Shown here: positions 1 through 64,000 of the stretch, piece by piece
How positions within the stretch are numbered: the first letter of the stretch is position 1
Layout: every line of letters starts with the position of its first letter
DNA from: Lachnospiraceae bacterium
GTDB taxonomy: Bacteria > Bacillota > Clostridia > Lachnospirales > Lachnospiraceae
Direction of reading: 5' to 3'
DNA: 64,000 bases
Assembly (NCBI GenBank): GCA_017626095.1
Contig: JAGAJL010000012.1
Location: 248,001-312,000, forward strand
Translations under genes and position numbers: made by a program
The notes under the pieces: generated by a model
Databases searched by the model: none
What the model saw: the letters and a program-made list of their open reading frames with translations, nothing else
Told to the model about the DNA's origin: nothing

Positions 1-33
1 AATAAAAGATATAATCCAAGTAAAAGATATAGT

Positions 34-70
34 AAAAGGGTGAAATTATATTTTGTCCTACCCTTTTTTT
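34..70 (+). terminator. Rho-independent terminator of a gene upstream of the window
   Basis: AAAAGGGT at 34-41 pairs with ACCCTTTT at 60-67, and a run of seven T follows the CCC. The loop is about 18 nt. It probably ends a gene lying before base 1. Confidence 0.6.
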
Positions 71-123
71 ATTGTTTTGTTTTTGATAAAATGAATAGTG
101 TATATAAGCATGGACGTTTTTTT

Positions 124-193
124 AACTTTCGTCCCTTACATACTTAATATGATGCATACGAATTACTCCGTTGCTTTGCAACTTTCGTCCCTT
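124..193. repeat. Short direct repeat upstream of the first gene
   Basis: The 14-mer AACTTTCGTCCCTT occurs at 124-137 and again at 180-193, each followed by a variant of RCAT. The second copy follows a small hairpin GTTGC-TTT-GCAAC (168-180). This is the only structure I see in the 173 bases between the terminator and the first gene. Confidence 0.45.
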
Positions 194-243
194 GCATCAC
201 ATTATACTCTATATTTATTTGAAATTAAAGTCGGAGTGTTAAC

Positions 244-1851
244 ATGAAATTAAAAGAACAGATTATAGGTTTGTTGCATAAGAAAAAAGAAAGCAAAATA
301 GGTTTTTGGCTGGCTGTGATATTGGCTGTTGCTACCGTGCTGGCTTCTATTTTGTATTTTATTATCTTTCCGGATAATCTTATGCATTCGGATATGGCAG
401 CAGAGGTGTTATTATCAAAGCTTCTGGCAGAAGAAGGCGGATTGATTTCCAAAAACTGGTTTTATTCTACGGAAATCCGCATCGTTTATACGCAGCTTGT
501 GATGACGCCACTCTTTTTATTTATTAAGGATTTCGGCGTTGTAAAGCTGATTTCGGTTATATTTTATGATATTTTGCTGATGATTGTTTTTTATTTTACC
601 GGAAAAGAATTCGGATTGAAAAAAACAAATCTGTTTTTGGCGATGGCACTTCTTGCGGCACCCTTGTCCAATGAATATCTGGATATGATGTTACTGGGTA
701 ATTTTTATACATCCCAGGCTATTTGCACGTTTTGTATGCTTTTATTCTTTTATCGTGCCAAGGCGAAAAATAAAAACACGGCAATAGTCAGAAATGTAGC
801 ATTATGTATTGCTTCTTTGATTTTGGGATTATCGGGGTTACGCTATCTGGCGAGCCTGTTTGTGCCAATGGTTTTATCAATCCTTTTGGCTTATTTTATT
901 GACGGTAATGAAGAAACAGTTGTGGAAAAGGCAAAATATCCTTTGGCACAAAAGCTGATTAGCTCAGTTTACCTGTGTTTTTTTGCAGGAATTGGGTTTT
1001 TGATTAATAAGTTTTATCTATCAGTGCATTACAGCTTTGACCAGACACCTATAAGCTTTGTTCCAATCAGTGAAGTTCCGGATCGCTTTTTGACTTCTTT
1101 TCGTTTGATGGTTGAATTTGTGGGATATCGTGAAATCGAAGCGGTTACCGGACTTGGCATTGTGAATGTTGTAAAATTTGCATTTCTGGCATTCCTTGTT
1201 TATGTGATTGTGTTTGTCAGCATACACAAAAAGAGCATGCTGACAACGGCACAGAGACTGCTTTTATACTATTTTTATGCGATGTTTTTTATCAATTGGT
1301 ACATGTTAATTTTTACGAATGTTTTGCAGCAGTATCGTTATTGGCTTCCGGTTTATATCATTGCCATTGTTTTTGTGGGAATTTACCTGCAAAACGGTGT
1401 TTTTGCAACGCCTTTTGTGAAGCCTGTCTGCACAGCATTGGTCGTTTTGACAGTGCTTTCATCTTTGTACGGAGAGCTATGGCAGGATACCAAGTACAAC
1501 GATTGTGAAAAGCGATACGGTTATATGGATTTTTTGGAAGAGAATGGCTATGATTTTGGGTATGCGACATTTTGGAATGCGGAAGTGACGGAGTATCTTT
1601 CCAATGGAGAGATACATGTCGGAAACTTAGGCGGAAATGAGAACGGCTCCGCACCGTATGAATGGTTGAGCAGGAAAGAGTATTACCAAGAGGGTTATCA
1701 TTCCGGAAAAACCTTTTTGCTGCTTGCGCGCACAGAGGAGCCCGCACTGTTTCAAGGGGATATTACCATCATGACGGATAGTACTAAGGTCTATGAAGAT
1801 GAATATTATGTCATTTACGAAGGTGAAGGCATGCATCTGTTTTCTGAATAA
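244..1851 (+). CDS. Polytopic membrane protein, probable GT-C-type glycosyltransferase
   Basis: A 535-residue protein with a short basic N-terminus, a first membrane helix at about residues 20-43, and a first outer loop carrying HSDMAAE, the kind of acidic loop seen in GT-C fold (ArnT/PMT-like) transferases. Many more helices follow, and a soluble C-terminal part starts near residue 435 (NDCEKRYGYMDF). GGAG at 233-236 sets the ATG start. Two further proteins in this window (14970 and 33666) have the same layout without obvious close sequence identity. By family knowledge such proteins move sugars from lipid-linked donors onto envelope acceptors. The exact substrate cannot be read from the sequence, and the GT-C call is an inference from topology plus the acidic loop. 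Confidence 0.55.
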   Translation: MKLKEQIIGLLHKKKESKIGFWLAVILAVATVLASILYFIIFPDNLMHSDMAAEVLLSKLLAEEGGLISKNWFYSTEIRIVYTQLVMTPLFLFIKDFGVVKLISVIFYDILLMIVFYFTGKEFGLKKTNLFLAMALLAAPLSNEYLDMMLLGNFYTSQAICTFCMLLFFYRAKAKNKNTAIVRNVALCIASLILGLSGLRYLASLFVPMVLSILLAYFIDGNEETVVEKAKYPLAQKLISSVYLCFFAGIGFLINKFYLSVHYSFDQTPISFVPISEVPDRFLTSFRLMVEFVGYREIEAVTGLGIVNVVKFAFLAFLVYVIVFVSIHKKSMLTTAQRLLLYYFYAMFFINWYMLIFTNVLQQYRYWLPVYIIAIVFVGIYLQNGVFATPFVKPVCTALVVLTVLSSLYGELWQDTKYNDCEKRYGYMDFLEENGYDFGYATFWNAEVTEYLSNGEIHVGNLGGNENGSAPYEWLSRKEYYQEGYHSGKTFLLLARTEEPALFQGDITIMTDSTKVYEDEYYVIYEGEGMHLFSE

Positions 1852-2003
1852 ACAAGAAGAAATATTTGTTATAACCTCCGTATTTTGTAAAAAAGAATTG
1901 GCAATGAGTAAATGGCAGAATGTGCCAATGAATGGACTTTGACAGAGACAAAGACTAAGCAAAAAAGATTGTGTTATATGATTGTACAAATGGGGTGAAC
2001 GGA

Positions 2004-3206
2004 TTGTTAAAGGGCAAGATTGAACGCATCATTCTTTTCAAAGGTGATATTGAAACAACCGGATATTTTTCCATGCAGATGGAGAAAACATTTCAACGAA
2101 AAGGGTATCAGACCTACTTTTTTGATTATCAACACGTGGCTGAGAGTGCGAGCGGTCTGCTACGGTTTATAAAGCGTGGAAAAACAGCAGTGGTAACCTT
2201 TAATTACCATGGTATTTGCGGTAAAAATGAGGTTGTTTATGACGAAGAACTCGGAGAATATATTTGGGATACCTTTGACCTGCCTTGTATCAATATTGTT
2301 GTGGATCATCCTTTTTATTATCATAGGTTTTTTGAATGGCTGCCCAATAATTATTTACATATCAGCATTGACAAAAACCATGAGCGTTATATGAAAGAGT
2401 ATTTTCCACAAATCAAAAGAGGACCTTTTCTCCCATTGGCGGGAACGTCTCTCTATGCGGATGGAAATTACCCGAAAATCAAAGACCGAAAAATGGACCT
2501 TGTATTTGTGGGAAATTACGAGCCACCGGAAAATTTTAATATTTATATCGAACGGATTGATGATGAGTATACGGCCTTTTATATGGGTGTGATCAATGAG
2601 TTAAAGGAGCATCCGGACAGACTTTTAGAGGATGTGATGAAAAAGCACATCTTAAGAGAAATCCCGGAGGCAACCTTTGAAGAAATCCGGGAAACCATGG
2701 GAAATATTATTTTTCTGGATATGTATATCCGTTTCTTTTTCCGGGGTGAAGTTATTCGAATTCTTGCGGAAGCAGGGCTTTGCGTACATGTTTTTGGAAG
2801 CGGATGGGAAAAGCTTATGTGCACCAAAAAAGAAAATATTATTATTGGCGGAAGCTTAGATTCGCTTGGATGTCTTAAGAAAATTGCCGAGGCGAAAATT
2901 TCACTGAATGTTATGCCCTGGTTTAAGGACGGCGCTCATGACCGTATTTTCAATACCATGTTAAACGGAGCACTCTGTGTAACGGATTCTTCAATTTATT
3001 TGGACACAATCTTACAAGACGGAGATAATGCAGCATTGTATTCTTTGGATTCTCTTGAGAAACTGCCGGAAATTATCAAAGGTTTGTTGGATGATCCAAT
3101 GCGTATGCAAAGGATTGCGGATGCGGGATATCAGATGGCAAAAAACGGACATACGTGGGAGCATCGGGCTGAGGAAATAATGAAAATTTTAGAAAGCATT
3201 GATTGA
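2004..3206 (+). CDS. CgeB-like glycosyltransferase (GT4-type, DUF3880 plus Glyco_trans_1_2)
   Basis: A soluble cytoplasmic protein of about 400 residues. The N-terminal half (IILFKGDIETTGYF, then NIVVDHPFYYH) resembles the DUF3880 domain of spore-maturation CgeB-like proteins. The C-terminal half ends in a GT-B nucleotide-sugar region (ISLNVMPWFKDGAHDRIFNT, then LCVTDSS) typical of Glyco_trans_1_2. The frame is open from a GTG at 1971, but only the TTG at 2004 has a plausible ribosome site (GGGGTG at 1992-1997, 6 nt upstream), so I place the start there. A conserved first residue is not certain. It follows the GT-C-like gene by about 150 bases on the same strand, which fits a role in making a surface glycan. 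The acceptor is unknown. Confidence 0.7.
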   Translation: MLKGKIERIILFKGDIETTGYFSMQMEKTFQRKGYQTYFFDYQHVAESASGLLRFIKRGKTAVVTFNYHGICGKNEVVYDEELGEYIWDTFDLPCINIVVDHPFYYHRFFEWLPNNYLHISIDKNHERYMKEYFPQIKRGPFLPLAGTSLYADGNYPKIKDRKMDLVFVGNYEPPENFNIYIERIDDEYTAFYMGVINELKEHPDRLLEDVMKKHILREIPEATFEEIRETMGNIIFLDMYIRFFFRGEVIRILAEAGLCVHVFGSGWEKLMCTKKENIIIGGSLDSLGCLKKIAEAKISLNVMPWFKDGAHDRIFNTMLNGALCVTDSSIYLDTILQDGDNAALYSLDSLEKLPEIIKGLLDDPMRMQRIADAGYQMAKNGHTWEHRAEEIMKILESID

Positions 3207-3329
3207 AACCGCCATAAGATATATGTTATGATATAAAAAGATTATGAGTGTTGAGGGATTGTATGAATTTCATCACAGTATTGCAATCTATAGACACCAT
3301 TATTTGTTAAAATAAAAAGGGGGTATACG

Positions 3330-3707
3330 GTGGAAGAGAAGAGAATTTTGGTTGTAGATGATGACCAGAATATGTTACAGCTTTTATATACATTCCTGCG
3401 AGACAGCTATCGTGTAACAACCGTGACAAATGGTCAGGAAGCCTTGGACGCAATCCGACAAGAAATGCCTGATCTGATGTTGCTGGATTATCTGATGCCC
3501 GGTATGACCGGAAAAGAAACTCTGGAAATAATCCGTAAGGATGAAGAGTTAAAGGATTTACCTGTGTTCTTTTTGACAGGTGTTTCAGATACCAATAAAA
3601 TCAGTGAATGTTTAAAACTGGATCCGATCGGATATATTTTAAAGCCGATTGGCAAATTCAGTCTTCTTGCAAAAATACGTGCGTATTTTGAAGAAGTTGA
3701 CGGTTAG
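3330..3707 (+). CDS. Single-domain response regulator (REC only)
   Basis: A 125-residue stand-alone receiver domain. The acidic pocket D10-D12, the phospho-acceptor D53 (LLDYLMPG), T83 and K105 (YILKPIG) are all present. There is no output domain, so it must act through protein contacts, as CheY- or Spo0F-like proteins do. The start is a GTG after the purine-rich AAAAAGGGGG (3313-3322). The gene converges on the hybrid histidine kinase on the other strand, the two 3' ends being separated only by a long hairpin element. The kinase carries its own receiver and HPt domains, so this protein is a plausible final acceptor of that phosphorelay. That pairing is inferred from position. Confidence 0.85.
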   Translation: MEEKRILVVDDDQNMLQLLYTFLRDSYRVTTVTNGQEALDAIRQEMPDLMLLDYLMPGMTGKETLEIIRKDEELKDLPVFFLTGVSDTNKISECLKLDPIGYILKPIGKFSLLAKIRAYFEEVDG

Positions 3708-3735
3708 ATTTTTTATTATTCGCAACTTTGGGGAC

Positions 3736-3974
3736 ATAGCAAGTCGTCGAATCAGAAAATTATATATCTTTGCCCGCCGGCTTTTACGAGGTTTTGTGAC
3801 TTTCTTAGCGGCATAGCGAACAAAAATAATGCCCGGTTTCAACTGCCTGAAGACGTAGTCTGAGTTTTGAAACCGGGCATTTAATAAATACTTTGTGAGC
3901 ATGCCGCTTAGAAAGTCTAGAAACCGAAGTACGAGGCGGCAAAGATATATATTTCTGTAAGGACGACTTGCTAT
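3736..3974. repeat. Family B element, full long-hairpin copy (B1)
   Basis: Almost the whole gap between two convergent genes is one imperfect palindrome. Outer arms ATAGCAAGTCGTC (3736-3748) and its exact complement (3962-3974) are specific to this copy. Inside them, the two halves share TATATCTTTGCC, a GCCGCTTAGAAAG-like block and finally the terminator stem. The right arm contains the stop codon of the histidine kinase. Each half is similar to single half-copies at 56488-56548 and 57483-57548, and part is found at 31544-31580. Confidence 0.7.
3828..3882. terminator. Bidirectional terminator between convergent genes
   Basis: AATGCCCGGTTTCAA (3828-3842) pairs perfectly with its complement at 3868-3882. 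A-rich and T-rich flanks lie on either side. It forms the tip of the family B hairpin and can serve both the response regulator and the histidine kinase. Confidence 0.75.
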
Positions 3975-6076
3975 TTTGTTTCTTTGGCTTTGGCCTCTTC
4001 AATGGCGCGAGCAATATTTTCGTCAACTTCCGGAGCCTCTTCTTCTTCAGCTTCGGGTTTTACCTTTTCCAGATAATCAGTGATTTCTGCAATGATATTA
4101 TCTAATAACGGAAGAATATCTGCATGGTTGGCCTTGATAAAGTCAATATCATTATCTTTTCCGGCCATCTCCAAAGCTTTTGCTTTTTCAGATAAATCCA
4201 GTGCACCAATCATCTTTGAAGTACTCTTTAACGCATGTACGTAGATGGTATAGTTTTTATAATCTTCCTGTTCAAAGGATGTAATAATATCGTTTTTGCT
4301 CTTCGGTGAGTTGTCGTGGAAGGATTGTAATAAGAAACGGAAGGTTTCTTTGCTTCCTTCTGCGGATTCAACAGCGAAACGGACATCAATATGTTTGAAT
4401 TTGTATTCTGCTTTGATTTCCTTGGCTACCGCATCCCAGAGCTTACTGAATAAATCCTGCTCAACTTTGTCGTATTCTACCAGTACATAGCGGTTTTCCG
4501 GCAGATACTGCAGAATTTTTTCTTCTAACGGTTTGCCCTGAATGGGTTTGGACATATAGTCAATGAAACCTTCGTTTTCATACATTTCTTTGGCACCGGC
4601 AACGGCATTGGCTGTTAATACAATGACCGGTGTATCGACGTTGGGACCATCAATTGCTTTTAAGCGATGCAAGGTTTCAATACCATCGATATTGGGCATC
4701 ATATGATCCATCAAAATCAAATCGTAGTAGGTATTTTCGCATTTCTCCAAGGCTTCCAGACCGCCGGAAGCTTTATCTACCTGGATTTGTGTGCTCTTTA
4801 ACAAACCTTCCACAACGGAAATGTTCATGGCGTTGTCATCAACGACCAGAATATGGGCATTGGGAGCCACAAAAGTAGTACGGTATTTTTTGTGTTTTTC
4901 ACGGCTGTAAGCGTATTTTTCACGGAATTTTCCGATGGGCTTCCGATCGCGGATACCCTGTTTTAATACGAAGGAGAAGGTGGAACCGGCACCATATGTA
5001 CTCTGAACCTTGAGATCGGAATCCATCAGGTTAAGCAGCTGTCTGGAGATGCTTAATCCAAGTCCCGTACCTTCGATGTTGCGGTTTCGTCTTTCTTCGA
5101 TACGTTCGAAAGAAAGGAATAATTTATCCAAATCTTCTTCCTTGATACCGATACCTGTATCGCTTATAGATACAATCAGATTCAGTGAAGAATCACCGGC
5201 TTCTTCCCAGCCCACTTTCAGGGTAACGGTACCTTCGTTGGTATATTTTACGGCATTTGATAATAAATTGATCATAATCTGACGGAGACGGACATCGTCA
5301 CCGTATAACAGATAAGGAATGCTTTCGCCAACGATGGTATTAAATTCCAGACCTTTGTTGGCTACTTTGATATCAAACATGTTGATGACTTCGGATAATA
5401 CGGTTGCGATTTCGTATTCCACCGGCAGAATTTCCATCTTGCCGCATTCGATTTTGGAGAAGTCCAAAAGGTCGTTGACTAAGGACAGCAGGGTAGTTCC
5501 GGCATCCCGGATGTTTTCTGCGTAGCCAATAATATTTTTTTCGGTTGCTTCACGAATGATAATCTCATCCATACCCAGTACGGTATTGATCGGAGTACGA
5601 ATCTCATGTGACATATTGGCAAGAAAGCTGGATTTTGCCTTGTTGGCAGCTTCGGCCTGCTCTTTTAATTTCTGTAGCTGGTTGTTTGTACGATAATGTC
5701 CGGTAATATCGGTAAGCCATGCATATCTGCCGTCAAACTCGCCGGTATTTAACCAGTTGGAACGTATTTCGTAAATTTTGGAAAATTCTTCGGATACGTA
5801 TTCTTTGGATGCGAAAAGTTTCTGGATGCCGGGCTGGTCAGCAATCGTATCCAGTCCTTTGATAATCGGAAACAGCTGTGCAAACTCGTTGTTGTAATAA
5901 ACAATTCGATCTCCGTCTGATATAATTAGAACAGCTCCCACATCATGATTTAAGATTTCTTTGGTCGCAATCTGTACTGAGCTGACCGCCTGCGGTTTAT
6001 TACCTGTGTACAACTTGAAAATAATAAAACCGGACGCAGCAAGAAGAAGTAATAAAATAATTACTAAAACCCACAT
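3971..6076 (-). CDS. Membrane-bound hybrid sensor histidine kinase (HisKA, HATPase, REC, HPt)
   Basis: A 701-residue kinase with one N-terminal helix (residues 3-22) and no large extracellular domain. A PAS-like region follows at about 40-125, then HisKA with H157 in MSHEIRTP. The ATPase domain has N-box NLLSNAVKY, DTGIGI and GTGLGLSI. A receiver follows (VVDDNAMN, phospho-acceptor in LILMDHMMP, YMSKP), then an HPt domain with HALKSTSKMIG, and a Glu/Ala-rich tail. All catalytic motifs look intact, so it should run a complete internal His-Asp-His relay. The signal is probably intracellular or membrane-borne, since there is little sequence outside the membrane. The last codons lie inside a family B hairpin element. 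Its likely partner is the convergent REC-only protein at 3330. Confidence 0.9.
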   Translation of the reverse strand: MWVLVIILLLLLAASGFIIFKLYTGNKPQAVSSVQIATKEILNHDVGAVLIISDGDRIVYYNNEFAQLFPIIKGLDTIADQPGIQKLFASKEYVSEEFSKIYEIRSNWLNTGEFDGRYAWLTDITGHYRTNNQLQKLKEQAEAANKAKSSFLANMSHEIRTPINTVLGMDEIIIREATEKNIIGYAENIRDAGTTLLSLVNDLLDFSKIECGKMEILPVEYEIATVLSEVINMFDIKVANKGLEFNTIVGESIPYLLYGDDVRLRQIMINLLSNAVKYTNEGTVTLKVGWEEAGDSSLNLIVSISDTGIGIKEEDLDKLFLSFERIEERRNRNIEGTGLGLSISRQLLNLMDSDLKVQSTYGAGSTFSFVLKQGIRDRKPIGKFREKYAYSREKHKKYRTTFVAPNAHILVVDDNAMNISVVEGLLKSTQIQVDKASGGLEALEKCENTYYDLILMDHMMPNIDGIETLHRLKAIDGPNVDTPVIVLTANAVAGAKEMYENEGFIDYMSKPIQGKPLEEKILQYLPENRYVLVEYDKVEQDLFSKLWDAVAKEIKAEYKFKHIDVRFAVESAEGSKETFRFLLQSFHDNSPKSKNDIITSFEQEDYKNYTIYVHALKSTSKMIGALDLSEKAKALEMAGKDNDIDFIKANHADILPLLDNIIAEITDYLEKVKPEAEEEEAPEVDENIARAIEEAKAKETK

Positions 6077-6233
6077 TTTTTATCTCTCCCTTTACATTTT
6101 TATAGTGTATAAACCCTATTTCATACCTATTAATCATTATAGCAAAATTTGAAAATCAATAAAATAGGAAGAAGAGAGAAACGAAAAGAAAAATTGCACA
6201 AAAAAACGTGGACATTTTTGGTAGTCTTTGTTG

Positions 6234-6434
6234 TTAAAGAATGATGGAGGATGGATCGACATCCCGCAACTGTTCTTCAACCAGGAATTCCTTCATATAT
6301 GCCTGACTGTCTTCGACGAACTCACCCTGATCATTGTTTTTCTGCATTGTGAAGGTGACTGCATAAAAGCCGATGGATAGAGACAACAGCAGGATTCCGA
6401 TGATAAAGAGGATAAGATAAGAAGAAAAACTCAT
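6234..6434 (-). CDS. Small single-pass membrane protein
   Basis: A 66-residue protein with one strong helix (residues 5-28, YLILFIIGILLLSLSIGFYA) and an acidic tail ending DVDPSSIIL. The frame extends 9 codons further upstream, overlapping the preceding gene, but the ATG at 6434 has the ribosome site AGGCAGG at the right distance, so I chose it. It starts 5 bases after the stop of the zinc-ribbon protein on the same strand and is almost certainly cotranscribed with it. I do not recognise a family. It may be an accessory subunit of that neighbour. Confidence 0.6.
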   Translation of the reverse strand: MSFSSYLILFIIGILLLSLSIGFYAVTFTMQKNNDQGEFVEDSQAYMKEFLVEEQLRDVDPSSIIL

Positions 6435-6438
6435 TTTA

Positions 6439-7620
6439 TTATTCCTGCCTTTCTTTTGCATATTTTTTCATTTTTTCAGATGTAGCTAATTTTTTGCTTC
6501 GTATGTATTTTTGGGAATTGCGAAATCCCAGGTAATTTAAAAGAGGGATGCCAAGCAGGATTGACAGTATCGGAACAAAAAAATAACCGCTGACAAGCAT
6601 CACAAAAAATGAAGGACAAAGAATGCAAAAGCTTAATACGGAAGTCAATACAAAAAAGAATATCATTTTTTTGCGGGATGCCGGCAGGGTACCGACAATT
6701 TTTTTGGTCTGTCCGTTTACCAGAATGGTATATTTTTCGCCATTGTGTTCCATAATTAAAAACCAGACCGGCAATAAGGCATAGATTTCTTTTACACATT
6801 CCATTTCCATATGTTCTCTTACGATTTTTGTGTGATCCACCATCGGAATGGAAAGCATGCGGGCAGTATATATTTTTTTGGCACGCATGTCGGCACGTGA
6901 TTTTAGCTGCAAAAAGTCTTCGTCCCGCAAATCTGCATAATAGCCGGAGAGAAATCGGCTATCAAATTCCGTGAGATCCTTATCCGAAAATGGCTCTAGC
7001 CGGTCAGCTGATTTGTTGGGAAAACGGAAAGAAGCATCCACCGGAATATGTCCGATGCGGGAAAATACTTTTCGATAAAAATATTGTTGATGATGTTGTT
7101 GCGAATTCCCTTTTGGAGAATAAGGCACGCCTTTTATCAATGCTTTTCCGTTTATGTGATAACAAAACATGCCATAGGGGACGTAGATACCGCGCAATAG
7201 CTCGGGGACAAAGAATTTGTCCGCCCAGTCCACATATTCACTTTGGATATATTTTTCACGGATTGCGTCAAGTGCCTCCTCTTTGCTGACTTTAAAAGGA
7301 ATGATATATTGCGGTTTTATACGCTTCTCTGTGCGGCTGTAGGCAATCGAAGGGTGTCCGCAATAGACACAGTAAGTGGCAAGCTCGACATCATTGATGA
7401 AAAGCTCCGCGCCACAGCTTTCACAAGTATAAATATCGACATCCATAAGCTCATTGGCAAGCATATTGTCCGAAGAAAAATGTGATGATCCAAATATGGT
7501 TTTGCGTTCGTTCGAAGCTGATTCGATGGGGAATGAACTGTGGCAGTGCCCACAAAAAAGCATTTGGGTTTTAGGATCAAATTCTAAAATGCCACCGCAG
7601 TTTTTACATTTTATATTCAT
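6439..7620 (-). CDS. Membrane protein with two N-terminal zinc ribbons
   Basis: A 393-residue protein. Two zinc ribbons stand at the N-terminus: C5/C8 with C23/C26, and C66/C69 with C84/C87. A middle soluble region follows (ALDAIREKY, then PVWFLIMEHNGEKYTILVNG). Two adjacent helices lie near residues 315-360, and the tail is basic. The arrangement resembles the TFIIB-type zinc-ribbon membrane proteins common in Clostridia, whose function is not established. The zinc ligands are complete in both ribbons. It forms a two-gene unit with the 66-residue membrane protein downstream. I cannot assign a reaction, and the double ribbon suggests protein or nucleic acid binding at the membrane. Confidence 0.65.
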   Translation of the reverse strand: MNIKCKNCGGILEFDPKTQMLFCGHCHSSFPIESASNERKTIFGSSHFSSDNMLANELMDVDIYTCESCGAELFINDVELATYCVYCGHPSIAYSRTEKRIKPQYIIPFKVSKEEALDAIREKYIQSEYVDWADKFFVPELLRGIYVPYGMFCYHINGKALIKGVPYSPKGNSQQHHQQYFYRKVFSRIGHIPVDASFRFPNKSADRLEPFSDKDLTEFDSRFLSGYYADLRDEDFLQLKSRADMRAKKIYTARMLSIPMVDHTKIVREHMEMECVKEIYALLPVWFLIMEHNGEKYTILVNGQTKKIVGTLPASRKKMIFFFVLTSVLSFCILCPSFFVMLVSGYFFVPILSILLGIPLLNYLGFRNSQKYIRSKKLATSEKMKKYAKERQE

Positions 7621-7716
7621 GCGTATTTCCCTCCCATCCGTGCGTTCGCTTCATGTTTTTCCGAATCACATTTTAGTTTTAGACTATTTTTATCATAGCA
7701 TTTCACTGTGCCCGAT

Positions 7717-8526
7717 TCAATCGTTTTTGATTTGTCTGCCGCATACATCCAGATGGTAGTCATCACGATAGATTAACTCGGATAAAGGAACAAATTCATA
7801 CCCCATATCTGTTAATTTAGTTAGCAGAGTATCGAGCGCATCTGCGGTATATTTGGCTCCGTTGTGGCAAAGAATAATGGAACCGTTTCCGAGATTTTTA
7901 TTGTCACAGACTTTTTTGATGATATCATTGGCACCATAGTCTTTCCAGTCAAGACTGTCCACATCCCATTGGATGGGATAGTAGCCGATCTCACGGCAGT
8001 TTGTAATAACGTGGTTATCATAATCACCGTATGGAGGACGAAACAGAAACATCTCATACCCGGTAAGATCTTTGACTTTTTCGTGTACGGCAAGAATTTC
8101 TTCTTTGCATTCTTCGTCTGATAATTGGGACATGTTTTTGTGATTTTCACTGTGATTTCCCAGATCGTGACCGTCGGCATAGATATGCTTGACATCATCC
8201 GGATATTTTGAAACCCATCCTCCTGTCATAAAAAAAGTTGCTTTTACGTTGTGCTTTTTTAAAATTTCCAGAATACGGGAAGTATCTTCGTTTCCCCAGG
8301 CTGCATCAAAGGTGATCGCAATTTGTGGTTTATCGGTTTCGACACAATAGATAGGTAATTCCCGGCCGTTTACGGTATTACTGACACTGATCTCGCGATG
8401 CAGAGTGAAATAGAGCGCTATGGCAAATATGATAACAGACGGAAGAAGTAAATATTTTTTGCAAAAAGAAAGTTTGTTCAATGCAAAACTCCGAACTCTT
8501 TTTATTAAATATATGTTTTTTTTCAA
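7717..8526 (-). CDS. Polysaccharide deacetylase, PdaB-like
   Basis: A 269-residue protein with an N-terminal membrane anchor (about residues 26-43) and an extracellular NodB homology domain. The metal and catalytic motifs are IAITFDAAWG, HSENH, RPPYG and the WDVDSLDW region. The Asp of FDAAWG and the two His of HSENH are the expected metal ligands, and all are present. Family knowledge: such enzymes remove acetyl groups from peptidoglycan or other GlcNAc polymers, and PdaB acts in sporulating Bacilli. The basic N-terminal stretch before the helix fits an inside-cytoplasm anchor. It stands alone, with about 100 bases to the neighbouring zinc-ribbon gene. The substrate is inferred. Confidence 0.85.
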   Translation of the reverse strand: MKKNIYLIKRVRSFALNKLSFCKKYLLLPSVIIFAIALYFTLHREISVSNTVNGRELPIYCVETDKPQIAITFDAAWGNEDTSRILEILKKHNVKATFFMTGGWVSKYPDDVKHIYADGHDLGNHSENHKNMSQLSDEECKEEILAVHEKVKDLTGYEMFLFRPPYGDYDNHVITNCREIGYYPIQWDVDSLDWKDYGANDIIKKVCDNKNLGNGSIILCHNGAKYTADALDTLLTKLTDMGYEFVPLSELIYRDDYHLDVCGRQIKND

Positions 8527-8671
8527 ATTTTTATTTCTTATTTATGCAACCTAAGGTAAAATATAAATATCGAAAAGAAAATTGAGGCAGAATATCTCAT
8601 CGACTTAACATTGGGGAGATGAAATAGCATATGGTCTCAACATCATAAATATATAGTTTAAAGGAGTTTTA

Positions 8672-8800
8672 ATGATGGGATTAATGGTTGGAATACTTGC
8701 ACTGATTCTTTTGGTTGTTGTGATTGCGGTAATTGTCGTTGTTGCGGTTTCAGCAAGCGCATCTGCAGCGATTGAAGAGGAAGAAAACGAAGAAAACTAA
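8672..8800 (+). CDS. 42-residue single-helix membrane peptide
   Basis: An open frame with an excellent ribosome site, AAGGAG at 8661-8666, 5 bases before ATG. The peptide is a hydrophobic helix of about 25 residues rich in Val and Ile (LILLVVVIAVIVVVAV), then SASASA and an acidic tail of repeated Glu and Asn. It is flanked by a divergent deacetylase gene and the MBOAT gene about 110 bases downstream. The strong translation signal and clean membrane/acidic-tail pattern argue for a real small protein. No family is recognised. Confidence 0.6.
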   Translation: MMGLMVGILALILLVVVIAVIVVVAVSASASAAIEEEENEEN

Positions 8801-8913
8801 GTATTCTTGGTAGTGTGAGATAATCGTGGATTGCGAGAATTGCGTAGCAATGAAGCAAATTATATACTTTATCAGATGACAATATACATAATTATAAGAA
8901 ATGGAGTAAAGAT

Positions 8914-10263
8914 ATGCAGTTCACATCTTTGGCCTTTGCTGTTTTTTTGCCGTTGGTCTTTATGATGTATTGGGCAGCACCGCAGAAAGCACGCATTCCT
9001 TTGCTTTTATTAGTCAGCTATGGATTTTATTTAACCCTTTCACCGGGATATGTGGTGTTGTTGATTTTGATTTCTATGCTGACTTATCTGGTTGGAAAGC
9101 ATTGCAATCAAAAGACATTGATATTTGGCATCATATTACAAATTATTATATTGGCCTTTTTTAAATACGTGGGACTGCTGCCGGGAATGTTCCAGAACAT
9201 TGTGATTCCTGTCGGCATTTCTTTTTATATGTTTAAGTCTATCAGTTACATGGTGGATGTATATCAAAAAAAGATAGAAGCGGAAGAAAAAGCGATTCCT
9301 GTATTTTTATATCTGGCCTTCTTTCCGGATCTGGTTTCCGGACCGATTAACCGGGCGGGGAATTTAATCCCGCAGTTAAAAGCAGATAAAACTTTTGACG
9401 AATCACAGGCTGTTTACGGTATGAGACTAATTTTATGGGGGCTTTTTCAAAAGCTTTTGATTGCGGACACTTTGGCGGTGTATGTGAATCGCGTATTTGA
9501 TATGTCGGAGGCATTTCTGGGGATCAGCTACATGATTGCCATGTTCTTCTATACGATTGAGATTTATTGTGATTTTGCAGGATATTCCAATATGGCAATC
9601 GGAATTGCCAGACTGTTTGGCATAACTTCCATGGAAAATTTTAAGAGCCCGTATTTGTCTGTGAACATTCAGGATTTTTGGAACCGGTGGCATATTTCGT
9701 TATCGACATGGCTGAAGGATTATGTTTATATTCCATTGGGCGGAAGTAGAAAAGGAAAAATTAAAACGTATTTAAACTTATTGATCACATTCCTTGTTAG
9801 TGGGATTTGGCATGGCGGAAACCTGACTTTTCTGGTGTGGGGACTGTTACATGGAATATATCAGGTCATCTACCGCTTATACAAAAAATGTTGCAACGTG
9901 CGTATGCCGAAAATTCTCGGACTTATCATCACGTTTCTGGCGGTATCCTGTGCATGGGTATTTTTCAGGGCGGACAATGTCATGCAGGCTCTCAGGATGT
10001 TCCGGTATATGTTCTATGATATGGATTTGATGCTGGCATACCGGAAGTTTGGAATGGTAAAAAAAGATTTGTTTATGTTGGTTGCGGCGATTGCTGTTTT
10101 GTTTGGATTTGATATTGCCAATCGGAAAGTGGATGTGCTAAGACAAATGGATCGCTTGGCAATACCGATTCGGTATACGATTTATCTCATTTTTTCTATT
10201 GTGATTTTGGCATACCATATTCATAACGGAATTACACAGGAATTTATTTACTTTAGTTTTTAG
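8914..10263 (+). CDS. MBOAT family O-acyltransferase (AlgI/PatA-like)
   Basis: A 449-residue polytopic protein of the membrane-bound O-acyltransferase family. The diagnostic cluster is FWNRWHISLSTWLKDYVYIP (about residues 250-270) followed by SGIWHGG and the conserved His in GLLHG near residues 295-315. Length and topology fit the AlgI/DltB/PatA branch, which transfers acyl groups across the membrane to extracytoplasmic polysaccharide. The ATG at 8914 follows GGAGTAAAG. The next gene encodes an SGNH-like protein, the usual partner that completes transfer to the polymer, so acetylation of a surface glycan is the most likely role. The stop codon TAG is the first triplet of a family F repeat. 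Confidence 0.9.
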   Translation: MQFTSLAFAVFLPLVFMMYWAAPQKARIPLLLLVSYGFYLTLSPGYVVLLILISMLTYLVGKHCNQKTLIFGIILQIIILAFFKYVGLLPGMFQNIVIPVGISFYMFKSISYMVDVYQKKIEAEEKAIPVFLYLAFFPDLVSGPINRAGNLIPQLKADKTFDESQAVYGMRLILWGLFQKLLIADTLAVYVNRVFDMSEAFLGISYMIAMFFYTIEIYCDFAGYSNMAIGIARLFGITSMENFKSPYLSVNIQDFWNRWHISLSTWLKDYVYIPLGGSRKGKIKTYLNLLITFLVSGIWHGGNLTFLVWGLLHGIYQVIYRLYKKCCNVRMPKILGLIITFLAVSCAWVFFRADNVMQALRMFRYMFYDMDLMLAYRKFGMVKKDLFMLVAAIAVLFGFDIANRKVDVLRQMDRLAIPIRYTIYLIFSIVILAYHIHNGITQEFIYFSF

Positions 10264-10355
10264 TACAATGGTTTTAAATTATTTTTCGCATGCATTCTCA
10301 GAAAAATATTCTTCGTAAATGGTATAGGAATTGATAGAACATTTGCAATTCACAT
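10262..10355. repeat. Family F repeat, copy 1, starting at a TAG stop codon
   Basis: From the MBOAT stop codon the sequence reads TAGTACAATGGTTTTAAATT, then GCATTCTCAGAAAAA, ATTCTTCGT and AATGGTAT, and ends in a rough inverse of the beginning (GAATTGATAGAACATTTGC). All blocks recur in the same order after guaB (43919-44081). Confidence 0.6.
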
Positions 10356-10375
10356 TTAGTTAAGCAGGAGATAGT

Positions 10376-11416
10376 ATGGATAGATTTCTCTTTCGATTGT
10401 TTTTATTTGTGTTTTTATTGGGAATAACGGTTATACCCATCAATGTGATGATTGATCCATATAATGTTTTTCACGCGGATGAAATCCGTGACAATGGTGT
10501 TGAACCAAATAAAAACTATATTAAAACGAAATATGTAATAGAGCATCAGGATGAATATGATTCTTATCTGTTTGGTTCTTCCAGGGCCGGTTTTATTGAT
10601 GTATCCAAGTTGCCGGATGGCTCCTGGTACAATCTCTCCTATTCAGAGGGAGTTCCGGCTGAGCAGGTGGATACCTTAAAGGCATTGATTGTCAACGGAG
10701 AAATTCCCAAACAGATCTATTTGAGTCTGGATAATATTTCTTATCTGGTTTCTCCGCAATACCACGAAAAGCAGTTGTATCGAAAGGCGTTTCCTTTTAC
10801 CGGTTCGCTGAATGAAAAGATTGGATTTTTCACGTCTTATCTAGACACCATTACAACACTTGAGTCGCTTTCGGTGATTCGCAATTATGAAGGTGATACT
10901 AAAGATTTGCAAAGACGTATGTATTCTACCGGTTGTGAAGATTTGAATGCCGACATTGTTTTTGATGAAGAAAATAAAGAGGCTTACTGGGCGTCCTATT
11001 ATAGTCCACGTGTGGATGAGGCGATTGCCGAAATACAGGAATTTTGTGATATTTGTACGGCACATGATATAAAATTGACGGTTTTTACAAATCCGATGTA
11101 TGTGACGACTTATGAAAAGTCTATTAATAATGAATATCTGGTTTTTTTAGAGCGGTTGAGTGAAGTTACCGATTATTATAATTTCAGTGGCTATAATCGC
11201 ATTTCCATGGATGATTCCTATTATTTTGAAACGAGCCATTTTACGCCGGAAGCGGCCGATATCATCATGGATATTATGCTAAATGGCGGCAATGAGGATG
11301 AAATTGTCATTCAGGGGTTTGGTGCTTATGTGACCAAAGACAATGCGGCAGACTTTATAAATACCTTGAAGTTTCAGGCCTATACGACCGGTGCATTGAT
11401 TTACGAGGGAGAGTAA
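10376..11416 (+). CDS. SGNH-like acyltransferase/hydrolase partner of the MBOAT protein
   Basis: A 346-residue protein with one N-terminal helix (about 5-25) and an extracytoplasmic SGNH-type domain. A block I-like segment YLFGSSRAGF supplies the candidate nucleophile Ser. The C-terminal ETSHFTPEAADII resembles the conserved DxxH/HxxP block, with His preceded by Ser rather than Asp. The ribosome site GCAGGAG lies 5-6 bases before the ATG. Adjacent MBOAT and SGNH-like genes are typical of systems that O-acetylate extracellular polysaccharide (AlgI with AlgJ/X, DltB with DltD). The family assignment is by motif and context, and the exact catalytic triad would need a structural model. Confidence 0.7.
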   Translation: MDRFLFRLFLFVFLLGITVIPINVMIDPYNVFHADEIRDNGVEPNKNYIKTKYVIEHQDEYDSYLFGSSRAGFIDVSKLPDGSWYNLSYSEGVPAEQVDTLKALIVNGEIPKQIYLSLDNISYLVSPQYHEKQLYRKAFPFTGSLNEKIGFFTSYLDTITTLESLSVIRNYEGDTKDLQRRMYSTGCEDLNADIVFDEENKEAYWASYYSPRVDEAIAEIQEFCDICTAHDIKLTVFTNPMYVTTYEKSINNEYLVFLERLSEVTDYYNFSGYNRISMDDSYYFETSHFTPEAADIIMDIMLNGGNEDEIVIQGFGAYVTKDNAADFINTLKFQAYTTGALIYEGE

Positions 11417-11718
11417 ATAATATTCCCCATTCAGATTTGTATTTCCAATATATATTGGAAATATAAACCCCAAAAGAGAAAAAAATAAACAAAATTTGTA
11501 ACACAGGCTGGACAAAGCAAACCGCCTGTGTTATATTTTATGAAAAGCCACACAAAGAGTGGTTTCTGCCGGTGTTCCGGTTCTATCGGGCAGTTCGCCC
11601 ATTTTTTCACATTTTTCAACATTTATAAAAGGGATTGATGCCTATGATTGGGTAGATTTTTTCGTGTGGATACAAAATGACATATGTCAATGATTTTAAA
11701 TACATGAAGGAGTCTGAA
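11417..11718 (+). other. Structured 302-base leader/intergenic region with three hairpins
   Basis: This gap has no gene. A hairpin with a 10-bp stem, TAACACAGGC (11499-11508) and its complement (11524-11533), may terminate the SGNH-like gene. A second stem AAGCCAC/GTGGTTT is at about 11545-11565. A third, GGGC-AGTTC-GCCC followed by A and six T (11588-11607), is terminator-like. GGGCA can alternatively pair with the upstream TGCC at 11567-11570, giving mutually exclusive folds. The surface protein gene follows. Confidence 0.45.
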
Positions 11719-14700
11719 ATGCAAAAAAATAAAATAAAAAAATATATAGGAAAAGCTTTCGAAAAAAAGAAAAACAAAACAAAAAATCATTTGAAGGCAG
11801 TTAGAGTTCATGCAGAAAAAAACATGAAAGTAAAAAGCAGGGAAAAGAGAAATGAAATACACAGATGGAAATTGGCATTACTCTTTTTACTCTGTTTAAG
11901 CCTGACAGCCATAAATGTTCAAAATATCTGGGCCTATGATTATCAGATGACAGGGGCATATCAGGATGGTACGGTAACGATTACTGCATTAGAAGGCGCA
12001 CAAAGTGCAAATGGGTATAGCACACCGGGTGGATATCGGGTAGATTATACATTGACAAAAGAGTTTATTGCTTTTCAGGAATTTGACGGTTGTGATTTTT
12101 ATATTGGAAACAATTTAGATCCATCCGGCGGATGCCATTTTGCTTATAAACCCAATGGAGTAATCTGGGAACAGGGAGCGTTAAATCTGGGGGCCATTTA
12201 TGATGGAAGGGTAGTCGGAAGCGCTACGCCGGATGAAACAAATACTGTTCGGACCAGCTTTACGGTTTCCGATTTATCGGAAATCCCCAATTATATCTGT
12301 TATACCTATCAGCCTGCCGGAGGCGCTTATATTCATATCTCGGAAACATATGGACATGACCATCACGTCTGGTACTATCAGTCTTTAAAAAACATTACCC
12401 CCACAAATGCAGATCGTATTGACAGTGCAGCGCCTTCTCTTCAGGTAGGTGTTTCGGCTTCCGGTTCGACTGCAAGCGTAAACGGAAAAACCTGGGGAAC
12501 GAGCGCAGTGATACAGGCAACTGCCAGTGACAACCAATCGCGTCCGGGGGGGATCCGCTTTTATAAAAATGGAAACGAAGTTCACAATGGTACGAATGCT
12601 TCAAACGGAACAACTATGACAGAACAATATACCGTGAATGAAAATGGTAATTTTCAGGTCAAAGCTTATGATCAGTTGGGAAATGAAAGCGCTATGAACA
12701 GCATTACCGTTGATTGCATAGATAGAACGGCACCAACAATTTCGTCTTTTTACATAAATACAAACGGCTATTGTACCAGTGCAGTTTTGACCGTTGCGGC
12801 ATCGGATCAAGGAAGTGGACTTCATGGTACTGCATATTCATTTAATAATGGTGGATGGACGAATAAAAATCAAATTACCGTTACGGAAAACGGAACCTAT
12901 ACTGTCCGTGTCAGAGATGCTGTAGGAAATGAAAGCAGTAAGACGATTGCCGTATCCAATATTGACCGGACCTTGCCGACAATCCACAGTTTTGCGCAAA
13001 ATCAGGAACCATATTGTATTTCTAATGAATTAACGGTAACGGCAAGCGACAGTGGAAGTGGTTTGCATGCCACTGCTTATTCCTTTAACAATGGGGCATG
13101 GACAGCCAATAATAAATATCCGGTTACAACCAACGGCACTTATACTGTTCGCGTGCGCGATTGTGTGGGAAATATCGCTGAACAAAGTACCACAGTAAGC
13201 AATATTGATTTGGATAAGCCTCAATTAGAGGTATCGGCACTGGATGTCGGAGAGCAGGTTATAATCGAAGAAACTGTCTGGACAAAAGAAAAATGCATTC
13301 ATATAGATGTCAGTGACAGTGGTTCGGGGCTGGATAAGGTTGAGATAAAAGAAGCAAAAAGTGAAGAAATACTTTGCTTTAAACCGGATCAGGAGAATCA
13401 AAAGGAGATGCACTTTGATACCGATTCTATGACTGCCGGAGAATATGAGATTGTTGCATATGATAACCTTGGAAATACACAAAAGAGTAGTGTGGAGATA
13501 ACAAATGTCGATTGCAATCCGCCAACCATTCAATCCGTTGAACAAGAGACTTTGAATCCGCAGGCAATCCGTATTACGGTGACGGCAGATGATGGAGATG
13601 GTAGTGGGCTTCCTAAAGAGGCTTACTCTTTTGACGGTGGAAATACATGGCAGGAAACGAATTATATTGATGTAGATGAAAACGATACTTATGAAATTAT
13701 TGTACGTGATAACATGGGATTGACGAAGGAGCAACAGGAAGTTGTCGATGGTATTATCAAAAAAACGGAAATCCCGGATGAAGATAACAATGGCTCCGGA
13801 GATAATCATGGTAATAACGGAGATGATAACCATGATGGTGATAGTTCCGGTGATGGTAATCATGGTGATAACGGAGACAATAACCATGATGGTGATGGTT
13901 CCGGCGATGGTAATCATGGTGATAACGGAGACAATAACCATGATGGTGATGATTCCGGTGATGGGAATCATGGTGATAACGGAGATGACAACCATGATGG
14001 CGATGGTTCCGGTGATGGGAACCATCGCGATAACGGAGATGACAACCATGATGGCAATGGTTCCAATGATGCGGATAATACAGATGCTCCGGGGAACAGT
14101 GCAGATGACCAAAATCCGGGAGATGTGCCCGGTGCCTCCAATACAACAAATACGCCTGTCGAAAAACCAACAGCAGACGATGCAAATGATAATCAAAAAA
14201 AGAAAACAAACAGCAGTAAGAAAAAACAGAATTCGACCGATTTGTTTCAAACAATAGATATGTCCGATGACAAAAGCTATGACAATTATCATGAAGAAGA
14301 TCTCTCAAAGTTGCAGAATCGTGATGATCAGGAGGATGCGACAGAACGTTTCGTGGAAAAAATGGAAGAAAAACTAAAGAACAGAGAACTTGATGCGAGT
14401 ACGCTTACCGATGACAGTACAAAAAAAGCAAAAGAAGAAAAAAAGGTAAAACGGATTGCGGCCGCTTTTCTGGCGTTTATTTTGATTGCCGGTTTACTTG
14501 CACTGGGCTTTTATTGTTATCTGGCATTATTGCATGACAGTTGTATCTTATATGAAGTCGGAGATCATAATGTCAAAAAGAAATTGGCGCGTATACCACT
14601 TAAGAGTATAGAAGATGACTGGTTGGTAGAGGTGCCGGATCATAAACTCGGCGATTTTGGAACCGGACATTATCTTGTGGTGTTTAAGACTTCGTTTGTT

Positions 14701-14793
14701 AAAGAGAATGAAGGGGATTATGTTGTCGTGGTAATAGACAGAAATCGTGTACGAGAGAAATTAAGAGAAGAAATCGAAGTACGGATTTTATAA
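11719..14793 (+). CDS. Large surface protein with Ig-like modules, Asp/Asn/Gly/His repeats and a C-terminal membrane helix
   Basis: A 1024-residue protein. The frame is open from 11677, but AAGGAG at 11707-11712 sits 6 bases before the ATG at 11719. About 55 very basic residues precede a helix (LALLFLLCLSLTAINV) that acts as a signal or anchor. Then come a beta-rich domain, and at least four Ig-like modules each containing a copy of YSFNNGxW, GTYTVRVRD and GNxSxxI, ending with a boundary such as DRTAPTI. A stretch of 18-residue repeats rich in Asp, Asn, Gly, His and Ser follows, then a Lys-rich linker, a second helix (AAAFLAFILIAGLLALGFY) and a cytoplasmic tail of about 80 residues ending EEIEVRIL. 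Two membrane passages and an intracellular tail are unusual for an adhesin and suggest signalling or an anchored assembly factor. No sortase motif is seen. Confidence 0.75.
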   Translation: MQKNKIKKYIGKAFEKKKNKTKNHLKAVRVHAEKNMKVKSREKRNEIHRWKLALLFLLCLSLTAINVQNIWAYDYQMTGAYQDGTVTITALEGAQSANGYSTPGGYRVDYTLTKEFIAFQEFDGCDFYIGNNLDPSGGCHFAYKPNGVIWEQGALNLGAIYDGRVVGSATPDETNTVRTSFTVSDLSEIPNYICYTYQPAGGAYIHISETYGHDHHVWYYQSLKNITPTNADRIDSAAPSLQVGVSASGSTASVNGKTWGTSAVIQATASDNQSRPGGIRFYKNGNEVHNGTNASNGTTMTEQYTVNENGNFQVKAYDQLGNESAMNSITVDCIDRTAPTISSFYINTNGYCTSAVLTVAASDQGSGLHGTAYSFNNGGWTNKNQITVTENGTYTVRVRDAVGNESSKTIAVSNIDRTLPTIHSFAQNQEPYCISNELTVTASDSGSGLHATAYSFNNGAWTANNKYPVTTNGTYTVRVRDCVGNIAEQSTTVSNIDLDKPQLEVSALDVGEQVIIEETVWTKEKCIHIDVSDSGSGLDKVEIKEAKSEEILCFKPDQENQKEMHFDTDSMTAGEYEIVAYDNLGNTQKSSVEITNVDCNPPTIQSVEQETLNPQAIRITVTADDGDGSGLPKEAYSFDGGNTWQETNYIDVDENDTYEIIVRDNMGLTKEQQEVVDGIIKKTEIPDEDNNGSGDNHGNNGDDNHDGDSSGDGNHGDNGDNNHDGDGSGDGNHGDNGDNNHDGDDSGDGNHGDNGDDNHDGDGSGDGNHRDNGDDNHDGNGSNDADNTDAPGNSADDQNPGDVPGASNTTNTPVEKPTADDANDNQKKKTNSSKKKQNSTDLFQTIDMSDDKSYDNYHEEDLSKLQNRDDQEDATERFVEKMEEKLKNRELDASTLTDDSTKKAKEEKKVKRIAAAFLAFILIAGLLALGFYCYLALLHDSCILYEVGDHNVKKKLARIPLKSIEDDWLVEVPDHKLGDFGTGHYLVVFKTSFVKENEGDYVVVVIDRNRVREKLREEIEVRIL
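13801..14074 (+). repeat. 54-bp tandem repeat encoding 18-residue Asp/Asn/His units
   Basis: Four and a half in-frame units of 54 bp, each encoding a variant of DNGDNNHDGDGSGDGNHG. Copies differ mostly by silent or conservative changes. The acidic composition with one or two His per unit could bind divalent cations. The opposite strand shows long open frames purely as a result of the repeat. Confidence 0.85.
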
Positions 14794-14844
14794 TTCAGAC
14801 TTTGGATTCAAAGTTCGGATTCAGAGCCCGGATTTGATAATTCG

Positions 14845-14873
14845 TTGAATCAAATTCTGCAACATGTTATAAT
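14845..14873 (+). promoter_or_regulatory. Sigma-70-type promoter for the following GT-C-like gene
   Basis: TTGAAT (14845-14850), 17 bases, then a perfect TATAAT (14868-14873). It lies about 95 bases before the ATG at 14970. The spacing and -10 box are canonical for the housekeeping sigma factor. Confidence 0.65.
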
Positions 14874-14969
14874 ACAGCCATTGAATAAAGCGGATTGTTT
14901 CACACGGATTGTTTTACATCGCGTGTTCACACAATTCTGCCAACACTATTTGGGAAGGCTACGTTAAAC

Positions 14970-16862
14970 ATGATCAATAAAAAGATTGTCATATCGAGAA
15001 TTGCAATGGGGATTATGCTTGTTCTTTCTTTGATTGCAACTGTAATAAAAATATGGACCGGTTTTGATATTGATGAAGCCTATGCTCTTGCGTTACCTTA
15101 CCGCGGGTTGCAGGGGGATAGGCTTTTTGCAGAAATGTGGGAGGTTCATCAGACTTCTTACTTCATCCCGTTTTTGTTTATGAAACTGTATTCTGTTATG
15201 GTGCCTTCTTTGGATTATCTAGTCCTTTTTATGAGAAGTGTTGCCTCAATTCTTCATATCGGCATGTCGGTGCTGGTCTTTTTCTTTTGTAGAAAAACAG
15301 AAATCTTAAAAAGAGATACATGGCGCAATGGGGTTGCTTTTATTGCGGCACTTGTTTATTGTAATTTTTTGCCAAAGTGGATGATGGATTTGGATTTTTC
15401 CATGCTACAGCTTTGGTTTTTTACCTTATTTTTGATTTTCTTTATTGCAGGAGAAAAATGTGATGGCAGAAAATCCGTAATCAGCTTTTTATTTGCCGGA
15501 CTGGCATTGGCAGTGGATGTTTTGGCATATCCGGGAATGGTGTTACTCTATCCGGCAGCAGTCGTTATGATGGTGATAAAAGCATATTCGGATAAAAAGA
15601 AGAGGCAGGTTTTTTTAAAACATATGTGGTATCAGATTGGCTGTTTCACCTTGGGATGCCTGTTAGCTGCCGTTGTGTTTTTTATCTGTATTTTCCGTTA
15701 TATGTCTTTGACGGAATTGCTTGAAACCGTACCTAAAGTTTTTATGGACGGAGCCCATCAGTATGATTTTGTGACGAAAATATCTTTGTACGCGTCACAA
15801 TGGATGGAAGTCTTCCGTCAGACTGTGATTTTATTGGTTCCCGCCTTGGTTTTTACCGTTGTATTTTGTTTTCTGTATCGCAAATTTCATTTTGCCAAAA
15901 GATATGGAGAGACGGACTTTTTCATCCTCCTGTGTCTGTTTTTTGAATTAGAAGTATCTGCTTTGATAACTTTTGCGGGATTGATGATTACCTGGGGACC
16001 GTTTCGTTTGCAGGTCCGTTATATCATTCAATTTGTCATGGCGCTTCTTTTATTAAGACGACTACAAAAAATGCAGAACGGAAAAAAACGGAATTTGACC
16101 GATGAAAATGAAAAAACAGATGCTTGTGCCGTCACAGATACCATGCAAAAGGGTTTGAAAAACAGTATCACAGGTACGGGCGAAACGAGCGGATTGAGGG
16201 AATTACAGTGGATTTGGTGGTTGTCCCTGATTGCATATATCGGTATTTTGGTTGCATCCAACGTCGGACCGACCAGCAGTGCCTCTTATCTGGTTATCGG
16301 CAACATCCTGTTTGTGGGAATGACTTTGCTCATTGGAAAAGAGCAGGGAAAATTGTCAGAGATGCTTTCGGTAGTGGGAGCGGTATTTTTTGTAATAAGC
16401 CTTATCCTGTGTAAGGGACTTTATATGAGAAATACGGAATATGTTCCCGGCGATATTACGGATGGACTTGTCAAAATGCAGGAAGGACCTTTAGCCGGCA
16501 TTTATGTGGCTGGTGAAGATCAAGTTCGCTTTACTTCGGATTATCATACGATTAAGGATAAAACCAATGCTTCGGATAAGGTTCTTTTTATGGGGACCGA
16601 GAGTTTGTGCAATCTCTATGCAAACGGAACCGTGGTCAGTCCTACCACAATCAGTACGCCGGCCTTTAATGAACAGTGGGTTGAATACTTTGAAATGCAT
16701 CCGGATAAAATGCCGACGATTATATTCCTCGCGAAAAATACGGTAGACAACCGGGAGAAATTTTTTGCAAAAAATCCATTTGGTATTTGGATTGCAGAGA
16801 ATTATGATGTAGAATGTATGGAAGAAACGGATTCATTATGCGTCATTCGTGAGAAAGAATAA
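14970..16862 (+). CDS. Polytopic membrane protein, probable GT-C-type glycosyltransferase
   Basis: A 630-residue protein. The frame runs back to a TTG at 14895, but the ATG at 14970 is preceded by GGGAAGG and directly begins a basic stretch and the first helix (IAMGIMLVLSLIATVIKI). The first outer loop has GFDIDEAYALALPYRG and EVHQTSYF, acidic and aromatic residues in the place where GT-C transferases carry the catalytic Asp. About ten helices follow, with a basic cytoplasmic loop near residue 370 (MQNGKKRNLTDENEKT) and a soluble C-terminal domain from about residue 530. It has its own promoter at 14845. It probably acts in surface glycan assembly with the neighbouring genes; the donor and acceptor are unknown. 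Confidence 0.55.
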   Translation: MINKKIVISRIAMGIMLVLSLIATVIKIWTGFDIDEAYALALPYRGLQGDRLFAEMWEVHQTSYFIPFLFMKLYSVMVPSLDYLVLFMRSVASILHIGMSVLVFFFCRKTEILKRDTWRNGVAFIAALVYCNFLPKWMMDLDFSMLQLWFFTLFLIFFIAGEKCDGRKSVISFLFAGLALAVDVLAYPGMVLLYPAAVVMMVIKAYSDKKKRQVFLKHMWYQIGCFTLGCLLAAVVFFICIFRYMSLTELLETVPKVFMDGAHQYDFVTKISLYASQWMEVFRQTVILLVPALVFTVVFCFLYRKFHFAKRYGETDFFILLCLFFELEVSALITFAGLMITWGPFRLQVRYIIQFVMALLLLRRLQKMQNGKKRNLTDENEKTDACAVTDTMQKGLKNSITGTGETSGLRELQWIWWLSLIAYIGILVASNVGPTSSASYLVIGNILFVGMTLLIGKEQGKLSEMLSVVGAVFFVISLILCKGLYMRNTEYVPGDITDGLVKMQEGPLAGIYVAGEDQVRFTSDYHTIKDKTNASDKVLFMGTESLCNLYANGTVVSPTTISTPAFNEQWVEYFEMHPDKMPTIIFLAKNTVDNREKFFAKNPFGIWIAENYDVECMEETDSLCVIREKE

Positions 16863-17082
16863 AGATTACAAGATTTGTTTTTATAATTTGTAAATTTATA
16901 ATTATGTTTGAAATTATTTTTGCATAATTCTAAAAACGGAGTTTTGTTTGCATTTACAGAATGCAAATTTGTATGGCTCTGAAAAAATCGGAATGGCAGG
17001 CAATTAGTTCATATCATTTGAATGCAGATGATATAGCTTTGTATAGTTATAAAAAATAAGATAAAACCTAAGGAGAAATACC

Positions 17083-18159
17083 ATGAGTTGGGAAGAAAAT
17101 GTTCGAAAAGTAGTTCCGTATACACCGGGCGAACAGCCCAGGAACAAAAATGTGATAAAACTTAATACCAATGAATGCCCCTATCCCCCGGCACCGGGTG
17201 TAAACAAGGCGTTACAGGAGTTTGACGTAGACACTCTCCGTTTGTATCCGGACCCGAATGCAACGGTTTTGGTGGATGCGTTGGCAGAGTATTATGGGGT
17301 AAAGAGTTCGCAGGTTTTTGTCGGAGTTGGTTCCGATGACGTCCTTGCCATGATTTTTATGACGTTCTTTAATTCCAAGAATCCGATTATTTTTCCGGAT
17401 ATTACGTATTCTTTTTATGATGTCTGGGCAGACCTTTTTCGAATCCCTTACCGTCAGATTCCATTGGATGAAGATTTTAACATTGTCAAAGAAGACTATA
17501 TGGGAAAAGGAATCATGGAAGGAACGCCTTGTGGAGGCATTATTTTCCCCAATCCCAATGCACCGACCGGTGTGTTAATCGGACTGGATTTTATTGAAGA
17601 TATTGTAAAAGCAAATCCGGATGTCATTGTTGTTGTAGATGAAGCATATATTGATTTTGGTGGAGTGAGTGCTCTGCCTCTAATACAAAAATACGATAAT
17701 TTATTGGTTGTCCAGACGTTTTCAAAGTCCAGAGCAATGGCAGGTATTCGAATTGGATATGCATTTGGCAGCGAAAAACTGATTAAGTATCTGAATGATG
17801 TTAAATTTTCATTTAATTCCTATACCTTAAACAGAACCGCGCTTACGCTGGGTGTTGAAGCGGTAAAGGATGATGCATATTTTAAAGAAATTGTTGGAAA
17901 GATTGTAAATACCAGAGAGTGGGTAAAAAATGAACTGAAAGAATTGGGATTTACTTTTAGAGATTCGCAGAGTAACTTTATTTTTGCAACGCATCCGGAT
18001 TATGATGTTGTGGAAATATTTGAAGAATTGCGGAAAAGGGATATATATGTTCGTCATTTCAATGGAGAGCGGATTAAGGATTATTTGCGCATAACCATTG
18101 GAACCGATGATGAAATGAATATATTAATTAAGAATATAAAGGAGATTATCAAATGCTAA
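17083..18159 (+). CDS. hisC: Histidinol-phosphate aminotransferase
   Basis: A 358-residue class II fold-type I PLP enzyme. Visible motifs are KLNTNECPYPP near the N-terminus, GVGSDDVL, FPNPNAPTG (substrate/PLP region), VVVDEAYIDFG (the Asp that binds the pyridine nitrogen) and the PLP lysine K215 in TFSKSRAMAG. The usual HisC length is about 350. AAGGAG precedes the ATG. It overlaps the next gene by 7 bases, so the two are coupled. No other his gene is near, and isolated hisC paralogs in Clostridia can also serve in aromatic amino acid transamination, so the substrate is likely but not certain. Confidence 0.88.
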   Translation: MSWEENVRKVVPYTPGEQPRNKNVIKLNTNECPYPPAPGVNKALQEFDVDTLRLYPDPNATVLVDALAEYYGVKSSQVFVGVGSDDVLAMIFMTFFNSKNPIIFPDITYSFYDVWADLFRIPYRQIPLDEDFNIVKEDYMGKGIMEGTPCGGIIFPNPNAPTGVLIGLDFIEDIVKANPDVIVVVDEAYIDFGGVSALPLIQKYDNLLVVQTFSKSRAMAGIRIGYAFGSEKLIKYLNDVKFSFNSYTLNRTALTLGVEAVKDDAYFKEIVGKIVNTREWVKNELKELGFTFRDSQSNFIFATHPDYDVVEIFEELRKRDIYVRHFNGERIKDYLRITIGTDDEMNILIKNIKEIIKC

Positions 18160-18641
18160 CTCATTATCTGATTATTTTTTTCGTGTCTATGGTGCCATTG
18201 ATTGAACTTCGTGGTGCGATACCTTATGCCGTGGGATTTATCCAGGCTGGAAGTCCGTTAAGTCTTCCCCTTTGTTATCTGATTGCCATTGTGGGAAATA
18301 TGATTCCGGTTCCTATTATTTTCTTTTTTGCGAGAAAAGTTCTGGAATGGGGTTGTGATAAGCCGGTTATCGGAAGGTTTTTTACATTCTGCCTTGAGAA
18401 AGGCCACAAAGGCGGAGAAAAACTGAAAGCAAAGGCCGGAAAAGGTTTATTTGTAGCATTATTATTGTTTGTCGGAATTCCGGTTCCCGGAACAGGAGCG
18501 TGGACAGGAACACTGGCTGCCAGTATTCTGGATATGGATTTTAAGCAAAGCGTTGTGGCAGTCATGTTAGGTGTGGTATTGGCAGGTATCATTATGGGTG
18601 TTGTCAGTGCCGGATTATTTGGAGCTATTTTCGCTTTTTAA
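18153..18641 (+). CDS. Small multidrug-export-type membrane protein (COG2426)
   Basis: A 162-residue integral membrane protein. Motifs are PLIELRGAIPYAVG at the N-terminus, GNMIPVPIIFFFARKVL, and VGIPVPGTGAWTGTLAAS in the second half, all typical of the COG2426 family (often annotated as small multi-drug export protein; evidence for transport is weak). Four or five helices are expected. The ATG lies within the last codons of hisC, with AAAGGAG upstream inside hisC, which implies translational coupling. The function is not established from sequence. Confidence 0.8.
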   Translation: MLTHYLIIFFVSMVPLIELRGAIPYAVGFIQAGSPLSLPLCYLIAIVGNMIPVPIIFFFARKVLEWGCDKPVIGRFFTFCLEKGHKGGEKLKAKAGKGLFVALLLFVGIPVPGTGAWTGTLAASILDMDFKQSVVAVMLGVVLAGIIMGVVSAGLFGAIFAF

Positions 18642-18677
18642 GTGTTGCAAGTAATAAAGAGCTTGACAAAGATAATA

Positions 18678-18774
18678 GAATGAAATGCTTGAGAGCAAAA
18701 GAATGGGTTAAGCGACTAATACGAGCAAAAGAATGAATGAAATACATGAGAGCAAAAGAATGGGTTATGCGACT
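18678..18774 (+). repeat. Tandem duplication of the 5' end of the methyltransferase gene
   Basis: A 40-base segment at 18678-18717 recurs at 18735-18774 with three differences. The second copy overlaps the possible early start codons of the methyltransferase (ATG at 18733 and 18760). The first copy holds a TAA where the second has a TAT, so it cannot extend the reading frame. Part of the unit (GAGCAAAAGAATG) appears a third time at 18723-18735. Confidence 0.7.
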
Positions 18775-18789
18775 GACGAGGAAAAAGGT

Positions 18790-19572
18790 ATGGATGAAGC
18801 ATATACAGGCTTTGCATTTGTCTATGATTTGTTTATGGATGAAACACCCTATGAAAAGTGGGGAACCTTTATAGAAAAAAGCCTAAAAGAATATGGTATT
18901 GCTCAGGGAATTGTTTTGGATCTTGGCTGTGGAACCGGTATTATGACCGAATATCTTGCAAAAAAGGGCTATGACATGATCGGTGTCGATAATTCTTATG
19001 ATATGTTGGATGTTGCTTCAAAGAAACAGGCTCAAAGAGTGACGGATGACGGAGCAAAAGAAGATTACAATATTTTATATCTTTGTCAGGATATGAGAGA
19101 GTTTGAATTATACGGTACGGTTGCTGCCGTTTACAGTATTTGCGACAGTATCAATTACATCACCGATTCCGACGAACTATTGACCGTTTTTAAACTGGTA
19201 AACAATTATCTGGATCCGAAAGGCTTGTTTTTGTTTGATTTTAATACCGATTATAAATATCGCGAAGTCATTGGAGATACCGTGATTGCAGAAAACCGGG
19301 ACGAAGGAAGCTTCATCTGGGAAAACACCTATTACGAAGAAAACAAAATCAATGAATACGATTTGACGATTTTTTACCCGAGCGAACAAGAGGGACTCTT
19401 CGAAAAGCATGAAGAAGTCCACTTTCAGAGAGGCTATACTTTAGCCGAGATGAAAGTATTGATTGAAAAAGCCGGAATGATTTTTGAAAAAGCTTTGGAT
19501 GCCGATACGCAGCAAGAGGTCACCGCACAAAGCGAGCGCATCTACGTCTTCGCACGAGAAGCCGGGAAATAA
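18790..19572 (+). CDS. Class I SAM-dependent methyltransferase
   Basis: A soluble protein of 260 residues from the ATG at 18790 (GAGG 8 bases upstream; start MDEAYTGFAFVYD, as in many clostridial relatives). In-frame ATGs at 18733 and 18760 would add up to 19 residues but lie in a recent tandem duplication. The SAM-binding glycine motif is VLDLGCGTGIMTEYL, followed by MIGVDNSYDML (acidic residue for the ribose) and YLCQDMREF. The family is widespread and its substrate is unknown. It starts about 150 bases after the COG2426 gene. Its 3' end lies next to the E1 structured repeat, and part of that end has a degraded inverted echo downstream of the repeat. Confidence 0.8.
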   Translation: MDEAYTGFAFVYDLFMDETPYEKWGTFIEKSLKEYGIAQGIVLDLGCGTGIMTEYLAKKGYDMIGVDNSYDMLDVASKKQAQRVTDDGAKEDYNILYLCQDMREFELYGTVAAVYSICDSINYITDSDELLTVFKLVNNYLDPKGLFLFDFNTDYKYREVIGDTVIAENRDEGSFIWENTYYEENKINEYDLTIFYPSEQEGLFEKHEEVHFQRGYTLAEMKVLIEKAGMIFEKALDADTQQEVTAQSERIYVFAREAGK

Positions 19573-19612
19573 TATTTAAGAGATAATTTGATGTCTTTCT
19601 TGCCCTTTAGCT

Positions 19613-19837
19613 GTTGTAGGAATCGGGTTTGTTTTATCTCTATGCGTACGTTGAACAGTTTATCTAAATATTCCGGATAAATTGTTCAGAATCTGCGCAC
19701 ACGGCGCATAAAAGACATCCTGTCTTGATGCGCCTTTCGTGACATCCATGTCACGAAGTGCTGATGTCCTGTTGGAATATTAAGATAAACTAGTCAACTT
19801 CCGCAAATAGAGATAAAACAAACCCGATTCCTACAAC
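19613..19837. repeat. Family E structured repeat, copy E1
   Basis: Outer arms of 31 bases at 19613-19643 and 19807-19837 are perfect complements and share no sequence with the arms of other copies. The conserved core begins GTTTATCTAAATATTCC (19658-19674) and ends with its near complement (19774-19790). It holds hairpin A (GGCGCAT 19703-19709 with ATGCGCC 19728-19734) and hairpin B (TCGTGACATCCATGTCACGA, 19737-19756). Orientation A then B. Confidence 0.8.
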
Positions 19838-20041
19838 TTTAAGAGTGCGACAATGAGAATTCATAGGTATTCTATCTTTCTTAAATATCCCGGAGAGAAA
19901 GCCTTGGTGTGGATGCTGAATGAAATTTCGAATACAATATCCAAATGTGGAAATATAATTTATAGAAATCAGAATATGCAGAGATTAATATTAGGTAGAG
20001 AATAAAACCGGTAGAGATTGAAACAGGCGGAAATTGGAATA

Positions 20042-20268
20042 GGCAGAGATAAATAGTATTTTAGAGTGTTTCTTGTGAAGATGTATTAGTTTATCTTAAT
20101 ATTTTGTTCAGTTTCAGCAATTCGCAGCATGGATGCTGCGAAAGGTGCACGACGGACATGGAGGTCCGGGTGCACCGGTGCGTCACTTAAGAATAGCTCT
20201 GCTACAAAATATTTAGATAAACTTATACATCGAAGTCGAAACACTCTAAAATACTATTTATCTCTGCC
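20042..20268. repeat. Family E structured repeat, copy E2
   Basis: Perfect 31-base copy-specific arms at 20042-20072 and 20238-20268. The core opens with GTTTATCTTAATATT at 20089. It has hairpin B (CGCAGCATGGATGCTGCG, 20123-20140) and hairpin A (GGTGCAC 20144-20150 with GTGCACC 20170-20176), in the opposite orientation to E1. The right arm ends 12 bases before the first possible start of hslO. The 200 bases between E1 and E2 hold no gene and no other structure I can name. Confidence 0.8.
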
Positions 20269-20307
20269 CCAGCCCCCAAAATGAAACAAAAAAACGGAGA
20301 AAACGAA

Positions 20308-21186
20308 ATGAATGATTATATTGTAAGAGCGACGGCGGCGAATGCGCAGATACGGGCATTTGCGGCAACGACAAAGAATCTGGTGGAATGCGCAAGGAGT
20401 TCTCATGAGACAAGCCCTGTTGCAACGGCAGCGTTGGGCAGGCTATTAACGGCGGGTGCCATGATGGGAACGATGTTAAAGGGTGAAGATGATTTGCTGA
20501 CCTTGCAGATCAAAGGAGACGGCCCCTTACACGGCGTGACGGTTACAGCCGATTCTAAGGCCAGGGTAAAAGGTTATGTGGATCAGCCACAGGTTATGCT
20601 GCCACCCAATGCGATTGGGAAACTGGATGTCGGTGGAGCAGTTGGCAACGGTATTCTTACGGTAATCAGAGATTTAGGATTAAAAGAGCCTTATGTTGGG
20701 CAGACTGCATTACAGACAGGTGAAATTGCCGAGGATTTGACCTATTATTTTGCAACATCCGAACAAATTCCTTCATCGGTTGGTCTGGGTGTATTGATGG
20801 AGAAAAATAATACCGTCAGACAGGCAGGCGGTTTTATCATTCAGCTTATGCCCTTTGCAGAGGATGCTACGATTGATCAGTTGGAAAAGAATCTGACAAA
20901 TCTGAAATCTGTGACAGCTATGTTAGATATGGGACATTCACCGGAAGAAATGCTTCAAATCGTGTTGGAAGGAATGGATGTTGAGATTACGGATACAATA
21001 CCGACAGAGTTTTATTGCAACTGCTCAAAAGAGCGGATTGAAAAAGCCATTATCAGTATCGGTGAAAAAGATATTAAAGAGATGATTGCGGATGGAAAAG
21101 ACTTTGAAGTCAAATGTCATTTTTGCAATACCGGATACAATTTCTCGGTGGATGATTTAAAGAAACTATTGAAGAAAGCAAAATAG
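20308..21186 (+). CDS. hslO: Redox-regulated chaperone Hsp33
   Basis: A 292-residue cytoplasmic holdase. The C-terminal zinc/redox switch is intact: CNC at FYCNCSKERI and CHFC at VKCHFCNTGYNF. The N-terminal half has the typical GRLLTAGAMMGTMLK and GPLHGVTVTAD segments. The start MNDYIVRATA is the canonical Hsp33 beginning and has GGAG 8 bases upstream; an in-frame ATG at 20281 would add 9 residues without a better site. Under oxidative stress the four cysteines release zinc and the chaperone unfolds and activates. It is a single gene between the E2 repeat and nadE. Confidence 0.95.
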   Translation: MNDYIVRATAANAQIRAFAATTKNLVECARSSHETSPVATAALGRLLTAGAMMGTMLKGEDDLLTLQIKGDGPLHGVTVTADSKARVKGYVDQPQVMLPPNAIGKLDVGGAVGNGILTVIRDLGLKEPYVGQTALQTGEIAEDLTYYFATSEQIPSSVGLGVLMEKNNTVRQAGGFIIQLMPFAEDATIDQLEKNLTNLKSVTAMLDMGHSPEEMLQIVLEGMDVEITDTIPTEFYCNCSKERIEKAIISIGEKDIKEMIADGKDFEVKCHFCNTGYNFSVDDLKKLLKKAK

Positions 21187-21314
21187 AGTGGTAAAGAATA
21201 GAACGTATTGAAAAAGTAAAGAAATTAAAGATATTAGAGATATTGCAAGATTAGGCAGAGTTTTATACATGTAAGGGAACTGTTAACATATGAAATCAAT
21301 AATGGAGAACAGAA

Positions 21315-23252
21315 ATGGAAAACGGATTTTTGAAGGTTGCGGCATTAACACCACACATTAAAGTTGCGGATCCGATGTACAATGCAAAACAGATTTGCGA
21401 CTGCATTGATAAAGCGGAAGAAAAAAGAGCAAAGATTATGGTTTTTCCGGAGCTTTGTATCACCGGTTATACCTGTCATGATCTTTTTTTGCAGGAAAAG
21501 CTTTTATCAGAGGCGAAAAGAGCATTAAATATTATCGTAGAGCATTCAGACGGCGTGGATGGTCTGATTTTTGTGGGCTTACCGATGGAGCGTGACAATC
21601 GGCTTTATAATGTTGCCGCTGTTATTAATTGTGGTGAAATCATGGGTTTTGTTCCCAAGACTTATCTACCGGGATACGGGGAGTATTATGAGCCGCGTCA
21701 TTTTGTTTCCGGTAATGAAATTCCGGTTATGGTGGATTATGACGGAATGGAAATTCCTTTTGGTACTAATTTGCTGTTTACTTCTGATGCGATGGAAGGG
21801 TTATGTATTGCTTGTGAAATCTGTGAGGATGTATGGGTTGCCAATCCGCCTTCTACATCTCATGCCATTGCAGGAGCTAATGTCATTGTGAATTTGTCTG
21901 CTTCCAATGAAGTAGTTGGGAAAAAAGAATATCGGGAAATGTTAATTAAGGCTACATCTGCAAGGCTTGTCTGTGGTTATATCTATGCCAGTGCCGGAGA
22001 GGGTGAAAGTACACAGGATGTTGTTTTTTCGGGACATAATCTGATTGCTGAGAACGGTTCGATTTTGGCACAGGCACGAAATTTTTCTTGCACCAATATT
22101 TACAGTGAACTGGATATTTTCAGATTGCGTTCGGAAAGAAGACGCATGAACAGTTTTTCAAAGCCGAATGAAAAAGAATATATGATCATTCCCTGCGCGA
22201 TGGTAATAGAGGAAACTGTTTTAGAACGTAACTTTGATAAGCAGCCTTTTGTTCCGCAAAACCGCGATATGAGAAACCAAAGATGCGATGAAATACTATC
22301 CATCCAGTCATATGGATTGAAAAAGAGACTGGATCATACCAAAGCAAAATCAGCTGTAATCGGTATTTCGGGAGGGCTGGATTCGACGCTGGCACTGCTT
22401 GTTACCATGAAGGCATTTGATCTGTGCGGCTTGGACAGACATGGAATCAAGGCTGTTACCATGCCCTGCTTTGGTACGACAAATCGGACCTATGAAAATG
22501 CATGCAAATTATCAGAGATTGCCGGAGCTGAACTGATAGAAGTGGACATTAAAGCTGCAGTGAATCAGCATTTTTCTGATATCGGACAAGACCCTGAGGT
22601 TCATGATGTCACATATGAAAACTGTCAGGCAAGAGAAAGAACTCAGATTTTGATGGATTTAGCCAATAAAACAGGTGGTCTGGTCATTGGTACGGGTGAT
22701 ATGTCGGAACTTGCATTGGGCTGGGCTACTTATAATGGCGACCACATGTCCATGTATGGTGTGAATGTCGGCGTTCCCAAAACACTGGTTCGCCATCTGG
22801 TACAGTATTATGCGGATACCTGTGAAGATAAAGAGCTGGAGAAAATATTGCTGGATGTGTTGGATACGCCGGTCAGTCCGGAGCTGTTGCCACCACAGAA
22901 CGGAGAGATTTCACAAAAGACAGAGGATTTGGTCGGACCTTATGAACTGCATGATTTCTTTTTGTATTACATGCTACGTTGTGGCTTTTCACCAATAAAA
23001 GTGTTCAGACTGGCATTGCGCGCGTTTGAAGGTGAATATGATATGGAAACTATATATAAATGGATTTGCACTTTTTATCGTAGATTTTTTGCGCAACAAT
23101 TTAAGCGTTCCTGTCTGCCGGATGGCCCCAAGGTTGGTAGTGTAGCGGTATCGCCCAGAGGAGATCTGCGCATGCCTTCCGATGCAAGCGCAGCCATCTG
23201 GATGGAAGAATTAGAAGCCTTAGGTACCGTTTTGCGACACTTTGGCAGCTGA
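21315..23252 (+). CDS. nadE: Glutamine-dependent NAD+ synthetase
   Basis: A 645-residue two-domain enzyme. The N-terminal carbon-nitrogen hydrolase domain carries the Glu-Lys-Cys set (E46 in FPELCITGY, K115 in FVPKTYLPG, C170 in CEICEDVW) that frees ammonia from glutamine. The C-terminal synthetase domain has the PP-loop SGGLDS in GISGGLDSTLAL, and GTGDMSELALGW. It amidates nicotinic acid adenine dinucleotide using ATP, the last step of NAD synthesis. Length fits the long glutamine-dependent type. GGAG precedes the ATG. The last 33 bases overlap the end of the convergent gene at 23220. Confidence 0.95.
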   Translation: MENGFLKVAALTPHIKVADPMYNAKQICDCIDKAEEKRAKIMVFPELCITGYTCHDLFLQEKLLSEAKRALNIIVEHSDGVDGLIFVGLPMERDNRLYNVAAVINCGEIMGFVPKTYLPGYGEYYEPRHFVSGNEIPVMVDYDGMEIPFGTNLLFTSDAMEGLCIACEICEDVWVANPPSTSHAIAGANVIVNLSASNEVVGKKEYREMLIKATSARLVCGYIYASAGEGESTQDVVFSGHNLIAENGSILAQARNFSCTNIYSELDIFRLRSERRRMNSFSKPNEKEYMIIPCAMVIEETVLERNFDKQPFVPQNRDMRNQRCDEILSIQSYGLKKRLDHTKAKSAVIGISGGLDSTLALLVTMKAFDLCGLDRHGIKAVTMPCFGTTNRTYENACKLSEIAGAELIEVDIKAAVNQHFSDIGQDPEVHDVTYENCQARERTQILMDLANKTGGLVIGTGDMSELALGWATYNGDHMSMYGVNVGVPKTLVRHLVQYYADTCEDKELEKILLDVLDTPVSPELLPPQNGEISQKTEDLVGPYELHDFFLYYMLRCGFSPIKVFRLALRAFEGEYDMETIYKWICTFYRRFFAQQFKRSCLPDGPKVGSVAVSPRGDLRMPSDASAAIWMEELEALGTVLRHFGS

Positions 23253-23681
23253 CGCTTTATCCAAAGAAGTTTGGATAGCCTGAATTAAAATTTGAGAGGT
23301 ATAGTAGCTTTCCTGATCATACGTAATATCGGAAAGTGCTGTACCTTCTTTTATTTGTGCAGCAATCGAATCAAAAGCCGGTTCCATCAGAGGAAACATG
23401 GTTGTAATCGCTTCGTTGATATTATTTAATTCAACCGAATTAATATGATTTTCATCTACGGTAACGGAAATATCCACAACCTGATTGTTTAATGTGATGG
23501 AAGTGGAATAAATGCCGGGCACATAGGTGGCATCAGCCATTGTTTCAACTGCTTTTTCGGGCTCTTTTTTACCAAACATGACAATCAGTAATATGATAAA
23601 AAGAATGGCTAAAGCGACAAAAATGGCGGTATATATTAATTCTTTCATATGAAGGACAACGATTTTTGTTTTGTTTTGCAT
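23220..23681 (-). CDS. Membrane-anchored FMN-binding-domain-like protein without the flavinylation motif
   Basis: A 153-residue protein with one helix (about residues 13-33) and an extracytoplasmic domain starting VPGIYSTSITLNN, followed by ISVTVDENHINSVEL. This resembles the start of FMN-binding domains (YxPGxYxG..., VxVTVDENGIxSVE). The flavin-attaching SGAT-type motif expected near the C-terminus is absent; the matching place reads DQESYYTSQILIQAI. So the fold may be kept without covalent flavin. AAAGGAG lies 6 bases before the ATG. It is convergent with nadE, the two coding regions overlapping by 33 bases, so no terminator separates them. Confidence 0.6.
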   Translation of the reverse strand: MQNKTKIVVLHMKELIYTAIFVALAILFIILLIVMFGKKEPEKAVETMADATYVPGIYSTSITLNNQVVDISVTVDENHINSVELNNINEAITTMFPLMEPAFDSIAAQIKEGTALSDITYDQESYYTSQILIQAIQTSLDKASAAKVSQNGT

Positions 23682-23784
23682 GGGCGACTCCTTTGGTGGT
23701 TTGTTGTTACAATTTATGCGCGTAAAATGATTTTATGCCATTTTTTAAATACGTTAAGCGGAATATAATTTGCCCCCATGATAA

Positions 23785-23880
23785 CAACGGATTGCTACGC
23801 GCTTTGTGCCCGCATAATCCTAAAACAAGTCATACTTTTTCATGCATCATGAAAAGAATACGCATTTGATCCTGATATCA
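23785..23880. repeat. Family C repeat, copy C1
   Basis: It begins CAACGGATTGCTACGCGC, followed by TTTGTGC and AATCCTAAAA, then GTCATACTTTTTCATG with its inverse around 23850 and a tail like ATCCTGATATCA. The first blocks match 57400-57430, 60048-60076 and, inverted, 50495-50531; the tail matches 39330-39390. Confidence 0.55.
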
Positions 23881-23894
23881 TATTATTTTAAACA

Positions 23895-23924
23895 TTGACA
23901 AAAGACCGTTTAAATTGGTATGAT
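23895..23924 (+). promoter_or_regulatory. glnA promoter
   Basis: TTGACA (23895-23900), 18 bases, TATGAT (23919-23924). The -35 box is perfect. Transcription should start near 23931, leaving a leader of about 75 bases before the glnA ATG. Confidence 0.65.
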
Positions 23925-23936
23925 AGGCAAGAACAA

Positions 23937-23970
23937 GGGCGTTCTTTCGGTAGGGAAAGAATGCCCTTTT
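23937..23970 (+). terminator. Leader hairpin with T-tract in the glnA 5' untranslated region
   Basis: GGGCGTTCTTTC (23937-23948) pairs with GAAAGAATGCCC (23955-23966), one G-T pair in 12, hexanucleotide loop GGTAGG, followed at once by TTTT. It looks like an intrinsic terminator placed only about 10 bases after the predicted transcription start, so it could act as an attenuator or as a 5' protective stem. Confidence 0.6.
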
Positions 23971-24005
23971 ATCAAATGTATATGTTGAATTTAAGGAGGA
24001 TAAAC

Positions 24006-25337
24006 ATGGCAAAGTATACCAGAGAAGATGTAGTACGAATGTGTAATGAACAGGATGTGGAATTCATCCGATTACAGTTTACCGATATTTCAGGTACATT
24101 AAAAAACATAGCGGTTACCGTAAGTCAGTTAGAGCGGGCGTTAGATAATCAGTTTATGTTTGATGGGGCAAGTGTGGAAGGCTTTGTCAGAGATGAAGAA
24201 TCGGATATGTATTTATATCCTGATTATAATACGTTTGAAGTATTCCCCTGGAGACCGCAGCATGGAAAAGTCGCAAGACTTTTGTGTGATATCTATACAC
24301 CGGATGGAAAACCGTTTGCAGGCGATTCAAGATATGTTTTAAAAAAGGCAATCGCTGAAGCGGAGAAAATGGGATATACCTTACAGGTGGGACCGGAATG
24401 TGAATTTTTCCTTTTCCATGCAGATGAAAACGGACTTCCTACAACAACCACGCATGAGCAGGCCGGCTATTTTGATATCGGACCTTTGGATCTGGGTGAA
24501 AACGCAAGACGTGAAATGATATTAACATTAGAAGATATGGGCTTTATTGTTGAATCTTCTCATCACGAAGCGGCACCTGCCCAACATGAGATTGATTTTC
24601 GTTATGACGAGGCGATGATAACAGCTGATAATATTCAGACATTTAAGATGGCTGTTAAGACGATTGCCAAGCGTCATGGTCTGCATGCAACGTTTATGCC
24701 CAAACCGAAACCGGGTTGTGACGGAAGCGGTATGCATTTGAATATGTCTTTGGAAAAGGATGGCAAAAATATTTTTTCAGACAAACAGGATGAACTTGGA
24801 TTAAGCAAGGAAGCATACTATTTTATCGGTGGCATCTTAAAGCATATCCGCGCTATGACATTGGTTTTAAATCCACTGGTTAATTCCTATAAGAGATTAA
24901 TTCCGGGATATGAGGCGCCTGTTTATACGGCGTGGAGCTGCAAAAACAAAAATCATCTGATTCGTATTCCGGTTTCAAGAGGAGAAAATACCAGAGTAGA
25001 ACTGCGCAGTCCCGATCCGGCTGCCAATCCTTATCTGGCAATCGCGATTGCATTGATGGCAGGTCTTGATGGTATAAAAAATAAAATTGAGCCTCCGGCG
25101 CATATGGATGAAAACGCATCATCCATGACGGAAGAAGAAAGAAAGCAAGCAGGAATTGTCACACTGCCTGATACTCTTATGGCAGCGATTGAGGCATTTC
25201 GTGAGGATCCTTTTATGGAGGAAGTATTGGGATCTCAGGTTTATCATACCTATCTGGAAGAAAAACTGAATGAGTGGAATGAATATCGTGCAGTTGTAAC
25301 AGACTGGGAAGTGTCTAAATATCTCTACAGATACTAA
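24006..25337 (+). CDS. glnA: Glutamine synthetase, type I
   Basis: A 443-residue enzyme making glutamine from glutamate, ammonia and ATP. Conserved blocks: FTDISGTLKNIAV, DGASVEGF (residues 53-60), GPECEFFLF with metal-binding Glu, GSGMHLNMSL, the NPxxNSYKRL block, and RVELRSPDPAANPYLA. Length is that of the short GSI-alpha type, which lacks the adenylylation site and is regulated by feedback and protein partners. AAGGAGG stands 5-6 bases before the ATG at 24006; the frame extends upstream but has no better start. It has its own promoter and a terminator-like leader hairpin, and an ANTAR protein gene follows within 95 bases. Confidence 0.95.
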   Translation: MAKYTREDVVRMCNEQDVEFIRLQFTDISGTLKNIAVTVSQLERALDNQFMFDGASVEGFVRDEESDMYLYPDYNTFEVFPWRPQHGKVARLLCDIYTPDGKPFAGDSRYVLKKAIAEAEKMGYTLQVGPECEFFLFHADENGLPTTTTHEQAGYFDIGPLDLGENARREMILTLEDMGFIVESSHHEAAPAQHEIDFRYDEAMITADNIQTFKMAVKTIAKRHGLHATFMPKPKPGCDGSGMHLNMSLEKDGKNIFSDKQDELGLSKEAYYFIGGILKHIRAMTLVLNPLVNSYKRLIPGYEAPVYTAWSCKNKNHLIRIPVSRGENTRVELRSPDPAANPYLAIAIALMAGLDGIKNKIEPPAHMDENASSMTEEERKQAGIVTLPDTLMAAIEAFREDPFMEEVLGSQVYHTYLEEKLNEWNEYRAVVTDWEVSKYLYRY

Positions 25338-25430
25338 CTCTTGAAGTGCAATCATATAGTGGGACGAAACGTTTTTTCGAATATCTTACGTTTTGTCTGA
25401 TTATACAGGCACGGATAGGAGGTGTATGTA

Positions 25431-25979
25431 GTGACCGGTATAATTGTAGCGCTTCCCAAAATAGAAGATGCCAAAAATATGAAAAATTTACTGGTTCGAA
25501 GCGGGTATTCCGTGGAAGCAATCTGTACGTCCGGCTTGCAGGTCTTATCGGTTGTTGATCAGCTTGATGACGGTATTGTCATATGCGGATATAAACTGAC
25601 CGATATGCTGTATTTTGAATTACATGAAAATCTTCCAAAGGAATTTGAAATGCTTCTTATGGCTTCACAACATCTTTTGGTCGATTGTCAGGATAATGAT
25701 ATTATTTGTCTGGCGATGCCGTTTCAGATGCGGGATTTGGTAAATACCGTAGAAATGCTCAGCAATTCCATTACATACAAGCGCAAGAAACGTAAGGCAC
25801 AGCCCAGACAGCGAAATCCGGAAGAAATCGCATTGATAAAAGAGGCAAAATTGTTGCTTATGGACCGGAATAATATGACGGAAGAAGAAGCACACAGATA
25901 TATTCAGAAGACCAGCATGGATAACAGTACCAGCATGGTTGAAACTGCCCAGATGGTTCTGACCATCATGCGGGAGTAG
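25431..25979 (+). CDS. ANTAR-domain RNA-binding regulator with a degenerate receiver
   Basis: A 182-residue protein. The N-terminal 110 residues have a receiver-like pattern (VTGIIVALPKIEDAKNMKNLL, then GIVICGYKLTDM) but no acidic pocket and no phospho-acceptor Asp: the expected place reads ICGY. The last 55 residues form an ANTAR domain (EEIALIKEAKLLLMDRNNMTEEEAHRYIQ, then AQMVL). ANTAR proteins bind paired hairpins in nascent RNA and prevent termination, and in Clostridia they often stand next to glnA or other nitrogen genes. AGGAGG at 25417-25422 fits a GTG start at 25431 better than the earlier GTG at 25422. It is probably cotranscribed with glnA, and the glnA leader hairpin is its natural candidate target. 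Confidence 0.82.
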   Translation: MTGIIVALPKIEDAKNMKNLLVRSGYSVEAICTSGLQVLSVVDQLDDGIVICGYKLTDMLYFELHENLPKEFEMLLMASQHLLVDCQDNDIICLAMPFQMRDLVNTVEMLSNSITYKRKKRKAQPRQRNPEEIALIKEAKLLLMDRNNMTEEEAHRYIQKTSMDNSTSMVETAQMVLTIMRE

Positions 25980-26004
25980 ATATAGAGTTGCAGGGATGCT
26001 TCGG

Positions 26005-26219
26005 GGATTGGAATTGTGGTTTTTCGACTCGAGAAAACAATTCGTTTTTTCTAAATCGAATTGTGGAGATTTGGCATGGATACGGGTCGGGTGCAATTGA
26101 CATCCATGTCAAAGCACCCTGAAAACCACATCGTGTGGTTTTCACCCTTGGATTATGGAAATTCGATTAAGAAAAAACGGAATTCTTTTCAAAGAGTCGA
26201 AAAACCACAATTCCAATCC
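26005..26219. repeat. Family D structured repeat
   Basis: Perfect 26-base copy-specific arms at 26005-26030 and 26194-26219. Inside, TTCGTTTTTTCTAAATCGAA and an inverse at about 26161-26183 extend the stem. Two hairpins follow: GGTGC...GCACC containing TTGACATCCATGTCAA (about 26093-26121), and TGAAAACCACA with its complement (about 26121-26145). The inner GACATCCATGTC is shared with hairpin B of family E, but the rest of the core differs. It is the only copy in the window. Confidence 0.7.
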
Positions 26220-26269
26220 TCAATGCATACTGCAGGGGAGAAGGCGTAGGTGTGGGTGCTACTCTTTAG

Positions 26270-26372
26270 AAATTATGCGTTATACTTTGTGCTTTAGCAA
26301 TACTAGAACATTCGAAATTCGCCCTAATCGGTCTACTTTCTTATGTTTTGCGAATCTCAAAGATGACCTTTT
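26270..26372. repeat. Family C repeat, copy C2
   Basis: Blocks in the family order: AATTATGCGTTATACTTTGT, GCTTTAGCAATACTAGAACA, then GAAATTCGCCCTAATCGG and CTACTTTCTTATGTTTTGCG. The last block is shared with copies C3, C4 and C6. Together with element D it fills the 491-base gap before dapF. Confidence 0.6.
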
Positions 26373-26470
26373 GGCTTTGGTAGCATATAATTTTAAAATA
26401 GTCGAATGACATATGCAAATGGCATATGCTACAGATACGATTTGATAATTGGATAAATAGGAGGGATTCT

Positions 26471-27367
26471 ATGAAGTTTACCAAGATGCATGGTTGTGGG
26501 AATGACTATGTGTATGTAAATGGTTTTACGGAAAAAATAAAAAACAAACCGGAATTTGTAAGGGCTGTGAGTGACAGACATTTTGGAGTTGGTGGCGACG
26601 GAGCGATTTTTATCAATCCTTCGGATGTGGCTGACTTTGAAATGGAAATGTACAATGCAGACGGAAGCCGTTCGGAAATGTGTGGAAACGGGATTCGCTG
26701 TGTTGCCAAATTTGTTTATGATAAGAAAATGACAGATCAGACCCAGATCAGTATCGTAAGTGCGGGGAAGATTAAATACTTAGACTTAACTGTAGAAGGC
26801 GGTAAGATGATTTGTGCAAAAGTCAATATGGGTGCTCCGATTTTGGATGCAAAAGAGGTTCCGGTTGCACCATACTTATCAGAAAAGAGTACCAATGTAG
26901 GAAATGAAATGTTTCAGGATATTCCGGGGTATGATAAAGCTGTAATAGCGGCACCGGTAACGGTGAATGGTAAAGAGTATCAGATTACCTGCGTTTCCAT
27001 GGGAAATCCTCATGCCATTGTATTTATGGATGATGTTGCAAATCTCGATATTGATGCTGTCGGACCGTATTTTGAAAATCATGAGATTTTCCCGAACAGG
27101 ACAAATACGGAGTTTGTGGAAGTGGTAGACAGAAGTCATGTCAATATGCGTGTCTGGGAACGCGGAACCGGTGAGACGTTAGCATGCGGAACCGGATGCT
27201 GTGCAACTGTGGTTTCCTGTATTTTAAACGGGCTGACCGATGATGAAGTGACGGTTAAGGTTTTGGGAGGAGAAATTCAAATCCATTGGGATCGAAAAGA
27301 AAACCTTGTTTACATGACAGGTCCGGCCACCACGGTTTTTGAGGGAGAATTTCCTTGGGAAGATTAG
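26471..27367 (+). CDS. dapF: Diaminopimelate epimerase
   Basis: A 298-residue cofactor-independent epimerase converting LL- to meso-diaminopimelate for peptidoglycan and lysine. The two catalytic cysteines are C71 in MCGNGIRC and C239 in LACGTGCC, and the N-terminal MHGCGNDY signature is present. The start MKFTKMHGCG has GGAGG 7 bases upstream; the open frame upstream of it is not needed. The next gene is dapL, which makes its substrate, about 205 bases downstream on the same strand. Confidence 0.96.
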   Translation: MKFTKMHGCGNDYVYVNGFTEKIKNKPEFVRAVSDRHFGVGGDGAIFINPSDVADFEMEMYNADGSRSEMCGNGIRCVAKFVYDKKMTDQTQISIVSAGKIKYLDLTVEGGKMICAKVNMGAPILDAKEVPVAPYLSEKSTNVGNEMFQDIPGYDKAVIAAPVTVNGKEYQITCVSMGNPHAIVFMDDVANLDIDAVGPYFENHEIFPNRTNTEFVEVVDRSHVNMRVWERGTGETLACGTGCCATVVSCILNGLTDDEVTVKVLGGEIQIHWDRKENLVYMTGPATTVFEGEFPWED

Positions 27368-27572
27368 ATGAAAACTAATGGGAAGTAATTTATTTTTTCG
27401 GAGATATCAAATTGTCTGCGACAGCTCTTTATAGACGTCATCACTTTGATTCAAGTGCAACGAAGAAAAATTATATAGGTTTATAATGAGACGAGTTCGC
27501 ACCGGCAAAGGCAATTGGTATCGAGAAGAAACCAGACAATTGGAAAACGAAAAGGAAAAAGGAGATACAAAA

Positions 27573-28787
27573 ATGGCAAAAGTAAATGACAATTATTTGA
27601 AACTTCCGGGGAGCTATCTTTTTTCAACAATAGGAAAAAAGGTAAATGCTTATGCCGCTGCAAATCCGGATAAAAAGATTATCCGACTTGGAATTGGTGA
27701 TGTGACACAGCCTTTGGCACCGGCTATTATTGATGCATTGCATGGCGCCGTGGATGAAATGGGAGTGGCAGAGACCTTTCGGGGTTATGCTCCTGATTTA
27801 GGATATGAATTCTTGAGAAATGCGATCGCAGAAAACGATTACAAGGCAAGAGGATGTGATATTTCACCTGATGAAATTTTTGTTTCTGATGGTGCCAAAT
27901 GTGATTCCGGTAATATTCAGGAAATTTTCAGTGTGGATAATAAGATTGCGGTTTGCGATCCGGTGTATCCGGTATATGTGGATACCAATGTTATGGCAGG
28001 AAGAACCGGTACTTATGATCCCAACACAGAGACCTGGAGTGATGTGATTTACATGCCTTGTACCGCAGACAATGATTTTGCTCCGGAATTGCCAAAAGAA
28101 GTTCCGGATATCATTTATTTATGCTTCCCGAATAATCCGACCGGCTCTACCATTACCAAAGCGCAGTTGCAGGAATGGGTCGATTATGCCAATAAAAACG
28201 GTTCTGTCATTATTTATGACGCAGCTTATGAGGCATATATTTCAGAAGATGATGTACCGCACAGTATTTATGAGTGTGAGGGTGCAAGAACCTGTGCGAT
28301 TGAGTTGCATTCATTTTCCAAAAATGCCGGATTTACCGGTGTGCGTTTAGGATATACGGTTATTCCGAAAGATTTGGAAGTAGAAGGAACAAAACTTCAT
28401 TCTCTTTGGGCAAGAAGACACGGCACCAAATACAACGGAGCTCCGTACATTGTCCAGCGTGCAGGTGAAGCGGTTTATTCTGCAGAAGGAAAAGAACAGC
28501 TTTCAAAGCAGGTTGCTTACTATATGAACAATGCAAAATACATTTTAAACGGATTAAAAGATGCCGGTTACACGGTTTCCGGTGGTGTGAATGCACCATA
28601 CATCTGGTTAAAAGCACCGAATGGCATGACCAGCTGGGAATTCTTTGATTATCTGTTGGAAAAAGCAAATGTAGTAGGAACACCCGGTTCCGGTTTTGGA
28701 CCAAGCGGCGAAACCTATTTCCGTCTGACCGCTTTTGGCTCTTATGAAAATACGGTAGAGGCAATTGAAAGAATTAAGGCATTGTAA
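27573..28787 (+). CDS. dapL: LL-diaminopimelate aminotransferase
   Basis: A 404-residue fold-type I PLP enzyme that converts tetrahydrodipicolinate directly to LL-diaminopimelate, bypassing the acylated branch. Visible are [14 protein letters not shown] at the N-terminus, [16 protein letters not shown], the YDAAYEAY Asp region and PLP lysine K250 in [15 protein letters not shown]. Length matches the DapL family (about 410). AAGGAGATAC precedes the ATG. It is paired with dapF, giving two consecutive steps of the lysine and peptidoglycan precursor route. An intrinsic terminator follows at 28855. Confidence 0.95.
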
Positions 28788-28854
28788 GTAAATATAACTA
28801 AGGAAAATGTTTTGAAAAATTTTACAAACGAAAAACCGATTATTATTGAACCTA

Positions 28855-28907
28855 AAAGAAGCTTGTGCTATTGTATAAATTACAAAGCATAAGTTTCTTT
28901 TTTTTGT
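28855..28907 (+). terminator. Terminator of dapL
   Basis: AGAAGCTTGTGCT pairs with AGCATAAGTTTCT (11 of 13), followed by eight T. The loop is about 23 bases. Confidence 0.65.
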
Positions 28908-28953
28908 TATGGTGACAAGGCGCAATAACATTTCTATATCATTCTGATATCTC

Positions 28954-29026
28954 GGGCATATGCCCATCGAAACAATTCGTGCTTTTATTTCATTTATTAT
29001 TTGAATATGGCAGGAAGTTTCGATGA
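28954..29026. other. Palindromes upstream of the Rpn-like remnant
   Basis: GGGCATATGCCC at 28954-28965 is a perfect 12-bp palindrome. CATCGAAAC (about 28965-28974) is repeated inverted as GTTTCGATG (29017-29025). CAGGAAG and CTTCCTG form a further inverted pair around 29010 and 29051. These are candidate operator or leader structures; nothing shows what binds them. Confidence 0.35.
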
Positions 29027-29078
29027 AGATAATAATTTCGTTCCCTCAGGCTTCCTGTCCCTTAAGGAGGCTGATGGA

Positions 29079-29810
29079 ATGGGTAAAAAAGAAAGAAAAG
29101 GAAAGGGCAGAAGGACAAATGTTGAAAAATGCAAAACGGGTATCGCATATCAAAACAAAGATATCGTATCAAAATTTTTTGCAGAGTCATTGAAAGAAAA
29201 GTCATTAAACGTGTATGGTTTGAACGTACCAAAGGTAGTCGGTGTTTTGCCAACGAATCTGCCGACGGTGGAGGCCAATGAACTGCGGATGATAAGTCAC
29301 AAAATACAGAAGCGATTGGAAATCTCAGAAACGGATATGATGAAAATGATTATTTTACCACTGGCATATCCCGGAAAAGAAAAACAAAGAACTGTTACAA
29401 ATGAGATTGTGGAATTGATTTCGCAGATTCCGGATCAGAGCAAACAGAGATTTTTATTTGCAGGAATTTTATGTTTTACGGATAAGATTATAGATAAGGA
29501 AGTTGCAGAGGATATAAGGAGGAAACTGGATATGACAAAAGTTGGAAGAATCATCTATGAAGAAAAAATAGCATATGGAAAAGAAGTTGAAGCTCGTGTA
29601 ACAAAAGAAGTAACAAAAGAAGTAACAAAAGAAGTAACCAAGAAAGTGACAGAACGTGTGACAGCATCCCAGACGGAAAAAGCAATTGCAGTAATTGCAG
29701 AATTGTGTAAAGAGATGGGAGCCTCAATTACAGATGTTGTAGAACAAATTGCTTTGAAATTTGGATTGAGCGAAGATGAAGCTAGAAAAAAGGTCGAAGC
29801 TCATTGGTAA
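29079..29810 (+). CDS. Rpn/PD-(D/E)XK-type nuclease family protein lacking its catalytic core
   Basis: A 243-residue protein. The ATG at 29079 has AAGGAGG 8 bases upstream; the frame is open from 29001. The N-terminus (KGRRTNVEKCKTGIAYQNKD, then FFAESLKEKSLNVYG, NLPTVEANELR) and the C-terminal heptad-like repeat VTKEVTKEVTKEVT belong to a family abundant in Lachnospiraceae related to Rpn transposase-like nucleases. In relatives known to me ANELR runs into a PD-(D/E)XK motif (LDxLF...DGSYAIIDYES). Here it joins directly to MISHKIQKRLEISETDMMKMI, so the nuclease core appears deleted in frame. That comparison is from memory. The remaining protein may be an inactive or regulatory derivative. A strong terminator follows. 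Confidence 0.6.
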   Translation: MGKKERKGKGRRTNVEKCKTGIAYQNKDIVSKFFAESLKEKSLNVYGLNVPKVVGVLPTNLPTVEANELRMISHKIQKRLEISETDMMKMIILPLAYPGKEKQRTVTNEIVELISQIPDQSKQRFLFAGILCFTDKIIDKEVAEDIRRKLDMTKVGRIIYEEKIAYGKEVEARVTKEVTKEVTKEVTKKVTERVTASQTEKAIAVIAELCKEMGASITDVVEQIALKFGLSEDEARKKVEAHW

Positions 29811-29818
29811 GAGAAAAT

Positions 29819-29857
29819 GAGACAATGATTTTATAAAAACATTGTCTCGCTTTTTTT
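29819..29857 (+). terminator. Terminator after the Rpn-like gene
   Basis: GAGACAATG (29819-29827) and CATTGTCTC (29840-29848) form a perfect 9-bp stem with a 12-base loop, followed by GC and seven T. Confidence 0.85.
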
Positions 29858-29981
29858 ATTGTGCTAGATTAAAACTACCATAAATTTTGCATGCAGAAAA
29901 CGTATATACATTGTAAGTATGAAAAATGAGAAATTTCGTATGAAATGTTCATGATTGATATTTACGAGGAAAGGGAAACAC

Positions 29982-30545
29982 ATGGAAGATCGTGAATTTG
30001 ACCTTTGCATGGACCGTATGAGACGTGGAGATAAAACGGCGTTAAAAGAAATCTATGAAGCCTATGCCGGATATATTTTTCATTTAGTAAAAGGTGTACT
30101 GCAAAGCCATGAAAATGCGGAGGATGTTACCAGTGATTTTTTTATCAAGCTATGGGACATCGCAGACCGCTACACGCCCGGGGGTGGGCACAGAGCTTAT
30201 CTGGGGAGGATTGCCCACAACATGGCAATCGATTTTTTGAGAGCGAATAAAAAAGAGATTTTATATGAAGGCTCCGATGATGACGAACAGGATGGTTTTG
30301 AACAGCTTTTGGATACGCAGAGTAATCGTGGAGATACTACGGCGAATGAGGTGTTATCCGATATTTCGATGAAAGAAATGCTGACGTTACTTAAGCCTGC
30401 GGAGCGAGAAGTAATTCATTTAAAAATTGTTGGAGAAATGACTTTTGAAGAAATATCCCAAATGCTCGAACAACCGATGGGGACTGTTACGTGGCGTTAT
30501 CGGGAGGCAATCAAAAAACTAAGGAGGTGTGGATTTGATGCGTAA
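29982..30545 (+). CDS. ECF-type RNA polymerase sigma factor
   Basis: A 187-residue sigma-70 family protein with only regions 2 and 4. Region 2: YEAYAGYIFHLVKGVL, NAEDVTSDFFIKLWD, GRIAHNMAIDFLR. Region 4: LLKPAEREVIHLKIVGEMTF, EEISQMLEQPMGTVTWRYRE, a helix-turn-helix. GAGGAAAGGG precedes the ATG at 29982. Its last 8 bases overlap the next gene, which encodes a membrane protein of anti-sigma layout. With the VWA lipoprotein downstream this forms a three-gene envelope-signalling unit. The target promoters are unknown; the operon itself is a likely target. Confidence 0.9.
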   Translation: MEDREFDLCMDRMRRGDKTALKEIYEAYAGYIFHLVKGVLQSHENAEDVTSDFFIKLWDIADRYTPGGGHRAYLGRIAHNMAIDFLRANKKEILYEGSDDDEQDGFEQLLDTQSNRGDTTANEVLSDISMKEMLTLLKPAEREVIHLKIVGEMTFEEISQMLEQPMGTVTWRYREAIKKLRRCGFDA

Positions 30546-31503
30546 TTTCGAAGAAGAATATAAAAATTACATAAATGAAGAAATTCCGGATCTCTGGAGT
30601 CGTATTGAACCACAGCTTCAGGACAAGATTGTGGATGATAATAAAACTGCTTTTGATAATGAACAGCATGGAAATGATGTTGAAAATACGATTGATACAG
30701 CAACTGATAATCAGAAAAATACAATAGATACAATAACTGATTGTCAAGAAAAAGTAATCAATGAAGTAACAAATCAGCAGAACAAAACAAAAAAGAATAT
30801 TTACATTTTTGTAAAAAGAGCACTCCCTGCTGTAGCTGCTATCTTTGTGCTGGCAATCGGCATTGGTGTATTACAGACTTCCCGATATGAAAAAAACGAA
30901 AGCGAAACGGCTGTTGCAACCGATTGTGCACCTGAAGAGGCTACAGATGAAGATTTTTTTGCAGAAGCGACAGAAGAAGAGCCGGATGAATCCTTTGAAG
31001 AAACAGAAACATCGGAAGAAGCATGTGAGGCTGTGGCTACAGATGAGTTTTATGAAGAGGCCGCCGAGTCTGAGAGTGAAGAACCGGTTTATGAAGAGCC
31101 TGTCGGAGGTGTAGATGAAGCAACCCAGGCAGGGGATGGAGAAATACATAATTCCATGGATGTTGTGCAAGAAAACGAATCTGCATTAAAGTCTGATGCC
31201 GGACTTTCCATTCCCAGTCAGGATGTTGTTGCAATAAAAGGTGCTGTGTTAACCGGAATTGAAGTGGCAGATGCAGCAATGAAAGAAAACGGTTATGTCT
31301 ATATTTACCGATTTACCCTGGCAGATGGCAATAAAATTCGGGCTTATCTGACAGAAGAACAGTGTCAGAGTATAGAAGAAGCAGAACTTGTTATTGCAAG
31401 AAAGAAAAAATATGATCTGGATATCATACCTTATTCCGATCGGGATAAAGAAGATGATCTGGCTGACTGTATTCTCTATGATATAAAATCTGCAAATGAC
31501 TAG
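30538..31503 (+). CDS. Putative anti-sigma factor, single-pass membrane protein
   Basis: A 321-residue protein overlapping the sigma gene by 8 bases, with AAGGAGG 10 bases before its ATG (a GTG at 30529 would abut the ribosome site and is unlikely). Residues 1-80 are cytoplasmic and begin NFEEEYKNYINEEIPDLWSR, a short helical segment of the sort that binds sigma factors. A helix spans about 85-105 (ALPAVAAIFVLAIGIGVLQ). The outside part has a long Glu/Thr-rich stretch (ATEEEPDESFEETETSEEAC) and a small C-terminal domain (YVYIYRFTLADGNKI). No zinc-binding HxxxCxxC signature is seen. The role is inferred from position and topology. The stop TAG begins a family F-like motif. Confidence 0.7.
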   Translation: MRNFEEEYKNYINEEIPDLWSRIEPQLQDKIVDDNKTAFDNEQHGNDVENTIDTATDNQKNTIDTITDCQEKVINEVTNQQNKTKKNIYIFVKRALPAVAAIFVLAIGIGVLQTSRYEKNESETAVATDCAPEEATDEDFFAEATEEEPDESFEETETSEEACEAVATDEFYEEAAESESEEPVYEEPVGGVDEATQAGDGEIHNSMDVVQENESALKSDAGLSIPSQDVVAIKGAVLTGIEVADAAMKENGYVYIYRFTLADGNKIRAYLTEEQCQSIEEAELVIARKKKYDLDIIPYSDRDKEDDLADCILYDIKSAND

Positions 31504-31594
31504 TGCAATCGTTTTAAGTTTCCTTTCGAATTTGGATTTTCAATACATATCTTTGCCCACCGGCTTTTGTCAGGTTTTCTAATCCAAATCCGAA
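31502..31594. repeat. Composite repeat: F-like start and short family B hairpin (B4)
   Basis: The stop codon begins TAGTGCAATCGTTTTAAGTT, like the family F start after the MBOAT and guaB genes. Then TTCGAATTTGGATT (31525-31538) and its inverse with one mismatch (31581-31594) enclose CATATCTTTGCCCACCGGCT and CAGGTTTTCT, the outer part of a family B element. The arms are again specific to this copy. Confidence 0.55.
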
Positions 31595-31630
31595 AAATCA
31601 AAAAATATGCAAAAAACACCATAAATTTCC

Positions 31631-31680
31631 AAAAGCTCCTGCGTATATACTTTAGAAAGCATACAAACAGGAGCTTTTTT
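31631..31680 (+). terminator. Terminator or attenuator between the anti-sigma and VWA genes
   Basis: AAAAGCTCCTG (31631-31641) pairs with CAGGAGC followed by six T (31668-31680). It lies 66 bases before the VWA lipoprotein ATG and would limit read-through from the sigma operon. Confidence 0.75.
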
Positions 31681-31746
31681 AATATTGCAAATGAAAAATC
31701 AGAGTATGAAAAACAAAAGAATGAAAAGTCAGAGGAGGACAAATTT

Positions 31747-33471
31747 ATGAGGAGAAATGTGTTAAAAGGGATTTCATTGGTTTTATCAACAACCCTGCTC
31801 GTGGGGATGCTTGCCGGATGCGGAGCCGCAGAGGAAAAGACAACGGCTTATGAAGAGGGGGTTGTGGCTACAGAAGAGCCGGCAGAAAGCGCTTCCGATA
31901 GTGGCAGATATGAAGTGACAGAAGAAGCACCGGAAACGGAATATGTAGAAAATGAGTCAAGTGCATATGATGGGTTATACGAATGGAATGATAGTGGCAG
32001 CAGAGATTTGCAATCAGAAAAAATGATGGATGAAGTAAACGGTTCTTATCTGTATCCGGATTATTATGAGCCTGTGAATTCCGAAGAATATGAAAAGGCG
32101 GAAGAAAATGGATTTTGTATTACAGCGGTAGAACCGTTATCTACTTTTTCTGCTGATGTGGATACGGCGTCCTATTCCAATGTCCGCCGTATGATTGAAG
32201 ATGGTTATTCGGCAGATATGATTGATCCGGCTGCGGTCCGCCCGGAAGAATTCATTAATTATTTCTCATATGATTTGAAAGCTCCGAAAAAAGGAGATAT
32301 GTTTGGTGTGACAACTGAGGTGGCGACCTGCCCGTGGAACGAAGAACATGAGCTTTTGATGGTCGGAATGACAACAGAGGCCATTGATCTTAGTAAAGCA
32401 CCGGATTCGAATCTGGTATTTTTGCTGGACGTATCCGGCTCAATGGATGAAAGTGATAAGCTGCCACTTTTACAGAAATCGTTCAAACAACTGGTAAATG
32501 AACTTGGTAAACATGACACCGTTTCCATCGTTACCTATGCAAGCGGCGTGAATACGGTTTTAGAGGGAGTAAACGGAAACGATAAAGATACGATTTGTGA
32601 AGCTATCGACAGTTTGTATGCGGGTGGCGGTACAAACGGAGAAGGCGGAATTCAGAGAGCTTATGAGTTAGCTGAGGCTAATTTTATAAAAGGCGGAAAT
32701 AATCGTGTTATTCTGGCGACTGACGGAGATTTGAATATTGGAATTTCAGATCCTGATGAGTTGGAGAAATTTATTGAGCAAAAGAAAGAGAGTGGTGTTT
32801 ACCTTTCTGTCTTGGGATTTGGTACGGGAAATATCAAAGACAACAATATGGAACGTTTGGCAGACTGCGGTAACGGAAATTATTCCTACATTGATTCTTT
32901 GTTTGAGGCAAAAAAAGTTCTTGTGGAAGAAATGGGTTCTACGCTCTTGACAATTGCGGAAGATGTAAAACTGCAAGTAGAGTTTAATCCCCAGAAAGTA
33001 AACTCTTATCGTCTGATCGGATACGAAAACCGGATGCTTAGCGCAACGGATTTTAATGATGACAGCAAGGATGCAGGTGAAATCGGTGCAGGTCACAGTG
33101 TGGTTGCTCTTTATGAAATCATTCCGGCGGGCGGAAAGGATGAAATTCAATTAAAATATCAGGATAATACCGCTCATACGGATGTGTTATATACCGATTA
33201 TGCAACCGTCAGTGTTCGCTATAAGGAGCCCGGGAAAAAGGAATCTAAGAAAAAATCCTACGTTGTTGAGGAGGATTCGTTTGTGAAATATCCGAGTGAT
33301 GATTTTGTTTTTGCATCTTTAGTTGCGGAATTTGCCATGATTTTATCCGATAGTGACAATAAAGGGGATTCCAATTATGAATACATTCTGGATACATACC
33401 GGACATTGGATATTGATGATGAATACAAAGATGAATTTTATTATCTTGTAAAACAAATAGCAAAGAGATAA
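31747..33471 (+). CDS. VWA-domain lipoprotein (YfbK-like)
   Basis: A 574-residue lipoprotein. The signal peptide ends in LAGC with lipidated C25. A low-complexity Glu/Ala/Ser linker follows (about 28-85). Then comes the N-terminal vWF_A domain (TFSADVDTASYSNVRRMI), then a VWA domain whose metal site is complete: DVSGSMDES, the Thr in IVTYASG, and ATDGD. A C-terminal DUF3520 region follows (VVALYEIIPAGG, SVRYKEPG). AGGAGG precedes the ATG at 31747; an earlier start in the same frame would spoil the signal peptide. YfbK-like proteins are often beside ECF sigma/anti-sigma genes, as here. The ligand is unknown; outer-face protein binding is expected. Confidence 0.88.
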   Translation: MRRNVLKGISLVLSTTLLVGMLAGCGAAEEKTTAYEEGVVATEEPAESASDSGRYEVTEEAPETEYVENESSAYDGLYEWNDSGSRDLQSEKMMDEVNGSYLYPDYYEPVNSEEYEKAEENGFCITAVEPLSTFSADVDTASYSNVRRMIEDGYSADMIDPAAVRPEEFINYFSYDLKAPKKGDMFGVTTEVATCPWNEEHELLMVGMTTEAIDLSKAPDSNLVFLLDVSGSMDESDKLPLLQKSFKQLVNELGKHDTVSIVTYASGVNTVLEGVNGNDKDTICEAIDSLYAGGGTNGEGGIQRAYELAEANFIKGGNNRVILATDGDLNIGISDPDELEKFIEQKKESGVYLSVLGFGTGNIKDNNMERLADCGNGNYSYIDSLFEAKKVLVEEMGSTLLTIAEDVKLQVEFNPQKVNSYRLIGYENRMLSATDFNDDSKDAGEIGAGHSVVALYEIIPAGGKDEIQLKYQDNTAHTDVLYTDYATVSVRYKEPGKKESKKKSYVVEEDSFVKYPSDDFVFASLVAEFAMILSDSDNKGDSNYEYILDTYRTLDIDDEYKDEFYYLVKQIAKR

Positions 33472-33625
33472 TCTGTATAAAATGGAAGAACAATCATTAA
33501 AATCTACAAATTGTATTAAGAAGATTTATTATTTAAAAATATGACCTTTTACCTCTGATATTTGTGCAACAATGATAAAACATGTATAAAAAACACAAAA
33601 GTTTTATATATTATATCGTAGATTA

Positions 33626-33659
33626 GCCTCCGCGAAAGTGCTAAAATTTTCGCGGAGGC
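33626..33659 (+). promoter_or_regulatory. Hairpin that buries the ribosome binding site of the next gene
   Basis: GCCTCCGCGAAA (33626-33637) pairs perfectly over 12 bp with its complement at 33648-33659, loop of 10 bases. The Shine-Dalgarno GGAGG (33654-33658) is inside the 3' strand of the stem, 7 bases before the ATG at 33666. There is no T-tract on either side, so it is not a standard terminator. Confidence 0.7.
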
Positions 33660-33665
33660 ATAAAT

Positions 33666-35882
33666 ATGGAAAAACTTGTTAAGAAAGACAGAATTATAAA
33701 ATGCATTTTTATGATCCCAATCCTGATGGTGCTTTGTATAGCAGGAGCCTTATTTGTTCATGGGTTCTTTGGATATACGGATGCAGAGTATGTGAATCGT
33801 TTTGCAGGAATTTTTGAAAAAATTTTCTTAACGGCAGGAATGTTTTCTTTCTTTATTTTCCTGTATTTTGCATTGGGGAAAATACTGCCCCGTCTGTCCG
33901 ATAAAACAGTCCGGATAATGGAAGTGCTTTTTTGTATGACAGCCCTCCTGTTACAGGTCTATTTTCTTTTCTTTATCAAAAGTTATTATAAATGGGATAG
34001 TGGTTATGTTATCAGTGCTGCTGCATCTTTGGCAGAACAAGGGACACTTTCCCCGGAATCCTTTCACTATGTTTCAGTTTATCCCAATCAAAATACGTTT
34101 ATCTGTATGACAGCCGTTTTGATTAAAATAGCGGATTTTTTTCAGATTGCAGTAGAAAACAGACCGGTATTTTATAATGTCTTTAACACGATTCTGATGG
34201 ATATCGCAATTGGCCTCATCATTCCCGTTTTGCTTAAGGTTGTAAAACGAAGAATAGGCAATTGGGAAATCTGCAGGTTCATGATTTTTTTGTTACTAAA
34301 TCCTTTTTGGTATTTAGGAACTTCATATTATTATACGATTACGCTTTCACTTCCTTTTACCATGGGATTTTTATACTGTTTTCTGAGTATTTTGGAAGGA
34401 AAAGGAAGATGGAAAACAGCGGTTTTAGCCGGTGTTTTGCTTGGTGTCGGATACGATATCAGACCTACTGCGATTGTTTTTGTAACTGCTGCAGTACTGA
34501 CAGTTTTATATCAACTGCTTATAAAAAAGAATATCATTTGGAAAAAGTGTGTTATCCAAATGGGAATTCTGCTTGTTACAGCATTATTGGCCGGTGGTAT
34601 TCTTGCTTATGGGGAAAAGAAATACATTGGTATCGATACAACAAACAGTGCTTATCCCACCATACATTGGCTGATGATGTCGGCAACCGCTCCGGGTGGG
34701 CATAATATTGAGGATGAAGCCTTTACCGATTCGTTTGCTACGCATGAGGAAAAAGTAGAAGCAGATACAAAGCGGTTTGTTGAAAAGTTGCAGAATATGG
34801 GGGTGGCCGGATATTGTAGACTTGCGGTCACGAAAGTGAATCGGACATTTGGAGACGGCTTGAATGGATATATCCAGTTTTTGACAGATGGTTATGGTAC
34901 CGGAACGATTTTTGACTGGCTGTTTGGAAGTCATAAAGATTTGTGTGTCTTATATCATCAGGGATATTATTTATTTTTATTGGCCGGGATTCTGTGTGCT
35001 GTATGGAAAATTCTAAGGAATTTCTCCATGCGAACAGATGATTATGGTCTGTATTGTTTGGCTTTGACCCTGTTTGGTTCATTTTTGTTTTATGTAGTGT
35101 GGGAGTCTTCCCCTCAATACAGCATTCCTTTTATGGGATTGATGAGCGTCCTGGCTTTTGCGGAATTTGGCGAGCCGGTTCTATTACAGAAGACTGTTCA
35201 AAACCGGTTTGTGGAGATTGCCATCCCTGTTTTTATGTTACTCCTGTTGATATATGGAGTTGTTCGCTACCCGCTGTATGTTCAGACAATACAGCACTTT
35301 AGCAAACTTTCGGCAGACCAACTTATGGAGACTGACAAATTGGAAGTAAATGATGAAACACCGCTGTATCAGCCAATCGATTTAAACACGCCATGTAATC
35401 AGCTGGTATTTCAATGGCGGAATTATCAAGAAAATAATAATGCGGTATATCGGGTGGATTTCCTGGAAAACCGGAAAGCAATACAGACGGAATATATCGA
35501 TGCATCGGAATCTGATTATCAGGGCTTTGGTATTTTTTCGTTTGATACCATTATTCCGGATGATGAAATGGAATACGCAATACAGATTCAAAAAATCAGT
35601 GGAGATAAAGATTGCAATCTGCATTTTCTGGTGTATGACATGTATGGATATAATCCCTATCCGGGGGGATCAATTCAGTCAGTTTCAAAGAAAGATCGTG
35701 ATGCGGCTTTGATGTTTGAATTGTCTTTAGAGTATGAGGGAAAATATATATCGCAAAAGAAATATATTTGGATGTTTGTAGCTGCAGAACTGTTTTTGGC
35801 AGGTGAGCTTTTCTGTGTTTTGAATTCTGAAAAAGACTTTTTTAAAAAGAAAAGAAAAAAACATCCGGAAGAATGTCTGTAA
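33666..35882 (+). CDS. Large polytopic membrane protein, probable GT-C-type glycosyltransferase
   Basis: A 738-residue protein. The first outer loop is YKWDSGYVISAAASLAEQGT, with an Asp in the position typical of the GT-C catalytic residue. About twelve helices follow to residue 545. A beta-rich extracytoplasmic domain (about 555-705, LVFQWRNYQENNNAVYRVDF, FSFDTIIPDD) precedes a final helix (about 712-730) and a very basic tail (FFKKKRKKHPEE). The layout resembles the two other GT-C-like proteins here but it is longer. Its ribosome site is enclosed in a perfect hairpin, so translation is probably controlled. A terminator overlaps the stop codon. The glycan made is unknown. Confidence 0.6.
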   Translation: MEKLVKKDRIIKCIFMIPILMVLCIAGALFVHGFFGYTDAEYVNRFAGIFEKIFLTAGMFSFFIFLYFALGKILPRLSDKTVRIMEVLFCMTALLLQVYFLFFIKSYYKWDSGYVISAAASLAEQGTLSPESFHYVSVYPNQNTFICMTAVLIKIADFFQIAVENRPVFYNVFNTILMDIAIGLIIPVLLKVVKRRIGNWEICRFMIFLLLNPFWYLGTSYYYTITLSLPFTMGFLYCFLSILEGKGRWKTAVLAGVLLGVGYDIRPTAIVFVTAAVLTVLYQLLIKKNIIWKKCVIQMGILLVTALLAGGILAYGEKKYIGIDTTNSAYPTIHWLMMSATAPGGHNIEDEAFTDSFATHEEKVEADTKRFVEKLQNMGVAGYCRLAVTKVNRTFGDGLNGYIQFLTDGYGTGTIFDWLFGSHKDLCVLYHQGYYLFLLAGILCAVWKILRNFSMRTDDYGLYCLALTLFGSFLFYVVWESSPQYSIPFMGLMSVLAFAEFGEPVLLQKTVQNRFVEIAIPVFMLLLLIYGVVRYPLYVQTIQHFSKLSADQLMETDKLEVNDETPLYQPIDLNTPCNQLVFQWRNYQENNNAVYRVDFLENRKAIQTEYIDASESDYQGFGIFSFDTIIPDDEMEYAIQIQKISGDKDCNLHFLVYDMYGYNPYPGGSIQSVSKKDRDAALMFELSLEYEGKYISQKKYIWMFVAAELFLAGELFCVLNSEKDFFKKKRKKHPEECL

Positions 35883-35915
35883 AGTGGCTTGTTTGCTTGC
35901 AAATGAGCCACTTTT
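35881..35915 (+). terminator. Terminator overlapping the stop of the GT-C-like gene
   Basis: AAAGTGGCT (35881-35889) and AGCCACTTTT (35906-35915) form a 9-bp stem with a T-rich end. Confidence 0.7.
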
Positions 35916-35924
35916 ATGCTATTC

Positions 35925-36035
35925 TTTCTAAGATATTGGCATTATGTTCGATATATGAATTACGCCCTGATCGGGCTACTTTCTCATGTTTTGCAGATTA
36001 CGGATTCATACTTTTTTATCCGGGTATCAGCATAC
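35925..36035. repeat. Family C repeat, copy C3, upstream of gatC
   Basis: Blocks: ATTACGCCCTGATCGGGCTA, CTTTCTCATGTTTTGCAGAT, then TTCATACTTTTTTATCCGGG and TATCAG. The central GCCCTGATCGGGC is a small hairpin. It lies directly before the gatC ribosome site. Confidence 0.6.
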
Positions 36036-36071
36036 TAAAAATTGGAAGACAAAAAAAAGGAGCAGGACATC

Positions 36072-36362
36072 ATGGCAAACGTTATTACAGACGAAACAAT
36101 TGATTACGTTGGCATTCTTGCAAAGCTGGAACTGTCTGCAGAGGAAAAAGAGCAGGCAAAAAAGGATCTCGTGGAAATGTTAGATTACATTGATCAGCTT
36201 GGAGAATTGGATACAACCGGTGTTGAACCGATGAGCCACGTTTTTCCGGTACACAATGTTTTCAGGGAAGATGTTGTAACAAACGGTGATGACAGAGACA
36301 GTATTTTAAAGAACGCACCCGAAGAAAAAGACGGTATGTTCTTGGTCCCCAATACATTTTAA
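36072..36362 (+). CDS. gatC: Asp-tRNA(Asn)/Glu-tRNA(Gln) amidotransferase subunit C
   Basis: A 96-residue subunit, the usual GatC length. Motifs: [17 protein letters not shown] near the N-terminus, [20 protein letters not shown], and the C-terminal LRED-type segment (VFREDVV) with a final MFLVPNTF. GatC stabilises the GatA-GatB complex and threads between them. GGAG lies about 9 bases before the ATG at 36072; the 10 codons before it have no ribosome site. It is the first gene of a tight gatC-gatA-gatB operon (15 and 0 bases between genes). Confidence 0.95.
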
Positions 36363-36377
36363 GGAGGCTTTCGACAG

Positions 36378-37841
36378 ATGAATATTTTGGATTACACTGC
36401 CGTAGAGCTTTCGGCAGCAATTAAAAAAGGTGAGGTAACCGTAGTAGAAGCTACCGAAGCTGTTCTTGCGCAAATCGAGCAAAAGGAAGCAGAGTTAAAC
36501 TGCTATGTTACGCTTGATAAAGAAGGCGCGTTAGCACAGGCTAACGACATTCAGAAAAAAATAGATGCAGGTGAGTTGACAGGACCTCTTGCCGGAGTTC
36601 CGGTTGCCATCAAAGACAACATGTGTACAGAAGGCATGCTTACTACCTGCTCATCTAAGATTTTAGGAAATTTTATTCCGACTTATACATCGGAAGCTGT
36701 TATCAATTTACAAAAAGCAGGTGCGGTTATTCTTGGAAAAACCAATATGGACGAGTTTGCCATGGGTTCCACAACCGAAACTTCTGCATTCGGAGCAACT
36801 AAAAATCCATGGAATACCGAGCATGTTCCGGGCGGTTCTTCCGGTGGCTCTGCAGCAGCGGTAGCAGCTGATGAGTGTTTTTATGCATTGGGTTCCGATA
36901 CCGGCGGATCAATCAGACAGCCTGCATCGTATTGTGGTGTTGTCGGTATGAAACCGACTTATGGTACGGTTTCCCGATACGGACTGATTGCTTATGGTTC
37001 TTCACTGGATCAGATAGGACCGCTTGCAAAAGACGTGACAGACTGTGCAACCATTTTGGAAACGATTGCTTCTCATGATTTCAAAGATTCCACCAGTGTC
37101 GAAAGAGATACGGACTTTACGAAAGCATTGGTAGATGATGTAAAAGGTATGAAGATCGGAATCCCGAGATCTTATTTTGGAGACGGTCTGGATGCGGATG
37201 TAAAAGAAAAAATCTTGGCAGCAGCAAAGGTACTGGAAGAAAAGGGGGCCATTGTTGAGGAATTTGATTTGGATTTAGTAGAATATGCCATTCCGACTTA
37301 CTATACGATTGCCGATGCCGAAGCAAGCTCCAATTTAGAGCGCTTTGACGGTGTAAAATACGGTTTCCGTGCAGAGGATTGCGATGAGTTGCATCAGATG
37401 TATAAACGCAGCCGTTCCCAGGGCTTTGGACCGGAAGTAAAACGCCGTATTATGCTTGGCTCCTTCGTGTTGAGCTCCGGTTATTATGATGCTTATTATT
37501 TGAAAGCATTGAAGGTAAAAGCTTTGATTAAAAAATCCTTTGATGAAGCTTTTGCAAAATATGATATGATTTTGGGACCTTGTGCTCCCACGACAGCTCC
37601 GAAGCTTGGTGCTTCTTTATCGGATCCGATGAAGATGTATCTGGGAGATATTTATACGATTTCGGTTAACCTGGCCGGACTTCCCGGTATCAGCGTTCCC
37701 TGCGGTGTAGACAAAAATGGTCTGCCGATAGGCTTGCAGTTGATTGGAGACTGCTTCAACGAAAAGAAGTTGATTCAGGCCGCTTACTCCTATGAGCAGG
37801 CGAGAGGAAAATTCTCACTCAGTGCAAAGGAGGGCAAATAA
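36378..37841 (+). CDS. gatA: Asp-tRNA(Asn)/Glu-tRNA(Gln) amidotransferase subunit A
   Basis: A 487-residue amidase-signature enzyme that frees ammonia from glutamine. The Ser-cisSer-Lys triad is complete: K79 in PVAIKDNM, S154 in PGGSSGGSAAA and S178 in GSDTGGSIRQPA. AAGGAGG precedes the ATG. The ammonia is channelled to GatB. The stop codon abuts the ATG of gatB. Confidence 0.97.
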   Translation: MNILDYTAVELSAAIKKGEVTVVEATEAVLAQIEQKEAELNCYVTLDKEGALAQANDIQKKIDAGELTGPLAGVPVAIKDNMCTEGMLTTCSSKILGNFIPTYTSEAVINLQKAGAVILGKTNMDEFAMGSTTETSAFGATKNPWNTEHVPGGSSGGSAAAVAADECFYALGSDTGGSIRQPASYCGVVGMKPTYGTVSRYGLIAYGSSLDQIGPLAKDVTDCATILETIASHDFKDSTSVERDTDFTKALVDDVKGMKIGIPRSYFGDGLDADVKEKILAAAKVLEEKGAIVEEFDLDLVEYAIPTYYTIADAEASSNLERFDGVKYGFRAEDCDELHQMYKRSRSQGFGPEVKRRIMLGSFVLSSGYYDAYYLKALKVKALIKKSFDEAFAKYDMILGPCAPTTAPKLGASLSDPMKMYLGDIYTISVNLAGLPGISVPCGVDKNGLPIGLQLIGDCFNEKKLIQAAYSYEQARGKFSLSAKEGK

Positions 37842-39275
37842 ATGGCAAAACAATATGAAACAGTCATCGGTCTGGAAGTTCATGTAGAACTTGCGACGAA
37901 AACCAAAATATTCTGTGGGTGTTCCACTGCGTTTGGCGGAGAACCCAACAGCCACACCTGTCCGGTCTGTACCGGTATGCCCGGATCCTTGCCGGTATTA
38001 AATAAACAGGTTTTGGAATATGCGATTGCGGTAGGACTTGCAACGAACTGCGATATTACCAGAAACGGCAAATTCGACCGTAAAAACTATTTCTATCCCG
38101 ACAATCCGCAAAACTATCAGATTAGTCAGTTATATCTGCCAATCTGTCGCAATGGATATGTAGAAATTGAGACAGAAGAAGGCGGAAAAAAGAAAATCGG
38201 TATTCATGAGATTCACATGGAAGAGGATGCCGGAAAGCTGATCCATGATGAATGGGAAGATGCTACGTTAGTTGATTACAACCGTTCGGGTGTACCGTTA
38301 ATTGAAATTGTTTCCGAACCTGACATGCGTAGCGCTGATGAGGTTATTGCATATCTGGATAAGCTCAGATTGTTAATTCAGTATCTTGGCGCATCTGATT
38401 GTAAGTTGCAGGAAGGCTCCATGAGAGCCGATGTGAATTTGTCTGTCCGTGAGGTTGGGGCAAGTGAATTCGGAACCCGTACCGAGATGAAAAACTTAAA
38501 CTCTTTCAAAGCTATTGCACGTGCCATTGAAGGAGAAAAAGCAAGACAGATTGATTTGCTTGAATCAGGCGAAAAGGTAATTCAGGAAACCCGTCGCTGG
38601 GATGATACCAAAGAGACATCTTATGCAATGCGTAGTAAAGAAGATGCCCAGGATTACCGTTATTTCCCTGACCCGGATCTGGTTCCGATTGTTGTTAGCG
38701 AAGAAATGATTGAAAAAATCCGTGAAAAACAACCGGAGTTCCGCTCTGAAAAAATGGCCCGCTACAAAGAAGAATTTGATATTCCGGATTATGATATTGA
38801 TATTATTACCAATACCAAGAGAATGGCAGATTTATTTGAAGAAACCGTTGCGCTCGGTGCTCAACCCAAAAAGGTCTCCAACTGGCTGATGGGTGAGACC
38901 ATGCGTCTGTTAAAAGAGCAGAGTATGGATCCGGAGGATATTCGTTTTTCACCGGCTCATCTTGCCGCATTGATAGCAATGGTTGATAAAAAAGAAATCA
39001 ATTCATCCGTTGCAAAAACGGTATTTGAAAAGATGTTTTCTGAGGATATCGATCCGGTGAAATATGTAGATGAAAAGGGACTGAAAACGGTCAACGACGA
39101 AGGCGCATTGCGAAAGACCATCGAAGAGGTTGTCGCAAATAATCCGCAGGCTGTTGAAGATTATCACAATGGAAAAGAAAAGGCTATCGGAGCGCTGGTT
39201 GGTCAGACTATGAAAGCCATGAAAGGCAAAGCGGATCCTGCCATGGTAAATCAGATTCTGAAGGAAATCCTTTAA
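37842..39275 (+). CDS. gatB: Asp-tRNA(Asn)/Glu-tRNA(Gln) amidotransferase subunit B
   Basis: A 477-residue kinase-like subunit that phosphorylates the mischarged Asp or Glu on tRNA and amidates it. Signature segments are YETVIGLEVHVELATKTKIF, CPVCTGMPGSLPVLN with the zinc cysteines (C25 and C27 in FCGCS with CPVC), FDRKNYFYPDNPQNYQISQ, and LQEGSMRADVNLS. The C-terminal YqeY-like tRNA-binding tail (AIGALVGQTMKAMKGKADP) is present. AAGGAGG lies within the end of gatA. A family C hairpin follows and may serve as terminator. A GlnRS gene at 48790 suggests this complex mainly makes Asn-tRNA. Confidence 0.97.
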   Translation: MAKQYETVIGLEVHVELATKTKIFCGCSTAFGGEPNSHTCPVCTGMPGSLPVLNKQVLEYAIAVGLATNCDITRNGKFDRKNYFYPDNPQNYQISQLYLPICRNGYVEIETEEGGKKKIGIHEIHMEEDAGKLIHDEWEDATLVDYNRSGVPLIEIVSEPDMRSADEVIAYLDKLRLLIQYLGASDCKLQEGSMRADVNLSVREVGASEFGTRTEMKNLNSFKAIARAIEGEKARQIDLLESGEKVIQETRRWDDTKETSYAMRSKEDAQDYRYFPDPDLVPIVVSEEMIEKIREKQPEFRSEKMARYKEEFDIPDYDIDIITNTKRMADLFEETVALGAQPKKVSNWLMGETMRLLKEQSMDPEDIRFSPAHLAALIAMVDKKEINSSVAKTVFEKMFSEDIDPVKYVDEKGLKTVNDEGALRKTIEEVVANNPQAVEDYHNGKEKAIGALVGQTMKAMKGKADPAMVNQILKEIL

Positions 39276-39277
39276 TG

Positions 39278-39400
39278 AATATTTTTGAAAGCAGCCCAAT
39301 CCGGGCTGCTTTCTCACGTTTTGTGGATTTCAAGGTCATGCTTTTTCATGTAAACATGAAAAGTATGACTTTAGGACCCGGATATCAAATTATTAAGTTT
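39278..39400. repeat. Family C repeat, copy C4, with terminator-like hairpin after gatB
   Basis: AAAGCAGCCC (39288-39297) and GGGCTGCTTT (39303-39312) form a 10-bp stem with TTTCTC after it. Then CACGTTTTGTGGATT, TCATGCTTTTTCATG with its inverse CATGAAAAGTATGA (39345-39371), and GGACCCGGATATCAAATT, shared with C1 and C3. Confidence 0.65.
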
Positions 39401-39554
39401 TTCAAAAAAAGGTTTTCATTCCGGAAAATATGTAATATAATACAAAAGAGTTTTGGGGTGCTTGCAATAATGTAAGCACTTTTTTGAATTAGATGCTACA
39501 TCAGAATTAGAATTTGGAATTTGTAGTATTAGCTACATTCATTAAAGAAGACAA

Positions 39555-39767
39555 GGAATGAATTGTGTTTTCGGGATATTTAGCGTAGATGATTAGTATA
39601 TCTTAATATTCTGTAAAACAATCAGCACTACGCGACACGGATGTCGCGTAAGGTGCATCCGGACAGGATGTCCAATATGCACCGTGTGCGTCCGGAGCTA
39701 ATAACCTTCCCAGAATATTTAGATATACTTATCATCGCAGATATATCCCGAAAACACAATTCATTCC
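39555..39767. repeat. Family E structured repeat, copy E3
   Basis: Perfect 25-base copy-specific arms at 39555-39579 and 39743-39767. Core with hairpin B CGCGACACGGATGTCGCG (39631-39648) and hairpin A (GGTGCAT 39652-39658 with ATGCACC 39677-39683). Core ends are AGTATATCTTAATATTCTG and its inverse, one base change from other copies on both sides. Confidence 0.8.
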
Positions 39768-39815
39768 GCCCCCCTATCCCCCTCCGGCACAGACCGAAAC
39801 CAGAAAGTGATATTT

Positions 39816-41087
39816 ATGAGAATACGTCGTGGAAGAAGAAAAAAAGTAAATATTGGAATTATTGAGATTATGTGTATCATTGTTACCATACTTCTTTTGA
39901 CTTTGCTTATTGCTTATGTCGTTACAAGCCGTATGGATCGCAAAAAAGAAGAGGCAATGCACCGGGAAGAAGTGGTGGAAGAAATTCAGAATGCGGAGAA
40001 ACAGAATATTTTTTCAAGTGAAATTTATTCGCCCGGACATTTTGCCAATAATCAGGAAACGGTAGACTATCAGGAACTGATTGCGGAGGAAAATTCCTAT
40101 ATTCAGGATTTGTTAAAGGATTTTCATGTATCAAGTGCGGATTACCTTGTGACTGATAAAAAGTTTACTTTATCAGGAAGATGGTATCAAACGATTATCA
40201 ATGGAGAAGCCTGTTATAACACGGTTACCCAAGGGGCAATGGTTTATTTTCAGATTCGGGGAACCGATAGCTTTGATATCAAATTTGTGGACCGGACGAT
40301 GCTGGAAACTCCATATTTTGCGTATGTTATTGATGATGGCGAGCCTAAACGTCAATCGATTTCGGAAAATCATGTGGAATTGCCGGATACCGGAGAACAC
40401 AATGTAATACTTGTCATGGATGGAATGTCAGAACGTGAATTTAAATGGTCCGGAGAAATTGGATTTGCTTTTTCCGATATTGACTGTCACGATGGCGAAA
40501 TGAATGGTTTCATCCCCAAACAGAAAAGAATTTTATTTGTTGGAGACAGTATTTTGGAAGGTATTATGACACTGGGGGGAGAATCGGTTAGTGAGTTTAA
40601 CAGTGCCTCACATTCCGTTTCGTGGTATACGGCCCGGGCGCTGTGTGCGGAACCTTACTTTATTGGCTATGGTTCTTCGGGAATAGCAACGGGAGGATCG
40701 TTTAATACAACTTCAAATTCTCTGGATTATCTGTCTGAGAAACGCCATATTCCTACAGAAGATTATCCGAACTGTGATTTAATTGTACTTAACACGGGAA
40801 CAAATGATTACGATACGAAAGATGCAGAATTTACAAAAGGGTATGATGAGCTGTTGAATAAACTGCATGAGCGTTATCCGGAGGTGGCTGTTATCTGTGT
40901 AGTGCCGTTTACACAGACACATGCAAAGCAGATTCGGGAAGTTGTGGGAAGGTATGAATGGGCATATCTTGTGGAAACGGCAGGATTTTATTTTGATACT
41001 TATGACGGACTTCATCCAAGTGATGAGGGCGCCAGAAAAGTTGCGGGGCTTTTAGTTGATTTTATTACTAAGAATGGTGTATTCTAG
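39816..41087 (+). CDS. Membrane-anchored SGNH/GDSL esterase, CE2-like
   Basis: A 423-residue protein with a short basic N-terminus, one helix (about 15-38) and an extracytoplasmic part. Residues about 110-225 form a beta domain (YFQIRGTDSFDIKFVDRTML, HNVILVMDGMSEREFKW) as in carbohydrate esterase family 2. The SGNH domain follows: block I ILFVGDSILEG, block II GYGSSGIATGG, block III LNTGTNDY, block V DGLHPSDEGARK. All catalytic residues are seen. Likely role: removing acetyl groups from surface or plant polysaccharides outside the cell. A GTG at 39807 is an alternative start; no strong ribosome site supports either, and the E3 repeat lies just upstream. Confidence 0.85.
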   Translation: MRIRRGRRKKVNIGIIEIMCIIVTILLLTLLIAYVVTSRMDRKKEEAMHREEVVEEIQNAEKQNIFSSEIYSPGHFANNQETVDYQELIAEENSYIQDLLKDFHVSSADYLVTDKKFTLSGRWYQTIINGEACYNTVTQGAMVYFQIRGTDSFDIKFVDRTMLETPYFAYVIDDGEPKRQSISENHVELPDTGEHNVILVMDGMSEREFKWSGEIGFAFSDIDCHDGEMNGFIPKQKRILFVGDSILEGIMTLGGESVSEFNSASHSVSWYTARALCAEPYFIGYGSSGIATGGSFNTTSNSLDYLSEKRHIPTEDYPNCDLIVLNTGTNDYDTKDAEFTKGYDELLNKLHERYPEVAVICVVPFTQTHAKQIREVVGRYEWAYLVETAGFYFDTYDGLHPSDEGARKVAGLLVDFITKNGVF

Positions 41088-41127
41088 AGATAGAAAAAGG
41101 GTGAATTTGTAAAAAGGGAGTGATTTT

Positions 41128-41484
41128 ATGAGATATGAAGAAGTTGTAGATAAGGTACAGTCTGTTTATGAAAATGCTGATGCCAGAGATATTTTTGAAC
41201 ATATTGCCGTTCAGATAAATATTGTAGGAGAAGGCAGCGGAGCTTTTTATCTGGAGGTTGCCCAACGCAAGATCTGCGTGGAGCCTTATGACTATCATGA
41301 CAGGGATGGTTTGATTACAGCTTCTGCGCAGACAATTTGCGACATAGCTGATCAGAAAATTGCTTTTTGGGATGCATACGAACAAGGACTTTTAAAGTAT
41401 GAAGGCAATATGGACAAGTTCCACATTCTGGCTAAAATCAGATTGCCCAAAAAGAAAAAAGTGACAAAAAATAAAAAAGTTTGA
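41128..41484 (+). CDS. SCP2 sterol-transfer-domain protein
   Basis: A 118-residue soluble protein with the SCP2 fold pattern: an initial helix (YEEVVDKVQSVYENADARD), strands (AVQINIVGEGSGAFYLEV), a helix (LITASAQTICDIADQKIAFW), then YEGNMDKFHILAKI. Such small proteins bind lipids or act as accessory domains; the bacterial role is not settled. A Lys-rich tail (LPKKKKVTKNKKV) is added. GGGAG lies 8 bases before the ATG, and the gene begins about 40 bases after the esterase on the same strand. Confidence 0.72.
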   Translation: MRYEEVVDKVQSVYENADARDIFEHIAVQINIVGEGSGAFYLEVAQRKICVEPYDYHDRDGLITASAQTICDIADQKIAFWDAYEQGLLKYEGNMDKFHILAKIRLPKKKKVTKNKKV

Positions 41485-41563
41485 TTCTGTTTTAATATTA
41501 TCAGGATAATAAAGACATATCTTTTGTCAATTATAGCAATGGAATGACATGGGAAAAAGAAAC

Positions 41564-41591
41564 AAAAAAGCCGTTTTATACGGCTTTTTTT
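41564..41591 (+). terminator. Terminator after the SCP2-domain gene
   Basis: AAAAAAGCCGT and its complement ending in ACGGC plus six T. Short 9-bp stem with a tight TTTA-type loop. Confidence 0.85.
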
Positions 41592-41661
41592 ATTGACGTA
41601 AATACTATCTTGAATTAAAATAAGATTACTTACACTTGGGCAAAAGGAAAGGTGGACGTTT

Positions 41662-41916
41662 ATGCAGGTAGGAGGAATTGGCGCATATTCATATCAGCCG
41701 TATATTTACAACACAAATACATTGAGTGCCCGTAGCATGGATAAGATTCAGGCAATCGACAGTGATTTATCCTCAGCAAAAACTGATTTTTCATCTCTTT
41801 CAGAAGAAGCTGTCAATATAAATCCGCTTCAAAAAGGGGAAACGCCTGATTTTGCCGGTATTTTTGCTGCGCAGATGCAGATGAGCCGCATGAATGAGGC
41901 ACGTATTTTTGGTTAA
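41662..41916 (+). CDS. Small conserved-looking protein of unknown function
   Basis: An 84-residue protein with no membrane helix. It starts MQVGGIGAYSYQPYIYNTNT and ends FAGIFAAQMQMSRMNEARIF. The second half is likely helical. The N-terminal motif and the Gln/Met-rich end recall short flagellar basal-body or export-associated peptides, but I cannot support that assignment and no flagellar gene is near. GGAAAGGTGG precedes the ATG, and a terminator upstream separates it from the SCP2-domain gene. It is probably cotranscribed with the next gene, 29 bases downstream. Confidence 0.6.
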   Translation: MQVGGIGAYSYQPYIYNTNTLSARSMDKIQAIDSDLSSAKTDFSSLSEEAVNINPLQKGETPDFAGIFAAQMQMSRMNEARIFG

Positions 41917-41945
41917 TTATTGCTTAAGGAGAGGACATAAAGAAA

Positions 41946-42440
41946 ATGAACGATACGTATATTGAACTTCTGGTTAAAAAACCGGATTCCAAAACAGCAT
42001 CATTACTTCACTTTTTTATGGTAGGAGTAGGAGCTGTTTTATTTTTAGGTGGTATATTTCTTGACATTCGGCTTCTTCTTGCGGGAATTATCTTTCTGAT
42101 AGGTTCTTTTGTTCCTACATTATTTAATGATATTGAATATGAATATCTTTTACTGGAAAAAGAACTGACTGTCGACAGGATTAGAAAGCAGGAAAGCCGG
42201 AAAACAGTTGCAAATTACAAATTGGATACCATGGTTATTATGGCTCCTAAGGGTTCCGAACATCTGAGCAGATACGCACAGTTAAAAACAATTGATTATT
42301 CTTCTGGTACACAAGAAGGACAACCTTATGAAATCGTCGTTGAAGGGAAAGGTGAAAAGGTACGTATTGTTATCGACACCTCACAGGAACTGACGGATGC
42401 AATCCGCAAGCTTCGTCCCCGAGACGTTTTTTTGCGATAA
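41946..42440 (+). CDS. DUF6106-like two-helix membrane protein
   Basis: A 164-residue protein beginning NDTYIELLVKKPDSKTAS, with two adjacent helices (about 20-58, VGVGAVLFLGGIFLDIRLL, AGIIFLIGSFVPTLF) and a cytoplasmic C-terminal domain (EYEYLLLEKELTVDRIRKQE, VANYKLDTMVIMAPKGSEHL). The start and layout resemble the DUF6106 proteins of Lachnospiraceae, assigned from memory. AAGGAGAGGAC precedes the ATG by about 9 bases. It is 25 bases upstream of guaB and probably in the same transcript. The function is unknown. Confidence 0.6.
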   Translation: MNDTYIELLVKKPDSKTASLLHFFMVGVGAVLFLGGIFLDIRLLLAGIIFLIGSFVPTLFNDIEYEYLLLEKELTVDRIRKQESRKTVANYKLDTMVIMAPKGSEHLSRYAQLKTIDYSSGTQEGQPYEIVVEGKGEKVRIVIDTSQELTDAIRKLRPRDVFLR

Positions 42441-42447
42441 ATTATGA

Positions 42448-43918
<1,471 letters not shown>

Positions 43919-43920
<2 letters not shown>

Positions 43921-44081
43921 TACAATGTTTTTAAATTAACTACATCATATCACTTGACTATTTTCCCGATAGCACATGTGAAAATCCTCAACGTAGCCCG
44001 CTACGCCTACGTTTTTTCTCAAGCATTCTCAGAAAAAAATTCTTCGTGAATGGTATGGTAATTTAGAAAACATTGCACTAA
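43919..44081. repeat. Family F repeat, copy 2, starting at the guaB stop codon
   Basis: TAGTACAATGTTTTTAAATT, a central segment with a hairpin AACGTAG/CTACGTT (about 43997-44022), then GCATTCTCAGAAAAAA, ATTCTTCGTG, AATGGTAT and the inverse end TAATTTAGAAAACATTGCAC. The same order occurs at 10262-10355, where the central segment is missing. Confidence 0.65.
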
Positions 44082-44156
44082 GCGGTTGTAAAACGGCAGG
44101 AAATATGTCGTGACAAATAATCAGTTTTTAAGGATTATGAATCAGGGAAAGTATTT

Positions 44157-46781
44157 ATGCAACAATTATTCGACAAAGCAGAACTTCAGAAGGTGCAGAA
44201 TCATTTCTGCACCTTATCCCGTTTATTTGCCTATTGTGTCAATAAAGACGGTCAAAAGCTGACAGAGATGTCAGGAGACAAGAAGGGCTTAGCTTATATT
44301 CAGAACTATATATCAGAAGAAGATTTTTATCAGGTGTATAAGCATATTGCAGACAGTACACTGGAAGATATTATTGTGGAAACTACCCGGTATCAAAATG
44401 TAAAGCTGGCTGCCGTAGCAGTAACGGATGAAGGTGTCCGGACCAATTGCTGGCTGATTTGCTGCGTTTTAAAGGATGTGGAAGGCGATTCAATTTTGGA
44501 TATTCCGGTAGAGGGCATTACGCTGGATGAATTGTATCATGCGTTGGATATGTTGGCTACTGTGGAGAGAAAGCTTGTTCAAAATGAGAAAGAGGTTCAG
44601 GCTGCCAGATCCGAGAGCCGGAAAAGTAAATATTCCGAGACAGAAATGAGTTCGGCTCTCAGGCGGACAGAGGCTATGACCGGTGTTGTCCAGTATTTGG
44701 AAAGTACGGAAAGCTTTGAGGAGACAACGAAACAGATATTAAAAATTGTCGGTGAATATCTGAATGTGACAGCTACACGTCTGTTTCAGATTACCAGGGA
44801 TGGAGAACATGTGGATCTGATATCATTTTATCAGGCTCCGAATATTTCCCGCTTAAACGGACATCGCGTAAAAGGAATTGAACGAGGTGCACTTTTAGGA
44901 GAGGATAAGCCTCTGATTTTATCTGCAAATTCTCTGGCATCTGCAACCATGCATGCGGAAATGCTGCAGTCTCACATTAAAGCGGTTGTATCGGTACCTA
45001 TATATGTCAATAAGAAGCCTGCCATGTATTTTTGTGTGACCGAACATGAGAAAAACCGTGTATGGTGCAAGGAAGATGTCAAATTTATCAGTGATGTGGC
45101 TAAAGTATTGCAAAGTTTATTGGATAAGCGGATTCAAAAGAATTCTCTGGTCGGTTCCTACGCATCGTTGCAGGAGATTTTAGATAATGTGGGCACCTGC
45201 ATTTATGTCAAAGATTCACAGACCGGTAAGGTTTTGTTCGCCAATAAACCGTTTAAACAGATTTTTTCTGCTGAAATAAAAGAAAACCGGATTGAAAATT
45301 TCCTATCATTGGCACAGCCTGTTGGATTCAAAGACGGCTATTATGAGATTTGGCACAGCGAAAAGGAGCGGTGGTATGATCTTTACCATGTCTTGATCCG
45401 GTGGGTTGATTCCAGACAGGTTCATCTGTATGCACTTTATGATATTACCGATAAAAAACTCTATCAAAAGAAAATTGAACAACAGGCTTATACGGATTTT
45501 CTGACCGGATTATATAACCGTATGTGTTGTGAACGCGATCTGGCCAGATTTATTGATCTTGCAAAGCAGAACAAACAAAAAGGTGTTTTGTTGTATTTGG
45601 ACTTAGATGATTTTAAACATATCAATGATGGTCTTGGACACCAGTATGGAGATGTTCTGTTACAGTCCATATCGCATGGTCTGATGGAAATAGAAGGCGT
45701 GGAAGAAACCTGCTATCGCATGGGTGGAGATGAGTTTGTCATTATTGTGCCGCCTAAAAATTACTGGCGCTATGAAATAATTGTGGAAGATATCAAAAAG
45801 ATATTCAGTAAGCCGTGGTTTTTAAAAGATGCGGAATATTACTGTACTATGAGTATGGGTATCTGTACCTATCCCGATGACGGAGATAATGTGGCAGATT
45901 TGATCAAAAAAGCAGATATTGCGATGTATGAAGCAAAGACAAGCGGCAAGAACCGGGTTGCAAAATTTACTGACAATATCTCTTCGGTTTCCAGCAGGCG
46001 TCTGGACATGGAAAAAAATATGCGTGACGCAACCGTTAATTCCTGCGCAGAGTTTGCCGTTTATTTCCAACCCATCATTGATGTACTAAAAGAAGATACT
46101 CCTTGCGTGGGTGCAGAAGCACTGGTTCGCTGGAATTCGGTTGCGCTTGGATTTATTTCACCGGCAGATTTTATTCCTCTTGCCGAGTATCTCGGATTGA
46201 TTACGCCGATTGGCACTTATGTTTTACGAGAGGCATGTTATGCATGTAAAAAGTGGAACGATAGCGGGCATCCTGAATACAAAGTAAATGTCAATCTCTC
46301 TGTAGTTCAGCTTTTACAAAACGATATTGTGGATGTTGTAAAATGTGCATTATCAGATAGCGGACTGCTTCCTCAGAATTTGACGCTGGAAGTGACAGAG
46401 AGCCTTGCCATCAATGATATGGAACGCATGCAGAAGATATTAAATTCCATTCGGGCTCTTGGCGTACGGATTGCGTTGGACGATTTCGGAACCGGCTATT
46501 CTTCGTTAAAGCACATCCGGGAAATACCGCTTGATGTTATTAAAGTTGATCAGACCTTTGTAAAAGATCTGACAAAAGATGAGTACTCACAATCCTTCAT
46601 TAAAATGGTTGCAGAGTTAGCAGCAGCTATCGATGTAAACGTTTGTATTGAGGGAGTAGAAACAAAAGAACAATTTGAAGTTTTGGAAGGAATGAAAGTA
46701 CAAATGGTGCAGGGTTATTTATTTGACAAGCCTTTACCACGAGCTGCTTTTGAGGAAAAGTATGTTAAACCAGGGGAATAA
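44157..46781 (+). CDS. Cyclic-di-GMP signalling protein with GAF, PAS, GGDEF and EAL domains
   Basis: An 874-residue cytoplasmic protein. A coiled stretch near residues 130-175, a GAF-like domain (about 180-325) and a PAS-like domain (about 330-440, IYVKDSQTGKVLFANKPFKQ) precede GGDEF. The synthase motif is intact (RMGGDEFVII, DLDDFKHINDGLGH). The EAL domain has the full set: GAEALVRW, NVNLSVVQL, LEVTES, LDDFGTGYSSL, IKVDQTFVKD and EGVETKEQ. Both activities are therefore possible, and the net direction cannot be told from sequence. It begins after the F2 repeat and overlaps the next gene by 20 bases. Confidence 0.92.
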   Translation: MQQLFDKAELQKVQNHFCTLSRLFAYCVNKDGQKLTEMSGDKKGLAYIQNYISEEDFYQVYKHIADSTLEDIIVETTRYQNVKLAAVAVTDEGVRTNCWLICCVLKDVEGDSILDIPVEGITLDELYHALDMLATVERKLVQNEKEVQAARSESRKSKYSETEMSSALRRTEAMTGVVQYLESTESFEETTKQILKIVGEYLNVTATRLFQITRDGEHVDLISFYQAPNISRLNGHRVKGIERGALLGEDKPLILSANSLASATMHAEMLQSHIKAVVSVPIYVNKKPAMYFCVTEHEKNRVWCKEDVKFISDVAKVLQSLLDKRIQKNSLVGSYASLQEILDNVGTCIYVKDSQTGKVLFANKPFKQIFSAEIKENRIENFLSLAQPVGFKDGYYEIWHSEKERWYDLYHVLIRWVDSRQVHLYALYDITDKKLYQKKIEQQAYTDFLTGLYNRMCCERDLARFIDLAKQNKQKGVLLYLDLDDFKHINDGLGHQYGDVLLQSISHGLMEIEGVEETCYRMGGDEFVIIVPPKNYWRYEIIVEDIKKIFSKPWFLKDAEYYCTMSMGICTYPDDGDNVADLIKKADIAMYEAKTSGKNRVAKFTDNISSVSSRRLDMEKNMRDATVNSCAEFAVYFQPIIDVLKEDTPCVGAEALVRWNSVALGFISPADFIPLAEYLGLITPIGTYVLREACYACKKWNDSGHPEYKVNVNLSVVQLLQNDIVDVVKCALSDSGLLPQNLTLEVTESLAINDMERMQKILNSIRALGVRIALDDFGTGYSSLKHIREIPLDVIKVDQTFVKDLTKDEYSQSFIKMVAELAAAIDVNVCIEGVETKEQFEVLEGMKVQMVQGYLFDKPLPRAAFEEKYVKPGE

Positions 46782-48744
46782 TTCAATTCATGAAGATAGG
46801 ATTGAGGCTCTTAGACAAAGAGTTGAACAATTAAAAAAAGAATCTGTGGATTATCAATTCAATCAGTATTTAGATCAGGTATTGCGCCAATTGCGGTCTA
46901 CGGAGGAAAGTATTAATAAGGCGGAACGGCATCTGGAACAAAGTTACCAGTTGTATATGCGCCGCAATGGACTGAAATTGCCGCAACCGGTCATGCAACC
47001 GCAGCCAACACCGGTACAGCCGCAACCGGCTATGCAACCACAGATAGCACCGGTACAGCCGCAACCGGTCATGCAACCGCAGCCAACACCGGTACAACCA
47101 CAGCCGACCATGCAGCAACCAATTCAGCCGCAGATGCCAATATGGAATCAGCCAAATGTTTCTGCAATCATGCCGCAGAATCCGGGAGAGAGAGTACAAA
47201 ACGGTAAAACACTGGAGTATAAGTTTGGCACCGTTGTTTTGGGAATTGTCGGGATTCTGTTTATTTTAATTGCCTTTGTTTCTTTTGGTCTGCAATATAT
47301 GAGTACGACTCTGCAGGGAATTATTTTTTATGTTCTGGGAATTGCTATTTTTGCTTTTTCGGAATTGTTCTTATCCCGCAGACTGGAGAAGTTTTCTTAT
47401 TTCTTAAGCGGTCTGGGAATTGCAGGATTATACATTACCACTATTTTGAATTACCTGTATCTTAAGATATTTCCGTCCTACGTGGCTTTGGTAATTACGT
47501 TGTTTATTACGGCATTTTTCTTCTGGCTGAGTTATAAAAAGAACTCCGGAATGATCCGTATCATCTGTCTTTTGGGATGTTATATATCGCTTGTTCCAAT
47601 AGGAGATTTGAAGAATTTATATGAGTTTGCGATTCCGGCAATCATAATTTTTGTTTTAAATCTGGCAGTTTTTTTGTGCCCGTTAAAAGTTAGGAATGCT
47701 GTGATCGATTATGTCCAGTATGCTTGTACGGTTCCGCTTGTGATTTTTATGGGACATCTGCTTTATGTTTCGGGATTACAGATGTGGCCACTTTATATTT
47801 TGGTGTGTGCCAATATTTTTACGCTTCATTTAATTTGTATGAAGAATACGGAACTTGTCAGCTATCGTGTGTTGTATATCCTTGGAAATATTGTTTTTGC
47901 AGGCATTCTGCTTTATGTAGGAAACCATGAAGATTGGATGATCTGGGGAATTGTCGCTGTTGCAGTTATGTGTGCACTTTTTATGTTCCTTTACCGGAAA
48001 ACGAAATTGTGCTTTGCTCCGTATATTTTGGCAGCGGGATATGCAATTTTAGCATTCTGGTTGGACGAAAATGAATTCCACTTGCTCTTATGTGGTCTGA
48101 TCGTTTTTATTTTAAACCGTCTGTTAGCTATTTTCAAAAAAGGATTTGCATTGACGGATGCTGTTTATACCATGATTGCCGTATGGTGTGTCTGTCTGGC
48201 AGCAAGGAATGATGAGGTACGGATTCTGGGTTATGTATTTGCCTGTGCCATCCTTGTCGGAGCTTTCTTTGTAAAACAATACAAGAATTATCATTTATAT
48301 ACGGCAGTTTCTTTTGCGTGGTTGTTCTTACTTACAGAAAGAATGTATCCATTAATCTGCAGTGTGTTAATCTGTATCCTGGCAGCGGCTATGATTGGCG
48401 GAGGCTTTATGAAAAAAGATAAGCCTATCCGGATTTATGGATTGTGTTTGTTGATTTTTGTGGCATTGAAGCTTGTCGGATATGATTTTAAGGAAGCAGA
48501 GGCACTGACCAGAATTGTGATCTTTTTAGTTGTCGGTCTGGTTATTCTGGGAGTTTCATTTTTATATATTTACTTGGAAAAACGGCAGCAGGATGTGCAA
48601 ACGATAGCAGATGCAAACACGATGCCGAATGTGCAAATGATGCCGAATGCGGGGATTTCTGCTCCGGAATATTCAGAAAAACAGAATTATCAAAATCCGG
48701 ATAGTCAGAGTTTTCAAAACATTGAAACTCAAAATAGAGTATGA
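46762..48744 (+). CDS. DUF2339 polytopic membrane protein with a Pro/Gln repeat linker
   Basis: A 660-residue protein. Its ATG lies inside the end of the GGDEF-EAL gene (20-base overlap) with GAGG 6 bases upstream, so the two are probably translationally coupled. Residues about 15-70 are helical (RIEALRQRVEQLKKESVDYQ) and may form a coiled coil. A Pro/Gln-rich repeat linker (residues about 75-130) follows, then about fifteen membrane helices, as in DUF2339 proteins of unknown function. The C-terminal tail (SYIYLEKRQQDV on) is soluble and Asn/Gln/Met-rich. Coupling to a cyclic-di-GMP enzyme suggests a related membrane process. That link is inferred. Confidence 0.72.
   Translation: MLNQGNNSIHEDRIEALRQRVEQLKKESVDYQFNQYLDQVLRQLRSTEESINKAERHLEQSYQLYMRRNGLKLPQPVMQPQPTPVQPQPAMQPQIAPVQPQPVMQPQPTPVQPQPTMQQPIQPQMPIWNQPNVSAIMPQNPGERVQNGKTLEYKFGTVVLGIVGILFILIAFVSFGLQYMSTTLQGIIFYVLGIAIFAFSELFLSRRLEKFSYFLSGLGIAGLYITTILNYLYLKIFPSYVALVITLFITAFFFWLSYKKNSGMIRIICLLGCYISLVPIGDLKNLYEFAIPAIIIFVLNLAVFLCPLKVRNAVIDYVQYACTVPLVIFMGHLLYVSGLQMWPLYILVCANIFTLHLICMKNTELVSYRVLYILGNIVFAGILLYVGNHEDWMIWGIVAVAVMCALFMFLYRKTKLCFAPYILAAGYAILAFWLDENEFHLLLCGLIVFILNRLLAIFKKGFALTDAVYTMIAVWCVCLAARNDEVRILGYVFACAILVGAFFVKQYKNYHLYTAVSFAWLFLLTERMYPLICSVLICILAAAMIGGGFMKKDKPIRIYGLCLLIFVALKLVGYDFKEAEALTRIVIFLVVGLVILGVSFLYIYLEKRQQDVQTIADANTMPNVQMMPNAGISAPEYSEKQNYQNPDSQSFQNIETQNRV
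46980..47130 (+). repeat. Tandem repeat encoding Pro/Gln-rich linker
   Basis: Repeated units of the type CAACCGCAGCCAACACCGGT and ACAGCCGCAACCGG encode PQPTPVQPQPxMQ. Near-identical nucleotide copies at 46993-47050 and 47065-47110 suggest recent expansion. Confidence 0.75.
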
Positions 48745-48789
48745 TAAAATAGATTGAAAAAATTTGAGGGACAACAGGAGTGGCATAAT

Positions 48790-50487
48790 ATGGAAAATGA
48801 AGTGAAAGTTGATCATACAGAAGAAACCACGGAAAAGGTTTCTAAGAATTTTATTGAACTTGAAATTGAAAAGGATTTGGCGGAAGGTGTCTATGACACG
48901 GTTCACACCCGCTTTCCGCCCGAACCGAACGGATATCTTCATATTGGACATGCTAAGAGTATTATTTTAAATTACGGACTGGCACAAAAATATGGCGGAA
49001 AGTTTAATATGCGCTTTGACGATACCAATCCTACCAAGGAAAAGACGGAGTTTGTCGAATCCATCAAAAAGGATATTGCATGGTTGGGGGCAGACTGGGA
49101 AGACCGCCTTTTCTTTGCATCCGATTATTTTGATCAGATGTATGAAGGTGCAGTTAAATTAATCAAAAAGGGAAAAGCCTATGTGTCCGATTTATCTGCA
49201 GAAGAAATCAGGGAATATCGTGGTACTTTGACAGAGCCGGGCAAAAAAGATCCTTATTCCGATCGCTCAATAGAAGAAAATCTTGATTTATTTGAGCGGA
49301 TGAAAAACGGTGAATTTGAAGACGGAAGCAAAGTTTTGCGTGCTAAAATCGATATGGCATCGCCCAATATCAACATGCGTGATCCCATCATTTATCGTGT
49401 TGCCCATATGCATCATCATAATACCGGGGACAAATGGTGTATTTATCCCATGTATGACTTTGCACATCCGATTGAAGATGCGATTGAGGGAATTACACAT
49501 TCCATCTGCACATTGGAATTCGAAGATCACAGACCATTGTATGACTGGGTAGTCAGAGAATTAGAATACCCCCATCCTCCGAGACAGATTGAGTTTGCCA
49601 AAATGTATCTGACCAATGTTGTGACCGGAAAGCGTTATATCAAAAAACTGGTTGAGGATGGCATTGTGGATGGATGGGATGATCCACGTCTTGTTTCCAT
49701 TGCGGCACTCAGAAGAAGAGGCTTTACTCCCGAATCCATTCGCAAATTTGTGGAATTGTGTGGTATTTCCAAGGCAAATGCATCAGCAGACTATGCGATG
49801 CTCGAATATTGCTTAAGAGATGATTTGAAATTAAAGAAAAGCCGTATGATGGCGGTCTTAGATCCGATCAAGTTAGTAATTGATAACTATCCGGAAGGAC
49901 AGACAGAAATGTTACCCGCTGCTAACAATATGGAAAATCCTGAGCTTGGTGAGCATGAAGTTCCTTTTGAGAGAGAGTTATATATTGAACGGGATGATTT
50001 TATGGAGGAACCGCCCAAGAAGTATTTCCGCCTTTTCCCCGGAAACGAAGTTCGCTTGATGCATGCATATTTTGTGAAATGCGTCGGGTTTGAGAAAGAT
50101 GAAAACGGAAAAGTGACGGTTGTTCATTGTACGTATGATCCGGCTACCAAAGCCGGAAGCGGATTTACTGAAAGAAAAGTTAAAGGAACCATTCACTGGG
50201 TTCCGGTTCACAGTGCAATCAAGGTTAAGACAAGATTGTACGAAAATATTATTGATGAAGAAAAAGGCGTTTATAATGAAGACGGAAGTCTGAATTTAAA
50301 TCCGAATTCATTGACAGAACTGGATAACTGTTATGTAGAGCCTGCGATTCGCGGAGCAAAAGCATACGATAGTTTCCAGTTTGTAAGAAACGGTTTCTTC
50401 TGTGTGGATTACAAGGATTCCACTGATGAAGAACTGGTATTTAACCGAATTGTATCATTAAAGAGTTCTTTTAAACTTCCGAAATAA
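48790..50487 (+). CDS. glnS: Glutaminyl-tRNA synthetase
   Basis: A 565-residue class I synthetase. The HIGH motif is [15 protein letters not shown]; the rest of the Rossmann fold includes [28 protein letters not shown], and the two-barrel C-terminal anticodon domain ([21 protein letters not shown]). The second signature is [10 protein letters not shown] where most GlnRS have MSKRK, so it departs from KMSKS consensus but keeps the Lys-Arg pair. The ATG at 48790 has AGGAG 9 bases upstream; the first codons upstream of it overlap nothing useful. GlnRS is uncommon in Firmicutes that also have GatCAB, which is present here at 36-39 kb. Confidence 0.93.
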
Positions 50488-50494
50488 TATCAAT

Positions 50495-50531
50495 AGGATT
50501 GCGAGAGTGCAAAGTATGTAGCAATCCGTTG
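50495..50531. repeat. Family C fragment, inverted (C7)
   Basis: AGGATTGCGAGAGTGCAAAG, then TATGTAGCAATCCGTTG. This is the complement of the start of C1 (23785-23822) with a few changes. A shorter look-alike (GGATTGCGAGAATTGCGTAG) lies at 8831-8850. Confidence 0.55.
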
Positions 50532-50589
50532 ATGCTAATAGGGTCAAACGATATTATTTGGGGTTTGAAAAATAGGAGAAGGATTTTAC

Positions 50590-51465
50590 ATGGATCAAAA
50601 CTTACTGTCCGGATTGAGTGATATGGGACTTGGAAAATTAGAAGGTCTTGATATCTATGACTCTTCGGACCAGGATGGAAAAAATAGCAAAAATGGAAGT
50701 GCAGACAAAGAGCCGGTTGTGAAAGAGGAAGATTTTCTTTTTGACAAAACCTATGGCTGTCCGGTGTGTGACCGTGAGTTCAAAATCAAAGCGGTTCGAA
50801 CCGGACGGGTGCGTGCCATGGAACCGGATATGGATCTGCGGCCGCGCCATGAGCATATTGATACATTAAAGTACGATATGATCGCCTGTCCCTATTGCGG
50901 TTATGCCGGATATGGGAAAGGATTTCAATATTTAACGCCAAGTCAACGGAAAGCAATCAAAGAAAATATCTGTGGTAGTTATAAACCGAAAAAAGAAGAA
51001 TCACAGCTTCCGTATTATACTTATGACGAAGCGCTTGAGCGTCATAAACTTGCATTGGTTAATGCGATAGTAAAGCGTGGAAAAGCAAGTGAAAAAGCCT
51101 ATATTTGCTTGAAGACCGGATGGCTTTTTCGAGGTATGAGAGAAGCTCTTTTGCCGGACGAACCGGATTATGATAATAAAAAACTCGAATATGAACAGAC
51201 GGAAAATCAATTCTTAAGAAATGCATATGATGGATTCATTCATGCAAGAGAAAGTGAATCATTTCCGATTGCTGGGATGGATCAGATGACTCTTGATTTT
51301 CTCTTGACGAATCTGGCAATCCGTTTTGAGGAATATGATACCGCTTCCAGACTGGTGGCATCTTTGTTATCTTCTAAAACAACACCGGCTCGTATTAAGG
51401 ACAAAACAAGAGATTTAAAAATGATGATTTTAGAAAAATTGAGAGAGCAAAAGGCCAATGAATGA
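50590..51465 (+). CDS. DUF2225 zinc-binding protein
   Basis: A 291-residue soluble protein. An acidic N-terminal extension of about 45 residues precedes the conserved domain with two CxxC pairs, CPVCDREF (about 55-62) and CPYCGYAGYGKGF, which should bind zinc. The C-terminal half is helical (RFEEYDTASRLVASLLSSKT, LKMMILEKLREQ), like tetratricopeptide-type stacks. The family is conserved in Clostridia but has no established function. AGGAGAAGG lies before the ATG. The last 8 bases overlap the next gene, a MocR-type regulator. Confidence 0.82.
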   Translation: MDQNLLSGLSDMGLGKLEGLDIYDSSDQDGKNSKNGSADKEPVVKEEDFLFDKTYGCPVCDREFKIKAVRTGRVRAMEPDMDLRPRHEHIDTLKYDMIACPYCGYAGYGKGFQYLTPSQRKAIKENICGSYKPKKEESQLPYYTYDEALERHKLALVNAIVKRGKASEKAYICLKTGWLFRGMREALLPDEPDYDNKKLEYEQTENQFLRNAYDGFIHARESESFPIAGMDQMTLDFLLTNLAIRFEEYDTASRLVASLLSSKTTPARIKDKTRDLKMMILEKLREQKANE

Positions 51466-52909
51466 GCTGATGATCCCGTTACAAAAAGATTCGGATGATC
51501 ACTTGTATCTTCAGATTTACAATTATATAAAGAATGAAATCCGGAAAGGAAGCATGCCTGCCGGGCAAAAGCTTCCTTCTACCCGTGCGCTTGCCATGCA
51601 TTTACAGGTTGCAAGAAGCACGGTGGATTTTGCCTATGGACAGCTCTTATCAGAGGGATATATTGAATCAATCCCCTATAAGGGCCATTTTGTTTGTGAA
51701 ATCAGTGGTATTTACCAACCGGCGGAAGTGACTGTCGTCGATGCAGAACAGGAATTTGAAGAAGCGTATCTTTTTGATTTTTCACCAAACAGTATTGATA
51801 TCAGTGCATTTCCTTTTGATACCTGGCGACGAATCTCCAAAACAGTTTTTTTGGATGAAGACAAAGATATATTTGCTTTGGGAGATGCGAGAGGAGATTT
51901 CAGATTGCGACAGGCCATCTGCCATTATCTGCATGGAAGTCGTGGGGTTCTTTGTACACCTGATCAGGTGATTGTCGGAGCAGGCAATGATTATCTGCTG
52001 ATGCTTTTACAAAAAATACTGGGAAACAACCATAGAGTTGCGGTCGAAAATCCGGCATATATGCGGGCTGCCCGTATTTTTGCATCCGGTGGAGACTATG
52101 TTTGTCCTGTTGAACTGGATGAAAACGGCATGCGGGTGGACTTACTGCGTAAATCAGGTGCTGAAATTGCCTATGTAACGCCGTCTCGCCAGTTTCCGAC
52201 CGGTATTGTCATGCCTGTAGGAAGAAGGAGTGAGATTCTCTCCTGGGCGGATGAAGAAGAAGGACGTTTCATTATTGAAGACGATTATGATAGTGAATTT
52301 CGATATAAAGGAGTACCTATTCCTTCTTTGCAGGCGCTTGATAGAAAGGGGAAGGTCATATATCTGGGCACCTTTTCCAAGTCCATAGCACCTGCCATAC
52401 GTGTCAGCTATATGGTTCTTCCGGTGAAAATGGTAAAATTATATGATGAAAAGCTCTGGTTTGTTTCATCAACGGTTTCAAGGATTGACCAGGCTATTTT
52501 ATATCATTTTCTGGAAGAGGGGCATTTTGAACGTTATCTGAATAAGATGAGAAAGCTTTACAAAGGAAAGCATGACTTGCTTTTAGAAAGGCTCAAGCCA
52601 TTTAGAAAGTATTTTACTATATCCGGTGAGCAGGCGGGACTTCATGTGATTCTGACTGCCAAAGGCAGGAAGCTTACGGAAGAAGAGTTGTTAGAGAAAG
52701 CAAAAGAGCAGGGATGCCACGTATACTGCATGAGTCATTATCGGTTGGATGACATGTACCGTGAGACCATATCGAAAACAACGGAATCCAAAATGGTGGA
52801 AAAGCCGACAGAAGGTTTAGCAATGCTGATCCTAGGCTATGCATCCATGTCAGAACGTGAAATTTGCGAGGGCATTGAGAGACTAAAAATGGCATGGGAG
52901 ATAAAATAA
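51458..52909 (+). CDS. MocR/PdxR-type regulator (GntR HTH fused to aminotransferase)
   Basis: A 483-residue fusion. The N-terminal winged helix-turn-helix (about 10-75, LYLQIYNYIKNEIRKGSMPA, GQKLPSTRALAMHLQVARST) is of the GntR class. The rest is an aminotransferase class I/II fold with the PLP lysine in YLGTFSKSIAPAIRVSY and IIEDDYDSEFRY. Family knowledge: MocR proteins such as PdxR and GabR sense PLP or amino acids and control nearby genes. Here the coupled partner (8-base overlap) is the DUF2225 gene, and no pdxST pair is visible, so the effector cannot be named. Confidence 0.88.
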   Translation: MNELMIPLQKDSDDHLYLQIYNYIKNEIRKGSMPAGQKLPSTRALAMHLQVARSTVDFAYGQLLSEGYIESIPYKGHFVCEISGIYQPAEVTVVDAEQEFEEAYLFDFSPNSIDISAFPFDTWRRISKTVFLDEDKDIFALGDARGDFRLRQAICHYLHGSRGVLCTPDQVIVGAGNDYLLMLLQKILGNNHRVAVENPAYMRAARIFASGGDYVCPVELDENGMRVDLLRKSGAEIAYVTPSRQFPTGIVMPVGRRSEILSWADEEEGRFIIEDDYDSEFRYKGVPIPSLQALDRKGKVIYLGTFSKSIAPAIRVSYMVLPVKMVKLYDEKLWFVSSTVSRIDQAILYHFLEEGHFERYLNKMRKLYKGKHDLLLERLKPFRKYFTISGEQAGLHVILTAKGRKLTEEELLEKAKEQGCHVYCMSHYRLDDMYRETISKTTESKMVEKPTEGLAMLILGYASMSEREICEGIERLKMAWEIK

Positions 52910-53006
52910 AAAACCGACCTTTCTACAATTGCGTGTCTGATGAATAGGAATATTCCATCGCAGACGTGTTTTGCTTGGACGCACAGTTGTAGAAAGGTCG
53001 GTTTTT
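52909..53006. terminator. Long bidirectional terminator
   Basis: AAAAACCGACCTTTCTACAA (from 52909) and its complement ending near 53006 form a stem of 20 bp, extended by mispaired TTGCGTGTC/GACGCACAG. A smaller hairpin (GTCTGATG, CATCGCAGAC) is nested in the loop. It lies between the MocR gene and the convergent gene at 53063. Confidence 0.8.
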
Positions 53007-53062
53007 AGTTTGAATGTAAAATGTTGAATATAGAATTAATAAATTAAAAAAATGAAATGGAG

Positions 53063-53377
53063 CTAAGCTTCTTCATCTTCCAAAGAAGTAGTTTCTGCTT
53101 CGCTTTCATCCTCATCTTCTTCATCGAAGAATTCTTCGACAACTTCTTCTTTGGATTCTGGTTTTTCTGCCTTTTCTTCCGTTTTTTCTGTACCGGGATT
53201 TAACTGAACATAATTGCGTTCGCGTTCACTTTCTTCTTCAAAGAAATCAAAATCATCGTCATTATCTTCATCATCAAAAAATGCTTCGTCCTGTTTCTTT
53301 AAATAGAAATATGCTCCTGCGGCTGCGGCACCGATGGTTGCGCCTAAGATCAATAATGTGTTTAATTTTTTTGCCAT
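53063..53377 (-). CDS. Small anchored protein with a long acidic tail
   Basis: A 104-residue protein: one helix at about residues 5-25 (TLLILGATIGAAAAGAYFYL), then an almost purely acidic tail of Glu and Asp with few Lys, Ser and Thr (DNDDDFDFFEEESERERN, EEFFDEEDEDESEAE). The ATG at 53377 has AAAGGAG at a good distance. The pattern is found in many Lachnospiraceae and probably marks a membrane-associated or surface-charge protein. No domain is recognised. It is convergent with the MocR gene across the terminator. Confidence 0.68.
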   Translation of the reverse strand: MAKKLNTLLILGATIGAAAAGAYFYLKKQDEAFFDDEDNDDDFDFFEEESERERNYVQLNPGTEKTEEKAEKPESKEEVVEEFFDEEDEDESEAETTSLEDEEA

Positions 53378-53593
53378 GTATAACTCCTTTCCGGCATGTT
53401 GATGCCTGTCACAGAACATATTTTATATGATACCCCTATCTGTGAACTGATAGTTTTATTTTAATGGAAAACTCGGTATAAAACAAGATGCAGAACGTTA
53501 TTTTTAGAATGTATTTATAAATGAATTTATAGAATGAGAAATGCTATATTTTATAGATTTTATATAGAAATTATTGTATGATGTAAGTGATGT

Positions 53594-53643
53594 TATGATA
53601 CCAACAGATTGAGAAAGTACGACTTTCTGACACTGGTATCATA
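53594..53643 (+). promoter_or_regulatory. Nested hairpin upstream of the surface-protein pseudogene
   Basis: TATGATACCA (53594-53603) pairs with TGGTATCATA (53634-53643). Inside it AGAAAGT (53612-53618) pairs with ACTTTCT (53622-53628) around ACG. It stands 25 bases before the ribosome site of the gene. Together with 53378-53593, where I see nothing but A/T-rich sequence, it makes up a 301-base gap. Confidence 0.55.
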
Positions 53644-53678
53644 TTATAGCTACAAAATTTTTTTGGAAAGGTATATAT

Positions 53679-55763
53679 ATGAAAAAGCAGATTTTGAAAA
53701 AACACTTGGTTTTGCATGTGCGTTATTCTTTGGTGTTTCACTAAGTTCAGTTTGGACAAATGCTACCACTCTTAGTGAAAATCAGATCGGGCCGACTGAA
53801 AAAGAGGAAGTCACAGTTCCCACTCAGGAAACATATAACAGTGCTGTTGAAGATGGAAATGAGACATCCGGTGAGAATTTAAATGTCGAATCCTGCTATG
53901 GAACTTTGGTGGAAAAAGGTAATTATGGAAGGGGTGTATATGATTATGAGCTACATGATTATGTCAAGGGTTCCAATGTGCAGTGGGCAGTTTATAATTC
54001 CGGTACTGCGGCAAATCCTGACTATACACTGGTAATTTCCGGAACGGGACAAGCTAGTGCGGCTGATATTATTTACAATCAGGACGATCCTGCTAATTCC
54101 ACATTGGTTGCTCCATATGCAAAATATAGTCAATATATTACAAAAGGTGTTGTTGAAAACGGAGTAACGGATACCGGATATGGTACCTTTGCCTTTTTAA
54201 AGAATCTGAAAACAGTATCCCTTCCTTCATCGTTATCAGAAATAACATATGCTGCATTTGAGGGAAGCGGTATAGAAGAAATATATCTTCCGGACAGCAT
54301 TACGACAATTCGAGATGGCGCTTTTACGTTTTGCAGTGATCTAAAGAAGATACGCTTTTCCAATAATCTGAATTTGATTGAAAATCATGCCTTTGGAAGG
54401 TGTACTGGTTTGGAAGAAATTGAACTCCCCGATTCATTAAAGGAAATTCCGAGTGGTTGTTTTGATTTTTGCTCCAACCTAAAAAAAGTAAAGTTGCCGA
54501 GGTATTTAGAAACTATAGGCTCAAGTGCTTTCGGAATGAATGAAAAATTAAGCGAGATTGATATTCCGGATACAGTTCGAAAAAATTGGTGAATTTAGTT
54601 TTCAGGCAGCTGCCTTTTCCTATGTGAATTTGCCGGAAGGACTTCAGACCATTGAAGAAATGTCTTTTAACTATGTACAGACGGAATATATTGAGATTCC
54701 AAGTACGGTAACAACGATAGAGACACGGGCATTTAGTCATAATCATGCATTGAAAACACTTGTGATACCGGAAAGTGTAACATCGATTGGTGAGCTTTTG
54801 TTTCGGGAGGATGGTTCGCTGACGGATTAATATCTGCCTCCGTCTATTACCTATATCCCGGATAATATTTTTGAATATTGTTCACAAAATATTACCATAC
54901 ATGGTGTGCCGGGAAGTGCAGCAGAGGCGTTTGCCAACAGGTATTCTAATCTCACATTTGTGGGCGATTATTATAATGCACCAAAGAATACTGTGAAATC
55001 GGTTCGTCAGTTTGTAGAAAGACTTTATGAGGTTTGTCTGGATCGTTCTTCTGATACTGCAGGTATGAATGATTGGGCAGGACACCTGGCTGATCGGTCC
55101 ATTTCCGGTTCTGAGGCTGCGTATGGATTTGTATTCTCACCTGAGTTTAAAAGTCACAATTACTGTAATGAATGCTATGTTGAGCATTTGTATCGTGCAT
55201 TTTTAGGAAGAGAATCGGATCCACCCGGAAAGGCTGACTGGATCAAACAATTGGAGAGTGGCAAAACAAGGGAAGAGGTATTTAATGGTTTTGCACTGAG
55301 TGTAGAATTTTCAAATCTGTGTAAATCCTACGGAATTGAGTTGGGAAAAGGTATCTCCGTTCCTAAATATGGCACGATTCCAACCGGAAGATGCTCCGGC
55401 TGCAATGCGGAAGATGGAGTGACGGTATTTGTAAAAAGGCTTTATCGTGTATGTTTAGACAGAGAGGCCGATAACAGAGGTTTAAATGATTGGTGCAATC
55501 AGTTGTGGAGCCGTAAAAAAGGTGGAACGGATGTTGCATATGGATTTGTATTTTCAGAGGAGTTCCAGAATAAAAACCTTTCCGATGAAGAATACGTAGA
55601 GTACTTATATAAAGTATTTTTTGATAGGGGTTCTGATCCGGAAGGGAAGCGGACCTGGTTAGGAAAGCTCCAATCCGGAAGCAGTAGAAAAGAAGTATTT
55701 GATGGCTTTACAGGAAGTAAGGAATTTGCTAATCTTTGTAACAAATGCGGCATAAGAAGATAG
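53679..55763 (+). pseudogene. Decayed BspA-like leucine-rich-repeat surface protein with DUF4214 repeats
   Basis: The product in the intact state would be about 695 residues: signal peptide, a Thr/Glu-rich linker, an N-terminal domain, leucine-rich LRR_5 repeats (AFEGSGIEEIYLPDSITTIR and about eight more) and a C-terminal region of two DUF4214 units (VRQFVERLYEVCLDRSSDTA, SPEFK; VFVKRLYRVCLDREAD, SEEFQ). Three lesions are visible. The A6 tract at 53696-53701 lacks one A, since MKKQILKK leaves the frame of TLGFACALFFGVSL. An A6 at 54579-54584 has one extra A, so DTVRKIGEF is broken. At 54828 TAA stands where TTA would restore LTDLYLPPS. The ribosome site GGAAAGG precedes the ATG. The two A-tract changes could be assembly errors; the nonsense change argues for a real pseudogene. 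Confidence 0.82.
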
Positions 55764-55813
55764 TAAAAGAGAAAAAGATACTTTTGTAAAAATATACATA
55801 AGGGGATTTGCTT

Positions 55814-56425
55814 GTGAATGAAAAATTTTTTGATTTGAAAAAAGAAAAACAGGATCGCATGATTAATGCTGCATTGAAGGTATTTGCCATCAATGGATAT
55901 CAGAAGGCGAGTACGGATGATATTGTCAAAGAAGCCGGTATATCCAAGGGGCTGCTGTTTCATTATTTTGGCTCCAAAGCAGGCACTTATACCTTTATGT
56001 ATGAATATAGCTCCCGTTTTATGATGATGGAGCTTGAGAGAGCTGTCAGCCTTCGTGAAAAGGATTTGTTTCGCCTGTTAGAACAGATGGAAGAAGCAAA
56101 ATCGGTCTTACTAAGTAATTATCCTTATATGCAAAAGTTTCTGCTAACTCATATGAGTTTAACGGATGAAAATATCAAAGAAGCCATTGCACCTTATGTA
56201 GATAAGGTGCCTCAGATTATGGGGGAAATCATGGAGCGCGCGGACTATTCGCGTATCAAAGATGGTGTTGATACGGATCTGTTGGTACGTACCATGTATT
56301 ATGTCACAAGAGGTCTTATGGAAATGGCTCTTGTGACAGGAATGGGACCGGATGTCGTTTTGAAGGAAGCCGTGGCTTACTATGAAATGATGCGTTCCCA
56401 GTTTACAAAAGAAGATTATTTGTAA
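55814..56425 (+). CDS. TetR-family transcriptional regulator
   Basis: A 203-residue regulator. The N-terminal helix-turn-helix is textbook: MINAALKVFAINGYQKASTD, IVKEAGISKGLLFHYFGSKA. The C-terminal ligand domain is divergent, as in all TetR proteins, so the effector is unknown. The GTG at 55814 has AAGGGGA 7 bases upstream, better than the TTG at 55808. The pseudogene lies upstream, and the DUF6062-like gene converges with it from the other strand. A terminator overlaps its end. Confidence 0.9.
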   Translation: MNEKFFDLKKEKQDRMINAALKVFAINGYQKASTDDIVKEAGISKGLLFHYFGSKAGTYTFMYEYSSRFMMMELERAVSLREKDLFRLLEQMEEAKSVLLSNYPYMQKFLLTHMSLTDENIKEAIAPYVDKVPQIMGEIMERADYSRIKDGVDTDLLVRTMYYVTRGLMEMALVTGMGPDVVLKEAVAYYEMMRSQFTKEDYL

Positions 56426-56548
56426 AAAATGACCGGTTTCGAACCTCAGATTTTGTTTTCTGACAGTTGAAACCGGTCATTTTTTTGTTCGCTCATGCCA
56501 CTAAGAAAGACACGAAAACTCGTGATAATCGACAAAAAGATATATAAT
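56424..56548. repeat. Terminator plus half-copy of family B (B2)
   Basis: AAAAATGACCGGTTTC (56425-56440) pairs with its complement at 56469-56485, a terminator shared by two convergent genes. It is followed by TTTGTTCGC, TCATGCCACTAAGAAAG, ACGAAAACTCGT and AAAAAGATATAT, the complement of the left half of B1, in the same order. Confidence 0.7.
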
Positions 56549-56555
56549 AAATACA

Positions 56556-57317
56556 TCATTTATTTTGCTGATAAAAAGGATCGGCCGGATAGCTTCCCCA
56601 GAGCTTTTGCATGCCGCGCTGGATGGAATCTTTGGAGTTTTTCCAGTCGGCATCTTTATTTCGGTAGTCAAATTTTTCAACAAGCCAGGCAATATCTTCC
56701 CCCACCCGTTTCATGTTTTCCTGCATCAGTTCAAATAGAAGAGGATAAAATACCTCTTTTTGTTTATCATTTAATTGTCTGTCTGCTTCTGCGCAGATAT
56801 CTCCAAAATGATGGAGGCATAGCCCTTTACTTTTCTTTAACATTTCTGTCATTTCCTGATCTTTTTTATACATATAAAAGAAGGTGTCCAGATAACGTTG
56901 ATAAGTTGTGGAAAATGAATTGCAGATATAGCAGGACTGTTCTCTTTCTTTAATCCAGCTTGCCATGGAATTGGTGGTATCTGCATTTTTTTTCATTTTG
57001 TTCATAAGTGAAACCTTGCCGGGAGAAAACATTTTAACCTGTTTGTCCAGTTCCCGGTTGATTTGGACATAGTGGGTCTTTAAAATCCATGCATTTCCCA
57101 ATGTATTTCCGTATTCAAACATTTTTTTGAAATGGTTTCGGCAAAAGCCTGCCTGATCAGTCTGACTGCGCATATCGCTTTCCATATAGGATGAACCGGA
57201 ACCAAGGACAAGGTCCAAAAGATCCTGCTCTACATTTCTTTCAATGTAACAGAAAGGACATTCGTCATTTGCTAAAAAGGCATCGGTTAGTGGAATGGTA
57301 TACAATGTTTCTTTCAT
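56556..57317 (-). CDS. DUF6062-like cysteine-rich protein
   Basis: A 253-residue soluble protein. It begins MKETLYTIPLTDAFL and carries CPFCYIE (about residues 19-25), FCRNHF, CYIC and LCLHHF. The paired CxxC and CxxH motifs suggest two zinc sites, one in each half. The layout matches DUF6062 proteins of Lachnospiraceae (recalled, not searched). AAAGGAG lies at the right distance from the ATG at 57317; the frame extends upstream but without a ribosome site. It is flanked by half-copies of family B in inverted orientation, at 56488-56548 and 57483-57548. The function is unknown. Confidence 0.75.
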   Translation of the reverse strand: MKETLYTIPLTDAFLANDECPFCYIERNVEQDLLDLVLGSGSSYMESDMRSQTDQAGFCRNHFKKMFEYGNTLGNAWILKTHYVQINRELDKQVKMFSPGKVSLMNKMKKNADTTNSMASWIKEREQSCYICNSFSTTYQRYLDTFFYMYKKDQEMTEMLKKSKGLCLHHFGDICAEADRQLNDKQKEVFYPLLFELMQENMKRVGEDIAWLVEKFDYRNKDADWKNSKDSIQRGMQKLWGSYPADPFYQQNK

Positions 57318-57399
57318 AGGGGTCTCCTTTTGGATATGGGTTGTTTGGCATTTGATTTGTTTGCAATCAAAAGATATTTTATTTCTTTGGTACCAACGG

Positions 57400-57475
57400 A
57401 TTGCTGCGCATTTTATGTTTTCAGCATCTAAACCATTTGAAACTCGCCCAAACCGGGCTGCTTTTCGGATTTGTG
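57400..57475. repeat. Family C repeat, copy C5
   Basis: CAACGGATTGCTGCGCATTT, TATGTTTTCAGCATCTAAA, then GAAACTCGCCCAAACCGGG and CTGCTTTTCGGATT. The order matches C1 followed by C3. Confidence 0.6.
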
Positions 57476-57482
57476 TTTCCAA

Positions 57483-57548
57483 TAGATATCTTTGCTGCCT
57501 CATACTTTGTTTTCTAGACTTTCTAAGCGGTATGCGCACAAAGTATTA
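57483..57548. repeat. Half-copy of family B (B3)
   Basis: ATAGATATCTTTGCTGCCTC, ATACTTTGTTTTCTAGACTT, TCTAAGCGGTATGCGCACAA. It is the complement of the right half of B1 (3890-3955) with few changes. It is inverted with respect to B2 across the DUF6062-like gene. Confidence 0.7.
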
Positions 57549-57656
57549 TAATATTTAGTTTGTATTATTTTGTAGAAAAAATCAACTTTATTTTTGTTTC
57601 GTAAGCAGGATGCATATTTAGTTATTTTTTGCTGGTAAAACACAAGATGATGTGTT

Positions 57657-57698
57657 ATTATGTCATTCAAGAGGGGTTAAAGCCTTGAATGACATAAT
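57657..57698 (+). promoter_or_regulatory. Leader hairpin of the uracil permease gene
   Basis: A perfect 15-bp stem (57657-57671 with 57684-57698) and 12-base loop AGGGGTTAAAGC, followed by TATTTTCAT. It lies 30 bases before the uracil permease GTG. The T-rich end could act as attenuator; I see no clear match to PyrR sites or to a purine riboswitch. The rest of this gap holds C5 and B3. Confidence 0.5.
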
Positions 57699-57728
57699 TA
57701 TTTTCATACATGATGGGAGGAAAAAATA

Positions 57729-59063
57729 GTGGAGACACAAAAAACAGCTATCCGAGATGCCAAACAGCTTGGAATTCCCAAGATGCTTTTGTTAGGCTTG
57801 CAGCATATGTTTGCAATGTTTGGCGCAACAATTTTAGTTCCGATTTTAGTTAATGGTTATTTCGAAGGCGAAGGGTTATCGATTCAGGTTACTTTATTCT
57901 GTGCCGGCGTGGGAACATTATTTTTTCATGTTTGCTCCAAGTTAAAGGTACCTGCATTTCTCGGTTCATCCTTCGCATTTTTAGGCGGTTTTGCTTCTGT
58001 GGCAGCATTAAATACCGGAAAATATGCAGACATGACAATGGGTGAAAAGTTACCCTATGCATGCGGAGGTATTGTTGTTGCAGGACTTTTATATGTCGTA
58101 CTGGCGCTGATTATCAAAGCAGTCGGTATCAAGCGGGTTATGCGTTTCTTACCGCCTGTTGTGACCGGTCCGATGATTGTCTGTATCGGATTAAGCCTTG
58201 CTCCTTCTGCTATTTCCAATGCTTCCACCAACTGGATTTTAGCATTGATTGCATTGGCAGTTGTTGTAGTGTTCAATATCTGGGGCAAAGGGATGTTGAG
58301 AATCCTTCCCATTCTTTTGGGCGTTGTGATTTCCTATATTGTAGCAATCATTTTTCAGGCAGTCGGCTTTACAAATCCCGACGGAAGTGCAATTTTAAAC
58401 TTTTCCGGAGTTGCCAGTGCAAGTATCATCGGATTGCCGCCTTTCCAGCTTTGCAAATTTGATCTTACGGCGATTTTGGTAATGGCTCCGATTGCCATTG
58501 CTACCATGATGGAACATATTGGTGATGTTTCAGCGATTTCTGCTACCGTTGGCGAAAACTTCATTGAAGAACCGGGACTTCACCGTACCTTAATCGGAGA
58601 TGGTATCGCAACAGCATTTGCAGGTATCATCGGCGGTCCTGCCAATACAACATACGGAGAAAATACAGGCGTTCTGGAATTATCTCATGTTTATGATCCT
58701 TCGGTTGTTCGCTTGGCAGCCATATACGCTATTGTATTAAGTGCTTTCCCCAAGGTTGCTGAAATAATCGGTTCTCTTCCAGCTTCCATTATCGGTGGCA
58801 TCAGTTTTATTCTATATGGAATGATTTCCGCTATCGGTGTTCGCAATGTTGTTGAAAACCATGTTGATTTTAAAAAGTCACGCAATCTGATTATTGCAGC
58901 GGTTATCATGGTTTGCGGTTTGGGATTTACAAACGGTATCACATTTATGATTGGTTCTACCAGTGTTACCCTGACATCTCTTTCTATCGCAGCAATTGCC
59001 GGAATTATCTTGAATGCTGTTCTGCCCGGTAAGGATTATGAATTTAAAACAAGTGAAACATAA
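57729..59063 (+). CDS. uraA: Uracil/xanthine permease of the NCS2 family
   Basis: A 444-residue membrane transporter with 14 expected segments. Motifs: LGLQHMFAMFGATILVPILV at the start, FLGSSFAFLGG, and the NCS2 signature in the middle (FDLTAILVMAPIAIATMMEH, GDVSAISATVG) followed by GIGGPANTTYGENTG, which carries the substrate-binding Glu. It imports uracil or a related nucleobase with protons. The start is a GTG at 57729 after GGGAGG; 30 bases upstream stands a perfect leader hairpin. The symbol follows the closest functional class, and xanthine transport is also possible. Confidence 0.88.
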   Translation: METQKTAIRDAKQLGIPKMLLLGLQHMFAMFGATILVPILVNGYFEGEGLSIQVTLFCAGVGTLFFHVCSKLKVPAFLGSSFAFLGGFASVAALNTGKYADMTMGEKLPYACGGIVVAGLLYVVLALIIKAVGIKRVMRFLPPVVTGPMIVCIGLSLAPSAISNASTNWILALIALAVVVVFNIWGKGMLRILPILLGVVISYIVAIIFQAVGFTNPDGSAILNFSGVASASIIGLPPFQLCKFDLTAILVMAPIAIATMMEHIGDVSAISATVGENFIEEPGLHRTLIGDGIATAFAGIIGGPANTTYGENTGVLELSHVYDPSVVRLAAIYAIVLSAFPKVAEIIGSLPASIIGGISFILYGMISAIGVRNVVENHVDFKKSRNLIIAAVIMVCGLGFTNGITFMIGSTSVTLTSLSIAAIAGIILNAVLPGKDYEFKTSET

Positions 59064-59149
59064 TCGAAAAATAGTCGTATCAAAGAACAGAAAATAGAAT
59101 TGGCAAATCAAATAACAATGCCAAATGAAAAGCAAAATAAACATGTTTC

Positions 59150-59190
59150 AAAAACGTTCCGAAGATTTTAATCGGGACGTTTTTGTTTTT
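59150..59190 (+). terminator. Terminator after uraA
   Basis: CAAAAACGTTCCGA pairs with TCGGGACGTTTTTG, one G-T or mispair, loop of about 9 bases, then T-rich sequence. Confidence 0.8.
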
Positions 59191-59332
59191 GACAAAATAT
59201 GATAGACTGTAATAGAAAATAAGTTATACATTTTAAGCCTGACATCATAATCATCAGGAAAACGAAAGATTAAATGATAAATACTGTAAGGAAATATAAG
59301 GGGATAAGATAGAATAAGAGAAAGGATCCTAT

Positions 59333-59773
59333 ATGAAAGACAATAAGGGAAAAACAAAAGGAAAAGCAAATGTAACAGGGAAATCGAAAGAGCAGACAAA
59401 GGTGCAAACACACAAAAAGAAACCGGATTTTCCACTCCATTGGTATTATATGGCGACATCTGAAATCACGGTAGAAGATTTGAAGACTGCTGTTTCTTCA
59501 GATGATTATGACATCGAAATCTGGAAAGAAGCCGGTGTTTTGGAAGTCGGAATCGAAGAGAAAGCTTCTATGGACTTTGAGGCGTGTGAGCCGGATTTGA
59601 GAGACGAATACAGCAATCAGTTTTTAAAAGACCACGAGGTAAAGGCGTTATTCTTTGTTACGCTTCCGCCCATTGCGTTTGAAAAATGTGAAAAAGTCAT
59701 GCGAAAAATCATTTCTGCCAACGAAGGATTTTTCTGCGCCGACACAGACGATTTTACTCCCGTCATCGACTAG
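59333..59773 (+). CDS. Basic-tailed small protein of unknown function
   Basis: A 146-residue soluble protein. The first 35 residues are Lys-rich (KDNKGKTKGKANVTGKSKEQ) and likely disordered. The remainder begins PDFPLHWYYMATSEITVEDL and has a mixed alpha-beta pattern (DDYDIEIWKEAGVLEVGI, DHEVKALFFVTLPP, ISANEGFFCADTDDFTPVID). I do not recognise the family. AAAGGATCC is at the ribosome site. The E4 repeat begins 28 bases after the stop. Confidence 0.6.
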   Translation: MKDNKGKTKGKANVTGKSKEQTKVQTHKKKPDFPLHWYYMATSEITVEDLKTAVSSDDYDIEIWKEAGVLEVGIEEKASMDFEACEPDLRDEYSNQFLKDHEVKALFFVTLPPIAFEKCEKVMRKIISANEGFFCADTDDFTPVID

Positions 59774-59800
59774 CAGGGAAAAGGACGTTTGGAGACGGAC

Positions 59801-60026
59801 GTTAGCCGGGACTTGTATTCTCTCGAGTTTTGATTACGATATATAAGTTTATCTAAATATTTCGTGATGGTTTTTGGGCATCGGACGCACCGGTGCACCC
59901 GGACATCCATGTCCGACGTGCACCTTTCGCGACATCCATGTCGCGAATTGCTGAAATGAAACGAAATATTAAGATAAACTAATATATCTGCATAAAAAAC
60001 TCTCAAGAATACAAGTCCCAGCCAAC
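59801..60026. repeat. Family E structured repeat, copy E4
   Basis: Copy-specific arms at about 59801-59831 and 59995-60026 match with a few mismatches, including a perfect 14 bases GGGACTTGTATTCT. Core: GTTTATCTAAATATTTCG (59847), hairpin A (GGTGCAC 59892-59898 with GTGCACC 59918-59924), hairpin B CGCGACATCCATGTCGCG (59928-59945). Same orientation as E1. Confidence 0.75.
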
Positions 60027-60043
60027 TGTATGTTCCAATCTCA

Positions 60044-60170
60044 ATGGAGTGTTACGCGTTTTGAGCTCTTGCAATCCTAAAAACAGTTGAAATACGTGCT
60101 GATTGAACTGCTTTCGCCTGTTTTGCAGATTGCATGAAAAGTAGCATCTTTTAACTCTGAGATCATCTAT
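60044..60170. repeat. Family C repeat, copy C6, between E4 and E5
   Basis: GTGTTACGCGTTTTGAGCTC, TTGCAATCCTAAAAACAGT, then GTGCTGATTGAACTGCTTTC, GCCTGTTTTGCAGATTGCAT and CATCTTTTAACTCTGA. The two blocks stand in the family order. Confidence 0.55.
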
Positions 60171-60239
60171 ATGTAATATTCTGCTTTATGGAAATGGAAT
60201 TGATGGCAGCAGTAATAATGTATACTGCCGATTCACTAA

Positions 60240-60467
60240 GTTGCGGGAAGATATTGTATTTTACCACTATTTGGCGGAAGTTCATTAGTTTATCTTAATA
60301 TTCCGACAAAGTATCAGCACTTCGTGACATGGATGTCACGAAAGGCGCATCTAAGGCAGGATGCCGCATATGCGCCGTGTGCGTCCGGTTATTAAGACAT
60401 TGCTCGGAATATTTAGATAAACTTATGAACGAACGCATAGTGGAAAAATACAATATCTTCCCGCAAC
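60240..60467. repeat. Family E structured repeat, copy E5
   Basis: 31-base copy-specific arms at 60240-60270 and 60437-60467, one mismatch. Core opens AGTTTATCTTAATATTCCG (60288) with hairpin B CGTGACATGGATGTCACG (60323-60340) and hairpin A (GGCGCAT 60344-60350 with ATGCGCC 60370-60376). Same orientation as E2 and E3, opposite to E4. Confidence 0.8.
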
Positions 60468-60468
60468 G

Positions 60469-60513
60469 ACAGCAATGGCAGCGATGACAGCAATGGCAGC
60501 GATGACAGCGGTG
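60469..60513 (+). repeat. 18-bp tandem repeat before addB
   Basis: CAGCAATGGCAGCGATGA occurs two and a half times in a row. It lies between the E5 repeat and the addB start, and is open in the addB frame (MAAMTAMAAMTAV), which could mislead start prediction. Confidence 0.75.
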
Positions 60514-60549
60514 GACAAAAACAGGAAAGACAGTAAAAGGAAAGTTGAT

Positions 60550-63500
60550 ATGTCACTTCAGTTTTATATTGGTGCCTCCGGCACCGGAAAAAGTACAACT
60601 GTATATAAAGAAGTGTTAAAGCGTGCGAAACAAGAGCCTTTCAGACGCTTTTTTGTCATTGTTCCGGACCAGTTTACCATGCAGACCCAGAAGGTGCTCT
60701 GCCATCTGTCCGAGCATGGCGGAATCTTAAATGTGGAAGTATTGAGCTTCGGCCGACTGGCACATCGAATCTTTGAAGAACTTGGATTTGAGAGCCTGCC
60801 GAAACTGGATGATACCGGCAAAAATCTGATTCTTCGCAAAGTGGCTGCAGATTGTGACAAGCAGTTGTCGGTGGTTGGTGCCAATATGAAGAAAGTCGGA
60901 TATATTGCACAGGTGAAATCCATGATTTCGGAATTTGCACAGTATGGAATATCACCGGATGATCTGACAAAATTTTGTGAGCAGACAAAAGAAAAAGGAA
61001 ATCTTAGCGCCAAGCTGTCGGATTTGCAGATTTTATACAGAGGGTACAAAAAATATATTGCGGATAAATTTATCACAACCGAGGAAAGCATGGATGTGTT
61101 GGTGAAAAATTTGCATCGGTCAGCTTTGGTTCGGGACAGTGTTGTTGTGTTTGACGGTTTTACCGGTTTTACGCCCATACAGGAGCGTTTGCTGCAGGAA
61201 ATGATGCTTCTTTGCAGTCAGGTGATTGTGACGCTGTTGGGTGATACAAAAGAGGACCTGGCTGACGGTGATATCACGCAGAGCATGTATTATCTGACGG
61301 CGAAAGCCTATCGGAGATTGTGTAAGCTTGCCGCCGATCAAAATACGGAACGAGACGAGGATGTCGTTTTGACAAAAAGACCGGCTGTGCGGTTTGAAAA
61401 TCGGCCTGGACTTGCTCATTTAGAGCAAAATCTGTTTCGTCAGCATCTTAATCCAAAGGTTTCCTGCAAAGAACAGATTTCACTGATTCGCTGTACAAAT
61501 CCCAAGACTGAGATTGACTGGGTGTGTCTGAACATCCGGCGCTTAATACGGGAGAGGGGGTATTGTTATCGTGATTTTGCCGTTATAACGGGTGATTTAG
61601 AAGCCTATGGTCAAATACTTAGGGAAAGCTTTGCAGAGCAGAAAATTCCCCTCTTTCTGGATCAGAATAAAAGTCTGTTATTCCATCCGTTGATGGTATT
61701 TTTGTTGGGCATTATAAAAGTTCTGACAACGGATTTTTCTTATGATGCCGTTATGGAGCTTTTGCGTGTCGGATATTTTAATCTGCAAGAAGAGCAGATT
61801 GACTTATTTGAGACTTTTATCTCAAGCCGTGGAATACGAGGAAAAAGAAAATACCAGACTTCTTTTTGCGAGATGAGAAACAGAGAAAACGAAAAAAATG
61901 GGTTAGAAAATCCTGAAGAAGCGGCGGAAGCGGTTCGTAAAGAACTGATATCCTGTCTGCAGCCGTTTTTAAATATGACAGATAAAAACGCCAGAAACTA
62001 TACCCGGTTGCTGTATGACATTTGTGTCAGATTGAATTTAGAAGAAAAACTGCAGAAGCAGGCAGATGATTTTTTGACAAAAAACATGCCGGCACGTGCA
62101 AAAGAGTACGAACAGGTATATGGTGCCGTAATGACTTTGTTTGATCAGATTTATGCCTTATTGGATGAGGAAATGGCACTGGATGAATACGGAGAGATTT
62201 TAAAGGCCGGATTTGCGGAGCTGAAAGTCGGAAGTATTCCGCAGAGTGTGGATCAGGTGATTGCCGGCGATTTGGAGCGTACGCGTTTAAAACCAATCAA
62301 GGTGTTATTTGTTGTTGGGGTAAATGACGGGATTATTCCCGGACATGGTTCGAGCGGAGGCATTTTGTCGGATTTAGAGAGAACCCTTCTGACAGATCTG
62401 GGTGCGGAGCTTGCACCGACACCACGTCAGAAAAGCTTTGAGGAAAGACTGTATCTTTATATGAATATGACGCAACCGTCAGAAAACCTGATCCTTTCTT
62501 TTTCGGAGGTTGATGAAGGCGGTAATCAATTACGGCCATCTTATTTGATACATACCGTTTCCAAATTGTTTTCCGATTTGGAGGTTATGACCGTTACCGA
62601 TGCGGATATGCTCGGGGCGGTGGAGAGTGAGGAAAGCGGATTAAAGCTTTTGTCGCGCCTGATGCGGGAGTATGTTTCCGGCATTGTTTTTCGTGATTCC
62701 AAAGAATGGGAAAAGCTTCTTTGCCTTGCCAAAATTTATAAAGATCAGGAGATTTTTGAAAAGCTTTTAGACTCTGCTTTTTTTCAATACCGGGGTGGAA
62801 AGCTTTCGCAAGGTGTTGCAAAAGCACTGTTTGGAGAAAAGCTGTATACCAGTGTCAGCCGGCTGGAAACATTCAGTGCCTGTGCATATGAGCACTTTTT
62901 GAAATATGGTCTGAAGCTCAAAGAGGAGGAGACGTTTGATTTTTCACTGACGGATTTGGGTAATTTATATCATGATACACTTTATCAGTTTGGTAATTAT
63001 CTTAGCGTAAAGGGATATGACTGGAATTCGTATAAAAAAGAAGAGGCAGATGCCTTTGTTGATGATGCGGTGGAACGATTTGCAAAGGAATACCGAAATA
63101 CGGTTTTGCTGGATACGGCACGTAATGAGGCATTGAAAGAGAGAACCAAGGATATTTTAAAGACAACGTTAGACAGTCTTTCTTATCAATTAGGAAAGGG
63201 TGATTTTGTTCCGGCAGATTATGAGCTAAAGTTTCAATATATGGAGAATCCCAGGCTTTACGGAAGCATCGATCGTCTGGATATTGCGCAGGATAAGAAT
63301 GGAATTTATGTGAAGATTTTGGATTATAAATCGGGAAAACACAGCTTTGATATTGCGCGTTTGTATCATGGGCTGGATTTACAGCTGTCAGTTTATATGA
63401 ATGGCGCTGTTGCCGCATGGCAAAAAAAGAATCCGGATAAAAAGGTCATTCCTTGTGCCTGCTTTTTTTATGAAATTGCAGACCCCATGCCGGTTGGAGA

Positions 63501-63978
63501 TACGACAGAAAATCCACTGGAACGAAGGGAAAGAATTCACAAAGAACTTCGGGTGCAGGGCTTGATCCTGGAGAATGACGAAGTACTGAAACATCTGGAT
63601 TCAACACAGGAAACCGAATCATCGGTGATTCCGGTAAAATATAAGAAAAACGGAGAACTGGCAAGTGCTTCGCAAACAGCAACTGCAGAACAGTTTGAAT
63701 TGATTCGCCAATTTACGGATGCGAAGGTGAGAAAAATCGGACAGGATATCCTGAATGGAAAAATCGATATCAATCCGGTCATGGAGCAGTCTGCGCAGAG
63801 CAGTTGTCAGTATTGTGCTTATAAAGGTATATGCGGATTTGATAAAAAACTCCCCGGTTATAAAGAGCGCGAGATGCTTCTTAAGGGTGATCAGGTATAT
63901 GAAGAAATAAAAAAGGAGCTGACTGAGGATGGAATTTACGACAGATCAGAAAAAGGTCATAACGATTCGAAATCATAA
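60550..63978 (+). CDS. addB: ATP-dependent helicase/deoxyribonuclease subunit B
   Basis: An 1142-residue subunit of the AddAB recombination nuclease-helicase. The Walker A loop GASGTGKST is at residues 8-16 of the start MSLQFYIGASGTGKS. The C-terminal nuclease has GSIDRLDI, ILDYKSG and GLDLQLSVYM, the PD-(D/E)XK core. The iron-sulfur cysteines are in FSACAYEHF and CQYCAYKGIC, a Cys plus CxxCxxxxxC pattern as expected. AddAB processes double-strand breaks and recognises Chi. AGGAAAG precedes the ATG at 60550; the 25 codons upstream are an 18-bp repeat and not conserved. It overlaps addA by 50 bases. Confidence 0.96.
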   Translation: MSLQFYIGASGTGKSTTVYKEVLKRAKQEPFRRFFVIVPDQFTMQTQKVLCHLSEHGGILNVEVLSFGRLAHRIFEELGFESLPKLDDTGKNLILRKVAADCDKQLSVVGANMKKVGYIAQVKSMISEFAQYGISPDDLTKFCEQTKEKGNLSAKLSDLQILYRGYKKYIADKFITTEESMDVLVKNLHRSALVRDSVVVFDGFTGFTPIQERLLQEMMLLCSQVIVTLLGDTKEDLADGDITQSMYYLTAKAYRRLCKLAADQNTERDEDVVLTKRPAVRFENRPGLAHLEQNLFRQHLNPKVSCKEQISLIRCTNPKTEIDWVCLNIRRLIRERGYCYRDFAVITGDLEAYGQILRESFAEQKIPLFLDQNKSLLFHPLMVFLLGIIKVLTTDFSYDAVMELLRVGYFNLQEEQIDLFETFISSRGIRGKRKYQTSFCEMRNRENEKNGLENPEEAAEAVRKELISCLQPFLNMTDKNARNYTRLLYDICVRLNLEEKLQKQADDFLTKNMPARAKEYEQVYGAVMTLFDQIYALLDEEMALDEYGEILKAGFAELKVGSIPQSVDQVIAGDLERTRLKPIKVLFVVGVNDGIIPGHGSSGGILSDLERTLLTDLGAELAPTPRQKSFEERLYLYMNMTQPSENLILSFSEVDEGGNQLRPSYLIHTVSKLFSDLEVMTVTDADMLGAVESEESGLKLLSRLMREYVSGIVFRDSKEWEKLLCLAKIYKDQEIFEKLLDSAFFQYRGGKLSQGVAKALFGEKLYTSVSRLETFSACAYEHFLKYGLKLKEEETFDFSLTDLGNLYHDTLYQFGNYLSVKGYDWNSYKKEEADAFVDDAVERFAKEYRNTVLLDTARNEALKERTKDILKTTLDSLSYQLGKGDFVPADYELKFQYMENPRLYGSIDRLDIAQDKNGIYVKILDYKSGKHSFDIARLYHGLDLQLSVYMNGAVAAWQKKNPDKKVIPCACFFYEIADPMPVGDTTENPLERRERIHKELRVQGLILENDEVLKHLDSTQETESSVIPVKYKKNGELASASQTATAEQFELIRQFTDAKVRKIGQDILNGKIDINPVMEQSAQSSCQYCAYKGICGFDKKLPGYKEREMLLKGDQVYEEIKKELTEDGIYDRSEKGHNDSKS

Positions 63979-64000
63979 TGTATTGGTTTCCGCAGCAGCC
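63929..64000 (+). CDS. addA: ATP-dependent helicase/nuclease subunit A, N-terminal fragment
   Basis: The first 24 codons (MEFTTDQKKVITIRNHNVLV, then SAAA) match the AddA N-terminus that precedes the Walker A motif (ILVSAAAGSGKT). The window ends before the glycines. The ATG lies inside addB (50-base overlap) with AGGAG 10 bases upstream, the coupling usual for addB-addA. Confidence 0.88.
   Translation, partial: MEFTTDQKKVITIRNHNVLVSAAA

Follow-up and report, generated by a model that had tools for sequence, protein, structure and literature searches.

The E copies of the window (the whole stretch of 64,000 nucleotides of Lachnospiraceae DNA analyzed here) are probably old, immobile copies of a palindromic, nonautonomous Lachnospiraceae family that resembles bacterial MITEs, that is, miniature inverted-repeat transposable elements. 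The structured motif TwoAYGGAY would form the apex of these elements, and the complementary arms which enclose each core would be their inherited outer stem. Copies with common arms in three genomes of other genera, and the way in which cores and arms diverge among relatives of the window's species, provide the main evidence for this reading.

TwoAYGGAY Copies in the Window

Using a repeat search together with a covariance model, we located six E copies in the window. Five of them had been reported in a preliminary description of this DNA, and all five proved to be real, with arm pairs lying where they had been placed and as complementary as had been claimed (31/31 in both E1 and E2, 25/25 in E3, 30/31 in E5, and an imperfect 26/31 in E4). 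The window also holds a sixth copy, E6, whose core lies on the minus strand. Analysis with cmscan revealed that all six copies match the Rfam family RF01731 (TwoAYGGAY), with scores of 80.1–118.1 bits at a cut-off of 43. Their cores and arms are as follows (a strand is given for the cores).

19643..19805, minus strand: E1 core, TwoAYGGAY (RF01731), cmscan 95.8 bits
19613..19643: E1 outer arm, complementary to 19807-19837, 31/31
19807..19837: E1 inner arm, complementary to 19613-19643
20073..20238, plus strand: E2 core, TwoAYGGAY, 98.9 bits
20042..20072: E2 left arm, complementary to 20238-20268, 31/31
20238..20268: E2 right arm, complementary to 20042-20072
26030..26193, minus strand: E6 core (sixth copy), 80.1 bits
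about 25996..26030: E6 arm, complementary to 26194-26228, 91% of 35 positions
about 26194..26228: E6 arm, complementary to 25996-26030 (repeat I10)
39581..39743, plus strand: E3 core, TwoAYGGAY, 118.1 bits
39555..39579: E3 left arm, complementary to 39743-39767, 25/25
39743..39767: E3 right arm, complementary to 39555-39579
59831..59995, minus strand: E4 core, TwoAYGGAY, 108 bits
59801..59831: E4 arm, complementary to 59996-60026, 26/31
59996..60026: E4 arm, complementary to 59801-59831
60273..60437, plus strand: E5 core, TwoAYGGAY, 110.5 bits
60240..60270: E5 left arm, complementary to 60437-60467, 30/31
60437..60467: E5 right arm, complementary to 60240-60270

Several other repeats were observed in the window. 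A 44-nt repeat (D3) lies at 26313, 35956, 39286, and 60088, the first of these being close behind E6 and the last between E4 and E5; it is perhaps part of a spacer within some larger unit. At 3736-3974 and 56427-57547 there is a further family of inverted repeats (I2, I4, and I20), and one of its members has enclosing arms of its own. Tandem direct repeats of 54 and 39 nt are present at 13749-14126 and 46980-47119.

Distribution of the TwoAYGGAY Family

The covariance model detected 29 TwoAYGGAY copies in the window's own genome. Among named genomes, the nearest match found to the Hsp33 encoded in the window (88%) comes from an uncultured Lachnospiraceae bacterium, which is why we assign the host to this family. 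The family is present in eight of the nine genomes of the window's genus, from which 131 copies were examined out of 135 matches over the threshold. Among 299 sampled genomes of the bacterial family, 39 contain TwoAYGGAY at E ≤ 1e-8, and the distribution is patchy. Outside the genus, six further genomes were searched, and copies from G183, G045, and G150 were analyzed.

TwoAYGGAY comes from a 2010 survey as an RNA motif without known function, which lists it as a probable RNA that is probably without a cis-regulatory role (Weinberg et al. 2010, PMC2864571). In Rfam, RF01731 is typed "Cis-reg," and Rfam 15 lists two extra covarying base pairs for this family (PMC11701678). Among the publications listed in searches for a connection with MITEs, judged by titles and the beginnings of abstracts, none links the family to mobile elements.

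Genus-wide, neighboring copies with less than 3.5 kb between them are divergent in almost all cases, with a minus-strand copy followed by a plus-strand one (31 of 34, including those at 19613-20268 and 59801-60467 of the window). By eye, such divergent pairs often join two subtypes, one with the core start TTGTGAAGATG and the other with ATTTRGCGG.

Complementarity of the Arms

A search for the core, with scoring of the complementarity of its arms, had been proposed as a check. We carried it out across the genus, and paired flanks turned out to be the rule: Adjoining complementary arms (score of at least 14 and no more than 10 nt from the core) were found in 127 of 131 copies, compared with 16 of 4,000 random pairings of left and right flanks from different copies. 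The four failing copies are G000_C34_3777, G003_C31_12070, G006_C35_62487, and G000_C25_32162, the last of which fails by distance only.

The ends of the arms tend to have a motif in common in the genus. Whatever the arm length, there is a tendency for an A (often CA) to precede a left arm that starts with G, and for G.CC to follow a right arm that ends with C. A similar arm-end motif was noticed by eye within the longer units of G150 and G045.

Shared Arms and Repeated Units in Other Genera

The arms had been regarded as private to every copy, and many copies with the same arms had been named beforehand as the observation that would speak against this idea. Such copies exist outside the window's species. 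Common arms were found in all 20 copies analyzed from G183 (23 found) and in 12 of 21 from G045 (40 found), and at least 9 of the 13 copies analyzed from G150 (50 found) belong to two shared-arm sets, a count which leaves out eight further stretches, mostly at contig ends. In the shared-arm sets of all three genomes, conservation of the arms comes close to that of the core; for G183, conservation is 0.947 in the core and 0.915 and 0.924 in the arms. The simplest reading of these shared arms is that the arms travel with the element.

The G183 arms are located inside a unit (310 bp in the one copy measured) with terminal inverted repeats. Its inverted ends are ATTCGGGTGTCAAAAGGT or close variants in all 20 copies, one of which has a diverged right end. 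Eight of the 20 copies are bordered by a target duplication of 9 bp in which no more than one position differs, and in one of them it is exact; at the same threshold (at least 7 bp), 25 of 380 mismatched flank pairs gave a duplication. In addition, seven shorter G183 units of 70–178 bp keep ATTCGGGTGTCAAAAGGT-type ends and have a shortened or missing apex. In G045, the unit measures 612–616 bp in eight of nine copies examined, and the flanks beyond it differ. The G045 copies have their outer ends in common as well as core and arms, and terminal inverted repeats are present here too. Target duplications were seen in G183 only, with none visible by eye in G045. Judging from the sequences of these units, the arms would, as a rule, be carried along as part of a MITE-like unit.

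Neither a transposase nor an autonomous partner was found for the TwoAYGGAY units, and among 41 end matches in G183 there was no exact-end pair at a spacing of 1–3 kb. One candidate was a 338-aa ORF in G002, which is flanked by two copies with nearly the same arms (1501-3148 of locus L080). It was rejected as a transposase: Pfam gave no match, and the match to the Rpn nuclease/putative transposase family TIGR01784 (E = 9.7e-11) has 42 bits, below the cut-off of 52.1.

Divergence of the Arms within the Window's Genus

For the window, it had been claimed that no arm resembles the arm of another copy. By eye, this is correct for the five copies first described, but it is not for the family, since arms are shared among orthologs and within G183, G045, and G150. 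Orthologs in G000, G002, and G008 have common arms. In the case of E3, all 25 pairs are unchanged in G008 and one change is present in G002; the arms of E2, E4, E5, and E6 are also common to orthologs, with changes. The E2 arms of G000 and G008 are each completely paired (31/31) and differ from each other at three pairs, and those of G002 are intermediate, with one mismatch. Within the window's own genome, C4 and C33 have arms in common, as do two tandem C14 copies, and in G004 a recognizable common arm sequence is present in four of five copies. Differences were observed at two sites. At the E1 site, the G008 copy belongs to another subtype with arms different from those of G000, and G002 has no copy; at the C18_346631 site, the G002 copy has different arms and an unchanged 3' flank.

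Arm likeness depends on the distance from the core. Among the copies of one lineage, the proximal 28–30 nt mostly show an above-background likeness, with zone means of 0.454–0.691 compared with about 0.46 further out, and past about 35 nt nonorthologous copies show no arm likeness on average. In G001, G003, and G007, the arms can be as long as 107 nt, and their outer parts, past about 30–35 nt, are similar between copies only at the background level; two G001 copies with a core identity of 0.90 have different outer arms. The distal arms of 30–107 nt in sister species look locus-specific.

We also analyzed identity in the central domain of the element and in successive 20-nt zones outwards from it. 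For G000 paralogs (26 pairs with an identity of 90% or more in the central domain), the values are 0.93, 0.64, 0.69, 0.67, 0.59, and 0.49, and for orthologs (18 pairs) they are 0.96 and then 0.82–0.91. The profile contains one pair from G150 and none from G183 or G045, probably since the centre-finding pattern does not match their loops. We considered a sudden break in homology where the arms begin, and saw none. Identity is first lost inside the Rfam core, in the linkers and the lower stem, and the arms, which begin at about the third zone, fare no worse than this part of the core. Drift in the window's genus has thus affected the whole element except its conserved centre, and the arms are no exception. 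A strongly constrained centre with an old, drifting periphery explains the zone profile without any insertion chemistry.

Concerted Changes and Mismatch Types

The two arms of a copy change together. In 27 ortholog groups (869 position pairs), using the most-changed pair of each group, we counted 42 left and 50 right changes. Nineteen changes affect both sides, whereas permutation gave 3.1 on average and never more than 10 in 5,000 rounds. Among these 19, 15 are changes from one pair to another; 11 of them are transversion-type changes, for which passage through a G-T pair is impossible. Template switching between arms is reported to create and repair stems (Monttinen and Loytynoja 2022, PMC8794818). 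The concerted changes fit template switching, and selection on the hairpin gives an identical pattern.

The G-T and A-C mismatches provide conflicting evidence on an RNA versus a DNA role. Pooled over 83 unique arm sets, the arms contain 49 G-T and 59 A-C mismatches. The corresponding numbers are 4 and 6 for the core hairpins (few events), 10 and 8 for the lower stem, and 22 and 26 for the arm sets of other genera (n = 16), which gives 85 G-T versus 99 A-C in total. In contrast, 80 terminator-like hairpins of the same DNA have 43 versus 15 (Fisher P-value = 0.00025). One-sided ortholog changes in the window's clade, however, comprise 25 G-T and only 6 A-C (P-value = 0.0009), with two loci giving nine of the 25. 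This contradicts, for that clade, a DNA-only reading of the pooled counts, and it speaks for selection on an Rfam-strand RNA hairpin rather than template switching alone. Among unique arms, the window's clade has 25 G-T versus 16 A-C and G003 has 13 versus 20, and the bias is reversed in G001/G007 (8 versus 21, P-value = 0.024). Selection on whichever strand is transcribed would be compatible with the biases of both the window's clade and G001/G007.

Alternative Explanations for the Arms

Two insertion mechanisms had been proposed for the arms, an inverted duplication of one flank and insertion into the loop of a preexisting hairpin. Neither of them is supported as a general rule, and some facts favor them at single loci (the gene names used in this text, Hsp33, methyltransferase, nrdD, nrdG, ilvA, sufX, and rlmX, are what we take these genes to be from reading their translations). 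If insertion copied one flank in inverted orientation, the arms would come from their own locus. Such an origin seems unlikely for the family, and could still hold for the distal arms of G001, G003, and G007, which are at background similarity between copies. The clearest case is the nrdD-nrdG element of G003, whose far arm carries an inverted copy of the nrdD end (18/20; 0 of 1,000 shuffles); by eye, the nrdD-nrdG spacers in the other genomes shown are short and have no such hairpin. In G001, 13 of 16 copies are antisense to a convergent ORF, with the right arm ending at a median of 10 nt from its 3' end. Outward echoes of the arms are in weak excess (17 copies at or above the 95% point of the null, 7 expected). 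The echo of E1 reaching back to the methyltransferase stop, which had been taken to favor duplication, is weak and not significant alone: 98 of 1,000 shuffles are as good, and an anchored P-value of about 0.017 is uncorrected for 127 copies. Coding sequence in the arms was rejected as proof that flanks are copied in general. A single gene end, that of the gene taken to be nrdD, gave a clear case, and where the arms of G001 and G003 have a convergent neighbor, they mostly end no more than about 30 nt from the stop codon of that neighbor. The copy sets of G183, G045, and G150 with shared arms, the weak family likeness of the proximal arms, and the finding that divergence of the arms in the genus does not exceed that of the outer core all argue against flank copying as the source of the arms. 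At some loci, flanks have probably been copied into the outer arms. Insertion into the loop of a hairpin already in place, for example an intrinsic terminator behind a stop codon, appears very unlikely. At sufX, the place of the G001 element is taken in G007 and G003 by what by eye is a terminator-like structure. Of the 12 bp at the outer end of each G001 arm, 9 and 8 positions agree with the lone stem of this kind in G007. A lone G007 hairpin at ilvA has arms of 30 nt which by eye are like the G001 arms, and at rlmX this genome shows, again by eye, a shrunken core. Since the loops of both G007 structures resemble element sequence (the proximal arm in the case of ilvA), we read them as remnants left by deletion. 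Long lone hairpins are rare and not the rule, as four (loop of at most 30 nt) were present in the loci scanned, two of them remnant-like. A lone short hairpin at an empty site had been suggested as support for this mechanism; the empty E1/E2 site in L290, the closest named relative found, has neither an Rfam match nor a real hairpin (best arm of 9 nt, loop of 51 nt). The T-tract of intrinsic terminators is not enriched among 36 unique copies, with 34–40% T in the 10 nt after the gene-sense arm versus 32–37% further on.

It also seems unlikely that TwoAYGGAY is a plain structured RNA which has never been mobile, with the arms as a basal helix maintained by RNA selection. Such an RNA would agree with the G-T excess among the one-sided ortholog changes and with the two covarying base pairs in the Rfam 15 entry mentioned above, but the pooled arms have no G-T preference and G001/G007 show the reverse. 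The sharp-ended repeated units of G183 and G045, the target duplications in part of the G183 copies, the patchy presence of the family, and the frequent antisense position of copies just behind genes argue against it as well. In a further reading, TwoAYGGAY might act less as an RNA regulator than as the apex of a hairpin that is mobile as DNA. The arms of this hairpin would be rewritten from each other by template switching and would grow outwards into host sequence up to a stop codon, occasionally copying the end of a neighboring gene across; hence, old copies would have private and perfectly matched arms. We offer this only as a tentative idea, on balance doubtful.

A Model for the E Copies

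Under the preferred reading, in which the E copies belong to a MITE-like family, the arms would most likely be the element's own outer stem, inherited with it and not made anew at each insertion. The arms in the window may look unrelated because these copies are old singletons. Their complementarity could be renewed by selection on the hairpin, by template switching between the arms during replication, or by both. A transposase would presumably act in trans, and the relatives suggest that the family was mobile in the past in the window's own species.

RF01731, which has been unexplained, could thereby plausibly be identified as a component of mobile hairpins with a wide, though patchy, distribution in Lachnospiraceae. 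In addition, three sister species with 27 orthologous hairpins form a natural series, in which template switching can be tested against selection as the source of compensatory changes.

Comparison with Known Systems

Template-switch mutation in hairpins predicts concerted multi-base changes from pair to pair, in agreement with the 15 such changes observed here, 11 of them of transversion type. The process was described for RNA genes (PMC8794818); the changes reported here were counted in ortholog pairs.

With regard to mobile elements, the G183 units are like MITEs in being short, in having terminal inverted repeats and partial target duplications, and in the presence of many similar dispersed copies. 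The MITE trait of dispersed, near-identical copies without room for a transposase gene is found in G183, in G045, and, with respect to arms and core, in G150, but not among the single old copies of the window. Unlike typical MITEs, the elements studied here have an unusually long stem and a conserved branched apex, their ends differ between genera, and no helper transposase was identified for them.

The attC sites of integrons also have variable self-complementary stems together with conserved features. The arms described here share the variable self-complementary stems, and many arm ends carry GTT...AAC, in the order opposite to that found in attC.

Finally, RF01731 itself appears in a different light. 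The motif here is the apex of longer repeated hairpin units, and these units have mobile-element-like ends in G183 and G045.
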